64,000 nt of DNA from Loxodes magnus (taxonomy: Eukaryota > Ciliophora > Karyorelictea > Loxodida > Loxodidae), in NCBI GenBank assembly GCA_946699065.1, contig CAMPDV010001194.1:1-64000 (forward strand), read 5' to 3'. The notes below the pieces were generated by a model. That model was given only the letters and a program-made list of their open reading frames with translations. It had not been told where the DNA came from and searched no databases. This document shows positions 1 through 64,000 of the stretch, one piece after another. Numbering within the stretch: position 1 is the first letter of the stretch; every line of letters starts with the position of its first letter. A program made the position numbers and the translations under genes.

Positions 1-240
1 ATGCTTATAGAAGTAATAAGTATTTAGAAAAGTCATGAAGTAAAGTAAGAAAAGAAGATAGAGTTTCAGTTTTAAGGAGTATGCTTATAGAAGTAATAAG
101 TATTTATAAAAGTGAAGAAGTAAAGTAAGAAAAGAAGATAGAATTTCAGTTTTAAGGAGTATGCTTTGAGAAGTAATAAGTATTTATAAAAGTGAAGAAG
201 TAAAGTAAGAAAAGAAGATAGAGTTTCAGTTTTAAGGAGT

Positions 241-319
241 ATGCTTATAGAAGTAATAAGTATTTAGAAAAGTGATGAAGTAAAGTAAGAAAAGAAGATA
301 GAGTTTCGTTTTAAGGAGT
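241..319 (+). repeat. First 79-bp monomer variant (TTTCG form)
   Basis: This copy is one base shorter than its neighbours because TTTCAGTTTT has become TTTCGTTTT. The next copy therefore starts at 320. Loss of the A creates a CpG, absent from the 80-bp consensus. The same deletion recurs throughout the window, so it is an old, amplified allele and not a sequencing slip. Each 79-bp copy also changes the reading frame by a different amount from an 80-bp copy. Confidence 0.93.
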
Positions 320-1036
320 ATGCTTATGGAAGTAATAAGTATTTAGAAAAGAGAAGAAGTAAAGTAAGAAAAGAAGATAGAGTTTCAGTTTTAAGGAGTA
401 TGCTTATAGAAGTAATAAGTATTTAGAAAAGAGAAGAAGTAAAGTAAGAAAAGAAGATAGAGTTTCAGTTTTAAGGAGTATGCTTTGAGAAGTAATAAGT
501 ATTTAGAAAAGTGATGAAGTAAAGTAAGAAAAGAAGATAGAGTTTCGTTTTAAGGAGTATGCTTATAGAAGTAATAAGTATTTAGAAAAGTGATGAAGTA
601 AAGTAAGAAAAGAAGATAGAGTTTCGTTTTAAGGAGTATGTTTTGAGAAGTAATAAGTTTTAGAAAAGTGAAGAAGTAAAGTAAGAAAAAAAGATAGAGT
701 TTCAGTTTTAAGGAGTATGCTTATAGAAGTAATAAGTATTTATAAAAGTGAAGAAGTAAAGTAAGAAAAGAAGATAGAGTTTCAGTTTTAAGGAGTATGC
801 TTATAGAAGTAATAAGTATTTAGAAAAGTGATGAAGTAAAGTAAGAAAAGAAGATAGAGTTTCAGTTTTAAGGAGTATGTTTTGAGAAGTAATAAGTATT
901 TAGAAAAGTGATGAAGTAAAGTAAGAAAAGAAGATTCAGTTTCAGTTTTAAGGAGTATGTTTTGAGAAGTAATAAGTATTTAGAAAAGTGATGAAGTAAA
1001 GTAAGAAAAGAAGATAGAGTTTCAGTTTTAAGGAGT

Positions 1037-1116
1037 ATGCTTATAGAAGTAATAAGTATTTAGAAAAGTGAAGAAGTAAAGTAAGAAAAGAAGATAGAGT
1101 TTCAGTTTTAAGGAGT
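1037..1116 (+). repeat. Representative 80-bp monomer
   Basis: A copy close to consensus, usable as the reference unit. Counted composition is A 37, G 19, T 22, C 2: 26% GC and 70% purine on this strand. Order of parts: head ATGCTTATAG (unit bases 1-10), AAGTAATAAGTATTTAG (11-27), a purine-rich middle (28-58) broken by isolated T, then ATAGAGTTTCAG (58-69) and the tail TTTTAAGGAGT (70-80). The only two C residues are at unit bases 4 and 67. This form contains no CpG. Nearly all variation between copies falls at unit bases 4-10, 17-19, 26-36, 41, 48-56, 60-64 and 66-69. Confidence 0.95.
1045..1090 (+). repeat. Internal duplication inside the monomer
   Basis: Unit bases 9-32 (1045-1068) and 36-54 (1072-1090) are copies of one shorter element. 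Both read AGAAGTAA, then AGTA, then AGAAAAG. In the first copy these blocks are separated by two extra bases (TA) and three extra bases (TTT); in the second they are contiguous. All 19 bases of the second copy match the first, and the offset is 27 bases. TGA separates the two copies. This suggests the 80-bp satellite grew from an older purine-rich element of about 20-27 bp; the 5 bp of length difference would be later insertions or deletions. Confidence 0.8.
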
Positions 1117-3110
1117 ATGTTTTGAGAAGTAATAAGTATTTAGAAAAGTGAAGAAGTAAAGTAAGAAAAGAAGATAGAGTTTCGTTTTAAGGAGTATGTT
1201 TTGAGAAGTAATAAGTATTTAGAAAAGTGAAGAAGTAAAGTAAGAAAAGAAGATAGAGTTTCGTTTTAAGGAGTATGCTTATAGAAGTAATAAGTATTTA
1301 GAAAAGAGAAGAAGTAAAGTAAGAAAAGAAGATAGAGTTTCAGTTTTAAGGAGTCTGCTTTGAGAAGTAATAAGTATTTATAAAAGTGAAGAAGTAAAGT
1401 AAGAAAAGAAGATAGAGTTTCGTTTTAAGGAGTATGCTTATAGAAGTAATAAGTATTTATAAAAGTGAAGAAGTAAAGTAAGAAAAGAAGATAGAGTTTC
1501 AGTTTTAAGGAGTATGCTTATAGAAGTAATAAGTATTTAGAAAAGTGATGAAGTAAAGTAAGAAAAGAAGATAGAGTTTCAGTTTTAAGGAGTATGCTTT
1601 GAGAAGTAATAAGTATTTAGAAAAGTGAAGAAGTAAAGTAAGAAAAGAAGATAGAGTTTCAGTTTTAAGGAGTATGCTTATGGAAGTAATAAGTATTTAG
1701 AAAAGTGAAGAAGTAAAGTAAGAAAAGAAGATAGAGTTTCAGTTTTAAGGAGTATGCTTATAGAAGTAATAAGTATTTATAAAAGTGAAGAAGTAAAGTA
1801 AGAAAAGAAGATAGAGTTTCAGTTTTAAGGAGTATGCTTATAGAAGTAATAAGAATTTAGAAAAGTGATGAAGTAAAGTAAGAAAAGAAGATAGAGTTTC
1901 GTTTTAAGGAATATGTTTTGAGAAGTAATAAGTATTTAGAAAAGTGATGAAGTAAAGTAAGAAAAGAAGATAGAGTTTCAGTTTTAAGGAGTATGCTTTG
2001 AGAAGTAATAAGTATTTAGAAAGGAGAAGAAGTAAAGTAAGAAAAAAAGATAGAGTTTCAGTTTTAAGGAGTATGCTTATAGAAGTAATAAGTATTTATA
2101 AAAGTGAAGAAGTAAAGTAAGAAAAGAAGATAGAGTTTCAGTTTTAAGGAGTATGCTTATAGAAGTAATAAGTATTTAGAAAAGTGATGAAGTAAAATAA
2201 GAAAAGAAGATAGAGTTTCAGTTTTAAGGAGTATGCTTATAGAAGTAATAAGTATTTAGAAAAGAGAAGAAGTAAAGTAAGAAAAGAAGATAGAGTTTCA
2301 GTTTTAAGGAGTATGCTTATAGAAGTAATAAGTATTTAGAAAAGTCATGAAGTAAAGTAAGAAAAAAAGATAGAGTTTCAGTTTTAAGGAGTATGCTTAT
2401 AGAAGTAATAAGTATTTAGAAAAGTCATGAAGTAAAGTAAGAAAAAAAGATAGAGTTTCAGTTTTAAGGAGTATGCTTATAGAAGTAATAAGTATTTAGA
2501 AAAGTGATGAAGTAAAGTAAGAAAAGAAGATAGAGTTTCGTTTTAAGGAGTATGTTTTGAGAAGTAATAAGTATTTAGAAAAGTGATGAAGTAAAGTAAG
2601 AAAAGAAGATAGAGTTTCAGTTTTAAGGAGTATGCTTTGAGAAGTAATAAGTATTTAGAAAGGAGAAGAAGTAAAGTAAGAAAAAAAGATAGAGTTTCAG
2701 TTTTAAGGAGTATGCTTATAGAAGTAATAAGTATTTAGAAAAGTGATGAAGTAAAGTAAGAAAAGAAGATAGAGTTTCAGTTTTAAGGAGTATGCTTTGA
2801 GAAGTAATAAGTATTTAGAAAGGAGAAGAAGTAAAGTAAGAAAAAAAGATAGAGTTTCAGTTTTAAGGAGTATGCTTATAGAAGTAATAAGTATTTAGAA
2901 AAGAGAAGAAGTAAAGTAAGAAAAGAAGATAGAGTTTCGTTTTAAGGAGTATGCTTATGGAAGTAATAAGTATTTAGAAAAGTGAAGAAGTAAAGTAAGA
3001 AAAGAAGATAGAGTTTCAGTTTTAAGGAGTATGTTTTGAGAAGTAATAAGTATTTAGAAAAGTGAAGAAGTAAAGTAAGAAAAAAAGATAGAGTTTCAGT
3101 TTTAAGGAGT

Positions 3111-4390
3111 ATGCTTTGAGAAGTAATAAGTATTTAGAAAAGTGAAGAAGTAAAGTAAGAAAAGAAGATAGAGTTTCAGTTTTAAGGAGTATGCTTATGG
3201 AAGTAATAAGTATTTAGAAAAGAGAAGAAGTAAAGTAAGAAAAGAAGATAGAGTTTCAGTTTTAAGGAGTATGCTTATAGAAGTAATAAGTATTTAGAAA
3301 AGTCATGAAGTAAAGTAAGAAAAAAAGATAGAGTTTCAGTTTTAAGGAGTATGCTTTGAGAAGTAATAAGTATTTAGAAAGGAGAAGAAGTAAAGTAAGA
3401 AAAAAAGATAGAGTTTCAGTTTTAAGGAGTATGCTTTGAGAAGTAATAAGTATTTAGAAAAGTGAAGAAGTAAAGTAAGAAAAGAAGATAGAGTTTCGTT
3501 TTAAGGAGTATGCTTATGGAAGTAATAAGTATTTAGAAAAGTGATGAAGTAAAGTAAGAAAAGAAGATAGAGTTTCAGTTTTAAGGAGTATGTTTTGAGA
3601 AGTAATAAGTATTTAGAAAAGTGAAGAAGTAAAGTAAGAAAAGAAGATAGAGTTTCAGTTTTAAGGAGTATGCTTATGGAAGTAATAAGTATTTAGAAAA
3701 GAGAAGAAGTAAAGTAAGAAAAGAAGATAGAATTTCAGTTTTAAGGAGTATGCTTATAGAAGTAATAAGTATTTATAAAAGTGAAGAAGTAAAGTAAGAA
3801 AAGAAGATAGAGTTTCAGTTTTAAGGAGTATGCTTTGAGAAGTAATAAGTATTTAGAAAAGTGAAGAAGTAAAGTAAGAAAAGAAGATAGAGTTTCAGTT
3901 TTAAGGAGTATGCTTATGGAAGTAATAAGTATTTAGAAAAGAGAAGAAGTAAAGTAAGAAAAGAAGATAGAGTTTCAGTTTTAAGGAGTATGCTTATAGA
4001 AGTAATAAGTATTTAGAAAAGTCATGAAGTAAAGTAAGAAAAAAAGATAGAGTTTCAGTTTTAAGGAGTATGCTTTGAGAAGTAATAAGTATTTAGAAAG
4101 GAGAAGAAGTAAAGTAAGAAAAAAAGATAGAGTTTCAGTTTTAAGGAGTATGCTTTGAGAAGTAATAAGTATTTAGAAAAGTGAAGAAGTAAAGTAAGAA
4201 AAGAAGATAGAGTTTCGTTTTAAGGAGTATGCTTATGGAAGTAATAAGTATTTAGAAAAGTGAAGAAGTAAAGTAAGAAAAGAAGATAGAGTTTCAGTTT
4301 TAAGGAGTATGTTTTGAGAAGTAATAAGTATTTAGAAAAGTGAAGAAGTAAAGTAAGAAAAAAAGATAGAGTTTCAGTTTTAAGGAGTAT
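3111..4390 (+). repeat. 9-monomer tandem HOR, period 719 bp
   Basis: A run of nine monomers starting at 3111 begins again at 3830. Shared order: CTTTGAG/GTGAAG, CTTATGG/GAGAAG, CTTATAG/GTCATG with AAAAAAAG, CTTTGAG/AAGGAGAAG with AAAAAAAG, CTTTGAG/GTGAAG with TTTCG, then CTTATGG. Period 719 is eight 80-bp units plus one 79-bp unit. The first copy is complete (3111-3829) and the second runs to about 4390. A GTGATG monomer near 3541 is GTGAAG in the second copy, and one second-copy monomer near 3720 has GAATTTCAG. This is a local tandem duplication between the two block A copies. Confidence 0.82.
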
Positions 4391-4468
4391 GCTTATAGAA
4401 GTAATAAGTATTTATAAAAGTGAAGAAGTAAAGTAAGAAAAGAAGATAGAGTTTCAGTTTTAAGGAGT

Positions 4469-7400
4469 ATGCTTATAGAAGTAATAAGTATTTAGAAAAG
4501 TGATGAAGTAAAGTAAGAAAAGAAGATAGAGTTTCGTTTTAAGGAGTATGCTTATGGAAGTAATAAGTATTTAGAAAAGAGAAGAAGTAAAGTAAGAAAA
4601 GAAGATAGAGTTTCAGTTTTAAGGAGTATGCTTATAGAAGTAATAAGTATTTAGAAAAGAGAAGAAGTAAAGTAAGAAAAGAAGATAGAGTTTCAGTTTT
4701 AAGGAGTATGCTTTGAGAAGTAATAAGTATTTAGTAAAGTGATGAAGTAAAGTAAGAAAAGAAGATAGAGTTTCGTTTTAAGGAGTATGCTTATAGAAGT
4801 AATAAGTATTTAGAAAAGTGATGAAGTAAAGTAAGAAAAGAAGATAGAGTTTCGTTTTAAGGAGTATGTTTTGAGAAGTAATAAGTATTTAGAAAAGTGA
4901 AGAAGTAAAGTAAGAAAAGAAGATAGAGTTTCAGTTTTAAGGAGTATGCTTATAGAAGTAATAAGTATTTATAAAAGTGAAGAAGTAAAGTAAGAAAAGA
5001 AGATAGAGTTTCAGTTTTAAGGAGTATGCTTATAGAAGTAATAAGTATTTATAAAAGTGAAGAAGTAAAGTAAGAAAAGAAGATAGAATTTCAGTTTTAA
5101 GGAGTATGCTTATAGAAGTAATAAGTATTTATAAAAGTGAAGAAGTAAAGTAAGAAAAGAAGATAGAGTTTCAGTTTTAAGGAGTATGCTTATAGAAGTA
5201 ATAAGTATTTAGAAAAGTGATGAAGTAAAGTAAGAAAAGAAGATAGAGTTTCAGTTTTAAGGAGTATGCTTATAGAAGTAATAAGTATTTAGAAAAGTGA
5301 AGAAGTAAAGTAAGAAAAGAAGATAGAGTTTCAGTTTTAAGGAGTATGTTTTGAGAAGTAATAAGTATTTAGAAAAGTGAAGAAGTAAAGTAAGAAAAGA
5401 AGATAGAGTTTCGTTTTAAGGAGTATGTTTTGAGAAGTAATAAGTATTTAGAAAAGTGAAGAAGTAAAGTAAGAAAAGAAGATAGAGTTTCGTTTTAAGG
5501 AGTATGCTTATAGAAGTAATAAGTATTTAGAAAAGAGAAGAAGTAAAGTAAGAAAAGAAGATAGAGTTTCAGTTTTAAGGAGTCTGCTTTGAGAAGTAAT
5601 AAGTATTTATAAAAGTGAAGAAGTAAAGTAAGAAAAGAAGATAGAGTTTCGTTTTAAGGAGTATGCTTATAGAAGTAATAAGTATTTATAAAAGTGAAGA
5701 AGTAAAGTAAGAAAAGAAGATAGAGTTTCAGTTTTAAGGAGTATGCTTATAGAAGTAATAAGTATTTAGAAAAGTGATGAAGTAAAGTAAGAAAAGAAGA
5801 TAGAGTTTCAGTTTTAAGGAGTATGCTTTGAGAAGTAATAAGTATTTAGAAAAGTGAAGAAGTAAAGTAAGAAAAGAAGATAGAGTTTCAGTTTTAAGGA
5901 GTATGCTTATGGAAGTAATAAGTATTTAGAAAAGAGAAGAAGTAAAGTAAGAAAAGAAGATAGAGTTTCAGTTTTAAGGAGTATGCTTATAGAAGTAATA
6001 AGTATTTATAAAAGTGAAGAAGTAAAGTAAGAAAAGAAGATAGAGTTTCAGTTTTAAGGAGTATGCTTATAGAAGTAATAAGAATTTAGAAAAGTGATGA
6101 AGTAAAGTAAGAAAAGAAGATAGAGTTTCAGTTTTAAGGAGTATGTTTTGAGAAGTAATAAGTATTTAGAAAAGTGATGAAGTAAAGTAAGAAAAGAAGA
6201 TAGAGTTTCAGTTTTAAGGAGTATGCTTTGAGAAGTAATAAGTATTTAGAAAGGAGAAGAAGTAAAGTAAGAAAAAAAGATAGAGTTTCAGTTTTAAGGA
6301 GTATGCTTATAGAAGTAATAAGTATTTATAAAAGTGAAGAAGTAAAGTAAGAAAAGAAGATAGAGTTTCAGTTTTAAGGAGTATGCTTATAGAAGTAATA
6401 AGTATTTAGAAAAGTGATGAAGTAAAATAAGAAAAAAAGATAGAGTTTCAGTTTTAAGGAGTATGCTTATAGAAGTAATAAGTATTTAGAAAAGAGAAGA
6501 AGTAAAGTAAGAAAAGAAGATAGAGTTTCAGTTTTAAGGAGTATGCTTTGAGAAGTAATAAGTATTTAGAAAGGAGAAGAAGTAAAGTAAGAAAAGAAGA
6601 TAGAGTTTCAGTTTTAAGGAGTATGCTTATAGAAGTAATAAGTATTTAGAAAAGTCATGAAGTAAAGTAAGAAAAAAAGATAGAGTTTCAGTTTTAAGGA
6701 GTATGCTTATAGAAGTAATAAGTATTTAGAAAAGTGATGAAGTAAAGTAAGAAAAGAAGATAGAGTTTCGTTTTAAGGAGTATGTTTTGAGAAGTAATAA
6801 GTATTTAGAAAAGTGATGAAGTAAAGTAAGAAAAGAAGATAGAGTTTCAGTTTTAAGGAGTATGCTTTGAGAAGTAATAAGTATTTAGAAAGGAGAAGAA
6901 GTAAAGTAAGAAAAAAAGATAGAGTTTCAGTTTTAAGGAGTATGCTTATAGAAGTAATAAGTATTTAGAAAAGTGATGAAGTAAAGTAAGAAAAGAAGAT
7001 AGAGTTTCAGTTTTAAGGAGTATGCTTTGAGAAGTAATAAGTATTTAGAAAGGAGAAGAAGTAAAGTAAGAAAAAAAGATAGAGTTTCAGTTTTAAGGAG
7101 TATGCTTATAGAAGTAATAAGTATTTAGAAAAGAGAAGAAGTAAAGTAAGAAAAGAAGATAGAGTTTCGTTTTAAGGAGTATGCTTATGGAAGTAATAAG
7201 TATTTAGAAAAGTGAAGAAGTAAAGTAAGAAAAGAAGATAGAGTTTCAGTTTTAAGGAGTATGTTTTGAGAAGTAATAAGTATTTAGAAAAGTGAAGAAG
7301 TAAAGTAAGAAAAAAAGATAGAGTTTCAGTTTTAAGGAGTATGTTTTGAGAAGTAATAAGTATTTAGAAAAGTGAAGAAGTAAAGTAAGAAAAGAAGATA

Positions 7401-7530
7401 GAGTTTCAGTTTTAAGGAGTATGCTTATGGAAGTAATAAGTATTTAGAAAAGAGAAGAAGTAAAGTAAGAAAAGAAGATAGAGTTTCAGTTTTAAGGAGT
7501 ATGCTTATAGAAGTAATAAGTATTTAGAAA
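4469..7530 (+). repeat. HOR block A, copy 2
   Basis: Second copy of the 53-monomer order seen at about 240-3290. It follows after a 1.2 kb stretch made of the 719-bp repeat. The correspondence ends near 7530-7610, where an extra GAGAAG monomer precedes the GTCATG monomer and the orders then diverge. It differs from copy 1 by scattered substitutions and by TTTCAG in place of TTTCG near 6130, which moves the offset from 4,229 to 4,230. Confidence 0.78.
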
Positions 7531-8039
7531 AGAGAAGAAGTAAAGTAAGAAAAGAAGATAGAGTTTCAGTTTTAAGGAGTATGCTTATAGAAGTAATAAG
7601 TATTTAGAAAAGTCATGAAGTAAAGTAAGAAAAAAAGATAGAGTTTCAGTTTTAAGGAGTATGCTTTGAGAAGTAATAAGTATTTAGAAAAGTGATGAAG
7701 TAAAGTAAGAAAAGAAGATAGAGTTTCGTTTTAAGGAGTATGCTTATGGAAGTAATAAGTATTTAGAAAAGTGAAGAAGTAAAGTAAGAAAAGAAGATAG
7801 AGTTTCAGTTTTAAGGAGTATGTTTTGAGAAGTAATAAGTATTTAGAAAAGTGAAGAAGTAAAGTAAGAAAAAAAGATAGAGTTTCAGTTTTAAGGAGTA
7901 TGCTTTGAGAAGTAATAAGTATTTAGAAAAGTGATGAAGTAAAGTAAGAAAAGAAGATAGAGTTTCGTTTTAAGGAGTATGCTTATGGAAGTAATAAGTA
8001 TTTAGAAAAGTGAAGAAGTAAAGTAAGAAAAGAAGATAG

Positions 8040-11000
8040 AGTTTCAGTTTTAAGGAGTATGCTTATAGAAGTAATAAGTATTTATAAAAGTGAAGAAGTA
8101 AAGTAAGAAAAGAAGATAGAGTTTCAGTTTTAAGGAGTATGCTTATAGAAGTAATAAGTATTTAGAAAAGTGAAGAAGTAAAGTAAGAAAAGAAGATAGA
8201 GTTTCGTTTTAAGGAGTATGTTTTGAGAAGTAATAAGTATTTAGAAAAGTGATGAAGTAAAGTAAGAAAAGAAGATAGAGTTTCAGTTTTAAGGAGTATG
8301 CTTATAGAAGTAATAAGTATTTATAAAAGTGAAGAAGTAAAGTAAGAAAAAAAGATAGAGTTTCAGTTTTAAGGAGTATGCTTATAGAAGTAATAAGTAT
8401 TTATAAAAGTGAAGAAGTAAAGTAAGAAAAGAAGATAGAATTTCAGTTTTAAGGAGTATGCTTTGAGAAGTAATAAGTATTTAGAAAAGTGAAGAAGTAA
8501 AGTAAGAAAAGAAGATAGAGTTTCAGTTTTAAGGAGTATGCTTATAGAAGTAATAAGTATTTATAAAAGTGAAGAAGTAAAGTAAGAAAAGAAGATAGAG
8601 TTTCAGTTTTAAGGAGTATGCTTATAGAAGTAATAAGTATTTAGAAAAGTCATGAAGTAAAGTAAGAAAAAAAGATAGAGTTTCAGTTTTAAGGAGTATG
8701 CTTATAGAAGTAATAAGTATTTATAAAAGTGAAGAAGTAAAGTAAGAAAAGAAGATAGAATTTCAGTTTTAAGGAGTATGCTTTGAGAAGTAATAAGTAT
8801 TTAGAAAAGTGAAGAAGTAAAGTAAGAAAAGAAGATAGAGTTTCAGTTTTAAGGAGTATGCTTATAGAAGTAATAAGTATTTAGAAAAGTGAAGAAGTAA
8901 AGTAAGAAAAGAAGATAGAGTTTCAGTTTTAAGGAGTATGTTTTGAGAAGTAATAAGTATTTAGAAAAGTGAAGAAGTAAAGTAAGAAAAGAAGATAGAA
9001 TTTCAGTTTTAAGGAGTATGCTTTGAGAAGTAATAAGTATTTAGAAAAGTGAAGAAGTAAAGTAAGAAAAGAAGATAGAGTTTCAGTTTTAAGGAGTATG
9101 CTTATAGAAGTAATAAGTATTTAGAAAAGTGAAGAAGTAAAGTAAGAAAAGAAGATAGAGTTTCAGTTTTAAGGAGTATGCTTATAGAAGTAATAAGTAT
9201 TTAGAAAAGTCATGAAGTAAAGTAAGAAAAGAAGATAGAGTTTCAGTTTTAAGGAGTATGCTTATAGAAGTAATAAGTATTTATAAAAGTGAAGAAGTAA
9301 AGTAAGAAAAGAAGATAGAATTTCAGTTTTAAGGAGTATGCTTATAGAAGTAATAAGTATTTATAAAAGTGAAGAAGTAAAGTAAGAAAAGAAGATAGAG
9401 TTTCAGTTTTAAGGAGTATGCTTTGAGAAGTAATAAGTATTTAGAAAGGAGAAGAAGTAAAGTAAGAAAAAAAGATAGAGTTTCAGTTTTAAGGAGTATG
9501 CTTATAGAAGTAATAAGTATTTATAAAAGTGAAGAAGTAAAGTAAGAAAAGAAGATAGAGTTTCAGTTTTAAGGAGTATGCTTATAGAAGTAATAAGTAT
9601 TTATAAAAGTGAAGAAGTAAAGTAAGAAAAGAAGATAGAGTTTCAGTTTTAAGGAGTATGCTTATAGAAGTAATAAGTATTTATAAAAGTGAAGAAGTAA
9701 AGTAAGAAAAGAAGATAGAGTTTCAGTTTTAAGGAGTATGTTTTGAGAAGTAATAAGTATTTAGAAAAGTGATGAAGTAAAGTAAGAAAAGAAGATAGAG
9801 TTTCAGTTTTAAGGAGTATGTTTTGAGAAGTAATAAGTATTTAGAAAAGTGATGAAGTAAAGTAAGAAAAGAAGATAGAGTTTCAGTTTTAAGGAGTATG
9901 CTTATAGAAGTAATAAGTATTTATAAAAGTGAAGAAGTAAAGTAAGAAAAGAAGATAGAGTTTCAGTTTTAAGGAGTATGCTTATAGAAGTAATAAGTAT
10001 TTAGAAAAGTGATGAAGTAAAGTAAGAAAAGAAGATAGAGTTTCGTTTTAAGGAGTATGTTTTGAGAAGTAATAAGTATTTAGAAAAGTGATGAAGTAAA
10101 GTAAGAAAAGAAGATAGAGTTTCAGTTTTAAGGAGTATGCTTTGAGAAGTAATAAGTATTTAGAAAGGAGAAGAAGTAAAGTAAGAAAAAAAGATAGAGT
10201 TTCAGTTTTAAGGAGTATGCTTATAGAAGTAATAAGTATTTATAAAAGTGAAGAAGTAAAGTAAGAAAAGAAGATAGAGTTTCAGTTTTAAGGAGTATGC
10301 TTATAGAAGTAATAAGTATTTAGAAAAGTCATGAAGTAAAGTAAGAAAAAAAGATAGAGTTTCAGTTTTAAGGAGTATGCTTATAGAAGTAATAAGTATT
10401 TATAAAAGAGAAGAAGTAAAGTAAGAAAAGAAGATAGAGTTTCAGTTTTAAGGAGTCTGCTTTGAGAAGTAATAAGTATTTAGAAAAGTGAAGAAGTAAA
10501 GTAAGAAAAGAAGATAGAGTTTCGTTTTAAGGAGTATGCTTATGGAAGTAATAAGTATTTAGAAAAGTGAAGAAGTAAAGTAAGAAAAGAAGATAGAGTT
10601 TCAGTTTTAAGGAGTATGCTTATAGAAGTAATAAGTATTTAGAAAAGTGAAGAAGTAAAGTAAGAAAAGAAGATAGAGTTTCAGTTTTAAGGAGTATGCT
10701 TTGAGAAGTAATAAGTATTTAGAAAAGTGATGAAGTAAAGTAAGAAAAGAAGATAGAGTTTCGTTTTAAGGAGTATGCTTATGGAAGTAATAAGTATTTA
10801 GAAAAGAGAAGAAGTAAAGTAAGAAAAGAAGATAGAGTTTCAGTTTTAAGGAGTATGCTTTGAGAAGTAATAAGTATTTAGAAAAGTCATGAAGTAAAGT
10901 AAGAAAAAAAGATAGAGTTTCAGTTTTAAGGAGTATGCTTATAGAAGTAATAAGTATTTATAAAAGTGAAGAAGTAAAGTAAGAAAAGAAGATAGAATTT

Positions 11001-11395
11001 CAGTTTTAAGGAGTATGCTTTGAGAAGTAATAAGTATTTAGAAAAGTGAAGAAGTAAAGTAAGAAAAGAAGATAGAGTTTCAGTTTTAAGGAGTATGCTT
11101 ATAGAAGTAATAAGTATTTATAAAAGTGAAGAAGTAAAGTAAGAAAAGAAGCTAGAGTTTCAGTTTTAAGGAGTATGCTTATAGAAGTAATAAGTATTTA
11201 GAAAAGTGAAGAAGTAAAGTAAGAAAAGAAGATAGAGTTTCGTTTTAAGGAGTATGTTTTGAGAAGTAATAAGTATTTAGAAAAGTGATGAAGTAAAGTA
11301 AGAAAAGAAGATAGAGTTTCAGTTTTAAGGAGTATGCTTATAGAAGTAATAAGTATTTAGAAAAGTGAAGAAGTAAAGTAAGAAAAGAAGATAGA
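8040..11395 (+). repeat. HOR block B, copy 1 (period 3,355 bp, 42 monomers)
   Basis: The variant order from about 8040 to 9420 recurs at offset 3,355 (11396 onward). From 9421 to about 11190 it recurs at offset 3,915. The rare AGTCTG head at 10454 recurs at 14369. Period 3,355 is 42 monomers with five 79-bp units, so this segment is poor in the short form. A substitution GATAGAG to GCTAGAG near 11151 is private to this copy. Confidence 0.82.
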
Positions 11396-14300
11396 GTTTC
11401 AGTTTTAAGGAGTATGCTTATAGAAGTAATAAGTATTTATAAAAGTGAAGAAGTAAAGTAAGAAAAGAAGATAGAGTTTCAGTTTTAAGGAGTATGCTTA
11501 TAGAAGTAATAAGTATTTAGAAAAGTGAAGAAGTAAAGTAAGAAAAGAAGATAGAGTTTCGTTTTAAGGAGTATGTTTTGAGAAGTAATAAGTATTTAGA
11601 AAAGTGATGAAGTAAAGTAAGAAAAGAAGATAGAGTTTCAGTTTTAAGGAGTATGCTTATAGAAGTAATAAGTATTTATAAAAGTGAAGAAGTAAAGTAA
11701 GAAAAAAAGATAGAGTTTCAGTTTTAAGGAGTATGCTTATAGAAGTAATAAGTATTTATAAAAGTGAAGAAGTAAAGTAAGAAAAGAAGATAGAATTTCA
11801 GTTTTAAGGAGTATGCTTTGAGAAGTAATAAGTATTTAGAAAAGTGAAGAAGTAAAGTAAGAAAAGAAGATAGAGTTTCAGTTTTAAGGAGTATGCTTAT
11901 AGAAGTAATAAGTATTTATAAAAGTGAAGAAGTAAAGTAAGAAAAGAAGATAGAGTTTCAGTTTTAAGGAGTATGCTTATAGAAGTAATAAGTATTTAGA
12001 AAAGTCATGAAGTAAAGTAAGAAAAAAAGATAGAGTTTCAGTTTTAAGGAGTATGCTTATAGAAGTAATAAGTATTTATAAAAGTGAAGAAGTAAAGTAA
12101 GAAAAGAAGATAGAATTTCAGTTTTAAGGAGTATGCTTTGAGAAGTAATAAGTATTTAGAAAAGTGAAGAAGTAAAGTAAGAAAAGAAGATAGAGTTTCA
12201 GTTTTAAGGAGTATGCTTATAGAAGTAATAAGTATTTAGAAAAGTGAAGAAGTAAAGTAAGAAAAGAAGATAGAGTTTCAGTTTTAAGGAGTATGTTTTG
12301 AGAAGTAATAAGTATTTAGAAAAGTGAAGAAGTAAAGTAAGAAAAGAAGATAGAATTTCAGTTTTAAGGAGTATGCTTTGAGAAGTAATAAGTATTTAGA
12401 AAAGTGAAGAAGTAAAGTAAGAAAAGAAGATAGAGTTTCAGTTTTAAGGAGTATGCTTATAGAAGTAATAAGTATTTAGAAAAGTGAAGAAGTAAAGTAA
12501 GAAAAGAAGATAGAGTTTCAGTTTTAAGGAGTATGCTTATAGAAGTAATAAGTATTTAGAAAAGTCATGAAGTAAAGTAAGAAAAGAAGATAGAGTTTCA
12601 GTTTTAAGGAGTATGCTTATAGAAGTAATAAGTATTTATAAAAGTGAAGAAGTAAAGTAAGAAAAGAAGATAGAATTTCAGTTTTAAGGAGTATGCTTAT
12701 AGAAGTAATAAGTATTTATAAAAGTGAAGAAGTAAAGTAAGAAAAGAAGATAGAGTTTCAGTTTTAAGGAGTATGCTTATAGAAGTAATAAGTATTTATA
12801 AAAGTGAAGAAGTAAAGTAAGAAAAGAAGATAGAGTTTCAGTTTTAAGGAGTATGCTTATAGAAGTAATAAGTATTTATAAAAGTGAAGAAGTAAAGTAA
12901 GAAAAGAAGATAGAATTTCAGTTTTAAGGAGTATGCTTTGAGAAGTAATAAGTATTTAGAAAAGTGAAGAAGTAAAGTAAGAAAAGAAGATAGAGTTTCA
13001 GTTTTAAGGAGTATGCTTATAGAAGTAATAAGTATTTATAAAAGTGAAGAAGTAAAGTAAGAAAAGAAGATAGAGTTTCAGTTTTAAGGAGTATGCTTAT
13101 AGAAGTAATAAGTATTTATAAAAGTGAAGAAGTAAAGTAAGAAAAGAAGATAGAGTTTCAGTTTTAAGGAGTATGCTTATAGAAGTAATAAGTATTTATA
13201 AAAGTGATGAAGTAAAGTAAGAAAAGAAGATAGAGTTTCAGTTTTAAGGAGTATGTTTTGAGAAGTAATAAGTATTTAGAAAAGTGATGAAGTAAAGTAA
13301 GAAAAGAAGATAGAGTTTCAGTTTTAAGGAGTATGCTTTGAGAAGTAATAAGTATTTAGAAAGGAGAAGAAGTAAAGTAAGAAAAAAAGATAGAGTTTCA
13401 GTTTTAAGGAGTATGCTTATAGAAGTAATAAGTATTTATAAAAGTGAAGAAGTAAAGTAAGAAAAGAAGATAGAGTTTCAGTTTTAAGGAGTATGCTTAT
13501 AGAAGTAATAAGTATTTATAAAAGTGAAGAAGTAAAGTAAGAAAAGAAGATAGAGTTTCAGTTTTAAGGAGTATGCTTATAGAAGTAATAAGTATTTATA
13601 AAAGTGAAGAAGTAAAGTAAGAAAAGAAGATAGAGTTTCAGTTTTAAGGAGTATGTTTTGAGAAGTAATAAGTATTTAGAAAAGTGATGAAGTAAAGTAA
13701 GAAAAGAAGATAGAGTTTCAGTTTTAAGGAGTATGTTTTGAGAAGTAATAAGTATTTAGAAAAGTGATGAAGTAAAGTAAGAAAAGAAGATAGAGTTTCA
13801 GTTTTAAGGAGTATGCTTATAGAAGTAATAAGTATTTATAAAAGTGAAGAAGTAAAGTAAGAAAAGAAGATAGAGTTTCAGTTTTAAGGAGTATGCTTAT
13901 AGAAGTAATAAGTATTTAGAAAAGTGATGAAGTAAAGTAAGAAAAGAAGATAGAGTTTCGTTTTAAGGAGTATGTTTTGAGAAGTAATAAGTATTTAGAA
14001 AAGTGATGAAGTAAAGTAAGAAAAGAAGATAGAGTTTCAGTTTTAAGGAGTATGCTTTGAGAAGTAATAAGTATTTAGAAAGGAGAAGAAGTAAAGTAAG
14101 AAAAAAAGATAGAGTTTCAGTTTTAAGGAGTATGCTTATAGAAGTAATAAGTATTTATAAAAGTGAAGAAGTAAAGTAAGAAAAGAAGATAGAGTTTCAG
14201 TTTTAAGGAGTATGCTTATAGAAGTAATAAGTATTTAGAAAAGTCATGAAGTAAAGTAAGAAAAAAAGATAGAGTTTCAGTTTTAAGGAGTATGCTTATA

Positions 14301-15105
14301 GAAGTAATAAGTATTTATAAAAGAGAAGAAGTAAAGTAAGAAAAGAAGATAGAGTTTCAGTTTTAAGGAGTCTGCTTTGAGAAGTAATAAGTATTTAGAA
14401 AAGTGAAGAAGTAAAGTAAGAAAAGAAGATAGAGTTTCGTTTTAAGGAGTATGCTTATGGAAGTAATAAGTATTTAGAAAAGTGAAGAAGTAAAGTAAGA
14501 AAAGAAGATAGAGTTTCAGTTTTAAGGAGTATGCTTATAGAAGTAATAAGTATTTAGAAAAGTGAAGAAGTAAAGTAAGAAAAGAAGATAGAGTTTCAGT
14601 TTTAAGGAGTATGCTTTGAGAAGTAATAAGTATTTAGAAAAGTGATGAAGTAAAGTAAGAAAAGAAGATAGAGTTTCGTTTTAAGGAGTATGCTTATGGA
14701 AGTAATAAGTATTTAGAAAAGAGAAGAAGTAAAGTAAGAAAAGAAGATAGAGTTTCAGTTTTAAGGAGTATGCTTATAGAAGTAATAAGTATTTAGAAAA
14801 GTCATGAAGTAAAGTAAGAAAAAAAGATAGAGTTTCAGTTTTAAGGAGTATGCTTATAGAAGTAATAAGTATTTATAAAAGTGAAGAAGTAAAGTAAGAA
14901 AAGAAGATAGAATTTCAGTTTTAAGGAGTATGCTTTGAGAAGTAATAAGTATTTAGAAAAGTGAAGAAGTAAAGTAAGAAAAGAAGATAGAGTTTCAGTT
15001 TTAAGGAGTATGCTTATAGAAGTAATAAGTATTTATAAAAGTGAAGAAGTAAAGTAAGAAAAGAAGATAGAGTTTCAGTTTTAAGGAGTATGCTTATAGA
15101 AGTAA
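11396..15105 (+). repeat. HOR block B, copy 2, with 560-bp expansion
   Basis: Direct neighbour and near-copy of 8040-11395. The order matches at offset 3,355 until 12775, then at offset 3,915 from 13336, so this copy holds 560 bp (seven 80-bp monomers) that the first lacks. Near 14776 the head is CTTATAG where copy 1 has CTTTGAG. The correspondence fades near 15105. Confidence 0.82.
12776..13335 (+). repeat. 560-bp (7-monomer) insertion within block B copy 2
   Basis: Seven monomers at the point where the offset to copy 1 changes from 3,355 to 3,915. Most are the CTTATAG head with TATAAAAG, the commonest combination in this part of the array, so the extra units look like a local duplication by unequal exchange and not foreign DNA. 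Equally, copy 1 could have lost them; the sequence alone does not decide. Confidence 0.75.
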
Positions 15106-16040
15106 TAAGTATTTATAAAAGTGAAGAAGTAAAGTAAGAAAAGAAGATAGAATTTCAGTTTTAAGGAGTATGCTTTGAGAAGTAATAAGTATTTAGAAAA
15201 GTGAAGAAGTAAAGTAAGAAAAGAAGATAGAGTTTCAGTTTTAAGGAGTATGCTTATAGAAGTAATAAGTATTTAGAAAAGTGAAGAAGTAAAGTAAGAA
15301 AAGAAGATAGAGTTTCAGTTTTAAGGAGTATGCTTATAGAAGTAATAAGTATTTAGAAAAGTCATGAAGTAAAGTAAGAAAAAAAGATAGAGTTTCAGTT
15401 TTAAGGAGTATGCTTATAGAAGTAATAAGTATTTATAAAAGTGAAGAAGTAAAGTAAGAAAAGAAGATAGAGTTTCAGTTTTAAGGAGTATGCTTATAGA
15501 AGTAATAAGTATTTAGAAAAGTGATGAAGTAAAGTAAGAAAAGAAGATAGAGTTTCAGTTTTAAGGAGTATGTTTTGAGAAGTAATAAGTATTTAGAAAA
15601 GTGATGAAGTAAAGTAAGAAAAGAAGATAGAGTTTCAGTTTTAAGGAGTATGCTTTGAGAAGTAATAAGTATTTAGAAAGGAGAAGAAGTAAAGTAAGAA
15701 AAAAAGATAGAGTTTCAGTTTTAAGGAGTATGCTTATAGAAGTAATAAGTATTTATAAAAGTGAAGAAGTAAAGTAAGAAAAGAAGATAGAGTTTCAGTT
15801 TTAAGGAGTATGCTTATAGAAGTAATAAGTATTTAGAAAAGTGAAGAAGTAAAGTAAGAAAAGAAGATAGAGTTTCAGTTTTAAGGAGTATGTTTTGAGA
15901 AGTAATAAGTATTTATAAAAGTGATGAAATAAAGTAAGAAAAGAAGATAGAGTTTCAGTTTTAAGGAGTATGTTTTGAGAAGTAATAAGTATTTAGAAAA
16001 GTCAAGAAATAAAGTAAGAAAAGAAGATAGAGTTTCAGTT
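13640..16040 (+). repeat. HOR block C, copy 1 (offset 4,475 bp)
   Basis: The order here recurs at about 18115-20515, offset 4,475 (56 monomers, five of them 79 bp). Markers: AGTCTG head at 14369 and 18844; GATGAAATAAAG at 15923 and 20398; GTCAAGAAATAAAG at about 16002 and 20477. The constant offset across 2.4 kb shows one event. This block overlaps the end of block B copy 2, so the array was rearranged more than once. Confidence 0.8.
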
Positions 16041-17160
16041 TTAAGGAGTATGCTTTGAGAAGTAATAAGTATTTAGAAAGGAGAAGAAGTAAAGTAAGAA
16101 AAAAAGATAGAGTTTCAGTTTTAAGGAGTATGCTTATAGAAGTAATAAGTATTTATAAAAGTGAAGAAGTAAAGTAAGAAAAGAAGATAGAGTTTCAGTT
16201 TTAAGGAGTATGCTTATAGAAGTAATAAGTATTTATAAAAGTGAAGAAGTAAAGTAAGAAAAGAAGATAGAGTTTCGTTTTAAGGAGTATGCTTATAGAA
16301 GTAATAAGTATTTATAAAAGTGAAGAAGTAAAGTAAGAAAAGAAGATAGAGTTTCAGTTTTAAGGAGTATGTTTTGAGAAGTAATAAGTATTTAGAAAAG
16401 TGAAGAAGTAAAGTAAGAAAAGAAGATAGAGTTTCAGTTTTAAGGAGTATGCTTATAGAAGTAATAAGTATTTAGAAAGGAGAAGAAGTAAAGTAAGAAA
16501 AGAAGATAGAGTTTCAGTTTTAAGGAGTATGTTTTGAGAAGTAATAAGTATTTAGAAAAGTGAAGAAGTAAAGTAAGAAAAAAAGATAGAGTTTCAGTTT
16601 TAAGGAGTATGCTTTGAGAAGTAATAAGTATTTAGAAAAGTGAAGAAGTAAAGTAAGAAAAGAAGATAGAGTTTCAGTTTTAAGGAGTATGCTTATAGAA
16701 GTAATAAGTATTTATAAAAGTGAAGAAGTAAAGTAAGAAAAGAAGATAGAGTTTCAGTTTTAAGGAGTATGCTTATAGAAGTAATAAGTATTTATAAAAG
16801 TGAAGAAGTAAAGTAAGAAAAGAAGATAGAATTTCAGTTTTAAGGAGTATGCTTTGAGAAGTAATAAGTATTTAGAAAAGTGAAGAAGTAAAGTAAGAAA
16901 AGAAGATAGAGTTTCAGTTTTAAGGAGTATGCTTATAGAAGTAATAAGTATTTAGAAAAGTGAAGAAGTAAAGTAAGAAAAGAAGATAGAGTTTCAGTTT
17001 TAAGGAGTATGCTTATAGAAGTAATAAGTATTTAGAAAAGTCATGAAGTAAAGTAAGAAAAAAAGATAGAGTTTCAGTTTTAAGGAGTATGCTTATAGAA
17101 GTAATAAGTATTTATAAAAGTGAAGAAGTAAAGTAAGAAAAGAAGATAGAATTTCAGTTT
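15080..17160 (+). repeat. Repeated order at 1,679 bp (21 monomers)
   Basis: Monomers at about 15080-15480 (CTTATAG/TATAAAAG with GAATTTCAG, CTTTGAG/GTGAAG, CTTATAG/GTGAAG, CTTATAG/GTCATG with AAAAAAAG, CTTATAG/TATAAAAG) recur in the same order at about 16760-17160. GTCATG at 15361 matches 17040. The matched part is only about five monomers at each end, and the units between them are not duplicated. The same five-monomer order also appears in block B, so this is a recurrent module. Confidence 0.7.
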
Positions 17161-18114
17161 TAAGGAGTATGCTTTGAGAAGTAATAAGTATTTATAAAAG
17201 TGAAGAAGTAAAGTAAGAAAAGAAGATAGAGTTTCAGTTTTAAGGAGTATGCTTATAGAAGTAATAAGTATTTATAAAAGTGAAGAAGTAAAGTAAGAAA
17301 AGAAGATAGAGTTTCAGTTTTAAGGAGTATGCTTATAGAAGTAATAAGTATTTATAAAAGTGAAGAAGTAAAGTAAGAAAAGAAGATAGAATTTCAGTTT
17401 TAAGGAGTATGCTTTGAGAAGTAATAAGTATTTAGAAAAGTGAAGAAGTAAAGTAAGAAAAGAAGATAGAGTTTCAGTTTTAAGGAGTATGCTTATAGAA
17501 GTAATAAGTATTTATAAAAGTGAAGAAGTAAAGTAAGAAAAGAAGATAGAATTTCAGTTTTAAGGAGTATGCTTATAGAAGTAATAAGTATTTATAAAAG
17601 TGAAGAAGTAAAGTAAGAAAAGAAGATAGAGTTTCAGTTTTAAGGAGTATGCTTATAGAAGTAATAAGTATTTAGAAAAGTGATGAAGTAAAGTAAGAAA
17701 AGAAGATAGAGTTTCAGTTTTAAGGAGTATGTTTTGAGAAGTAATAAGTATTTAGAAAAGTCAAGAAGTAAAGTAAGAAAAGAAGATAGAGTTTCAGTTT
17801 TAAGGAGTATGCTTTGAGAAGTAATAAGTATTTAGAAAGGAGAAGAAGTAAAGTAAGAAAAAAAGATAGAGTTTCAGTTTTAAGGAGTATGCTTATAGAA
17901 GTAATAAGTATTTATAAAAGTGAAGAAGTAAAGTAAGAAAAGAAGATAGAGTTTCAGTTTTAAGGAGTATGCTTATAGAAGTAATAAGTATTTATAAAAG
18001 TGAAGAAGTAAAGTAAGAAAAGAAGATAGAGTTTCAGTTTTAAGGAGTATGTTTTGAGAAGTAATAAGTATTTATAAAAGTGAAGAAGTAAAGTAAGAAA
18101 AGAAGATAGAGTTT

Positions 18115-20515
18115 CAGTTTTAAGGAGTATGTTTTGAGAAGTAATAAGTATTTAGAAAAGTGATGAAGTAAAGTAAGAAAAGAAGATAGAGTTTCAGTTT
18201 TAAGGAGTATGTTTTGAGAAGTAATAAGTATTTAGAAAAGTGATGAAGTAAAGTAAGAAAAGAAGATAGAGTTTCAGTTTTAAGGAGTATGCTTATAGAA
18301 GTAATAAGTATTTATAAAAGTGAAGAAGTAAAGTAAGAAAAGAAGATAGAGTTTCAGTTTTAAGGAGTATGCTTATAGAAGTAATAAGTATTTAGAAAAG
18401 TGATGAAGTAAAGTAAGAAAAGAAGATAGAGTTTCGTTTTAAGGAGTATGTTTTGAGAAGTAATAAGTATTTAGAAAAGTGATGAAGTAAAGTAAGAAAA
18501 GAAGATAGAGTTTCAGTTTTAAGGAGTATGCTTATAGAAGTAATAAGTATTTATAAAAGTGAAGAAGTAAAGTAAGAAAAGAAGATAGAGTTTCAGTTTT
18601 AAGGAGTATGCTTATAGAAGTAATAAGTATTTAGAAAAGTGAAGAAGTAAAGTAAGAAAAGAAGATAGAGTTTCGTTTTAAGGAGTATGTTTTGAGAAGT
18701 AATAAGTATTTAGAAAAGTGATGAAGTAAAGTAAGAAAAAAAGATAGAGTTTCAGTTTTAAGGAGTATGCTTATAGAAGTAATAAGTATTTATAAAAGAG
18801 AAGAAGTAAAGTAAGAAAAGAAGATAGAGTTTCAGTTTTAAGGAGTCTGCTTTGAGAAGTAATAAGTATTTAGAAAAGTGAAGAAGTAAAGTAAGAAAAG
18901 AAGATAGAGTTTCGTTTTAAGGAGTATGCTTATGGAAGTAATAAGTATTTAGAAAAGTGAAGAAGTAAAGTAAGAAAAGAAGATAGAGTTTCAGTTTTAA
19001 GGAGTATGTTTTGAGAAGTAATAAGTATTTAGAAAAGTGAAGAAGTAAAGTAAGAAAAAAAGATAGAGTTTCAGTTTTAAGGAGTATGCTTTGAGAAGTA
19101 ATAAGTATTTAGAAAAGTGATGAAGTAAAGTAAGAAAAGAAGATAGAGTTTCGTTTTAAGGAGTATGCTTATGGAAGTAATAAGTATTTAGAAAAGAGAA
19201 GAAGTAAAGTAAGAAAAGAAGATAGAGTTTCAGTTTTAAGGAGTATGCTTATAGAAGTAATAAGTATTTAGAAAAGTGAAGAAGTAAAGTAAGAAAAAAA
19301 GATAGAGTTTCAGTTTTAAGGAGTATGCTTATAGAAGTAATAAGTATTTATAAAAGTGAAGAAGTAAAGTAAGAAAAGAAGATAGAATTTCAGTTTTAAG
19401 GAGTATGCTTTGAGAAGTAATAAGTATTTAGAAAAGTGAAGAAGTAAAGTAAGAAAAGAAGATAGAGTTTCAGTTTTAAGGAGTATGCTTATAGAAGTAA
19501 TAAGTATTTATAAAAGTGAAGAAGTAAAGTAAGAAAAGAAGATAGAGTTTCAGTTTTAAGGAGTATGCTTATAGAAGTAATAAGTATTTATAAAAGTGAA
19601 GAAGTAAAGTAAGAAAAGAAGATAGAATTTCAGTTTTAAGGAGTATGCTTTGAGAAGTAATAAGTATTTAGAAAAGTGAAGAAGTAAAGTAAGAAAAGAA
19701 GATAGAATTTCAGTTTTAAGGAGTATGCTTTGAGAAGTAATAAGTATTTAGAAAAGTGAAGAAGTAAAGTAAGAAAAGAAGATAGAGTTTCAGTTTTAAG
19801 GAGTATGCTTATAGAAGTAATAAGTATTTATAAAAGTGAAGAAGTAAAGTAAGAAAAGAAGATAGAGTTTCAGTTTTAAGGAGTATGCTTATAGAAGTAA
19901 TTTGTATTTATAAAAGTGAAGAAGTAAAGTAAGAAAAGAAGATAGAGTTTCAGTTTTAAGGAGTATGCTTATAGAAGTAATAAGTATTTAGAAAAGTGAT
20001 GAAGTAAAGTAAGAAAAGAAGATAGAGTTTCAGTTTTAAGGAGTATGTTTTGAGAAGTAATAAGTATTTAGAAAAGTGATGAAGTAAAGTAAGAAAAGAA
20101 GATAGAGTTTCAGTTTTAAGGAGTATGCTTTGAGAAGTAATAAGTATTTAGAAAGGAGAAGAAGTAAAGTAAGAAAAAAAGATAGAGTTTCAGTTTTAAG
20201 GAGTATGCTTATAGAAGTAATAAGTATTTATAAAAGTGAAGAAGTAAAGTAAGAAAAGAAGATAGAGTTTCAGTTTTAAGGAGTATGCTTATAGAAGTAA
20301 TAAGTATTTAGAAAAGTGAAGAAGTAAAGTAAGAAAAGAAGATAGAGTTTCAGTTTTAAGGAGTATGTTTTGAGAAGTAATAAGTATTTATAAAAGTGAT
20401 GAAATAAAGTAAGAAAAGAAGATAGAGTTTCAGTTTTAAGGAGTATGTTTTGAGAAGTAATAAGTATTTAGAAAAGTCAAGAAATAAAGTAAGAAAAGAA
20501 GATAGAGTTTCAGTT
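18115..20515 (+). repeat. HOR block C, copy 2
   Basis: Second copy of the order at 13640-16040. It is a mosaic: most monomers match, but several heads and tails are swapped, for example TTTTGAG for CTTATAG near 19010, and CTTATAG/TATAAAAG for CTTTGAG/AAGGAGAAG near 18531. One monomer near 19900 has AATTTGTAT in place of AATAAGTAT. Patchy replacement of this kind is what gene conversion between copies would leave. Confidence 0.75.
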
Positions 20516-21550
20516 TTAAGGAGTATGCTTATAGAAGTAATAAGTATTTATAAAAGTGAAGAAGTAAAGTAAGAAAAGAAGATAGAGTTTCAGTTTTAAG
20601 GAGTATGCTTATAGAAGTAATAAGTATTTAGAAAAGAGAAGAAGTAAAGTAAGAAAAGAAGATAGAGTTTCGTTTTAAGGAGTATGCTTTGAGAAGTAAT
20701 ATGTATTTATAAAAGTGATGAAATAAAGTAAGAAAAGAAGATAGAGTTTCAGTTTTAAGGAGTATGTTTTGAGAAGTAATAAGTATTTAGAAAAGTGAAG
20801 AAGTAAAGTAAGAAAAGAAGATAGAGTTTCAGTTTTAAGGAGTATGCTTATAGAAGTAATAAGTATTTAGAAAGGAGAAGAAGTAAAGTAAGAAAAGAAG
20901 ATAGAATTTCAGTTTTAAGGAGTATGCTTTGAGAAGTAATAAGTATATAGAAAAGTGAAGAAGTAAAGTAAGAAAAGAAGATAGAATTTCAGTTTTAAGG
21001 AGTATGCTTATGGAAGTAATAAGTATTTATAAAAGTGAAGAAGTAAAGTAAGAAAAGAAGATAGAGTTTCAGTTTTAAGGAGTATGCTTTGAGAAGTAAT
21101 AAGTATTTAGAAAGGAGAAGAAGTAAAGTAAGAAAAGAAGATAGAGTTTCAGTTTTAAGGAGTATGCTTATAGAAGTAATAAGTATTTATAAAAGTGAAG
21201 AAGTAAAGTAAGAAAAGAAGATAGAGTTTCAGTTTTAAGGAGTATGCTTATAGAAGTAATAAGTATTTAGAAAAGTGAAGAAGTAAAGTAAGAAAAGAAG
21301 ATAGAGTTTCAGTTTTAAGGAGTATGTTTTGAGAAGTAATAAGTATTTATAAAAGTGATGAAATAAAGTAAGAAAAGAAGATAGAGTTTCAGTTTTAAGG
21401 AGTATGTTTTGAGAAGTAATAAGTATTTAGAAAAGTCAAGAAATAAAGTAAGAAAAGAAGATAGAGTTTCAGTTTTAAGGAGTATGCTTATAGAAGTAAT
21501 AAGTATTTATAAAAGTGAAGAAGTAAAGTAAGAAAAGAAGATAGAGTTTC
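20110..21550 (+). repeat. 12-monomer repeat, offset 959 bp
   Basis: About six monomers at 20110-20600 recur at 21070-21550: CTTTGAG/AAGGAGAAG, CTTATAG/TATAAAAG, CTTATAG/GTGAAG, TTTTGAG/TATAAAAG with GATGAAATAAAG, TTTTGAG/GTCAAGAAATAAAG, CTTATAG/TATAAAAG. GATGAAATAAAG lies at 20398 and 21357. The units between the two copies carry forms rare to the left, such as AATATGTAT (about 20700) and GTATATAG (about 20945). This marks a transition in the array. Confidence 0.75.
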
Positions 21551-21859
21551 GTTTTAAGGAGTATGTTTTGAGAAGTAATAAGTATTTAGAAAAGAGAAGA
21601 AGTAAAGTAAGAAAAGAAGATAGAGTTTCGTTTTAAGGAGTATGCTTATAGAAGTAATAAGTATTTATAAAAGTGAAGAAGTAAAGTAAGAAAAGAAGAT
21701 AGAATTTCAGTTTTAAGGAGTATGCTTTGAGAAGTAATAAGTATTTAGAAAAGTGAAGAAGTAAAGTAAGAAAAGAAGATAGAGTTTCGTTTTAAGGAGT
21801 ATGCTTTGAGAAGTAATAAGTATTTATAAAAGTGAAGAAGTAAAGTAAGAAAAGAAGAT

Positions 21860-23810
21860 AGAGTTTTAGTTTTGGGGAGTATGCTTTGAGAAGTAATAAG
21901 TATTTAGAAAAGTGAAGAAGTAAAGTAAGAAAAGAAGATAGAGTTTCAGTTTTAAGGAGTATGCTTATAGAAGTAATAAGTATTTAGAAAGGAGAAGAAG
22001 TAAAGTAAGAAAAAAAGATAGAGTTTTAGTTTTGGGGAGTATGCTTTGAGAAGTAATAAGTATTTAGAAAAGTCAAGAAGTAAAGTAAGAAAAGAAGATA
22101 GAGTTTCAGTTTGAAGGAGTATGTTTTGAGAAGTAATAAGTATATAGAAAAGTGAAGAAGTAAAGTAAGAAAAGAAGATAGAATTTCAGTTTTAAGGAGT
22201 ATGCTTATGGAAGTAATAAGTATTTATAAAAGTGAAGAAGTAAAGTAAGAAAAGAAGATAGAGTTTCAGTTTTAAGGAGTATGCTTTGAGAAGTAATAAG
22301 TATTTAGAAAAGTGAAGAAGTAAAGTAAGAAAAGAAGATAGAATTTCAGTTTTAAGGAGTATGCTTTGAGAAGTAATAAGTATTTAGAAAAGTGAAGAAG
22401 TAAAGTAAGAAAAGAAGATAGAGTTTCAGTTTTAAGGAGTATGCTTATAGAAGTAATAAGTATTTATAAAAGTGAAGAAGTAAAGTAAGAAAAGAAGATA
22501 GAGTTTCAGTTTTAAGGAGTATGCTTATAGAAGTAATTTGTATTTATAAAAGTGAAGAAGTAAAGTAAGAAAAGAAGATAGAGTTTCAGTTTTAAGGAGT
22601 ATGCTTATAGAAGTAATTTGTATTTAGAAAAGTGATGAAGTAAAGTAAGAAAAGAAGATAGAGTTTCAGTTTTAAGGAGTATGCTTATAGAAGTAATAAG
22701 TATTTATAAAAGTGAAGAAGTAAAGTAAGAAAAGAAGATAGAGTTTCGTTTTAAGGAGTATGCTTATGGAAGTAATAAGTATTTAGAAAAGTGAAGAAGT
22801 AAAGTAAGAAAAGAAGATAGAGTTTCGTTTTAAGGAGTATGTTTTGAGAAGTAATAAGTATTTAGAAAAGAGAAGAAGTAAAGTAAGAAAAGAAGATAGA
22901 GTTTCAGTTTTAAGGAGTCTGCTTATGGAAGTAATAAGTATTTATAAAAGTGATGAAGTAAAGTAAGAAAAGAAGATAGAGTTTCAGTTTTGGGGAGTAT
23001 GCTTTGAGAAGTAATAAGTATTTAGAAAAGTCAAGAAGTAAAGTAAGAAAAGAAGATAGAGTTTCAGTTTTAAGGAGTATGTTTTGAGAAGTAATAAGTA
23101 TTTAGAAAAGTCAAGAAATAAAGTAAGAAACGAAGATAGAGTTTCAGTTTTAAGGAGTATGCTTTGAGAAGTAATAAGTATTTAGAAAAGTGAAGAAGTA
23201 AAGTAAGAAAAGAAGATAGAGTTTCGTTTTAAGGAGTATGCTTATGGAAGTAATAAGTATTTAGAAAAGTGAAGAAGTAAAGTAAGAAAAGAAGATAGAG
23301 TTTCGTTTTAAGGAGTATGCTTTGAGAAGTAATAAGTATATAGAAAAGTGATGAAGTAAAGTAAGAAAAGAAGATTCAGTTTCAGTTTTAAGGAGTATGC
23401 TTTGAGAAGTAATAAGTATTTATAAAAGTCATGAAGTAAAGTAAGAAAAGAAGATAGAGTTTCAGTTTTAAGGAGTATGCTTATGGAAGTAATAAGTATT
23501 TAGAAAAGAGAAGAAGCAAAGTAAGAAAAGAAGATAGAGTTTCGTTTTAAGGAGTATGCTTATGGAAGTAATAAGTATTTAGAAAAGAGAAGAAGTAAAG
23601 TAAGAAAAGAAGATAGAGTTTCGTTTTAAGGAGTATGTTTTGAGAAGTAATAAGTATTTATAAAAGTGAAGAAGTAAAGTAAGAAAAGAAGATAGAGTTT
23701 CAGTTTTAAGGAGTATGCTTATAGAAGTAATAAGTATTTATAAAAGGAGAAGAAGTAAAGTAAGAAAAAAAGATAGAGTTTCAGTTTTGGGGAGTATGCT
23801 TTGAGAAGTA
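21860..23810 (+). repeat. Diverged zone with TTTTGGGG monomers
   Basis: Four monomers in this 2 kb have a tail reading TTTTGGGGAG in place of TTTTAAGGAG, near 21872, 22031, 22991 and 23788. I saw this tail nowhere else. Two of the four also have GAGTTTTAG in place of GAGTTTCAG. The zone also holds other rare forms: TTTGAAGGAG near 22111, AATTTGTAT near 22540 and 22618, AAGCAAAG near 23515, and an 81-bp copy with TATAAAAGGAGAAG near 23741. Monomers here look less homogenised than in the flanking HOR blocks. Confidence 0.8.
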
Positions 23811-24639
23811 ATAAGTATTTAGAAAAGTCAAGAAGTAAAGTAAGAAAAGAAGATAGAGTTTCAGTTTTAAGGAGTATGTTTTGAGAAGTAATAAGTATAT
23901 AGAAAAGTGAAGAAGTAAAGTAAGAAAAGAAGATAGAGTTTCAGTTTTAAGGAGTATGCTTATAGAAGTAATATGTATTTATAAAAGTGAAGAAGTAAAG
24001 TAAGAAAAGAAGATAGAGTTTCAGCTTTAAGGAGTATGCTTATAGAAGTAATAAGTATTTAGAAAAGTGAAGAAGTAAAGTAAGAAAAGAAGATAGAGTT
24101 TCGTTTTAAGGAGTATGTTTTGAGAAGTAATAAGTATTTAGAAAAGTGAAGAAGTAAAGTAAGAAAAGAAGATAGAGTTTCAGTTTTAAGGAGTATGTTT
24201 TGAGAAGTAATAAGTATTTAGAAAAGTCAAGAAATAAAGTAAGAAAAGAAGATAGAATTTCAGTTTTAAGGAGTATGCTTATAGAAGTAATAAGTATTTA
24301 TAAAAGTGAAGAAGTAAAGTAAGAAAAGAAGATAGAGTTTCAGTTTTAAGGAGTCTGCTTTGAGAAGTAATAAGTATTTATAAAAGTGAAGAAGTAAAGT
24401 AAGAAAAGAAGATAGAGTTTCAGCTTTAAGGAGTATGCTTATAGAAGTAATAAGTATTTAGAAAAGTGAAGAAGTAAAGTGTGAAAAGAAGATAGAGTTT
24501 CGTTTTAAGGAGTATGTTTTGAGAAGTAATAAGTATTTAGAAAAGTGAAGAAGTAAAGTAAGAAAAGAAGATAGAGTTTCAGTTTTAAGGAGTATGTTTT
24601 GAGAAGTAATAAGTATTTATAAAAGTGAAGAAGTAAAGT

Positions 24640-25400
24640 AAGAAACGAAGATAGAATTTCTGTTTTAAGGAGTATGCTTATAGAAGTAATAAGTATTTAG
24701 AAAAGTGAAGAAGTAAAGTAAGAAAAGAAGATTCAGTTTCAGTTTTAAGGAGTATGCTTATGGAAGTAATAAGTATTTAGAAAAGTGATGAAGTAAAGTA
24801 AGAAAAAAAGATAGAGTTTCGTTTTAAGGAGTATGCTTATGGAAGTAATAAGTATTTATAAAAGTGATGAAGTAAAGTAAGAAAAGAGATAGAGTTTCAG
24901 TTTTAAGGAGTATGTTTTGAGAAGTAATAAGTATTTAGAAAAGAGAAGAAGTAAAGTAAGAAAAGAAGATAGAGTTTCAGTTTTAAGGAGTATGCTTATG
25001 GAAGTAATAAGTATTTAGAAAAGAGAAGAAGTAAAGTAAGAAAAGAAGATAGAGTTTCAGTTTTAAGGAGTATGTTTTGAGAAGTAATAAGTATTTATAA
25101 AAGTGAAGAAGTAAAGTAAGGAAAGAAGATAGAATTTCAGTTTTAAGGAGTATGCTTATAGAAGTAATAAGTATTTAGAAAAGTGAAGAAGTAAAGTAAG
25201 AAAAGAAGATAGAGTTTCGTTTTAAGGAGTATGTTTTGAGAAGTAATAAGTATTTATAAAAGTGAAGAAGTAAAGTAAGAAAAGAAGATAGAATTTCAGT
25301 TTTAAGGAGTATGTTTTGAGAAGTAATAAGTATTTAGAAAAGGGATGAAATAAAGTAAGAAAAGAAGATAGAATTTCAGTTTTAAGGAGTATGCTTATAG
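24640..25400 (+). repeat. Segment repeated 8,205 bp downstream (copy 1)
   Basis: The order starting with AAACGAAG/GAATTTCTG, then a GATTCAG monomer, then a one-base-short monomer with AAAAGAGATAG at 24881, recurs at about 32845-33605. The short monomer recurs at 33086 and AAGGAAAG at about 33323. The private one-base deletion (AAAAGAAGATAG to AAAAGAGATAG) is shared by just these two places, which makes common descent secure. The copy near 33130 has AAGTTTTTAG where this one has AAGTATTTAG. Confidence 0.83.
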
Positions 25401-26180
25401 AAGTAATAAGTATTTATAAAAGTGAAGAAGTAAAGTAAGAAAAAAAGATAGAGTTTCAGTTTTAAGGAGTATGCTTATGGAAGTAATAAGTATTTAGAAA
25501 AGTGAAGAAGTAAAGTAAGAAAAGAAGATAGAGTTTCAGTTTTAAGGAGTATGCTTATGGAAGTAATAAGTATTTAGAAAAGAGAAGAAGTAAAGTAAGA
25601 AAAGAAGATAGAGTTTCAGTTTTAAGGAGTATGCTTATGGAAGTAATAAGTATTTAGAAAAGAGAAGAAGTAAAGTAAGAAAAGAAGATAGAGTTTCAGT
25701 TTTAAGGAGTATGTTTTGAGAAGTAATAAGTATTTATAAAAGTGAAGAAGTAAAGTAAGGAAAGAAGATAGAATTTCAGTTTTAAGGAGTATGCTTATAG
25801 AAGTAATAAGTATTTAGAAAAGTGAAGAAGTAAAGTAAGAAAAGAAGATAGAATTTCAGTTTTAAGGAGTATGCTTATGGAAGTAATAAGTATTTATAAA
25901 AGTGAAGAAGTAAAGTAAGAAAAGAAGATAGAATTTCAGTTTTAAGGAGTATGTTTTGAGAAGTAATAAGTATTTAGAAAAGGGATGAAATAAAGTAAGA
26001 AAAGAAGATAGAATTTCAGTTTTAAGGAGTATGCTTATAGAAGTAATAAGTATTTATAAAAGTGAAGAAGTAAAGTAAGAAAAGAAGATAGAGTTTCGTT
26101 TTAAGGAGTATGCTTATAGAAGTAATAAGTATTTATAAAAGTGATGAAGTAAAGTAAGAAAAAAAGATAGAGTTTCAGTT
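24900..26180 (+). repeat. 8-monomer tandem duplication, 639/640 bp
   Basis: Two adjacent copies of an eight-monomer order. The rare AAGGAAAG form lies at 25118 and 25757 (offset 639), and the rare AGGGATGAAATAAAG form at 25341 and 25981 (offset 640). The one-base change in offset comes from TTTCG near 25208 versus GAATTTCAG near 25855. In the related segment near 33.1-33.7 kb only one copy is present, so this duplication probably arose after the two segments separated. Confidence 0.83.
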
Positions 26181-26589
26181 TTAAGGAGTATGCTTATAGA
26201 AGTAATATGTATTTATAAAAGTGAAGAAGTAAAGTAAGAAAAGAAGATAGAGTTTCAGCTTTAAGGAGTATGCTTATAGAAGTAATAAGTATTTAGAAAA
26301 GTGAAGAAGTAAAGTGTGAAAAGAAGATAGAGTTTCGTTTTAAGGAGTATGTTTTGAGAAGTAATAAGTATTTAGAAAAGTGAAGAAGTAAAGTAAGAAA
26401 AGAAGATAGAGTTTCAGTTTTAAGGAGTATGTTTTGAGAAGTAATAAGTATTTAGAAAAGTCAAGAAATAAAGTAAGAAAAGAAGATAGAATTTCAGTTT
26501 TAAGGAGTATGCTTATAGAAGTAATAAGTATTTATAAAAGTGAAGAAGTAAAGTAAGAAAAGAAGATAGAGTTTCGTTTTAAGGAGTAT

Positions 26590-29376
26590 GTTTTGAGAAG
26601 TAATAAGTATTTAGAAAAGTGAAGAAGTAAAGTAAGAAAAGAAGATAGAGTTTCGTTTTAAGGAGTATGTTTTGAGAAGTAATAAGTATTAATAAAAGTG
26701 AAGAAGTAAAGTAAGAAAAGAAGATAGAGTTTCAGTTTTAAGGAGTATGCTTATAGAAGTAATAAGTATTTAGAAAAGTGATGAAATAAAGTAAGAAAAG
26801 AAGATAGAGTTTCAGTTTTAAGGAGTATGCTTATAGAAGTAATAAGTATTTAGAAAAGTGAAGAAGTAAAGTAAGAAAAGAAGATAGAATTTCAGTTTTA
26901 AGGAGTATGCTTTGAGAAGTAATAAGTATTTAGAAAAGTGAAGAAGTAAAGTAAGAAACGAAGATAGAATTTCTGTTTTAAGGAGTATGCTTTGAGAAGT
27001 AATAAGTATTTAGAAAAGTGAAGAAGTAAAGTAAGAAAAGAAGATAGAGTTTCGTTTTAAGGAGTATGTTTTGAGAAGTAATAAGTATTAATAAAAGTGA
27101 AGAAGTAAAGTAAGAAAAGAAGATAGAATTTCAGTTTTAAGGAGTATGCTTATAGAAGTAATAAGTATTTATAAAAGTGAAGAAGTAAAGTAAGAAAAAA
27201 AGATAGAGTTTCAGTTTTAAGGAGTATGCTTATGGAAGTAATAAGTATTTAGAAAAGTGAAGAAGTAAAGTAAGAAAAGAAGATAGAGTTTCAGTTTTAA
27301 GGAGTATGCTTATGGAAGTAATAAGTATTTAGAAAAGAGAAGAAGTAAAGTAAGAAAAGAAGATAGAGTTTCAGTTTTAAGGAGTATGTTTTGAGAAGTA
27401 ATAAGTATTTATAAAAGTGAAGAAGTAAAGTAAGAAAAGAAGATAGAGTTTCGTTTTAAGGAGTATGCTTTGAGAAGTAATAAGTATTTATAAAAGTGAT
27501 GAAGTAAAGTAAGAAAAGAAGATAGAGTTTCGTTTTAAGGAGTATGTTTTGAGAAGTAATAAGTATTTATAAATGAGAAGAAGTAAAGTAAGAAAAGAAG
27601 ATAGAGTTTCAGTTTTAAGGAGTATGTTTTGAGAAGTAATAAGTATTTATAAAAGTGAAGAAGTAAAGTAAGAAAAAAAGATAGAGTTTCAGTTTTAAGG
27701 AGTATGCTTATAGAAGTAATAAGTATTTAGAAAAGAGAAGAAGTAAAGTAAGAAAAGAAGATAGAGTTTCGTTTTAAGGAGTATGTTTTGAGAAGTAATA
27801 AGTATTTAGAAAAGTGAAGAAGTAAAGTAAGAAAAGAAGATAGAGTTTCAGTTTTAAGGAGTATGCTTATAGAAGTAATAAGTATTTAGAAAAGAGAAGA
27901 AGTAAAGTAAGAAAAGAAGATAGAATTTCAGTTTTAAGGAGTATGCTTATAGAAGTAATAAGTATTTAGAAAAGTGATGAAGTAAAGTAAGAAAAAAAGA
28001 TAGAGTTTCGTTTTAAGGAGTATGCTTATGGAAGTAATATGTATTTATAAAAGTGAAGAAGTAAAGTAAGAAAAGAAGATAGAGTTTCAGCTTTAAGGAG
28101 TATGCTTATAGAAGTAATAAGTATTTAGAAAAGTGAAGAAGTAAAGTGTGAAAAGAAGATAGAGTTTCGTTTTAAGGAGTATGTTTTGAGAAGTAATAAG
28201 TATTTAGAAAAGTGAAGAAGTAAAGTAAGAAAAGAAGATAGAGTTTCAGTTTTAAGGAGTATGTTTTGAGAAGTAATAAGTATTTAGAAAAGTCAAGAAA
28301 TAAAGTAAGAAAAGAAGATAGAATTTCAGTTTTAAGGAGTATGCTTATAGAAGTAATAAGTATTTATAAAAGTGAAGAAGTAAAGTAAGAAAAGAAGATA
28401 GAGTTTCGTTTTAAGGAGTATGTTTTGAGAAGTAATAAGTATTTAGAAAAGTGAAGAAGTAAAGTAAGAAAAGAAGATAGAGTTTCGTTTTAAGGAGTAT
28501 GTTTTGAGAAGTAATAAGTATTAATAAAAGTGAAGAAGTAAAGTAAGAAAAAAAGATAGAGTTTCAGTTTTAAGGAGTATGCTTATAGAAGTAATAAGTA
28601 TTTAGAAAAGTGATGAAATAAAGTAAGAAAAGAAGATAGAGTTTCAGTTTTAAGGAGTATGCTTATAGAAGTAATAAGTATTTAGAAAAGTGAAGAAGTA
28701 AAGTAAGAAAAGAAGATAGAATTTCAGTTTTAAGGAGTATGCTTTGAGAAGTAATAAGTATTTAGAAAAGTGAAGAAGTAAAGTAAGAAACGAAGATAGA
28801 ATTTCTGTTTTAAGGAGTATGCTTTGAGAAGTAATAAGTATTTATAAAAGTGAAGAAGTAAAGTAAGAAAAGAAGATAGAATTTCAGTTTTAAGGAGTAT
28901 GCTTATAGAAGTAATAAGTATTTATAAAAGTGAAGAAGTAAAGTAAGAAAAGAAGATAGAGTTTCGTTTTAAGGAGTATGTTTTGAGAAGTAATAAGTAT
29001 TTAGAAAAGGGATGAAATAAAGTAAGAAAAGAAGATAGAATTTCAGTTTTAAGGAGTATGCTTATAGAAGTAATAAGTATTTAGAAAAGAGAAGAAGTAA
29101 AGTAAGAAAAGAAGATAGAGTTTCGTTTTAAGGAGTATGCTTTGAGAAGTAATAAGTATTTATAAAAGTGATGAAGTAAAGTAAGAAAAGAAGATAGAGT
29201 TTCGTTTTAAGGAGTATGCTTTGAGAAGTAATAAGTATTTATAAAAGTGATGAAGTAAAGTAAGAAAAGAAGATAGAGTTTCGTTTTAAGGAGTATGTTT
29301 TGAGAAGTAATAAGTATTTATAAATGAGAAGAAGTAAAGTAAGAAAAGAAGATAGAGTTTCAGTTTTAAGGAGTAT
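26590..29376 (+). repeat. HOR block D, copy 1 (period 2,787 bp, 35 monomers)
   Basis: A 35-monomer order that is followed immediately by its second copy. Markers with constant offset: GTATTAATAAAAG at 26688 and 27087 recur at 29475 and 29874; TATAAATGAG at 27571 recurs at 30358; AAAGTGTGAAAAG at 28146 recurs at 30933. Period 2,787 means 13 of 35 units are 79 bp, a much higher share than in the left part of the window. The close match over the whole length suggests a recent duplication. Confidence 0.87.
27146..27543 (+). repeat. Recurrent 5-monomer cassette (398 bp), first full occurrence
   Basis: Five monomers in fixed order: CTTATAG/TATAAAAG with AAAAAAAG; CTTATGG/GTGAAG; CTTATGG/GAGAAG; TTTTGAG/TATAAAAG with TTTCG; CTTTGAG/TATAAAAG/GTGATG with TTTCG. 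Length 398 is three 80-bp and two 79-bp units. The same order lies at 29933-30330 and 34711-35108 as part of block D, and at 36464-36861, 38217-38614, 39331-39729 and 63301-63698. Partial forms lie near 25381 and 32232. It is the most widely reused module I found. Confidence 0.82.
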
Positions 29377-32165
29377 GTTTTGAGAAGTAATAAGTATTTA
29401 GAAAAGTGAAGAAGTAAAGTAAGAAAAGAAGATAGAGTTTCGTTTTAAGGAGTATGTTTTGAGAAGTAATAAGTATTAATAAAAGTGAAGAAGTAAAGTA
29501 AGAAAAGAAGATAGAGTTTCAGTTTTAAGGAGTATGCTTATAGAAGTAATAAGTATTTAGAAAAGTGATGAAATAAAGTAAGAAAAGAAGATAGAGTTTC
29601 AGTTTTAAGGAGTATGCTTATAGAAGTAATAAGTATTTAGAAAAGTGAAGAAGTAAAGTAAGAAAAGAAGATAGAATTTCAGTTTTAAGGAGTATGCTTT
29701 GAGAAGTAATAAGTATTTAGAAAAGTGAAGAAGTAAAGTAAGAAACGAAGATAGAATTTCTGTTTTAAGGAGTATGCTTTGAGAAGTAATAAGTATTTAG
29801 AAAAGTGAAGAAGTAAAGTAAGAAAAGAAGATAGAGTTTCGTTTTAAGGAGTATGTTTTGAGAAGTAATAAGTATTAATAAAAGTGAAGAAGTAAAGTAA
29901 GAAAAGAAGATAGAATTTCAGTTTTAAGGAGTATGCTTATAGAAGTAATAAGTATTTATAAAAGTGAAGAAGTAAAGTAAGAAAAAAAGATAGAGTTTCA
30001 GTTTTAAGGAGTATGCTTATGGAAGTAATAAGTATTTAGAAAAGTGAAGAAGTAAAGTAAGAAAAGAAGATAGAGTTTCAGTTTTAAGGAGTATGCTTAT
30101 GGAAGTAATAAGTATTTAGAAAAGAGAAGAAGTAAAGTAAGAAAAGAAGATAGAGTTTCAGTTTTAAGGAGTATGTTTTGAGAAGTAATAAGTATTTATA
30201 AAAGTGAAGAAGTAAAGTAAGAAAAGAAGATAGAGTTTCGTTTTAAGGAGTATGCTTTGAGAAGTAATAAGTATTTATAAAAGTGATGAAGTAAAGTAAG
30301 AAAAGAAGATAGAGTTTCGTTTTAAGGAGTATGTTTTGAGAAGTAATAAGTATTTATAAATGAGAAGAAGTAAAGTAAGAAAAGAAGATAGAGTTTCAGT
30401 TTTAAGGAGTATGTTTTGAGAAGTAATAAGTATTTATAAAAGTGAAGAAGTAAAGTAAGAAAAAAAGATAGAGTTTCAGTTTTAAGGAGTATGCTTATAG
30501 AAGTAATAAGTATTTAGAAAAGAGAAGAAGTAAAGTAAGAAAAGAAGATAGAGTTTCGTTTTAAGGAGTATGTTTTGAGAAGTAATAAGTATTTAGAAAA
30601 GTGAAGAAGTAAAGTAAGAAAAGAAGATAGAGTTTCAGTTTTAAGGAGTATGCTTATAGAAGTAATAAGTATTTAGAAAAGAGAAGAAGTAAAGTAAGAA
30701 AAGAAGATAGAATTTCAGTTTTAAGGAGTATGCTTATAGAAGTAATAAGTATTTAGAAAAGTGATGAAGTAAAGTAAGAAAAAAAGATAGAGTTTCGTTT
30801 TAAGGAGTATGCTTATGGAAGTAATATGTATTTATAAAAGTGAAGAAGTAAAGTAAGAAAAGAAGATAGAGTTTCAGCTTTAAGGAGTATGCTTATAGAA
30901 GTAATAAGTATTTAGAAAAGTGAAGAAGTAAAGTGTGAAAAGAAGATAGAGTTTCGTTTTAAGGAGTATGTTTTGAGAAGTAATAAGTATTTAGAAAAGT
31001 GAAGAAGTAAAGTAAGAAAAGAAGATAGAGTTTCAGTTTTAAGGAGTATGTTTTGAGAAGTAATAAGTATTTAGAAAAGTCAAGAAATAAAGTAAGAAAA
31101 GAAGATAGAATTTCAGTTTTAAGGAGTATGCTTATAGAAGTAATAAGTATTTATAAAAGTGAAGAAGTAAAGTAAGAAAAAAAGATAGAGTTTCAGTTTT
31201 AAGGAGTATGTTTTGAGAAGTAATAAGTATTTAGAAAAGTGAAGAAGTAAAGTAAGAAAAGAAGATAGAGTTTCGTTTTAAGGAGTATGTTTTGAGAAGT
31301 AATAAGTATTAATAAAAGTGAAGAAGTAAAGTAAGAAAAAAAGATAGAGTTTCAGTTTTAAGGAGTATGCTTATAGAAGTAATAAGTATTTAGAAAAGTG
31401 ATGAAATAAAGTAAGAAAAGAAGATAGAGTTTCAGTTTTAAGGAGTATGCTTATAGAAGTAATAAGTATTTAGAAAAGTGAAGAAGTAAAGTAAGAAAAG
31501 AAGATAGAATTTCAGTTTTAAGGAGTATGCTTTGAGAAGTAATAAGTATTTAGAAAAGTGAAGAAGTAAAGTAAGAAACGAAGATAGAATTTCTGTTTTA
31601 AGGAGTATGCTTTGAGAAGTAATAAGTATTTATAAAAGTGAAGAAGTAAAGTAAGAAAAGAAGATAGAATTTCAGTTTTAAGGAGTATGCTTATAGAAGT
31701 AATAAGTATTTATAAAAGTGAAGAAGTAAAGTAAGAAAAGAAGATAGAGTTTCGTTTTAAGGAGTATGTTTTGAGAAGTAATAAGTATTTAGAAAAGGGA
31801 TGAAATAAAGTAAGAAAAGAAGATAGAATTTCAGTTTTAAGGAGTATGCTTATAGAAGTAATAAGTATTTAGAAAAGAGAAGAAGTAAAGTAAGAAAAGA
31901 AGATAGAGTTTCGTTTTAAGGAGTATGCTTTGAGAAGTAATAAGTATTTATAAAAGTGATGAAGTAAAGTAAGAAAAGAAGATAGAGTTTCGTTTTAAGG
32001 AGTATGCTTTGAGAAGTAATAAGTATTTATAAAAGTGATGAAGTAAAGTAAGAAAAGAAGATAGAGTTTCGTTTTAAGGAGTATGCTTTGAGAAGTAATA
32101 AGTATTTATAAATGAGAAGAAGTAAAGTAAGAAAAGAAGATAGAGTTTCAGTTTTAAGGAGTATG
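29377..32165 (+). repeat. HOR block D, copy 2
   Basis: Head-to-tail second copy of 26590-29376. The offset is 2,787 up to about 31180 and 2,788 after it, because one TTTCG monomer of copy 1 (near 28407) is TTTCAG with AAAAAAAG here. Late markers keep the new offset: AGGGATG at 29008 and 31796, TATAAATGAG at 29322 and 32110. The match ends near 32165, almost exactly one period after it began, so the two copies are a true tandem pair. Confidence 0.87.
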
Positions 32166-32844
32166 TTTTGAGAAGTAATAAGTATTTATAAAAGTGAAGA
32201 AGTAAAGTAAGAAAAAAAGATAGAGTTTCAGTTTTAAGGAGTATGCTTATAGAAGTAATAAGTATTTAGAAAAGTGATGAAGTAAAGTAAGAAAAAAAGA
32301 TAGAGTTTCAGTTTTAAGGAGTATGCTTATGGAAGTAATAAGTATTTAGAAAAGTGAAGAAGTAAAGTAAGAAAAGAAGATAGAGTTTCAGTTTTAAGGA
32401 GTATGCTTATGGAAGTAATAAGTATTTAGAAAAGAGAAGAAGTAAAGTAAGAAAAGAAGATAGAGTTTCAGTTTTAAGGAGTATGTTTTGAGAAGTAATA
32501 AGTATTTATAAAAGTGAAGAAGTAAAGTAAGAAAAGAAGATAGAGTTTCGTTTTAAGGAGTATGCTTTGAGAAGTAATAAGTATTTATAAAAGTGAAGAA
32601 GTAAAGTAAGAAAAGAAGATAGAGTTTCGTTTTAAGGAGTATGTTTTGAGAAGTAATAAGTATTAATAAAAGTGAAGAAGTAAAGTAAGAAAAAAAGATA
32701 GAGTTTCGTTTTAAGGAGTATGTTTTGAGAAGTAATAAGTATTTATAAAAGTGAAGAAGTAAAGTAAGAAAAGAAGATAGAGTTTCGTTTTAAGGAGTAT
32801 GTTTTGAGAAGTAATAAGTATTTATAAAAGTGAAGAAGTAAAGT

Positions 32845-33605
32845 AAGAAACGAAGATAGAATTTCTGTTTTAAGGAGTATGCTTATAGAAGTAATAAGTA
32901 TTTAGAAAAGTGAAGAAGTAAAGTAAGAAAAGAAGATTCAGTTTCAGTTTTAAGGAGTATGCTTATGGAAGTAATAAGTATTTAGAAAAGTGATGAAGTA
33001 AAGTAAGAAAAAAAGATAGAGTTTCGTTTTAAGGAGTATGCTTATGGAAGTAATAAGTATTTATAAAAGTGATGAAGTAAAGTAAGAAAAGAGATAGAGT
33101 TTCAGTTTTAAGGAGTATGTTTTGAGAAGTAATAAGTTTTTAGAAAAGAGAAGAAGTAAAGTAAGAAAAGAAGATAGAGTTTCAGTTTTAAGGAGTATGC
33201 TTATGGAAGTAATAAGTATTTAGAAAAGAGAAGAAGTAAAGTAAGAAAAGAAGATAGAGTTTCAGTTTTAAGGAGTATGTTTTGAGAAGTAATAAGTATT
33301 TATAAAAGTGAAGAAGTAAAGTAAGGAAAGAAGATAGAATTTCAGTTTTAAGGAGTATGCTTATAGAAGTAATAAGTATTTAGAAAAGTGAAGAAGTAAA
33401 GTAAGAAAAGAAGATAGAGTTTCGTTTTAAGGAGTATGTTTTGAGAAGTAATAAGTATTTATAAAAGTGAAGAAGTAAAGTAAGAAAAGAAGATAGAATT
33501 TCAGTTTTAAGGAGTATGTTTTGAGAAGTAATAAGTATTTAGAAAAGGGATGAAATAAAGTAAGAAAAGAAGATAGAATTTCAGTTTTAAGGAGTATGCT
33601 TATAG
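32845..33605 (+). repeat. Segment repeated from 24640-25400 (copy 2)
   Basis: Matches 24640-25400 at offset 8,205 up to the AGGGATGAAATAAAG monomer (33546). After that the best match jumps to 25981 onward at offset 7,565. The jump of 640 bp equals the eight-monomer duplication present only in the upstream copy. Confidence 0.82.
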
Positions 33606-36060
33606 AAGTAATAAGTATTTATAAAAGTGAAGAAGTAAAGTAAGAAAAGAAGATAGAGTTTCGTTTTAAGGAGTATGCTTATAGAAGTAATAAGTATTTA
33701 TAAAAGTGATGAAGTAAAGTAAGAAAAAAAGATAGAGTTTCAGTTTTAAGGAGTATGCTTATAGAAGTAATATGTATTTATAAAAGTGAAGAAGTAAAGT
33801 AAGAAAAGAAGATAGAGTTTCAGCTTTAAGGAGTATGCTTATAGAAGTAATAAGTATTTAGAAAAGTGAAGAAGTAAAGTGTGAAAAGAAGATAGAGTTT
33901 CGTTTTAAGGAGTATGTTTTGAGAAGTAATAAGTATTTAGAAAAGTGAAGAAGTAAAGTAAGAAAAGAAGATAGAGTTTCAGTTTTAAGGAGTATGTTTT
34001 GAGAAGTAATAAGTATTTAGAAAAGTCAAGAAATAAAGTAAGAAAAGAAGATAGAATTTCAGTTTTAAGGAGTATGCTTATAGAAGTAATAAGTATTTAT
34101 AAAAGTGAAGAAGTAAAGTAAGAAAAGAAGATAGAGTTTCGTTTTAAGGAGTATGTTTTGAGAAGTAATAAGTATTTAGAAAAGTGAAGAAGTAAAGTAA
34201 GAAAAGAAGATAGAGTTTCGTTTTAAGGAGTATGTTTTGAGAAGTAATAAGTATTAATAAAAGTGAAGAAGTAAAGTAAGAAAAAAAGATAGAGTTTCAG
34301 TTTTAAGGAGTATGCTTATAGAAGTAATAAGTATTTAGAAAAGTGATGAAATAAAGTAAGAAAAGAAGATAGAGTTTCAGTTTTAAGGAGTATGCTTATA
34401 GAAGTAATAAGTATTTAGAAAAGTGAAGAAGTAAAGTAAGAAAAGAAGATAGAATTTCAGTTTTAAGGAGTATGCTTTGAGAAGTAATAAGTATTTAGAA
34501 AAGTGAAGAAGTAAAGTAAGAAACGAAGATAGAATTTCTGTTTTAAGGAGTATGCTTTGAGAAGTAATAAGTATTTAGAAAAGTGAAGAAGTAAAGTAAG
34601 AAAAGAAGATAGAGTTTCGTTTTAAGGAGTATGTTTTGAGAAGTAATAAGTATTAATAAAAGTGAAGAAGTAAAGTAAGAAAAGAAGATAGAATTTCAGT
34701 TTTAAGGAGTATGCTTATAGAAGTAATAAGTATTTATAAAAGTGAAGAAGTAAAGTAAGAAAAAAAGATAGAGTTTCAGTTTTAAGGAGTATGCTTATGG
34801 AAGTAATAAGTATTTAGAAAAGTGAAGAAGTAAAGTAAGAAAAGAAGATAGAGTTTCAGTTTTAAGGAGTATGCTTATGGAAGTAATAAGTATTTAGAAA
34901 AGAGAAGAAGTAAAGTAAGAAAAGAAGATAGAGTTTCAGTTTTAAGGAGTATGTTTTGAGAAGTAATAAGTATTTATAAAAGTGAAGAAGTAAAGTAAGA
35001 AAAGAAGATAGAGTTTCGTTTTAAGGAGTATGCTTTGAGAAGTAATAAGTATTTATAAAAGTGATGAAGTAAAGTAAGAAAAGAAGATAGAGTTTCGTTT
35101 TAAGGAGTATGTTTTGAGAAGTAATAAGTATTTATAAATGAGAAGAAGTAAAGTAAGAAAAGAAGATAGAGTTTCAGTTTTAAGGAGTATGTTAAGAGAA
35201 GTAATAAGTATTTATAAAAGTGAAGAAGTAAAGTAAGAAAAAAAGATAGAGTTTCAGTTTTAAGGAGTATGCTTATAGAAGTAATAAGTATTTAGAAAAG
35301 AGAAGAAGTAAAGTAAGAAAAGAAGATAGAGTTTCGTTTTAAGGAGTATGCTTTGAGAAGTAATAAGTATTTATAAAAGTGATGAAGTAAAGTAAGAAAA
35401 GAAGATAGAGTTTCAGTTTTAAGGAGTATGCTTATGGAAGTAATAAGTATTTAGAAAAGTGATGAAGTAAAGTAAGAAAAGAAGATAGAGTTTCAGTTTT
35501 AAGGAGTATGCTTATAGAAGTAATAAGTATTTAGAAAAGTGATGAAGTAAAGTAAGAAAAAAAGATAGAGTTTCGTTTTAAGGAGTATGCTTATAGAAGT
35601 AATATGTATTTATAAAAGTGAAGAAGTAAAGTAAGAAAAGAAGATAGAGTTTCAGCTTTAAGGAGTATGCTTATAGAAGTAATAAGTATTTAGAAAAGTG
35701 AAGAAGTAAAGTGTGAAAAGAAGATAGAGTTTCGTTTTAAGGAGTATGTTTTGAGAAGTAATAAGTATTTAGAAAAGTGAAGAAGTAAAGTAAGAAAAGA
35801 AGATAGAGTTTCAGTTTTAAGGAGTATGTTTTGAGAAGTAATAAGTATTTAGAAAAGTCAAGAAATAAAGTAAGAAAAGAAGATAGAATTTCAGTTTTAA
35901 GGAGTATGCTTATAGAAGTAATAAGTATTTATAAAAGTGAAGAAGTAAAGTAAGAAAAGAAGATAGAGTTTCGTTTTAAGGAGTATGTTTTGAGAAGTAA
36001 TAAGTATTTAGAAAAGTGAAGAAGTAAAGTAAGAAAAGAAGATAGAGTTTCGTTTTAAGG
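33546..36060 (+). repeat. Further copy of 25981-28495 (offset 7,565 bp)
   Basis: About 2.5 kb matches 25981-28495 at constant offset 7,565. Markers: AGGGATG 25981/33546, AAAGTGTGAAAAG 26314/33879 and 28146/35711, GTATTAATAAAAG 26688/34253 and 27087/34652, TATAAATGAG 27571/35136. It is thus a third, partial member of the block D family. One monomer near 35191 has the unique head GTTAAGAG. Near 35361-35520 the monomers differ in head and middle variants from 27780-27960 without changing the offset. Confidence 0.85.
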
Positions 36061-37815
36061 AGTATGCTTATGGAAGTAATAAGTATTTAGAAAAGTGAAG
36101 AAGTAAAGTAAGAAAAGAAGATAGAGTTTCAGTTTTAAGGAGTATGCTTATAGAAGTAATAAGTATTTAGAAAAGTGATGAAATAAAGTAAGAAAAGAAG
36201 ATAGAGTTTCAGTTTTAAGGAGTATGCTTATAGAAGTAATAAGTATTTAGAAAAGTGAAGAAGTAAAGTAAGAAAAGAAGATAGAATTTCAGTTTTAAGG
36301 AGTATGCTTTGAGAAGTAATAAGTATTTAGAAAAGTGAAGAAGTAAAGTAAGAAACGAAGATAGAATTTCTGTTTTAAGGAGTATGCTTTGAGAAGTAAT
36401 AAGTATTTATAAAAGTGAAGAAGTAAAGTAAGAAAAGAAGATAGAATTTCAGTTTTAAGGAGTATGCTTATAGAAGTAATAAGTATTTATAAAAGTGAAG
36501 AAGTAAAGTAAGAAAAAAAGATAGAGTTTCAGTTTTAAGGAGTATGCTTATGGAAGTAATAAGTATTTAGAAAAGTGAAGAAGTAAAGTAAGAAAAGAAG
36601 ATAGAGTTTCAGTTTTAAGGAGTATGCTTATGGAAGTAATAAGTATTTAGAAAAGAGAAGAAGTAAAGTAAGAAAAGAAGATAGAGTTTCAGTTTTAAGG
36701 AGTATGCTTATGGAAGTAATAAGTATTTATAAAAGTGAAGAAGTAAAGTAAGAAAAGAAGATAGAGTTTCGTTTTAAGGAGTATGCTTTGAGAAGTAATA
36801 AGTATTTATAAAAGTGATGAAGTAAAGTAAGAAAAGAAGATAGAGTTTCGTTTTAAGGAGTATGTTTTGAGAAGTAATAAGTATTTATAAATGAGAAGAA
36901 GTAAAGTAAGAAAAGAAGATAGAGTTTCAGTTTTAAGGAGTATGTTTTGAGAAGTAATAAGTATTTATAAAAGTGAAGAAGTAAAGTAAGAAAAAAAGAT
37001 AGAGTTTCAGTTTTAAGGAGTATGCTTATAGAAGTAATAAGTATTTAGAAAAGTGATGAAGTAAAGTAAGAAAAGAAGATAGAGTTTCAGTTTTAAGGAG
37101 TATGCTTATAGAAGTAATAAGTATTTAGAAAAGAGAAGAAGTAAAGTAAGAAAAGAAGATAGAATTTCAGTTTTAAGGAGTATGCTTATAGAAGTAATAA
37201 GTATTTAGAAAAGTGATGAAGTAAAGTAAGAAAAAAAGATAGAGTTTCGTTTTAAGGAGTATGCTTATGGAAGTAATATGTATTTATAAAAGTGAAGAAG
37301 TAAAGTAAGAAAAGAAGATAGAGTTTCAGCTTTAAGGAGTATGCTTATAGAAGTAATATGTATTTATAAAAGTGAAGAAGTAAAGTAAGAAAAGAAGATA
37401 GAGTTTCAGCTTTAAGGAGTATGCTTATAGAAGTAATAAGTATTTAGAAAAGTGAAGAAGTAAAGTGTGAAAAGAAGATAGAGTTTCGTTTTAAGGAGTA
37501 TGTTTTGAGAAGTAATAAGTATTTAGAAAAGTGAAGAAGTAAAGTAAGAAAAGAAGATAGAGTTTCAGTTTTAAGGAGTATGTTTTGAGAAGTAATAAGT
37601 ATTTAGAAAAGTCAAGAAATAAAGTAAGAAAAGAAGATAGAATTTCAGTTTTAAGGAGTATGCTTATAGAAGTAATAAGTATTTATAAAAGTGAAGAAGT
37701 AAAGTAAGAAAAGAAGATAGAGTTTCGTTTTAAGGAGTATGTTTTGAGAAGTAATAAGTATTTAGAAAAGTGAAGAAGTAAAGTAAGAAAAGAAGATAGA
37801 GTTTCGTTTTAAGGA
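34320..37815 (+). repeat. 22-monomer tandem HOR, period 1,753/1,754 bp
   Basis: Two adjacent copies: about 34320-36060 and 36130-37815. Markers: TATAAATGAG 35136/36889 (1,753) and AAAGTGTGAAAAG 35711/37465 (1,754). This pair is nested on the block D family, so block D material was copied at two scales. The second copy ends where a TTTTGAG/GTATTAATAAAAG monomer (37839) begins, while at the matching place copy 1 goes on with CTTATGG (36065). Confidence 0.75.
37169..37662 (+). repeat. Block repeated 12,900 bp downstream (copy 1)
   Basis: About 495 bases here read the same, base for base, as 50069-50562. The block contains two AATATGTAT/TTTCAGCTTT monomers, the AAAGTGTGAAAAG monomer (37465 and 50365), TTTTGAG/GTGAAG and TTTTGAG/GTCAAGAAATAAAG. 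The match ends on the left where GAATTTCAG (37163) faces GAGTTTAAG (50063), and on the right at a one-base deletion near 50563. Confidence 0.85.
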
Positions 37816-38216
37816 GTATGTTTTGAGAAGTAATAAGTATTAATAAAAGTGAAGAAGTAAAGTAAGAAAAGAAGATAGAGTTTCAGTTTTAAGGAGTATG
37901 CTTATAGAAGTAATAAGTATTTAGAAAAGTGATGAAATAAAGTAAGAAAAGAAGATAGAGTTTCGTTTTAAGGAGTATGCTTATAGAAGTAATAAGTATT
38001 TATAAAAGAGAAGAAGTAAAGTAAGAAAAGAAGATAGAGTTTCAGTTTTAAGGAGTATGCTTTGAGAAGTAATAAGTATTTAGAAAAGTCAAGAAGTAAA
38101 GTAAGAAAAGAAGATAGAGTTTCAGTTTTAAGGAGTATGTTTTGAGAAGTAATAAGTATTTATAAAAGTGAAGAAGTAAAGTAAGAAAAAAAGATAGAGT
38201 TTCAGTTTTAAGGAGT

Positions 38217-38614
38217 ATGCTTATGGAAGTAATAAGTATTTATAAAAGTGAAGAAGTAAAGTAAGAAAAAAAGATAGAGTTTCAGTTTTAAGGAGTATGC
38301 TTATGGAAGTAATAAGTATTTAGAAAAGTGAAGAAGTAAAGTAAGAAAAGAAGATAGAGTTTCAGTTTTAAGGAGTATGCTTATGGAAGTAATAAGTATT
38401 TAGAAAAGAGAAGAAGTAAAGTAAGAAAAGAAGATAGAGTTTCAGTTTTAAGGAGTATGTTTTGAGAAGTAATAAGTATTTATAAAAGTGAAGAAGTAAA
38501 GTAAGAAAAGAAGATAGAGTTTCGTTTTAAGGAGTATGCTTTGAGAAGTAATAAGTATTTATAAAAGTGATGAAGTAAAGTAAGAAAAGAAGATAGAGTT
38601 TCGTTTTAAGGAGT
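38217..38614 (+). repeat. 5-monomer cassette, copy with CTTATGG first head
   Basis: Same order and length as 27146-27543, but the first monomer has head CTTATGG in place of CTTATAG. The flanks differ from those of the block D copies, so the cassette moved as a unit or its surroundings were replaced. Confidence 0.75.
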
Positions 38615-38693
38615 ATGTTTTGAGAAGTAATAAGTATTTATAAAAGTGATGAAGTAAAGTAAGAAAAGAAGATAGAGTTTCGTTTTAAGGAGT

Positions 38694-39155
38694 ATGCTTA
38701 TGGAAGTAATAATTATTTACAAAAGTGAAGAAGTAAAGTAAGAAAAGAAGATAGATTTTCGTTTTAAGGAGTATGCTTATAGAAGTAATAAGTATTTAGA
38801 AAAGTGATGAAATAAAGTAAGAAACGAAGATAGAATTTCAGTTTTAAGGAGTATGCTTATAGAAGTAATAAGTATTTATAAAAGTGAAGAAGTAAAGTAA
38901 GAAAAGAAGATAGAGTTTCAGTTTTAAGGAGTATGCTTATAGAAGTAATAAGTATTTAGAAAAGTGAAGAAGTAAAGTAAGAAAAGAAGATAGAGTTTCG
39001 TTTTAAGGAGTATGTTTTGAGAAGTAATAAGTATTTAGAAAAGTGATGAAGTAAAGTAAGAAAAAAAGATAGAGTTTCAGTTTTAAGGAGTATGCTTATA
39101 GAAGTAATAAGTATTTATAAAAGTGAAGAAGTAAAGTAAGAAAAGAAGATAGAGT
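38694..39155 (+). repeat. Segment with AATTATTTAC monomer, repeated at 1,433 bp (copy 1)
   Basis: Starts with a monomer bearing three rare changes: AATAATTATT in place of AATAAGTATT, TTTACAAAAG in place of TTTAGAAAAG, and AGATAGATTTTCG. It is followed by CTTATAG/GATGAAATAAAG with AAACGAAG. All of this recurs at 40127-40589 (AGATAGATTTT at 38749 and 40182). The offset is 18 monomers, seven of them 79 bp. Confidence 0.82.
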
Positions 39156-39330
39156 TTCGTTTTAAGGAGTATGCTTTGAGAAGTAATAAGTATTTAGAAA
39201 AGTGAAGAAGTAAAGTAAGAAAAGAAGATAGAGTTTCAGTTTTAAGGAGTATGCTTATAGAAGTAATAAGTATTTATAAAAGTGAAGAAGTAAAGTAAGA
39301 AAAGAAGATAGAATTTCAGTTTTAAGGAGT

Positions 39331-39729
39331 ATGCTTATAGAAGTAATAAGTATTTATAAAAGTGAAGAAGTAAAGTAAGAAAAAAAGATAGAGTTTCAGT
39401 TTTAAGGAGTATGCTTATGGAAGTAATAAGTATTTAGAAAAGTGAAGAAGTAAAGTAAGAAAAGAAGATAGAGTTTCAGTTTTAAGGAGTATGCTTATGG
39501 AAGTAATAAGTATTTAGAAAAGAGAAGAAGTAAAGTAAGAAAAGAAGATAGAGTTTCAGTTTTAAGGAGTATGTTTTGAGAAGTAATAAGTATTTATAAA
39601 AGTGAAGAAGTAAAGTAAGAAAAGAAGATAGAGTTTCGTTTTAAGGAGTATGCTTTGAGAAGTAATAAGTATTTATAAAAGTGATGAAGTAAAGTAAGAA
39701 AAGAAGATAGAGTTTCAGCTTTAAGGAGT
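39331..39729 (+). repeat. 5-monomer cassette, copy with TTTCAGCTTT end
   Basis: Same order as 27146-27543, except that the last monomer ends in TTTCAGCTTTAAGG, not TTTCG, and is 80 bp long. The next monomer carries AAAGTGTGAAAAG (39774). In other places the TTTCAGCTTT monomer with AATATGTAT comes directly before the AAAGTGTG monomer, so this junction looks like a crossover between two module types. Confidence 0.75.
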
Positions 39730-40126
39730 ATGCTTATAGAAGTAATAAGTATTTAGAAAAGTGAAGAAGTAAAGTGTGAAAAGAAGATAGAGTTTCGTTT
39801 TAAGGAGTATGCTTATAGAAGTAATAAGTATTTAGAAAAGTGAAGAAGTAAAGTAAGAAAAAAAGATAGAGTTTCAGTTTTAAGGAGTATGCTTATAGAA
39901 GTAATAAGTATTTAGAAAAGTGAAGAAGTAAAGTAAGAAAAGAAGATAGAGTTTCGTTTTAAGGAGTATGCTTATGGAAGTAATAAGTATTTAGAAAAGT
40001 GAAGAAGTAAAGTAAGAAAAGAAGATAGAGTTTCGTTTTAAGGAGTATGCTTATGAAAGTAATAAGTATATAGAAAAGTGAAGAAGTAAAGTAAGAAAAG
40101 AAGATAGAGTTTCAGTTTTAAGGAGT

Positions 40127-40589
40127 ATGCTTATGGAAGTAATAATTATTTACAAAAGTGAAGAAGTAAAGTAAGAAAAGAAGATAGATTTTCGTTTTAA
40201 GGAGTATGCTTATAGAAGTAATAAGTATTTAGAAAAGTGATGAAATAAAGTAAGAAACGAAGATAGAATTTCAGTTTTAAGGAGTATGCTTATAGAAGTA
40301 ATAAGTATTTATAAAAGTGAAGAAGTAAAGTAAGAAAAGAAGATAGAGTTTCAGTTTTAAGGAGTATGCTTATAGAAGTAATAAGTATTTAGAAAAGTGA
40401 AGAAGTAAAGTAAGAAAAGAAGATAGAGTTTCGTTTTAAGGAGTATGTTTTGAGAAGTAATAAGTATTTAGAAAAGTGATGAAGTAAAGTAAGAAAAAAA
40501 GATAGAGTTTCAGTTTTAAGGAGTATGCTTATAGAAGTAATAAGTATTTATAAAAGTGAAGAAGTAAAGTAAGAAAAGAAGATAGAGTT
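40127..40589 (+). repeat. Segment with AATTATTTAC monomer (copy 2)
   Basis: Second copy of 38694-39155. The three linked rare changes in the first monomer are found together only in these two places. The match ends where TTTCG/CTTTGAG (39157) faces TTTCAG/CTTATGG (40590). Confidence 0.82.
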
Positions 40590-41639
40590 TCAGTTTTAAG
40601 GAGTATGCTTATGGAAGTAATAAGTATTTAGAAAAGTGAAGAAGTAAAGTAAGAAAAGAAGATAGAGTTTCGTTTTAAGGAGTATGTTTTGAGAAGTAAT
40701 AAGTATTTAGAAAAGTCAAGAAATAAAGTAAGAAAAGAAGATAGAGTTTCAGTTTTAAGGAGTATGTTTTGAGAAGTAATAAGTATTTAGAAAAGTCAAG
40801 AAATAAAGTAAGAAAAGAAGATAGAATTTCAGTTTTAAGGAGTATGCTTTGAGAAGTAATAAGTATTTATAAAAGTGAAGAAGTAAAGTAAGAAAAGAAG
40901 ATAGAGTTTCGTTTTAAGGAGTATGTTTTGAGAAGTAATAAGTATTTAGAAAAGAGAAGAAGTAAAGTAAGAAAAGAAGATAGAGTTTCGTTTTAAGGAG
41001 TATGCTTATAGAAGTAATAAGTATTTAGAAAAGTGAAGAAGTAAAGTAAGAAACGAAGATAGAGTTTTAGTTTTAAGGAGTATGCTTATAGAAGTAATAA
41101 GTATTTATAAAAGTGAAGAAGTAAAGTAAGAAAAGAAGATAGAGTTTCAGTTTTAAGGAGTATGCTTATAGAAGTAATAAGTATTTATAAAAGTGAAGAA
41201 GTAAAGTAAGAAAAGAAGATAGAGTTTCAGTTTTAAGGAGTATGCTTATGGAAGTAATAAGTATTTAGAAAAGTGAAGAAGTAAAGTAAGAAAAGAAGAT
41301 AGAGTTTCGTTTTAAGGAGTATGTTTTGAGAAGTAATAAGTATTTAGAAAAGTGAAGAAGTAAAGTAAGAAAAGAAGATAGAGTTTCAGTTTTAAGGAGT
41401 ATGCTTATAGAAGTAATAAGTATTTAGAAAAGTGAAGAAGTAAAGTAAGAAAAGAAGATAGAGTTTCAGTTTTAAGGAGTATGCTTATAGAAGTAATAAG
41501 TATTTAGAAAAGTCATGAAGTAAAGTAAGAAAAAAAGATAGAGTTTCAGTTTTAAGGAGTATGCTTATAGAAGTAATAAGTATTTATAAAAGTGAAGAAG
41601 TAAAGTAAGAAAAGAAGATAGAGTTTCGTTTTAAGGAGT

Positions 41640-41958
41640 ATGCTTATGGAAGTAATATGTATTTATAAAAGTGAAGAAGTAAAGTAAGAAAAGAAGATAG
41701 AGTTTAAGTTTTAAGGAGTATGCTTATAGAAGTAATAAGTATTTAGAAAAGTGATGAAGTAAAGTAAGAAAAGAAGATAGAGTTTCGTTTTAAGGAGTAT
41801 GCTTATGGAAGTAATATGTATTTATAAAAGTGAAGAAGTAAAGTAAGAAAAGAAGATAGAGTTTAAGTTTTAAGGAGTATGCTTATAGAAGTAATAAGTA
41901 TTTAGAAAAGTGATGAAGTAAAGTAAGAAAAGAAGATAGAGTTTCAGTTTTAAGGAGT
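41640..41958 (+). repeat. 159-bp dimer repeated in tandem (TTTAAG type)
   Basis: A two-monomer unit occurs twice in a row: CTTATGG/AATATGTAT/TATAAAAG ending GAGTTTAAG, then CTTATAG/TAGAAAAG/GTGATG. Starts are 41640 and 41799; the period of 159 comes from TTTCG in the first dimer. The GAGTTTAAG form (C changed to A) otherwise appears near 50061, 51011, 51491, 51811 and 51971. Confidence 0.83.
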
Positions 41959-42829
41959 ATGCTTATAGAAGTAATAAGTATTTAGAAAAGTGATGAAATA
42001 AAGTAAGAAACGAAGATAGAATTTCAGTTTTAAGGAGTATGCTTATAGAAGTAATAAGTATTTATAAAAGTGAAGAAGTAAAGTAAGAAAAGAAGATAGA
42101 GTTTCAGTTTTAAGGAGTATGCTTATAGAAGTAATAAGTATTTAGAAAAGTGAAGAAGTAAAGTAAGAAAAGAAGATAGAGTTTCAGTTTTAAGGAGTAT
42201 GCTTATGGAAGTAATAAGTATTTATAAAAGAGAAGAAGTAAAGTAAGAAAAAAAGATAGAGTTTCAGTTTTAAGGAGTATGCTTATAGAAGTAATAAGTA
42301 TTTATAAAAGTGAAGAAGTAAAGTAAGAAAAGAAGATAGAGTTTCGTTTTAAGGAGTATGTTTTGAGAAGTAATAAGTATTTAGAAAAGTCAAGAAATAA
42401 AGTAAGAAAAGAAGATAGAGTTTCAGTTTTAAGGAGTATGCTTATAGAAGTAATAAGTATTTAGAAAAGTGAAGAAATAAAGTAAGAAAAGAAGATAGAA
42501 TTTCAGTTTTAAGGAGTATGTTTTGAGAAGTAATAAGTATTTAGAAAAGAGAAGAAGTAAAGTAAGAAAAGAAGATAGAGTTTCAGTTTTAAGGAGTATG
42601 CTTATAGAAGTAATAAGTATTTAGAAAAGTGATGAAGTAAAGTAAGAAAAGAAGATAGAGTTTCAGTTTTAAGGAGTATGCTTATGGAAGTAATAAGTAT
42701 TTAGAAAAGTGAAGAAGTAAAGTAAGAAAAGAAGATAGAGTTTCGTTTTAAGGAGTATGCTTATGGAAGTAATAAGTATTTATAAAAGTGAAGAAGTAAA
42801 GTAAGAAAAGAAGATAGAGTTTCGTTTTA

Positions 42830-44671
42830 AGGAGTATGTTTTGAGAAGTAATAAGTATTTATAAAAGTGAAGAAGTAAAGTAAGAAAAGAAGATAGAGTT
42901 TCGTTTTAAGGAGTATGCTTATAGAAGTAATAAGTATTTAGAAAAGTGAAGAAATAAAGTAAGAAAAGAAGATAGAATTTCAGTTTTAAGGAGTATGCTT
43001 TGAGAAGTAATAAGTATTTATAAAAGTGAAGAAGTAAAGTAAGAAACGAAGATAGAATTTCTGTTTTAAGGAGTATGCTTTGAGAAGTAATAAGTATTTA
43101 TAAAAGTGAAGAAGTAAAGTAAGAAAAGAAGATAGAATTTCAGTTTTAAGGAGTATGCTTATAGAAGTAATAAGTATTTAGAAAAGTGAAGAAGTAAAGT
43201 AAGAAAAGAAGATAGAATTTCAGTTTTAAGGAGTATGCTTTGAGAAGTAATAAGTATTTATAAAAGTGAAGAAGTAAAGTAAGAAACGAAGATAGAATTT
43301 CTGTTTTAAGGAGTATGCTTTGAGAAGTAATAAGTATTTAGAAAAGTGATGAAGTAAAGTAAGAAAAAAAGATTCAGTTTCAGTTTTAAGGAGTATGCTT
43401 ATGGAAGTAATAAGTATTTAGAAAAGTGAAGAAGTAAAGTAAGAAAAGAAGATAGAGTTTCGTTTTAAGGAGTATGCTTATGGAAGTAATAAGTATTTAG
43501 AAAAGTGAAGAAGTAAAGTAAGAAAAGAAGATAGAGTTTCGTTTTAAGGAGTATGCTTATGAAAGTAATAAGTATATAGAAAAGTGAAGAAGTAAAGTAA
43601 GAAAAGAAGATAGAGTTTCAGTTTTAAGGAGTATGCTTATGGAAGTAATAAGTATTTACAAAAGTGAAGAAGTAAAGTAAGAAAAGAAGATAGAGTTTCG
43701 TTTTAAGGAGTATGCTTATGGAAGTAATAAGTATTTAGAAAAGAGAAGAAGTAAAGTAAGAAAAGAAGATAGAGTTTCAGTTTTAAGGAGTATGTTTTGA
43801 GAAGTAATAAGTATTTAGAAAAGAGAAGAAGTAAAGTAAGAAAAGAAGATCGAGTTTCAGTTTTAAGGAGTATGCTTTGAGAAGTAATAAGTATTTATAA
43901 AAGTGAAGAAGTAAAGTAAGAAAAGAAGATAGAGTTTCGTTTTAAGGAGTATGCTTATGGAAGTAATAAGTATTTAGAAAAGAGAAGAAGTAAAGTAAGA
44001 AAAGAAGATAGAGTTTCAGTTTTAAGGAGTATGTTTTGAGAAGTAATAAGTATTTAGAAAAGTGAAGAAGTAAAGTAAGAAAAGAAGATAGAGTTTCAGT
44101 TTTAAGGAGTATGCTTATAGAAGTAATAAGTATTTATAAAAGTGAAGAAGTAAAGTAAGAAAAGAAGATAGAGTTTCGTTTTAAGGAGTATGTTTTGAGA
44201 AGTAATAAGTATTTAGAAAAGTGATGAAGTAAAGTAAGAAAAAAAGATAGAGTTTCAGTTTTAAGGAGTATGCTTATAGAAGTAATAAGTATTTAGAAAA
44301 GTGAAGAAGTAAAGTAAGAAAAGAAGATAGAGTTTCGTTTTAAGGAGTATGCTTATGGAAGTAATAAGTATATAGAAAAGTGAAGAAGTAAAGTAAGAAA
44401 AGAAGATAGAATTTCAGTTTTAAGGAGTATGTTTTGAGAAGTAATAAGTATTTAGAAAAGTGAAGAAGTAAAGTAAGAAAAGAAGATAGAGTTTCAGTTT
44501 TAAGGAGTATGCTTATGGAAGTAATAAGTATTTAGAAAAGTCAAGAAATAAAGTAAGAAAAGAAGATAGAGTTTCAGTTTTAAGGAGTATGCTTATGGAA
44601 GTAATAAGTATTTAGAAAAGTGAAGAAGTAAAGTAAGAAAAGAAGATAGAGTTTCGTTTTAAGGAGTATGT
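42830..44671 (+). repeat. HOR block E, copy 1 (offset 2,946 bp, 37 monomers)
   Basis: The order recurs at about 45776-47617. Markers: TTATGAAAG at 43557 and 46503; GATCGAG at 43848 and 46794. Inside, a GAATTTCAG plus AAACGAAG/GAATTTCTG pair of monomers occurs twice, near 42.98-43.07 and 43.22-43.31 kb. Offset 2,946 is 37 monomers, 14 of them 79 bp. Confidence 0.83.
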
Positions 44672-45775
44672 TTTGAGAAGTAATAAGTATTTAGAAAAGA
44701 GAAGAAGTAAAGTAAGAAAAGAAAATAGAGTTTCAGTTTTAAGGAGTATGCTTATAGAAGTAATAAGTATTTAGAAAAGTGATGAAGTAAAGTAAGAAAA
44801 AAAGATAGAGTTTCAGTTTTAAGGAGTATGCTTATAGAAGTAATAAGTATTTAGAAAAGTGAAGAAGTAAAGTAAGAAAAGAAGATAGAGTTTCGTTTTA
44901 AGGAGTATGCTTATGGAAGATATAAGTATTTATAAAAGTGAAGAAGTAAAGTAAGAAAAGAAGATAGAGTTTCGTTTTAAGGAGTATGTTTTGAGAAGTA
45001 ATAAGTATTTATAAAAGTGAAGAAGTAAAGTAAGAAAAGAAGATAGAGTTTCGTTTTAAGGAGTATGTTTTGAGAAGTAATAAGTATTTAGAAAAGTCAA
45101 GAAATAAAGTAAGAAAAGAAGATAGAATTTCAGTTTTAAGGAGTATGTTTTGAGAAGTAATAAGTATTTATAAAAGTGAAGAAGTAAAGTAAGAAAAGAA
45201 GATAGAGTTTCGTTTTAAGGAGTATGTTTTGAGAAGTAATAAGTATTTATAAAAGTGAAGAAGTAAAGTAAGAAAAGAAGATAGAGTTTCGTTTTAAGGA
45301 GTATGTTTTGAGAAGTAATAAGTATTTAGAAAAGTCAAGAAATAAAGTAAGAAAAGAAGATAGAATTTCAGTTTTAAGGAGTATGCTTTGAGAAGTAATA
45401 AGTATTTATAAAAGTGAAGAAGTAAAGTAAGAAACGAAGATAGAATTTCTGTTTTAAGGAGTATGCTTTGAGAAGTAATAAGTATTTATAAAAGTGAAGA
45501 AGTAAAGTAAGAAAAGAAGATAGAGTTTCAGTTTTAAGGAGTATGCTTATAGAAGTAATAAGTATTTAGAAAAGTGATGAAGTAAAGTAAGAAAAGAAGA
45601 TAGAGTTTCAGTTTTAAGGAGTATGCTTATGGAAGTAATAAGTATTTAGAAAAGTGAAGAAGTAAAGTAAGAAAAGAAGATAGAGTTTCAGTTTTAAGGA
45701 GTATGCTTATGGAAGTAATAAGTATTTATAAAAGTGAAGAAGTAAAGTAAGAAAAGAAGATAGAGTTTCGTTTTA
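44672..45775 (+). repeat. Irregular spacer between block E copies
   Basis: About 14 monomers with no long match to their neighbours. It opens with a TTTTGAG/GAGAAG monomer carrying GAAAATAGAG (44721), which recurs at 48861 (offset 4,140, the sum of 2,946 and 1,194). One monomer near 44916 reads GGAAGATATAAG where others read GGAAGTAATAAG, a form I saw only once. A TTTTGAG/TATAAAAG, TTTTGAG/GTCAAGAAATAAAG order occurs twice, near 45.0-45.15 and 45.22-45.38 kb. Confidence 0.6.
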
Positions 45776-47617
45776 AGGAGTATGTTTTGAGAAGTAATAA
45801 GTATTTATAAAAGTGAAGAAGTAAAGTAAGAAAAGAAGATAGAGTTTCGTTTTAAGGAGTATGCTTATAGAAGTAATAAGTATTTAGAAAAGTGAAGAAA
45901 TAAAGTAAGAAAAGAAGATAGAATTTCAGTTTTAAGGAGTATGCTTTGAGAAGTAATAAGTATTTATAAAAGTGAAGAAGTAAAGTAAGAAACGAAGATA
46001 GAATTTCTGTTTTAAGGAGTATGCTTTGAGAAGTAATAAGTATTTATAAAAGTGAAGAAGTAAAGTAAGAAAAGAAGATAGAATTTCAGTTTTAAGGAGT
46101 ATGCTTATAGAAGTAATAAGTATTTAGAAAAGTGAAGAAGTAAAGTAAGAAAAGAAGATAGAATTTCAGTTTTAAGGAGTATGCTTTGAGAAGTAATAAG
46201 TATTTATAAAAGTGAAGAAGTAAAGTAAGAAACGAAGATAGAATTTCTGTTTTAAGGAGTATGCTTTGAGAAGTAATAAGTATTTAGAAAAGTGATGAAG
46301 TAAAGTAAGAAAAAAAGATTCAGTTTCAGTTTTAAGGAGTATGCTTATGGAAGTAATAAGTATTTAGAAAAGTGAAGAAGTAAAGTAAGAAAAGAAGATA
46401 GAGTTTCGTTTTAAGGAGTATGCTTATGGAAGTAATAAGTATTTAGAAAAGTGAAGAAGTAAAGTAAGAAAAGAAGATAGAGTTTCGTTTTAAGGAGTAT
46501 GCTTATGAAAGTAATAAGTATATAGAAAAGTGAAGAAGTAAAGTAAGAAAAGAAGATAGAGTTTCAGTTTTAAGGAGTATGCTTATAGAAGTAATAAGTA
46601 TTTACAAAAGTGAAGAAGTAAAGTAAGAAAAGAAGATAGAGTTTCGTTTTAAGGAGTATGCTTATGGAAGTAATAAGTATTTAGAAAAGAGAAGAAGTAA
46701 AGTAAGAAAAGAAGATAGAGTTTCAGTTTTAAGGAGTATGTTTTGAGAAGTAATAAGTATTTAGAAAAGAGAAGAAGTAAAGTAAGAAAAGAAGATCGAG
46801 TTTCAGTTTTAAGGAGTATGCTTTGAGAAGTAATAAGTATTTATAAAAGTGAAGAAGTAAAGTGTGAAAAGAAGATAGAGTTTCGTTTTAAGGAGTATGC
46901 TTATGGAAGTAATAAGTATTTAGAAAAGAGAAGAAGTAAAGTAAGAAAAGAAGATAGAGTTTCAGTTTTAAGGAGTATGTTTTGAGAAGTAATAAGTATT
47001 TAGAAAAGTGAAGAAGTAAAGTAAGAAAAGAAGATAGAGTTTCAGTTTTAAGGAGTATGCTTATAGAAGTAATAAGTATTTATAAAAGTGAAGAAGTAAA
47101 GTAAGAAAAGAAGATAGAGTTTCGTTTTAAGGAGTATGTTTTGAGAAGTAATAAGTATTTAGAAAAGTGATGAAGTAAAGTAAGAAAAAAAGATAGAGTT
47201 TCAGTTTTAAGGAGTATGCTTATAGAAGTAATAAGTATTTAGAAAAGTGAAGAAGTAAAGTAAGAAAAGAAGATAGAGTTTCGTTTTAAGGAGTATGCTT
47301 ATGGAAGTAATAAGTATATAGAAAAGTGAAGAAGTAAAGTAAGAAAAGAAGATAGAATTTCAGTTTTAAGGAGTATGTTTTGAGAAGTAATAAGTATTTA
47401 GAAAAGTGAAGAAGTAAAGTAAGAAAAGAAGATAGAGTTTCAGTTTTAAGGAGTATGCTTATGGAAGTAATAAGTATTTAGAAAAGTCAAGAAATAAAGT
47501 AAGAAAAGAAGATAGAGTTTCAGTTTTAAGGAGTATGCTTATGGAAGTAATAAGTATTTAGAAAAGTGAAGAAGTAAAGTAAGAAAAGAAGATAGAGTTT
47601 CGTTTTAAGGAGTATGC
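45776..47617 (+). repeat. HOR block E, copy 2
   Basis: Matches 42830-44671. A difference is AAAGTGTGAAAAG at 46862, where copy 1 has the usual AAAGTAAGAAAAG; the same difference is found in the next duplicate at 48056, so it arose before the 1,194-bp duplication. Confidence 0.82.
46341..47534 (+). repeat. 15-monomer tandem HOR, period 1,194 bp, copy 1
   Basis: Starts at a CTTATGG monomer and is repeated head to tail at 47535. Markers: TTATGAAAG 46503/47697, GATCGAG 46794/47988, AAAGTGTGAAAAG 46862/48056, all with offset 1,194. Period is 15 monomers, six of them 79 bp. It lies largely inside block E copy 2, so it is younger than the 2,946-bp event. Confidence 0.87.
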
Positions 47618-48728
47618 TTATGGAAGTAATAAGTATTTAGAAAAGTGAAGAAGTAAAGTAAGAAAAGAAGATAGAGTTTCGTTTTAAGGAGTATGCTTAT
47701 GAAAGTAATAAGTATATAGAAAAGTGAAGAAGTAAAGTAAGAAAAGAAGATAGAGTTTCAGTTTTAAGGAGTATGCTTATAGAAGTAATAAGTATTTACA
47801 AAAGTGAAGAAGTAAAGTAAGAAAAGAAGATAGAGTTTCGTTTTAAGGAGTATGTTTTGAGAAGTAATAAGTATTTAGAAAAGAGAAGAAGTAAAGTAAG
47901 AAAAGAAGATAGAGTTTCAGTTTTAAGGAGTATGTTTTGAGAAGTAATAAGTATTTAGAAAAGAGAAGAAGTAAAGTAAGAAAAGAAGATCGAGTTTCAG
48001 TTTTAAGGAGTATGCTTTGAGAAGTAATAAGTATTTATAAAAGTGAAGAAGTAAAGTGTGAAAAGAAGATAGAGTTTCGTTTTAAGGAGTATGCTTATGG
48101 AAGTAATAAGTATTTAGAAAAGAGAAGAAGTAAAGTAAGAAAAGAAGATAGAGTTTCAGTTTTAAGGAGTATGTTTTGAGAAGTAATAAGTATTTAGAAA
48201 AGTGAAGAAGTAAAGTAAGAAAAGAAGATAGAGTTTCAGTTTTAAGGAGTATGCTTATAGAAGTAATAAGTATTTATAAAAGTGAAGAAGTAAAGTAAGA
48301 AAAGAAGATAGAGTTTCGTTTTAAGGAGTATGTTTTGAGAAGTAATAAGTATTTAGAAAAGTGATGAAGTAAAGTAAGAAAAAAAGATAGAGTTTCAGTT
48401 TTAAGGAGTATGCTTATAGAAGTAATAAGTATTTAGAAAAGTGAAGAAGTAAAGTAAGAAAAGAAGATAGAGTTTCGTTTTAAGGAGTATGCTTATGGAA
48501 GTAATAAGTATATAGAAAAGTGAAGAAGTAAAGTAAGAAAAGAAGATAGAATTTCAGTTTTAAGGAGTATGTTTTGAGAAGTAATAAGTATTTAGAAAAG
48601 TGAAGAAGTAAAGTAAGAAAAGAAGATAGAGTTTCAGTTTTAAGGAGTATGCTTATGGAAGTAATAAGTATTTAGAAAAGTCAAGAAATAAAGTAAGAAA
48701 AGAAGATAGAGTTTCAGTTTTAAGGAGT
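47535..48728 (+). repeat. 15-monomer tandem HOR, period 1,194 bp, copy 2
   Basis: Near-exact second copy. The one clear head difference I saw is TTTTGAG near 47852 where copy 1 has CTTATGG near 46658. After 48728 one more CTTATGG/GTGAAG monomer matches, then the order returns to that seen after block E copy 1 (GAAAATAGAG at 44721 and 48861). Confidence 0.86.
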
Positions 48729-50068
48729 ATGCTTATGGAAGTAATAAGTATTTAGAAAAGTGAAGAAGTAAAGTAAGAAAAGAAGATAGAGTTTCGTTTT
48801 AAGGAGTATGTTTTGAGAAGTAATAAGTATTTAGAAAAGAGAAGAAGTAAAGTAAGAAAAGAAAATAGAGTTTCAGTTTTAAGGAGTATGCTTATGGAAG
48901 TAATAAGTATTTAGAAAAGTGATGAAATAAAGTAAGAAAAGAAGATAGAATTTCAGTTTTAAGGAGTATGCTTATGGAAGTAATAAGTATTTATAAAAGT
49001 GATGAAGTAAAGTAAGAAAAGAAGATAGAGTTTCGTTTTAAGGAGTATGCTTATGGAAGTAATAAGTATTTATAAAAGAGAAGAAGTAAAGTAAGAAAAA
49101 AAGATAGAGTTTCGTTTTAAGGAGTATGCTTTGAGAAGTAATAAGTATTTATAAAAGTGAAGAAGTAAAGTAAGAAAAGAAGATAGAATTTCAGTTTTAA
49201 GGAGTATGCTTATAGAAGTAATAAGTATTTATAAAAGTGAAGAAGTAAAGTAAGAAAAAAAGATAGAGTTTCGTTTTAAGGAGTATGCTTTGAGAAGTAA
49301 TAAGTATTTATAAAAGTGATGAAGTAAAGTAAGAAAAGAAGATAGAATTTCAGTTTTAAGGAGTATGCTTATAGAAGTAATAAGTATTTAGAAAAGTGAA
49401 GAAGTAAAGTAAGAAAAGAAGATAGAGTTTCAGTTTTAAGGAGTATGCTTATAGAAGTAATAAGTATTTAGAAAAGTGAAGAAGTAAAGTAAGAAAAGAA
49501 GATAGAGTTTCGTTTTAAGGAGTATGCTTATAGAAGTAATAAGTATTTAGAAAAGTGAAGAAGTAAAGTAAGAAAAGAAGATAGAGTTTCGTTTTAAGGA
49601 GTATGCTTATGGAAGTAATAAGTATATAGAAAAGTGAAGAAGTAAAGTAAGAAAAGAAGATAGAATTTCAGTTTTAAGGAGTATGTTTTGAGAAGTAATA
49701 AGTATTTAGAAAAGTGAAGAAGTAAAGTAAGAAAAGAAGATAGAGTTTCAGTTTTAAGGAGTATGCTTATGGAAGTAATAAGTATTTAGAAAAGTGAAGA
49801 AGTAAAGTAAGAAAAGAAGATAGAGTTTCAGCTTTAAGGAGTATGCTTATAGAAGTAATAAGTATTTAGAAAAGTGAAGAAGTAAAGTAAGAAAAGAAGA
49901 TAGAGTTTCGTTTTAAGGAGTATGTTTTGAGAAGTAATAAGTATTTAGAAAAGTGATGAAGTAAAGTAAGAAAAGAAGATTCAGTTTCAGTTTTAAGGAG
50001 TATGCTTTGAGAAGTAATAAGTATTTAGAAAAGAGATGAAGTAAAGTAAGAAAAGAAGATAGAGTTTA

Positions 50069-50562
50069 AGTTTTAAGGAGTATGCTTATAGAAGTAATAA
50101 GTATTTAGAAAAGTGATGAAGTAAAGTAAGAAAAAAAGATAGAGTTTCGTTTTAAGGAGTATGCTTATGGAAGTAATATGTATTTATAAAAGTGAAGAAG
50201 TAAAGTAAGAAAAGAAGATAGAGTTTCAGCTTTAAGGAGTATGCTTATAGAAGTAATATGTATTTATAAAAGTGAAGAAGTAAAGTAAGAAAAGAAGATA
50301 GAGTTTCAGCTTTAAGGAGTATGCTTATAGAAGTAATAAGTATTTAGAAAAGTGAAGAAGTAAAGTGTGAAAAGAAGATAGAGTTTCGTTTTAAGGAGTA
50401 TGTTTTGAGAAGTAATAAGTATTTAGAAAAGTGAAGAAGTAAAGTAAGAAAAGAAGATAGAGTTTCAGTTTTAAGGAGTATGTTTTGAGAAGTAATAAGT
50501 ATTTAGAAAAGTCAAGAAATAAAGTAAGAAAAGAAGATAGAATTTCAGTTTTAAGGAGTATG
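50069..50562 (+). repeat. Block repeated from 37169-37662 (copy 2)
   Basis: Identical by eye to 37169-37662 over about 495 bases although 12.9 kb away, with unrelated variant orders between. Just after it, near 50563, a monomer has GTATGCTATAG where others have GTATGCTTATAG, a private one-base deletion giving a second type of 79-bp unit. Confidence 0.85.
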
Positions 50563-51753
50563 CTATAGAAGTAATAAGTATTTATAAAAGTGAAGAAGTA
50601 AAGTAAGAAAAGAAGATAGAGTTTCGTTTTAAGGAGTATGTTTTGAGAAGTAATAAGTATTTAGAAAAGAGAAGAAGTAAAGTAAGAAAAGAAGATAGAG
50701 TTTCGTTTTAAGGAGTATGCTTTGAGAAGTAATAAGTATTTATAAAAGTGATGAAGTAAAGTAAGAAAAGAAGATAGAATTTCAGTTTTAAGGAGTATGC
50801 TTATAGAAGTAATAAGTATTTAGAAAAGTGAAGAAGTAAAGTAAGAAAAGAAGATAGAGTTTCAGTTTTAAGGAGTATGCTTATAGAAGTAATAAGTATT
50901 TAGAAAAGTGAAGAAGTAAAGTAAGAAAAGAAGATAGAGTTTCGTTTTAAGGAGTATGCTTATGGAAGTAATATGTATTTATAAAAGTGAAGAAGTAAAG
51001 TAAGAAAAGAAGATAGAGTTTAAGTTTTAAGGAGTATGCTTATAGAAGTAATAAGTATTTAGAAAAGTGATGAAGTAAAGTAAGAAAAGAAAATAGAGTT
51101 TCAGTTTTAAGGAGTATGCTTATAGAAGTATTAAGTATTTAGAAAAGTGATGAAATAAAGTAAGAAACGAAGATAGAATTTCAGTTTTAAGGAGTATGCT
51201 TATAGAAGTAATAAGTATTTATAAAAGTGAAGAAGTAAAGTAAGAAAAGAAGATAGAGTTTCAGCTTTAAGGAGTATGCTTATAGAAGTAATAAGTATTT
51301 AGAAAAGTGAAGAAGTAAAGTAAGAAAAGAAGATAGAGTTTCGTTTTAAGGAGTATGTTTTGAGAAGTAATAAGTATTTAGAAAAGTGATGAAGTAAAGT
51401 AAGAAAAGAAGATAGAGTTTCAGTTTTAAGGAGTATGCTTTGAGAAGTAATAAGTATTTAGAAAAGAGATGAAGTAAAGTAAGAAAAGAAGATAGAGTTT
51501 AAGTTTTAAGGAGTATGCTTATAGAAGTAATAAGTATTTAGAAAAGTGATGAAGTAAAGTAAGAAAAGAAGATAGAGTTTCAGTTTTAAGGAGTATGCTT
51601 ATGGAAGTAATAAGTATTTAGAAAAGAGAAGAAGTAAAGTAAGAAAAGAAGATAGAGTTTCAGTTTTAAGGAGTATGCTTATAGAAGTAATAAGTATTTA
51701 GAAAAGAGAAGAAGTAAAGTAAGAAAAGAAGATAGAGTTTCGTTTTAAGGAGT

Positions 51754-52071
51754 ATGCTTATGGAAGTAATATGTATTTATAAAAGTGAAGAAGTAAAGTA
51801 AGAAAAGAAGATAGAGTTTAAGTTTTAATGAGTATGCTTATAGAAGTAATAAGTATTTAGAAAAGTGATGAAGTAAAGTAAGAAAAGAAGATAGAGTTTC
51901 GTTTTAAGGAGTATGCTTATGGAAGTAATATGTATTTATAAAAGTGAAGAAGTAAAGTAAGAAAAGAAGATAGAGTTTAAGTTTTAAGGAGTATGCTTAT
52001 AGAAGTAATAAGTATTTAGAAAAGTGATGAAGTAAAGTAAGAAAAGAAAATAGAGTTTCAGTTTTAAGGAG
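51754..52071 (+). repeat. 159-bp dimer repeated in tandem, second site
   Basis: The same dimer as at 41640, again twice in tandem (starts 51754 and 51913). The first copy has a private change TTTTAATGAG near 51828, and the second ends in a GAAAATAGAG monomer. A single dimer of this type also lies near 50960-51115. Two tandem pairs 10 kb apart suggest repeated local amplification. Confidence 0.8.
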
Positions 52072-54062
52072 TATGTTTTGAGAAGTAATAAGTATTTATA
52101 AAAGTGATGAAGTAAAGTAAGAAAAGAAGATAGAATTTCAGTTTTAAGGAGTATGCTTATAGAAGTAATAAGTATTTAGAAAAGTGAAGAAGTAAAGTAA
52201 GAAAAGAAGATAGAGTTTCAGTTTTAAGGAGTATGCTTATAGAAGTAATAAGTATTTAGAAAAGTGAAGAAGTAAAGTAAGAAAAGAAGATAGAGTTTCA
52301 GTTTTAAGGAGTATGCTTATGGAAGTAATAAGTATTTAGAAAAGTGAAGAAGTAAAGTAAGAAAAGAAGATAGAGTTTCGTTTTAAGGAGTATGTTTTGA
52401 GAAGTAATAAGTATTTAGAAAAGTGATGAAGTAAAGTAAGAAAAGAAGATAGAGTTTCAGTTTTAAGGAGTATGCTTATAGAAGTAATAAGTATTTAGAA
52501 AAGTGAAGAAATAAAGTAAGAAACGAAGATAGAATTTCAGTTTTAAGGAGTATGCTTATAGAAGTAATAAGTATTTATAAAAGTGAAGAAGTAAAGTAAG
52601 AAAAGAAGATAGAGTTTCAGCTTTAAGGAGTATGCTTATAGAAGTAATAAGTATTTAGAAAAGTGAAGAAGTAAAGTAAGAAAAGAAGATAGAGTTTCGT
52701 TTTAAGGAGTATGTTTTGAGAAGTAATAAGTATTTAGAAAAGTGATGAAGTAAAGTAAGAAAAGAAGATAGAGTTTCAGTTTTAAGGAGTATGCTTTGAG
52801 AAGTAATAAGTATTTAGAAAAGAGATGAAGTAAAGTAAGAAAAGAAGATAGAGTTTCAGTTTTAAGGAGTATGCTTATAGAAGTAATAAGTATTTATAAA
52901 AGTGAAGAAGTAAAGTAAGAAAAGAAGATAGAGTTTCGTTTTAAGGAGTATGCTTATGGAAGTAATAAGTATTTAGAAAAGAGAAGAAGTAAAGTAAGAA
53001 AAGAAGATAGAGTTTCAGTTTTAAGGAGTATGCTTATAGAAGTAATAAGTATTTAGAAAAGAGAAGAAGTAAAGTAAGAAAAGAAGATAGAGTTTCGTTT
53101 TAAGGAGTATGCTTATGGAAGTAATAAGTATTTATAAAAGAGAAGAAGTAAAGTAAGAAAAAAAGATAGAGTTTCGTTTTAAGGAGTATGCTTATAGAAG
53201 TAATAAGTATTTAGAAAAGTGATGAAGTAAAGTAAGAAAAGAAGATAGAGTTTCAGTTTTAAGGAGTATGCTTATAGAAGTAATAAGTATTTAGAAAAGT
53301 GAAGAAGTAAAGTAAGAAAAGAAGATAGAGTTTCGTTTTAAGGAGTATGCTTATGGAAGTAATAAGTATATAGAAAAGTGAAGAAGTAAAGTAAGAAAAG
53401 AAGATAGAGTTTCAGTTTTAAGGAGTATGCTTATGGAAGTAATAAGTATTTAGAAAAGAGAAGAAGTAAAGTAAGAAAAGAAGATAGAGTTTCGTTTTAA
53501 GGAGTATGCTTATGGAAGTAATAAGTATTTAGAAAAGAGAAGAAGTAAAGTAAGAAACGAAGATAGAATTTCAGTTTTAAGGAGTATGCTTTGAGAAGTA
53601 ATAAGTATTTATAAAAGTGAAGAAGTAAAGTAAGAAAAGAAGATAGAGTTTCGTTTTAAGGAGTATGCTTATGGAAGTAATAAGTATTTAGAAAAGAGAA
53701 GAAGTAAAGTAAGAAAAGAAGATAGAGTTTCGTTTTAAGGAGTATGCTTATAGAAGTAATAAGTATTTAGAAAAGTCAAGAAGTAAAGTAAGAAACGAAG
53801 ATAGAATTTCTGTTTTAAGGAGTATGCTTTGAGAAGTAGTAAGTATTTATAAAAGTGAAGAAGTAAAGTAAGAAAAGAAGATAGAGTTTCGTTTTAAGGA
53901 GTATGTTTTGAGAAGTAATAAGTATTTAGAAAAGAGAAGAAGTAAAGTAAGAAAAGAAGATAAAGTTTCAGTTTTAAGGAGTATGCTTATAGAAGTAATA
54001 AGTATTTAGAAAAGAGAAGAAGTAAAGTAAGAAAAGAAGATAGAGTTTCAGTTTTAAGGAGT

Positions 54063-54302
54063 ATGTTTTGAGAAGTAATAAGTATTTAGAAAAGTGATGA
54101 AGTAAAGTAAGAAAAGAAGATTCAGTTTCAGTTTTAAGGAGTATGCTTTGAGAAGTAATAAGTATTTATAAAAGTGATGAAGTAAAGTAAGAAAAGAAGA
54201 TAGAGTTTCAGTTTTAAGGAGTATGCTTATAGAAGTAATAAGTATTTAGAAAAGTGAAGAAGTAAAGTAAGAAAAGAAGATAGAGTTTCAGTTTTAAGGA
54301 GT
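54063..54302 (+). repeat. 240-bp trimer module (GATTCAG type), single copy
   Basis: Three monomers: TTTTGAG/TAGAAAAG/GTGATG with GATTCAG; CTTTGAG/TATAAAAG/GTGATG; CTTATAG/TAGAAAAG/GTGAAG. The same trimer is amplified in tandem at 57568-58206 and is a building block of the 1,593-bp HOR. Confidence 0.78.
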
Positions 54303-56613
54303 ATGCTTTGAGAAGTAATAAGTATTTAGAAAAGTGATGAAGTAAAGTAAGAAAAGAAGATAGAATTTCAGTTTTAAGGAGTATGCTTTGAGAAGTAGTA
54401 AGTATTTATAAAAGTGAAGAAGTAAAGTAAGAAAAGAAGATAGAGTTTCAGTTTTAAGGAGTATGTTTTGAGAAGTAATAAGTATTTAGAAAAGAGAAGA
54501 AGTAAAGTAAGAAAAGAAGATAGAGTTTCAGTTTTAAGGAGTATGTTTTGAGAAGTAATAAGTATTTAGAAAAGTGATGAAGTAAAGTAAGAAAAGAAGA
54601 TAGAGTTTCAGTTTTAAGGAGTATGCTTATAGAAGTAATAAGTATTTATAAAAGTGAAGAAGTAAAGTAAGAAAAGAAGATAGAGTTTCGTTTTAAGGAG
54701 TATGCTTATGGAAGTAATAAGTATTTAGAAAAGTGATGAAGTAAAGTAAGAAAAGAAGATAGAGTTTCAGTTTTAAGGAGTATGCTTATAGAAGTAATAA
54801 GTATTTAGAAAAGTGATGAAGTAAAGTAAGAAAAGAAGATAGAGTTTCAGTTTTAAGGAGTATGTTTTGAGAAGTAATAAGTATTTAGAAAAGAGAAGAA
54901 GTAAAGTAAGAAAAGAAGATAGAGTTTCGTTTTAAGGAGTATGTTTTGAGAAGTAATAAGTATTTAGAAAAGTGATGAAGTAAAGTAAGAAAAGAAGATT
55001 CAGTTTCAGTTTTAAGGAGTATGCTTATAGAAGTAATAAGTATTTAGAAAAGTGAAGAAGTAAAGTAAGAAAAGAAGATAGAATTTCAGTTTTAAGGAGT
55101 ATGCTTTGAGAAGTAATAAGTATTTAGAAAAGTGAAGAAATAAAGTAAGAAACGAAGATAGAATTTCAGTTTTAAGGAGTATGCTTTGAGAAGTAATAAA
55201 TATTTATAAAAGTGAAGAAGTAAAGTAAGAAAAGAAGATAGAATTTCAGTTTTAAGGAGTATGTTTTGAGAAGTAATAAGTATTTATAAATGAGAAGAAG
55301 TAAAGTAAGAAAAGAAGATAGAGTTTCAGTTTTAAGGAGTATGTTTTGAGAAGTAATAAGTATTTATAAAAGTGAAGAAGTAAAGTAAGAAAAAAAGATA
55401 GAGTTTCAGTTTTAAGGAGTATGCTTATAGAAGTAATAAGTATTTAGAAAAGAGAAGAAGTAAAGTAAGAAAAGAAGATAGAGTTTCGTTTTAAGGAGTA
55501 TGCTTTGAGAAGTAATAAGTATTTAGAAAAGTGAAGAAGTAAAGTAAGAAAAGAAGATAGAGTTTCAGTTTTAAGGAGTATGCTTTGAGAAGTAATAAGT
55601 ATTTATAAAAGTGAAGAAGTAAAGTAAGAAAAGAAAATAGAGTTTCGTTTTAAGGAGTATGTTTTGAGAAGTAATAAGTATTTAGAAAAGTGAAGAAGTA
55701 AAGTAAGAAAAGAAGATAGAGTTTCAGTTTTAAGGAGTATGCTTTGAGAAGTAATAAGTATTTAGAAAAGTGATGAAGTAAAGTAAGAAAAGAAGATAGA
55801 GTTTCGTTTTAAGGAGTATGCTTTGAGAAGTAATAAGTATTTAGAAAAGTGAAGAAGTAAAGTAAGAAAAGAAGATAGAGTTTCAGTTTTAAGGAGTATG
55901 CTTATGGAAGTAATAAGTATTTAGAAAAGTGAAGAAGTAAAGTAAGAAAAGAAGATAGAGTTTCGTTTTAAGGAGTATGTTTTGAGAAGTAATAAGTATT
56001 TAGAAAAGTGATGAAGTAAAGTAAGAAAAGAAGATAGAGTTTCAGTTTTAAGGAGTATGCTTATAGAAGTAATAAGTATTTAGAAAAGTGAAGAAGTAAA
56101 GTAAGAAAAGAAGATTCAGTTTCAGTTTTAAGGAGTATGCTTTGAGAAGTAATAAGTATTTATAAAAGTGAAGAAGTAAAGTAAGAAAAAAAGATAGAAT
56201 TTCAGTTTTAAGGAGTATGCTTATAGAAGTAATAAGTATTTAGAAAAGTGAAGAAGTAAAGTAAGAAAAGAAGATAGAGTTTCGTTTTAAGGAGTATGTT
56301 TTGAGAAGTAATAAGTATTTAGAAAAGTGATGAAGTAAAGTAAGAAAAGAAGATAGAATTTCAGTTTTAAGGAGTATGCTTATAGAAGTAATAAGTATTT
56401 AGAAAAGTGAAGAAGTAAAGTAAGAAAAGAAGATAGAGTTTCAGTTTTAAGGAGTATGTTTTGAGAAGTAATAAGTATTTAGAAAAGTCAAGAAATAAAG
56501 TAAGAAAAGAAGATAGAATTTCGTTTTAAGGAGTATGCTTTGAGAAGTAATAAGTATTTATAAAAGTGAAGAAGTAAAGTAAGAAAAGAAGATAGAGTTT
56601 CGTTTTAAGGAGT

Positions 56614-58206
56614 ATGTTTTGAGAAGTAATAAGTATTTAGAAAAGTGAAGAAGTAAAGTAAGAAAAGAAGATAGAGTTTCAGTTTTAAGGAGTATGTTTT
56701 GAGAAGTAATAAGTATTTAGAAAAGAGAAGAAGTAAAGTAAGAAAAGAAGATAGAGTTTCAGTTTTAAGGAGTATGCTTATGGAAGTAATAAGTATTTAT
56801 AAAAGTGAAGAAGTAAAGTAAGAAAAGAAGATTCAGTTTCAGTTTTAAGGAGTATGCTTTGAGAAGTAATAAGTATTTATAAAAGTGATGAAGTAAAGTA
56901 AGAAAAGAAGATAGAGTTTCAGTTTTAAGGAGTATGCTTATGGAAGTAATATGTATTTATAAAAGTGAAGAAGTAAAGTAAGAAAAGAAGATAGAGTTTC
57001 GTTTTAAGGAGTATGCTTATGGAAGTAATATGTATTTATAAAAGTGAAGAAGTAAAGTAAGAAAAGAAGATAGATTTTCGTTTTAAGGAGTATGCTTATA
57101 GAAGTAATAAGTATTTAGAAAAGTGATGAAATAAAGTAAGAAAAGAAGATAGAGTTTCGTTTTAAGGAGTATGCTTATAGAAGTAATAAGTATTTAGAAA
57201 AGAGAAGAAGTAAAGTAAGAAAAGAAGATAGAGTTTCAGTTTTAAGGAGTATGTTTTGAGAAGTAATAAGTATTTAGAAAAGTCAAGAAGTAAAGTAAGA
57301 AAAGAAGATAGAGTTTCGTTTTAAGGAGTATGTTTTGAGAAGTAATAAGTATTTAGAAAAGTGAAGAAGTAAAGTAAGAAAAGAAGATAGAGTTTCGTTT
57401 TAAGGAGTATGTTTTGAGAAGTAATAAGTATTTAGAAAAGTGAAGAAGTAAAGTAAGAAAAGAAGATAGAGTTTCAGTTTTAAGGAGTATGTTTTGAGAA
57501 GTAATAAGTATTTAGAAAAGAGAAGAAGTAAAGTAAGAAAAGAAGATAGAGTTTCGTTTTAAGGAGTATGTTTTGAGAAGTAATAAGTATTTAGAAAAGT
57601 GATGAAGTAAAGTAAGAAAAGAAGATTCAGTTTCAGTTTTAAGGAGTATGCTTTGAGAAGTAATAAGTATTTATAAAAGTGATGAAGTAAAGTAAGAAAA
57701 GAAGATAGAGTTTCAGTTTTAAGGAGTATGCTTATAGAAGTAATAAGTATTTAGAAAAGTGAAGAAGTAAAGTAAGAAAAGAAGATAGAGTTTCAGTTTT
57801 AAGGAGTATGTTTTGAGAAGTAATAAGTATTTAGAAAAGTGATGAAGTAAAGTAAGAAAAGAAGATTCAGTTTCAGTTTTAAGGAGTATGCTTTGAGAAG
57901 TAATAAGTATTTATAAAAGTGATGAAGTAAAGTAAGAAAAGAAGATAGAGTTTCAGTTTTAAGGAGTATGCTTATAGAAGTAATAAGTATTTAGAAAAGT
58001 GAAGAAGTAAAGTAAGAAAAGAAGATAGAGTTTCGTTTTAAGGAGTATGTTTTGAGAAGTAATAAGTATTTAGAAAAGTGATGAAGTAAAGTAAGAAAAG
58101 AAGATTCAGTTTCAGTTTTAAGGAGTATGCTTTGAGAAGTAATAAGTATTTATAAAAGTGATGAAGTAAAGTAAGAAAAGAAGATAGAGTTTCAGTTTTA
58201 AGGAGT
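56614..58206 (+). repeat. HOR block F, copy 1 (period 1,593 bp, 20 monomers)
   Basis: First of about 2.4 head-to-tail copies of a 20-monomer unit, seven of whose monomers are 79 bp. The monomer bearing AGATAGATTTTCG lies at 57068, 58661 and 60254, exactly 1,593 apart each time. It is the most regular HOR in the window. Its right part contains the GATTCAG trimer two and a half times (starts 57568, 57808, 58047). Confidence 0.9.
57568..58206 (+). repeat. GATTCAG trimer in tandem (2.7 copies)
   Basis: Trimers start at 57568, 57808 and 58047 (periods 240 and 239). The last has two monomers only and is cut by the start of block F copy 2. A similar set lies in copy 2 (GATTCAG near 59217, 59457, 59696). 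This is a repeat within a repeat within a repeat: 80-bp unit, 240-bp trimer, 1,593-bp HOR. Confidence 0.85.
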
Positions 58207-59799
58207 ATGTTTTGAGAAGTAATAAGTATTTAGAAAAGTGAAGAAGTAAAGTAAGAAAAGAAGATAGAGTTTCAGTTTTAAGGAGTATGTTTTGAGAAGT
58301 AATAAGTATTTAGAAAAGAGAAGAAGTAAAGTAAGAAAAGAAGATAGAGTTTCAGTTTTAAGGAGTATGCTTATGGAAGTAATAAGTATTTATAAAAGTG
58401 AAGAAGTAAAGTAAGAAAAGAAGATTCAGTTTCAGTTTTAAGGAGTATGCTTTGAGAAGTAATAAGTATTTATAAAAGTGATGAAGTAAAGTAAGAAAAG
58501 AAGATAGAGTTTCAGTTTTAAGGAGTATGCTTATGGAAGTAATATGTATTTATAAAAGTGAAGAAGTAAAGTAAGAAAAGAAGATAGAGTTTCGTTTTAA
58601 GGAGTATGCTTATGGAAGTAATATGTATTTATAAAAGTGAAGAAGTAAAGTAAGAAAAGAAGATAGATTTTCGTTTTAAGGAGTATGCTTATAGAAGTAA
58701 TAAGTATTTAGAAAAGTGATGAAATAAAGTAAGAAAAGAAGATAGAGTTTCGTTTTAAGGAGTATGCTTATAGAAGTAATAAGTATTTAAAAAAGAGAAG
58801 AAGTAAAGTAAGAAAAGAAGATAGAGTTTCAGTTTTAAGGAGTATGTTTTGAGAAGTAATAAGTATTTAGAAAAGTCAAGAAGTAAAGTAAGAAAAGAAG
58901 ATAGAGTTTCGTTTTAAGGAGTATGTTTTGAGAAGTAATAAGTATTTAGAAAAGTGAAGAAGTAAAGTAAGAAAAGAAGATAGAGTTTCGTTTTAAGGAG
59001 TATGTTTTGAGAAGTAATAAGTATTTAGAAAAGTGAAGAAGTAAAGTAAGAAAAGAAGATAGAGTTTCAGTTTTAAGGAGTATGTTTTGAGAAGTAATAA
59101 GTATTTAGAAAAGAGAAGAAGTAAAGTAAGAAAAGAAGATAGAGTTTCGTTTTAAGGAGTATGTTTTGAGAAGTAATAAGTATTTAGAAAAGTGATGAAG
59201 TAAAGTAAGAAAAGAAGATTCAGTTTCAGTTTTAAGGAGTATGCTTTGAGAAGTAATAAGTATTTATAAAAGTGATGAAGTAAAGTAAGAAAAGAAGATA
59301 GAGTTTCAGTTTTAAGGAGTATGCTTATAGAAGTAATAAGTATTTAGAAAAGTGAAGAAGTAAAGTAAGAAAAGAAGATAGAGTTTCAGTTTTAAGGAGT
59401 ATGCTTTGAGAAGTAATAAGTATTTATAAAAGTGAAGAAGTAAAGTAAGAAAAGAAGATTCAGTTTCAGTTTTAAGGAGTATGCTTTGAGAAGTAATAAG
59501 TATTTATAAAAGTGATGAAGTAAAGTAAGAAAAGAAGATAGAGTTTCAGTTTTAAGGAGTATGCTTATAGAAGTAATAAGTATTTAGAAAAGTGAAGAAG
59601 TAAAGTAAGAAAAGAAGATAGAGTTTCGTTTTAAGGAGTATGTTTTGAGAAGTAATAAGTATTTAGAAAAGTGATGAAGTAAAGTAAGAAAAGAAGATTC
59701 AGTTTCAGTTTTAAGGAGTATGCTTTGAGAAGTAATAAGTATTTATAAAAGTGATGAAGTAAAGTAAGAAAAGAAGATAGAGTTTCAGTTTTAAGGAGT
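58207..59799 (+). repeat. HOR block F, copy 2
   Basis: Second 1,593-bp copy. Differences from copy 1: TATTTAAAAAAGAG near 58786 (a private G to A change), and a CTTTGAG/TATAAAAG/GTGAAG monomer near 59401 where copy 1 has TTTTGAG/TAGAAAAG/GTGATG, without change of length. The very low divergence indicates recent amplification. Confidence 0.9.
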
Positions 59800-60405
59800 A
59801 TGTTTTGAGAAGTAATAAGTATTTAGAAAAGTGAAGAAGTAAAGTAAGAAAAGAAGATAGAGTTTCAGTTTTAAGGAGTATGTTTTGAGAAGTAATAAGT
59901 ATTTAGAAAAGAGAAGAAGTAAAGTAAGAAAAGAAGATAGAGTTTCAGTTTTAAGGAGTATGCTTATGGAAGTAATAAGTATTTATAAAAGTGAAGAAGT
60001 AAAGTAAGAAAAGAAGATTCAGTTTCAGTTTTAAGGAGTATGCTTTGAGAAGTAATAAGTATTTATAAAAGTGATGAAGTAAAGTAAGAAAAGAAGATAG
60101 AGTTTCAGTTTTAAGGAGTATGCTTATGGAAGTAATATGTATTTATAAAAGTGAAGAAGTAAAGTAAGAAAAGAAGATAGAGTTTCGTTTTAAGGAGTAT
60201 GCTTATGGAAGTAATATGTATTTATAAAAGTGAAGAAGTAAAGTAAGAAAAGAAGATAGATTTTCGTTTTAAGGAGTATGCTTATAGAAGTAATAAGTAT
60301 TTAGAAAAGTGATGAAATAAAGTAAGAAAAGAAGATAGAGTTTCGTTTTAAGGAGTATGCTTATAGAAGTAATAAGTATTTAGAAAAGAGAAGAAGTAAA
60401 GTAAG
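59800..60405 (+). repeat. HOR block F, copy 3 (partial)
   Basis: Matches the first eight or so monomers of the unit, including the AGATAGATTTTCG monomer at 60254. It then diverges: AAACGAAG/GAATTTCAG appears at about 60409 where copies 1 and 2 have AAAAGAAG/GAGTTTCAG. A further AGATAGATTTTCG monomer at 60571 begins a short echo of the same part (60571-60830). Confidence 0.85.
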
Positions 60406-63300
60406 AAACGAAGATAGAATTTCAGTTTTAAGGAGTATGCTTTGAGAAGTAATAAGTATTTAGAAAAGTCAAGAAGTAAAGTAAGAAAAGAAGATAGAGT
60501 TTCGTTTTAAGGAGTATGTTTTGAGAAGTAATAAGTATTTAGAAAAGTCAAGAAATAAAGTAAGAAAAGAAGATAGATTTTCGTTTTAAGGAGTATGCTT
60601 ATAGAAGTAATAAGTATTTAGAAAAGTGATGAAATAAAGTAAGAAAAGAAGATAGAGTTTCGTTTTAAGGAGTATGCTTATAGAAGTAATAAGTATTTAG
60701 AAAAGAGAAGAAGTAAAGTAAGAAAAGAAGATAGAGTTTCAGTTTTAAGGAGTATGTTTTGAGAAGTAATAAGTATTTAGAAAAGTCAAGAAGTAAAGTA
60801 AGAAAAGAAGATAGAGTTTCAGTTTTAAGGAGTATGCTTATAGAAGTAATAAGTATTTAGAAAAGTGAAGAAGTAAAGTAAGAAAAGAAGATAGAATTTC
60901 AGTTTTAAGGAGTATGTTTTGAGAAGTAATAAGTATTTAGAAAAGTGAAGAAGTAAAGTAAGAAAAGAAGATAGAATTTCAGTTTTAAGGAGTATGCTTA
61001 TAGAAGTAATAAGTATTTAGAAAAGTGATGAAATAAAGTAAGAAACGAAGATAGAATTTCAGTTTTAAGGAGTATGCTTATGGAAGTAATATGTATTTAT
61101 AAAAGTGATGAAGTAAAGTAAGAAAAGAAGATAGAGTTTCAGTTTTAAGGAGTATGCTTATAGAAGTAATAAGTATTTAGAAAAGTCAAGAAGTAAAGTA
61201 AGAAAAGAAGATAGAGTTTCAGTTTTAAGGAGTATGCTTATGGAAGTAATAAGTATTTAGAAAAGTGAAGAAGTAAAGTAAGAAAAGAAGATAGAGTTTC
61301 GTTTTAAGGAGTATGCTTATGGAAGTAATAAGTATATAGAAAAGTCAAGAAGTAAAGTAAGAAAAGAAGATAGAGTTTCAGTTTTAAGGAGTATGCTTAT
61401 GGAAGTAATATGTATTTATAAAAGTGATGAAGTAAAGTAAGAAAAGAAGATAGAGTTTCAGTTTTAAGGAGTATGCTTATGGAAGTAATAAGTATTTAGA
61501 AAAGTCAAGAAGTAAAGTAAGAAAAGAAGATAGAGTTTCAGTTTTAAGGAGTATGTTTTGAGAAGTAATAAGTATTTAGAAAAGTGAAGAAGTAAAGTAA
61601 GAAAAGAAGATAGAGTTTCAGTTTTAAGGAGTATGTTTTGAGAAGTAATAAGTATTTAGAAAAGTGAAGAAGTAAAGTAAGAAAAGAAGATAGAGTTTCG
61701 TTTTAAGGAGTATGTTTTGAGAAGTAATAAGTATTTAGAAAAGAGAAGAAGTAAAGTAAGAAAAGAAGATAGAGTTTCGTTTTAAGGAGTATGCTTATGG
61801 AAGTAATAAGTATTTATAAAAGTGAAGAAGTAAAGTAAGAAAAGAAGATAGAATTTCAGTTTTAAGGAGTATGCTTATAGAAGTAATAAGTATTTAGAAA
61901 AGAGAAGAAGTAAAGTAAGAAAAGAAGATAGAGTTTCGTTTTAAGGAGTATGCTTTGAGAAGTAATGAGTATTTATAAAAGTGAAGAAGTAAAGTAAGAA
62001 AAGAAGATAGAGTTTCGTTTTAAGGAGTATGTTTTGAGAAGTAATAAGTATTTAGAAAAGAGAAGAAGTAAAGTAAGAAAAGAAGATAGAGTTTCGTTTT
62101 AAGGAGTATGTTTTGAGAAGTAATAAGTATTTAGAAAAGAGAAGAAGTAAAGTAAGAAAAGAAGATAGAGTTTCGTTTTAAGGAGTATGCTTTGAGAAGT
62201 AATAAGTATTTATAAAAGTGAAGAAGTAAAGTAAGAAAAGAAGATAGAGTTTCGTTTTAAGGAGTATGTTTTGAGAAGTAATAAGTATTTAGAAAAGAGA
62301 AGAAGTAAAGTAAGAAAAGAAGATAGAGTTTCGTTTTAAGGAGTATGTTTTGAGAAGTAATAAGTATTTAGAAAAGTGAAGAAGTAAAGTAAGAAAAGAA
62401 GATAGAGTTTCGTTTTAAGGAGTATGCTTTGAGAAGTAATAAGTATTTAGAAAAGTGATGAAGTAAAGTAAGAAAAGAAGATAGAGTTTCAGTTTTAAGG
62501 AGTATGCTTATAGAAGTAATAAGTATTTAGAAAAGTGATGAAGTAAAGTAAGAAAAGAAGATAGAGTTTCAGTTTTAAGGAGTATGTTTTGAGAAGTAAT
62601 AAGTATTTAGAAAAGTGATGAAGTAAAGTAAGAAAAGAAGATAGAATTTCAGTTTTAAGGAGTATGCTTATAGAAGTAATAAGTATTTAGAAAAGTGAAG
62701 AAGTAAAGTAAGAAAAGAAGATAGAGTTTCAGTTTTAAGGAGTATGCTTATGGAAGTAATAAGTATTTAGAAAAGTGAAGAAGTAAAGTAAGAAAAGAAG
62801 ATAGAGTTTCGTTTTAAGGAGTATGCTTTGAGAAGTAATAAGTATTTATAAAAGTGAAGAAGTAAAGTAAGAAAAGAAGATAGAATTTCAGTTTTAAGGA
62901 GTATGCTTATGGAAGTAATAAGTATTTAGAAAAGAGAAGAAGTAAAGTAAGAAAAGAAGATAGAGTTTCAGTTTTAAGGAGTATGCTTATAGAAGTAATA
63001 AGTATTTAGAAAAGTGAAGAAGTAAAGTAAGAAAAGAAGATAGAGTTTCAGTTTTAAGGAGTATGCTTATGGAAGTAATAAGTATTTAGAAAAGTGAAGA
63101 AGTAAAGTAAGAAAAGAAGATAGAGTTTCGTTTTAAGGAGTATGTTTTGAGAAGTAATAAGTATTTAGAAAAGTGATGAAGTAAAGTAAGAAAAGAAGAT
63201 TCAGTTTCGTTTTAAGGAGTATGCTTTGAGAAGTAATAAGTATTTAGAAAAGTGATGAAGTAAAGTAAGAAAAGAAGATAGAATTTCAGTTTTAAGGAGT
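60406..63300 (+). repeat. Irregular monomer region at the right
   Basis: Satellite with no long HOR that I could follow. Monomers with CTTATGG/AATATGTAT/TATAAAAG/GTGATG lie at about 61078 and 61393, each near a GTCAAG monomer. One copy near 61961 has AGTAATGAGTAT. A run of 79-bp units lies inside. No gene or other feature is present. Confidence 0.75.
61871..62423 (+). repeat. Seven consecutive 79-bp monomers
   Basis: Monomer starts fall at 61871, 61950, 62029, 62108, 62187, 62266 and 62345, and the next at 62424: exactly 7 x 79 bp. Each has TTTCG. TTTTGAG/GAGAAG units alternate with CTTTGAG/TATAAAAG units in part of the run. Elsewhere 79- and 80-bp units are mixed. The short form thus exists as a clean local tandem. 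Confidence 0.88.
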
Positions 63301-63698
63301 ATGCTTATAGAAGTAATAAGTATTTATAAAAGTGAAGAAGTAAAGTAAGAAAAAAAGATAGAGTTTCAGTTTTAAGGAGTATGCTTATGGAAGTAATAAG
63401 TATTTAGAAAAGTGAAGAAGTAAAGTAAGAAAAGAAGATAGAGTTTCAGTTTTAAGGAGTATGCTTATGGAAGTAATAAGTATTTAGAAAAGAGAAGAAG
63501 TAAAGTAAGAAAAGAAGATAGAGTTTCAGTTTTAAGGAGTATGTTTTGAGAAGTAATAAGTATTTATAAAAGTGAAGAAGTAAAGTAAGAAAAGAAGATA
63601 GAGTTTCGTTTTAAGGAGTATGCTTTGAGAAGTAATAAGTATTTATAAAAGTGATGAAGTAAAGTAAGAAAAGAAGATAGAGTTTCGTTTTAAGGAGT
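63301..63698 (+). repeat. 5-monomer cassette, distant copy
   Basis: The same 398-bp order as at 27146-27543, about 24 kb beyond the last other copy. It lies next to a GAAAATAGAG monomer (near 63911) whose local order (CTTTGAG/TATAAAAG, then TTTTGAG/GTGAAG) is also seen near 55.56-55.72 kb. The cassette may continue a further block beyond the right edge of the window. Confidence 0.78.
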
Positions 63699-64000
63699 AT
63701 GTTTTGAGAAGTAATAAGTATTTAGAAAAGTGATGAAGTAAAGTAAGAAAAGAAGATAGAGTTTCGTTTTAAGGAGTATGCTTTGAGAAGTAATAAGTAT
63801 TTAGAAAAGTGAAGAAGTAAAGTAAGAAAAGAAGATAGAGTTTCAGTTTTAAGGAGTATGCTTTGAGAAGTAATAAGTATTTATAAAAGTGAAGAAGTAA
63901 AGTAAGAAAAGAAAATAGAGTTTCGTTTTAAGGAGTATGTTTTGAGAAGTAATAAGTATTTAGAAAAGTGAAGAAGTAAAGTAAGAAAAGAAGATAGAGT

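What the first reader, a model, noticed from the sequence alone, without database searches (positions are those of the whole stretch)
1..64000. Unbroken satellite array of at least 64 kb that I cannot assign to a known family
Seen: every base fits a 79/80-bp unit, in one orientation, with no transposon, gene or inversion. Known: arrays of this kind are typical of eukaryotic centromeric or pericentromeric heterochromatin. Inference: this may be the main satellite of its genome. The unit is short for a centromeric satellite, many of which are near 150-180 bp, which makes it worth naming.
Basis: partly seen in the sequence, partly recalled or inferred. Interest (0 to 1): 0.7.

Follow-up and report, generated by a model that had tools for sequence, protein, structure and literature searches.

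The report
Outward-pointing satellite at contig ends
The window is a long, ordinary kind of tandem DNA repeat; in its own genome (a large protist, probably a ciliate) relatives of it sit at the ends of many of the longest contigs, nearly always pointing outward, so it looks more like DNA near chromosome ends than like a plain centromere array.

Summary
The array is real: 802 head-to-tail units (577 of 80 bp, 223 of 79, one 78, one 81) fill the window in one orientation. Its genome is held: 705.7 Mb, 7,843 contigs; the contig has 127,857 bases and is satellite wherever I read it. L3 and tubulin genes with in-frame TAA/TAG point to a protist reading TAR as Gln, probably a ciliate. No named match was found, but Dfam, Repbase and eukaryote genomes could not be searched. 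Of 59 ends of long contigs, 27 carry the family: 24 outward, 3 inward; the 17 closest are all outward. Internal one-orientation arrays would give equal numbers. On 6 of 6 scored contigs an 853-bp repeat lies distal and reaches the contig's last base; five anchored proximal flanks share DNA. Best reading: a polar chromosome-end satellite growing by duplication of 1-4 kb blocks. Inverted arrays about an 853-bp core are not excluded. The genome-wide telomere search did not complete.

The parts
1..64000 (+). Satellite array, 802 complete units of 78-81 bp and a 64-base tail, one orientation
1037..1116 (+).
1064..1094 (+). 31-bp purine-rich core (unit columns 28-58) kept better than the rest between 8 of 8 related satellites
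   Evidence: not protected inside the window (p 0.16)
1117..1195 (+). Example of the 79-bp form (TTTCGTTTT; A of column 68 missing)
1..20000 (+). More uniform domain (pairs 95.6% identical)
   Evidence: between-domain identity 94.6%
20000..24000 (+). Zone where allele sets change
24000..64000 (+). More varied domain (pairs 94.0% identical); 79-bp form commoner
26588..29374 (+). 35-unit block, first copy of a tandem duplication
   Evidence: 0.11% divergence to the block at 29375; longest exact repeat 1,818 bp
29375..32161 (+). 35-unit block, second copy (end computed from the 2,787-base lag)
46341..47614 (+). 16-unit stretch repeated at a lag of 15 units
56614..58764 (+). 27-unit stretch repeated at a lag of 20 units

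Best explanation
A polar satellite near chromosome ends (subtelomeric) in a protist that reads TAA and TAG as glutamine, probably a ciliate. SHOWN: the array, its abundance, its place at contig ends, its outward polarity, shared DNA in the flanks inside it and an 853-bp tandem repeat outside it. INFERRED: from inside out a chromosome end reads single-copy DNA, a flank with WD40-coding remnants and AT-rich minisatellites, an array of the 80-bp family (about 56 kb on C23, over 100 kb on C1194) with its G-rich strand running 5'->3' outward, the 853-bp repeat, and then a telomere that was not assembled. It codes for nothing. It most likely acts as heterochromatic spacer next to the end. Its length is kept by recombination between same-polarity arrays: tandem duplication and loss of blocks of about 15-60 units by unequal exchange or break-induced replication, plus short exchange within units. 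The 31-bp core shared by related satellites is the candidate recognition site.
For: 24 of 27 satellite-bearing contig ends point outward (binomial p 5e-5), 17 of 17 among the closest; any internal array in one orientation leaves one outward and one inward end. The 853-bp repeat is distal and reaches the contig's first or last base on 6 of 6 scored contigs, satellite just inside it and outward. Flanks of C5, C17, C18, C23, C29 match in all 10 pairs, same orientation. Contigs C9, C14 and C16 carry outward members at both ends. Block duplication: 20 diagonal repeats at lags 15-140 units, changing lag along the array, more and longer ones in the next 50 kb; within-unit exchange: 61 of 91 column pairs show all four combinations and linkage falls with distance. 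Core: 8 of 8 relatives.
Against: No telomere-type repeat in 72 loci, 244,936 bases, and the genome-wide telomere search did not complete. Three ends are inward (C15 end, C26 start, C29 end; diverged members) and the ten diverged members alone are 7 of 10 outward, p 0.34. The score cut of 200 was set after seeing the data. Other tandem arrays also end contigs, so contig ends mark assembly breaks, not necessarily chromosome ends. Only 6 of 156 candidate places of the 853-bp repeat were scored. C17 and C5 flanks share mainly minisatellite with the others. The core is not protected inside the window. No chromatin, FISH or read data.
Confidence: 0.55

Rival explanations
1. Macro-dyad: arrays are internal and inverted about a core (the 853-bp repeat or nothing), as in regional centromeres with inverted outer repeats. 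Seen from each arm the satellite then also points away from unique DNA.
For: Gives the same polarity and the same order of repeats. C4250 runs + then - with arms 99.4% alike over 4 kb.
Against: C4250 may be a foldback read; none of the 6 contigs with the 853-bp repeat crosses it to a second satellite array; C9, C14 and C16 are bounded by outward members at both ends at only 1.6-2.0 Mb, which would need a core at every such end.
Confidence: 0.22
2. Germline-limited boundary DNA: in a ciliate micronucleus the arrays border segments that are cut out or rearranged in the somatic nucleus, with no role at true chromosome ends.
For: TAR=Gln code and ciliate-like alpha-tubulin. In Tetrahymena germline telomeres lie in micronucleus-limited DNA (PMC13368176, passages).
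Against: That G000 is germline DNA was not tested; no somatic assembly or breakage signal was compared; internal borders would still give both polarities unless cutting is polar.
Confidence: 0.1
3. One reading: a plain internal centromeric or pericentromeric array in one orientation.
For: Long, homogeneous, abundant, transposon-free.
Against: Predicts equal outward and inward contig ends; 24 against 3 seen. Does not explain the fixed flank and distal repeat. CENP-B core matches best 6 of 9, below all 20 shuffles at 7-8; that matters only for lineages with CENP-B.
Confidence: 0.09
4. Assembly product: inflated, collapsed or misjoined contig.
For: One sister contig is a near-perfect foldback; where read, C1194 has no unique anchor.
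Against: 171 distinct unit types and no exact repeat over 1,818 bp in the window, so long reads could resolve it; 48,308 copies of the 30-mer, on several contigs anchored in non-satellite DNA. The length of this one contig stays unproved.
Confidence: 0.04

Closest known systems
Plasmodium subtelomeric repeats in fixed order, TARE/Rep20 (recalled, no call)
   Same: AT-rich tandem repeat beside other repeats in a fixed order shared by many chromosome ends
   Different: Unit 80 against about 21 bp, other sequence, no telomere seen here, host reads TAR as Gln
Tetrahymena germline chromosome ends (PMC13368176, passages)
   Same: TAR=Gln ciliate; germline ends carry special sequence next to the telomere
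   Different: There telomeres are G4T3/G4T2 repeats beside micronucleus-limited DNA; here no such repeat in 244,936 fetched bases and two tandem repeats instead
Mus caroli 79-bp satellite (PMC13371928 and PMC8122249, passages)
   Same: Unit length, homogeneity
   Different: It carries a CENP-B box variant and is proposed to be centromeric; here the box is absent. Its letters were not available, so no alignment was made
Plant and animal centromeric satellites (PMC4053949, passages)
   Same: Long arrays, multimer structure frequent, lengths down to 92 bp (soybean)
   Different: Outward polarity at contig ends and the distal 853-bp repeat
Macro-dyad satellite regions of Tribolium madens (PMC13081366, search listing only)
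   Same: Possible inverted arrangement of long arrays (my rival reading)
   Different: Unrelated organism; no sequence comparison made; inversion here rests on one contig that may be an artefact

Membership tests
Satellite DNA | Long head-to-tail array of a non-coding unit with concerted variation | tested here: met
   802 units, 171 types, block duplications, no coding signal by table 11 or code 6
Subtelomeric satellite | Constant polarity towards the chromosome end | tested here: met
   24 of 27 outward at contig ends, 17 of 17 closest; contig ends stand in for chromosome ends
Subtelomeric satellite | Same flanking order on many ends | tested here: met
   Proximal flanks 10 of 10 pairs among 5 contigs (C3 flank not reached); distal 853-bp repeat 6 of 6 scored contigs of 156 candidate places
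Subtelomeric satellite | Physical link to telomeric repeats | tested here: inconclusive
   None in 72 loci, 244,936 bases. Genome-wide search did not complete:
Centromeric satellite | CENH3/CENP-A chromatin | not testable with these tools
   no chromatin data
Centromeric satellite | Single internal array per chromosome, so equal outward and inward contig ends if in one orientation | tested here: not met
   24 against 3; an inverted arrangement would escape this test
CENP-B-box satellite (alpha, mouse minor, Mus caroli 79 bp) | CENP-B box with its nine essential bases (motif recalled) | tested here: not met
   Best 6 of 9 at 220 sites; 20 of 20 base shuffles reach 7 or 8
Fixed higher-order-repeat satellite | One constant multimer period over the array | tested here: not met
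   Best local lags change: 53, 49/42, 56, 35/60, 37, 15, 20 units
Ciliate genome | TAA/TAG read as Gln | tested here: met
   L3 with 2 TAG and 1 TAA in frame; the 30 best of 150 tubulin matches hold TAA/TAG and no TGA, most weaker ones also hold TGA. The code also occurs outside ciliates
Ciliate genome | Closest relatives of conserved proteins are ciliate | tested here: inconclusive
   Alpha-tubulin best to PDB 6u0h (recalled: Tetrahymena) by a small margin; L3 best to vertebrate chains

The most novel reading that the evidence does not exclude
The 80-bp family and the distal 853-bp repeat are themselves the maintained ends of this protist's chromosomes, at least in one of its nuclei: terminal complex repeats kept long by recombination between same-polarity blocks, without short telomeric repeats. 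The near-perfect foldback contig would then be a fused or closed end.
Probability: 0.1. Interest if true: 0.75.

Novelty: new member of a known kind. Interest (0 to 1): 0.4.

Why it matters
It turns a guess (centromere) into a testable picture of chromosome ends by a cheap argument, contig-end polarity. If right, it gives a probable ciliate with a changed genetic code a map of its ends (flank, 80-bp family, 853-bp repeat) and a FISH probe for many of them, and offers a series of related satellites of 75-107 bp that keep one 31-bp core while the rest changes, a good system for asking what a satellite must keep. As a kind of sequence it is ordinary.

Tried and rejected
Look-ups without a match: GTDB contigs, IMG/VR (6, 40), phages, plasmids, Rfam, strings in PMC full text (14; one search listed 26 papers, none on satellites by title). 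Dfam, Repbase and eukaryote genomes are not on hand.

Literature on 79/80-bp or ciliate satellites: listings. led to Mus caroli.

Considered and dropped: coding repeat; CENP-B box; hairpin function (four DNA folds, z -1.74, -0.25, -1.47, -0.02); 10-bp AA/TT phasing (133 of 300 shuffles as strong); inner duplication in the unit (25 of 200 shuffles as good); a protected motif inside the window (common variants p 0.47 and 0.98, any variant p 1.00 and 0.93). A guess of a Gigaspora-like fungus (note) was dropped after the TAR=Gln result.

Not obtained: species, telomere, read-level checks. COX1 did not complete.
Full report
OBSERVATION. The window is one tandem array from first base to last: TRF period 80, 802.8 copies; my segmentation 802 full units, 577 of 80 bp, 223 of 79, one 78, one 81, and a 64-base tail. 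There are 171 distinct unit sequences, 70 seen once; 34 of 80 columns never vary, 55 have at most four exceptions. The + strand has GC skew of about +0.8 throughout and the unit is 70% purine. No inverted repeat, tRNA, Rfam family or ORF over 40 aa; with TAA/TAG as Gln open runs reach 412 codons, below base shuffles.

HOW THE ARRAY GROWS. Neighbouring units are hardly more alike than random ones (94.58% against 94.41%; identical neighbours 3.0% against 1.9% expected). Yet exact runs of 10 to 22 units recur at lags of 15-95 units (10 of 57 runs of four or more), and 20 near-identical diagonals of 7-46 units lie at lags of 15-140 units. The cleanest is a 35-unit tandem duplication at 26588-29374/29375-32161, 0.11% diverged. 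The next 50 kb of the contig hold exact runs of 39 and 38 units. The preferred lag changes along the array, so there is no fixed higher-order unit. In a simple simulation (two replicates, two mutation rates, three block sizes) only blocks of 15-60 units removed the likeness of neighbours; no setting matched the number of unit types and the longest run together. Linkage between columns falls with distance inside the unit (Spearman -0.33, p 0.001, 91 pairs; columns 4, 8 and 61 left out because they change together with neighbours) and 61 of 91 pairs show all four combinations, so units also exchange short pieces. Allele sets change at 20-24 kb: pairs are 95.6% alike before, 94.0% after, 94.6% between. 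Of 249 CpG, 221 come from the one-base loss that makes the 79-bp form; units without A at column 68 rise from 6-22% per block before 24 kb to 28-46% after (leaving out the last, two-unit block).

THE GENOME. The window is G000:C1194:1-64000, assembly of 705,730,643 bases in 7,843 contigs. C1194 has 127,857 bases; the 53,857 further bases that I read are the same array, same orientation (114001-124000 not read). The 30-mer occurs 25,261 times on + and 23,047 on -; 514 of 802 window units carry it. Scaled: about 75,000 units, 6 Mb, 0.85% (inference).

THE ORGANISM. L3 on C117 is full length with two TAG and one TAA in frame, read as Q by code 6. Of 150 scored tubulin matches the best 30 hold TAA and some TAG but no TGA; most weaker ones also hold TGA and may be decayed copies. 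An alpha-tubulin matches PDB 6u0h best (1001 bits), then 8g3d, 7miz, 5ubq, 6u42; that 6u0h and 5ubq are Tetrahymena, 7miz Toxoplasma and 6u42 Chlamydomonas is recalled. L3 did not favour ciliates. So TAR=Gln is well supported, ciliate likely, species unknown.

WHERE THE SATELLITE LIES. I scored 59 contig ends: the starts of C1-C35 (C7 reads N) and the ends of C1-C6, C8-C24 and C29. 27 carry the family: 24 outward, 3 inward (C15 end, C26 start, C29 end); 31 none; 1 N. The closest (score 200 or more, cut set afterwards) are 17 of 17 outward; the others 7 of 10. C23's start is the 853-bp repeat and counts as none, though outward satellite follows it. An internal array, whichever way it runs, leaves one outward and one inward contig end; the count therefore argues for terminal arrays or inverted pairs. 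C9, C14 and C16 carry outward members at both ends.

BOTH SIDES OF THE ARRAY. Inside: flanks of C5, C17, C18, C23 and C29 match in all 10 pairs, same orientation; C18, C23 and C29 share about 1.7 kb at 81-83%, C5 and C17 share only shorter, minisatellite-rich parts with the others; C3's flank was not reached. The shared block holds broken WD40 repeats on C18 (Pfam PF00400, E 7e-23 and 9e-23). Outside: on C23 the array stops at about 3.4 kb and four copies of an 852/853-bp repeat fill the rest. The genome search scored 6 of 156 candidate places; on 6 of 6 contigs (C23, C4094, C5180, C3215, C4927, C5210) the repeat reaches the contig's first or last base, with outward satellite just inside. C23's array, read only at its two ends with 30-mer hits listed between, spans about 56 kb.

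RELATIVES AND A CORE. Contig ends carry relatives with units of 75-107 bp. Eight aligned with the window unit keep 31 columns better than the rest in 8 of 8: 77-100% against 47-88%. Caveats: several were recognised through that stretch, and inside the window the core varies about as often as the rest (9 of 31 columns against 14 of 49; mean minor fraction 0.024 against 0.047, p 0.16).

MECHANISM. Shown: array, block duplications, polarity, order. Inferred: end position, spacer role, growth by unequal exchange or break-induced replication, core as recognition site. The main rival, an inverted array about an 853-bp core, predicts the same polarity; C4250, a 99.4% foldback over 4 kb, may be a piece of it or a read artefact.

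VERDICT. 'No known family' holds only within what I could search. A new member of a known kind, moderately interesting for its polarity, its fixed order and its host.

Noticed in passing
L028 (G000:C4250:14001-20000): Satellite runs + then -, the two arms 99.4% alike over 4 kb: foldback read, inverted duplication or chromosome-end fusion.
   Followed up: partly
L021 (G000:C23:1-3389); C4094, C5180, C3215, C4927, C5210: Tandem repeat of 852-854 bp, always distal to the satellite and running to the contig end on the 6 contigs scored.
   Followed up: partly
G000:C64, C237, C441, C629 and others: Very many tubulin genes in clusters: 150 matches scored of 258 candidates, with TAA/TAG in frame.
   Followed up: partly
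L033 (C4 start), L066 (C18 start), L074 (C4 end), L075 (C6 end): Long tandem WD40-like coding repeats end several contigs; L033 is about 6 kb of them with frameshifts (by eye).
   Followed up: no
L031 (C1 start), L065 (C17 end): An unrelated tandem repeat of 79-89 bp, with a TTTACACTGGATGTCTGGG-like stretch, ends both contigs.
   Followed up: no
L047 (G000:C20:1-1200): Start of C20 looks by eye like a reverse-transcriptase (LINE-type) reading frame on the minus strand; not searched.
   Followed up: no
L077 (C15 end), L088 to L092 and L084 (C26 start), L069 (C29 end): The three inward-pointing satellites are diverged members; C15 end and C26 start share one unit of about 89 bp (of the other loci named here C31 and C32 starts are outward, C33-C35 carry none).
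   Followed up: no
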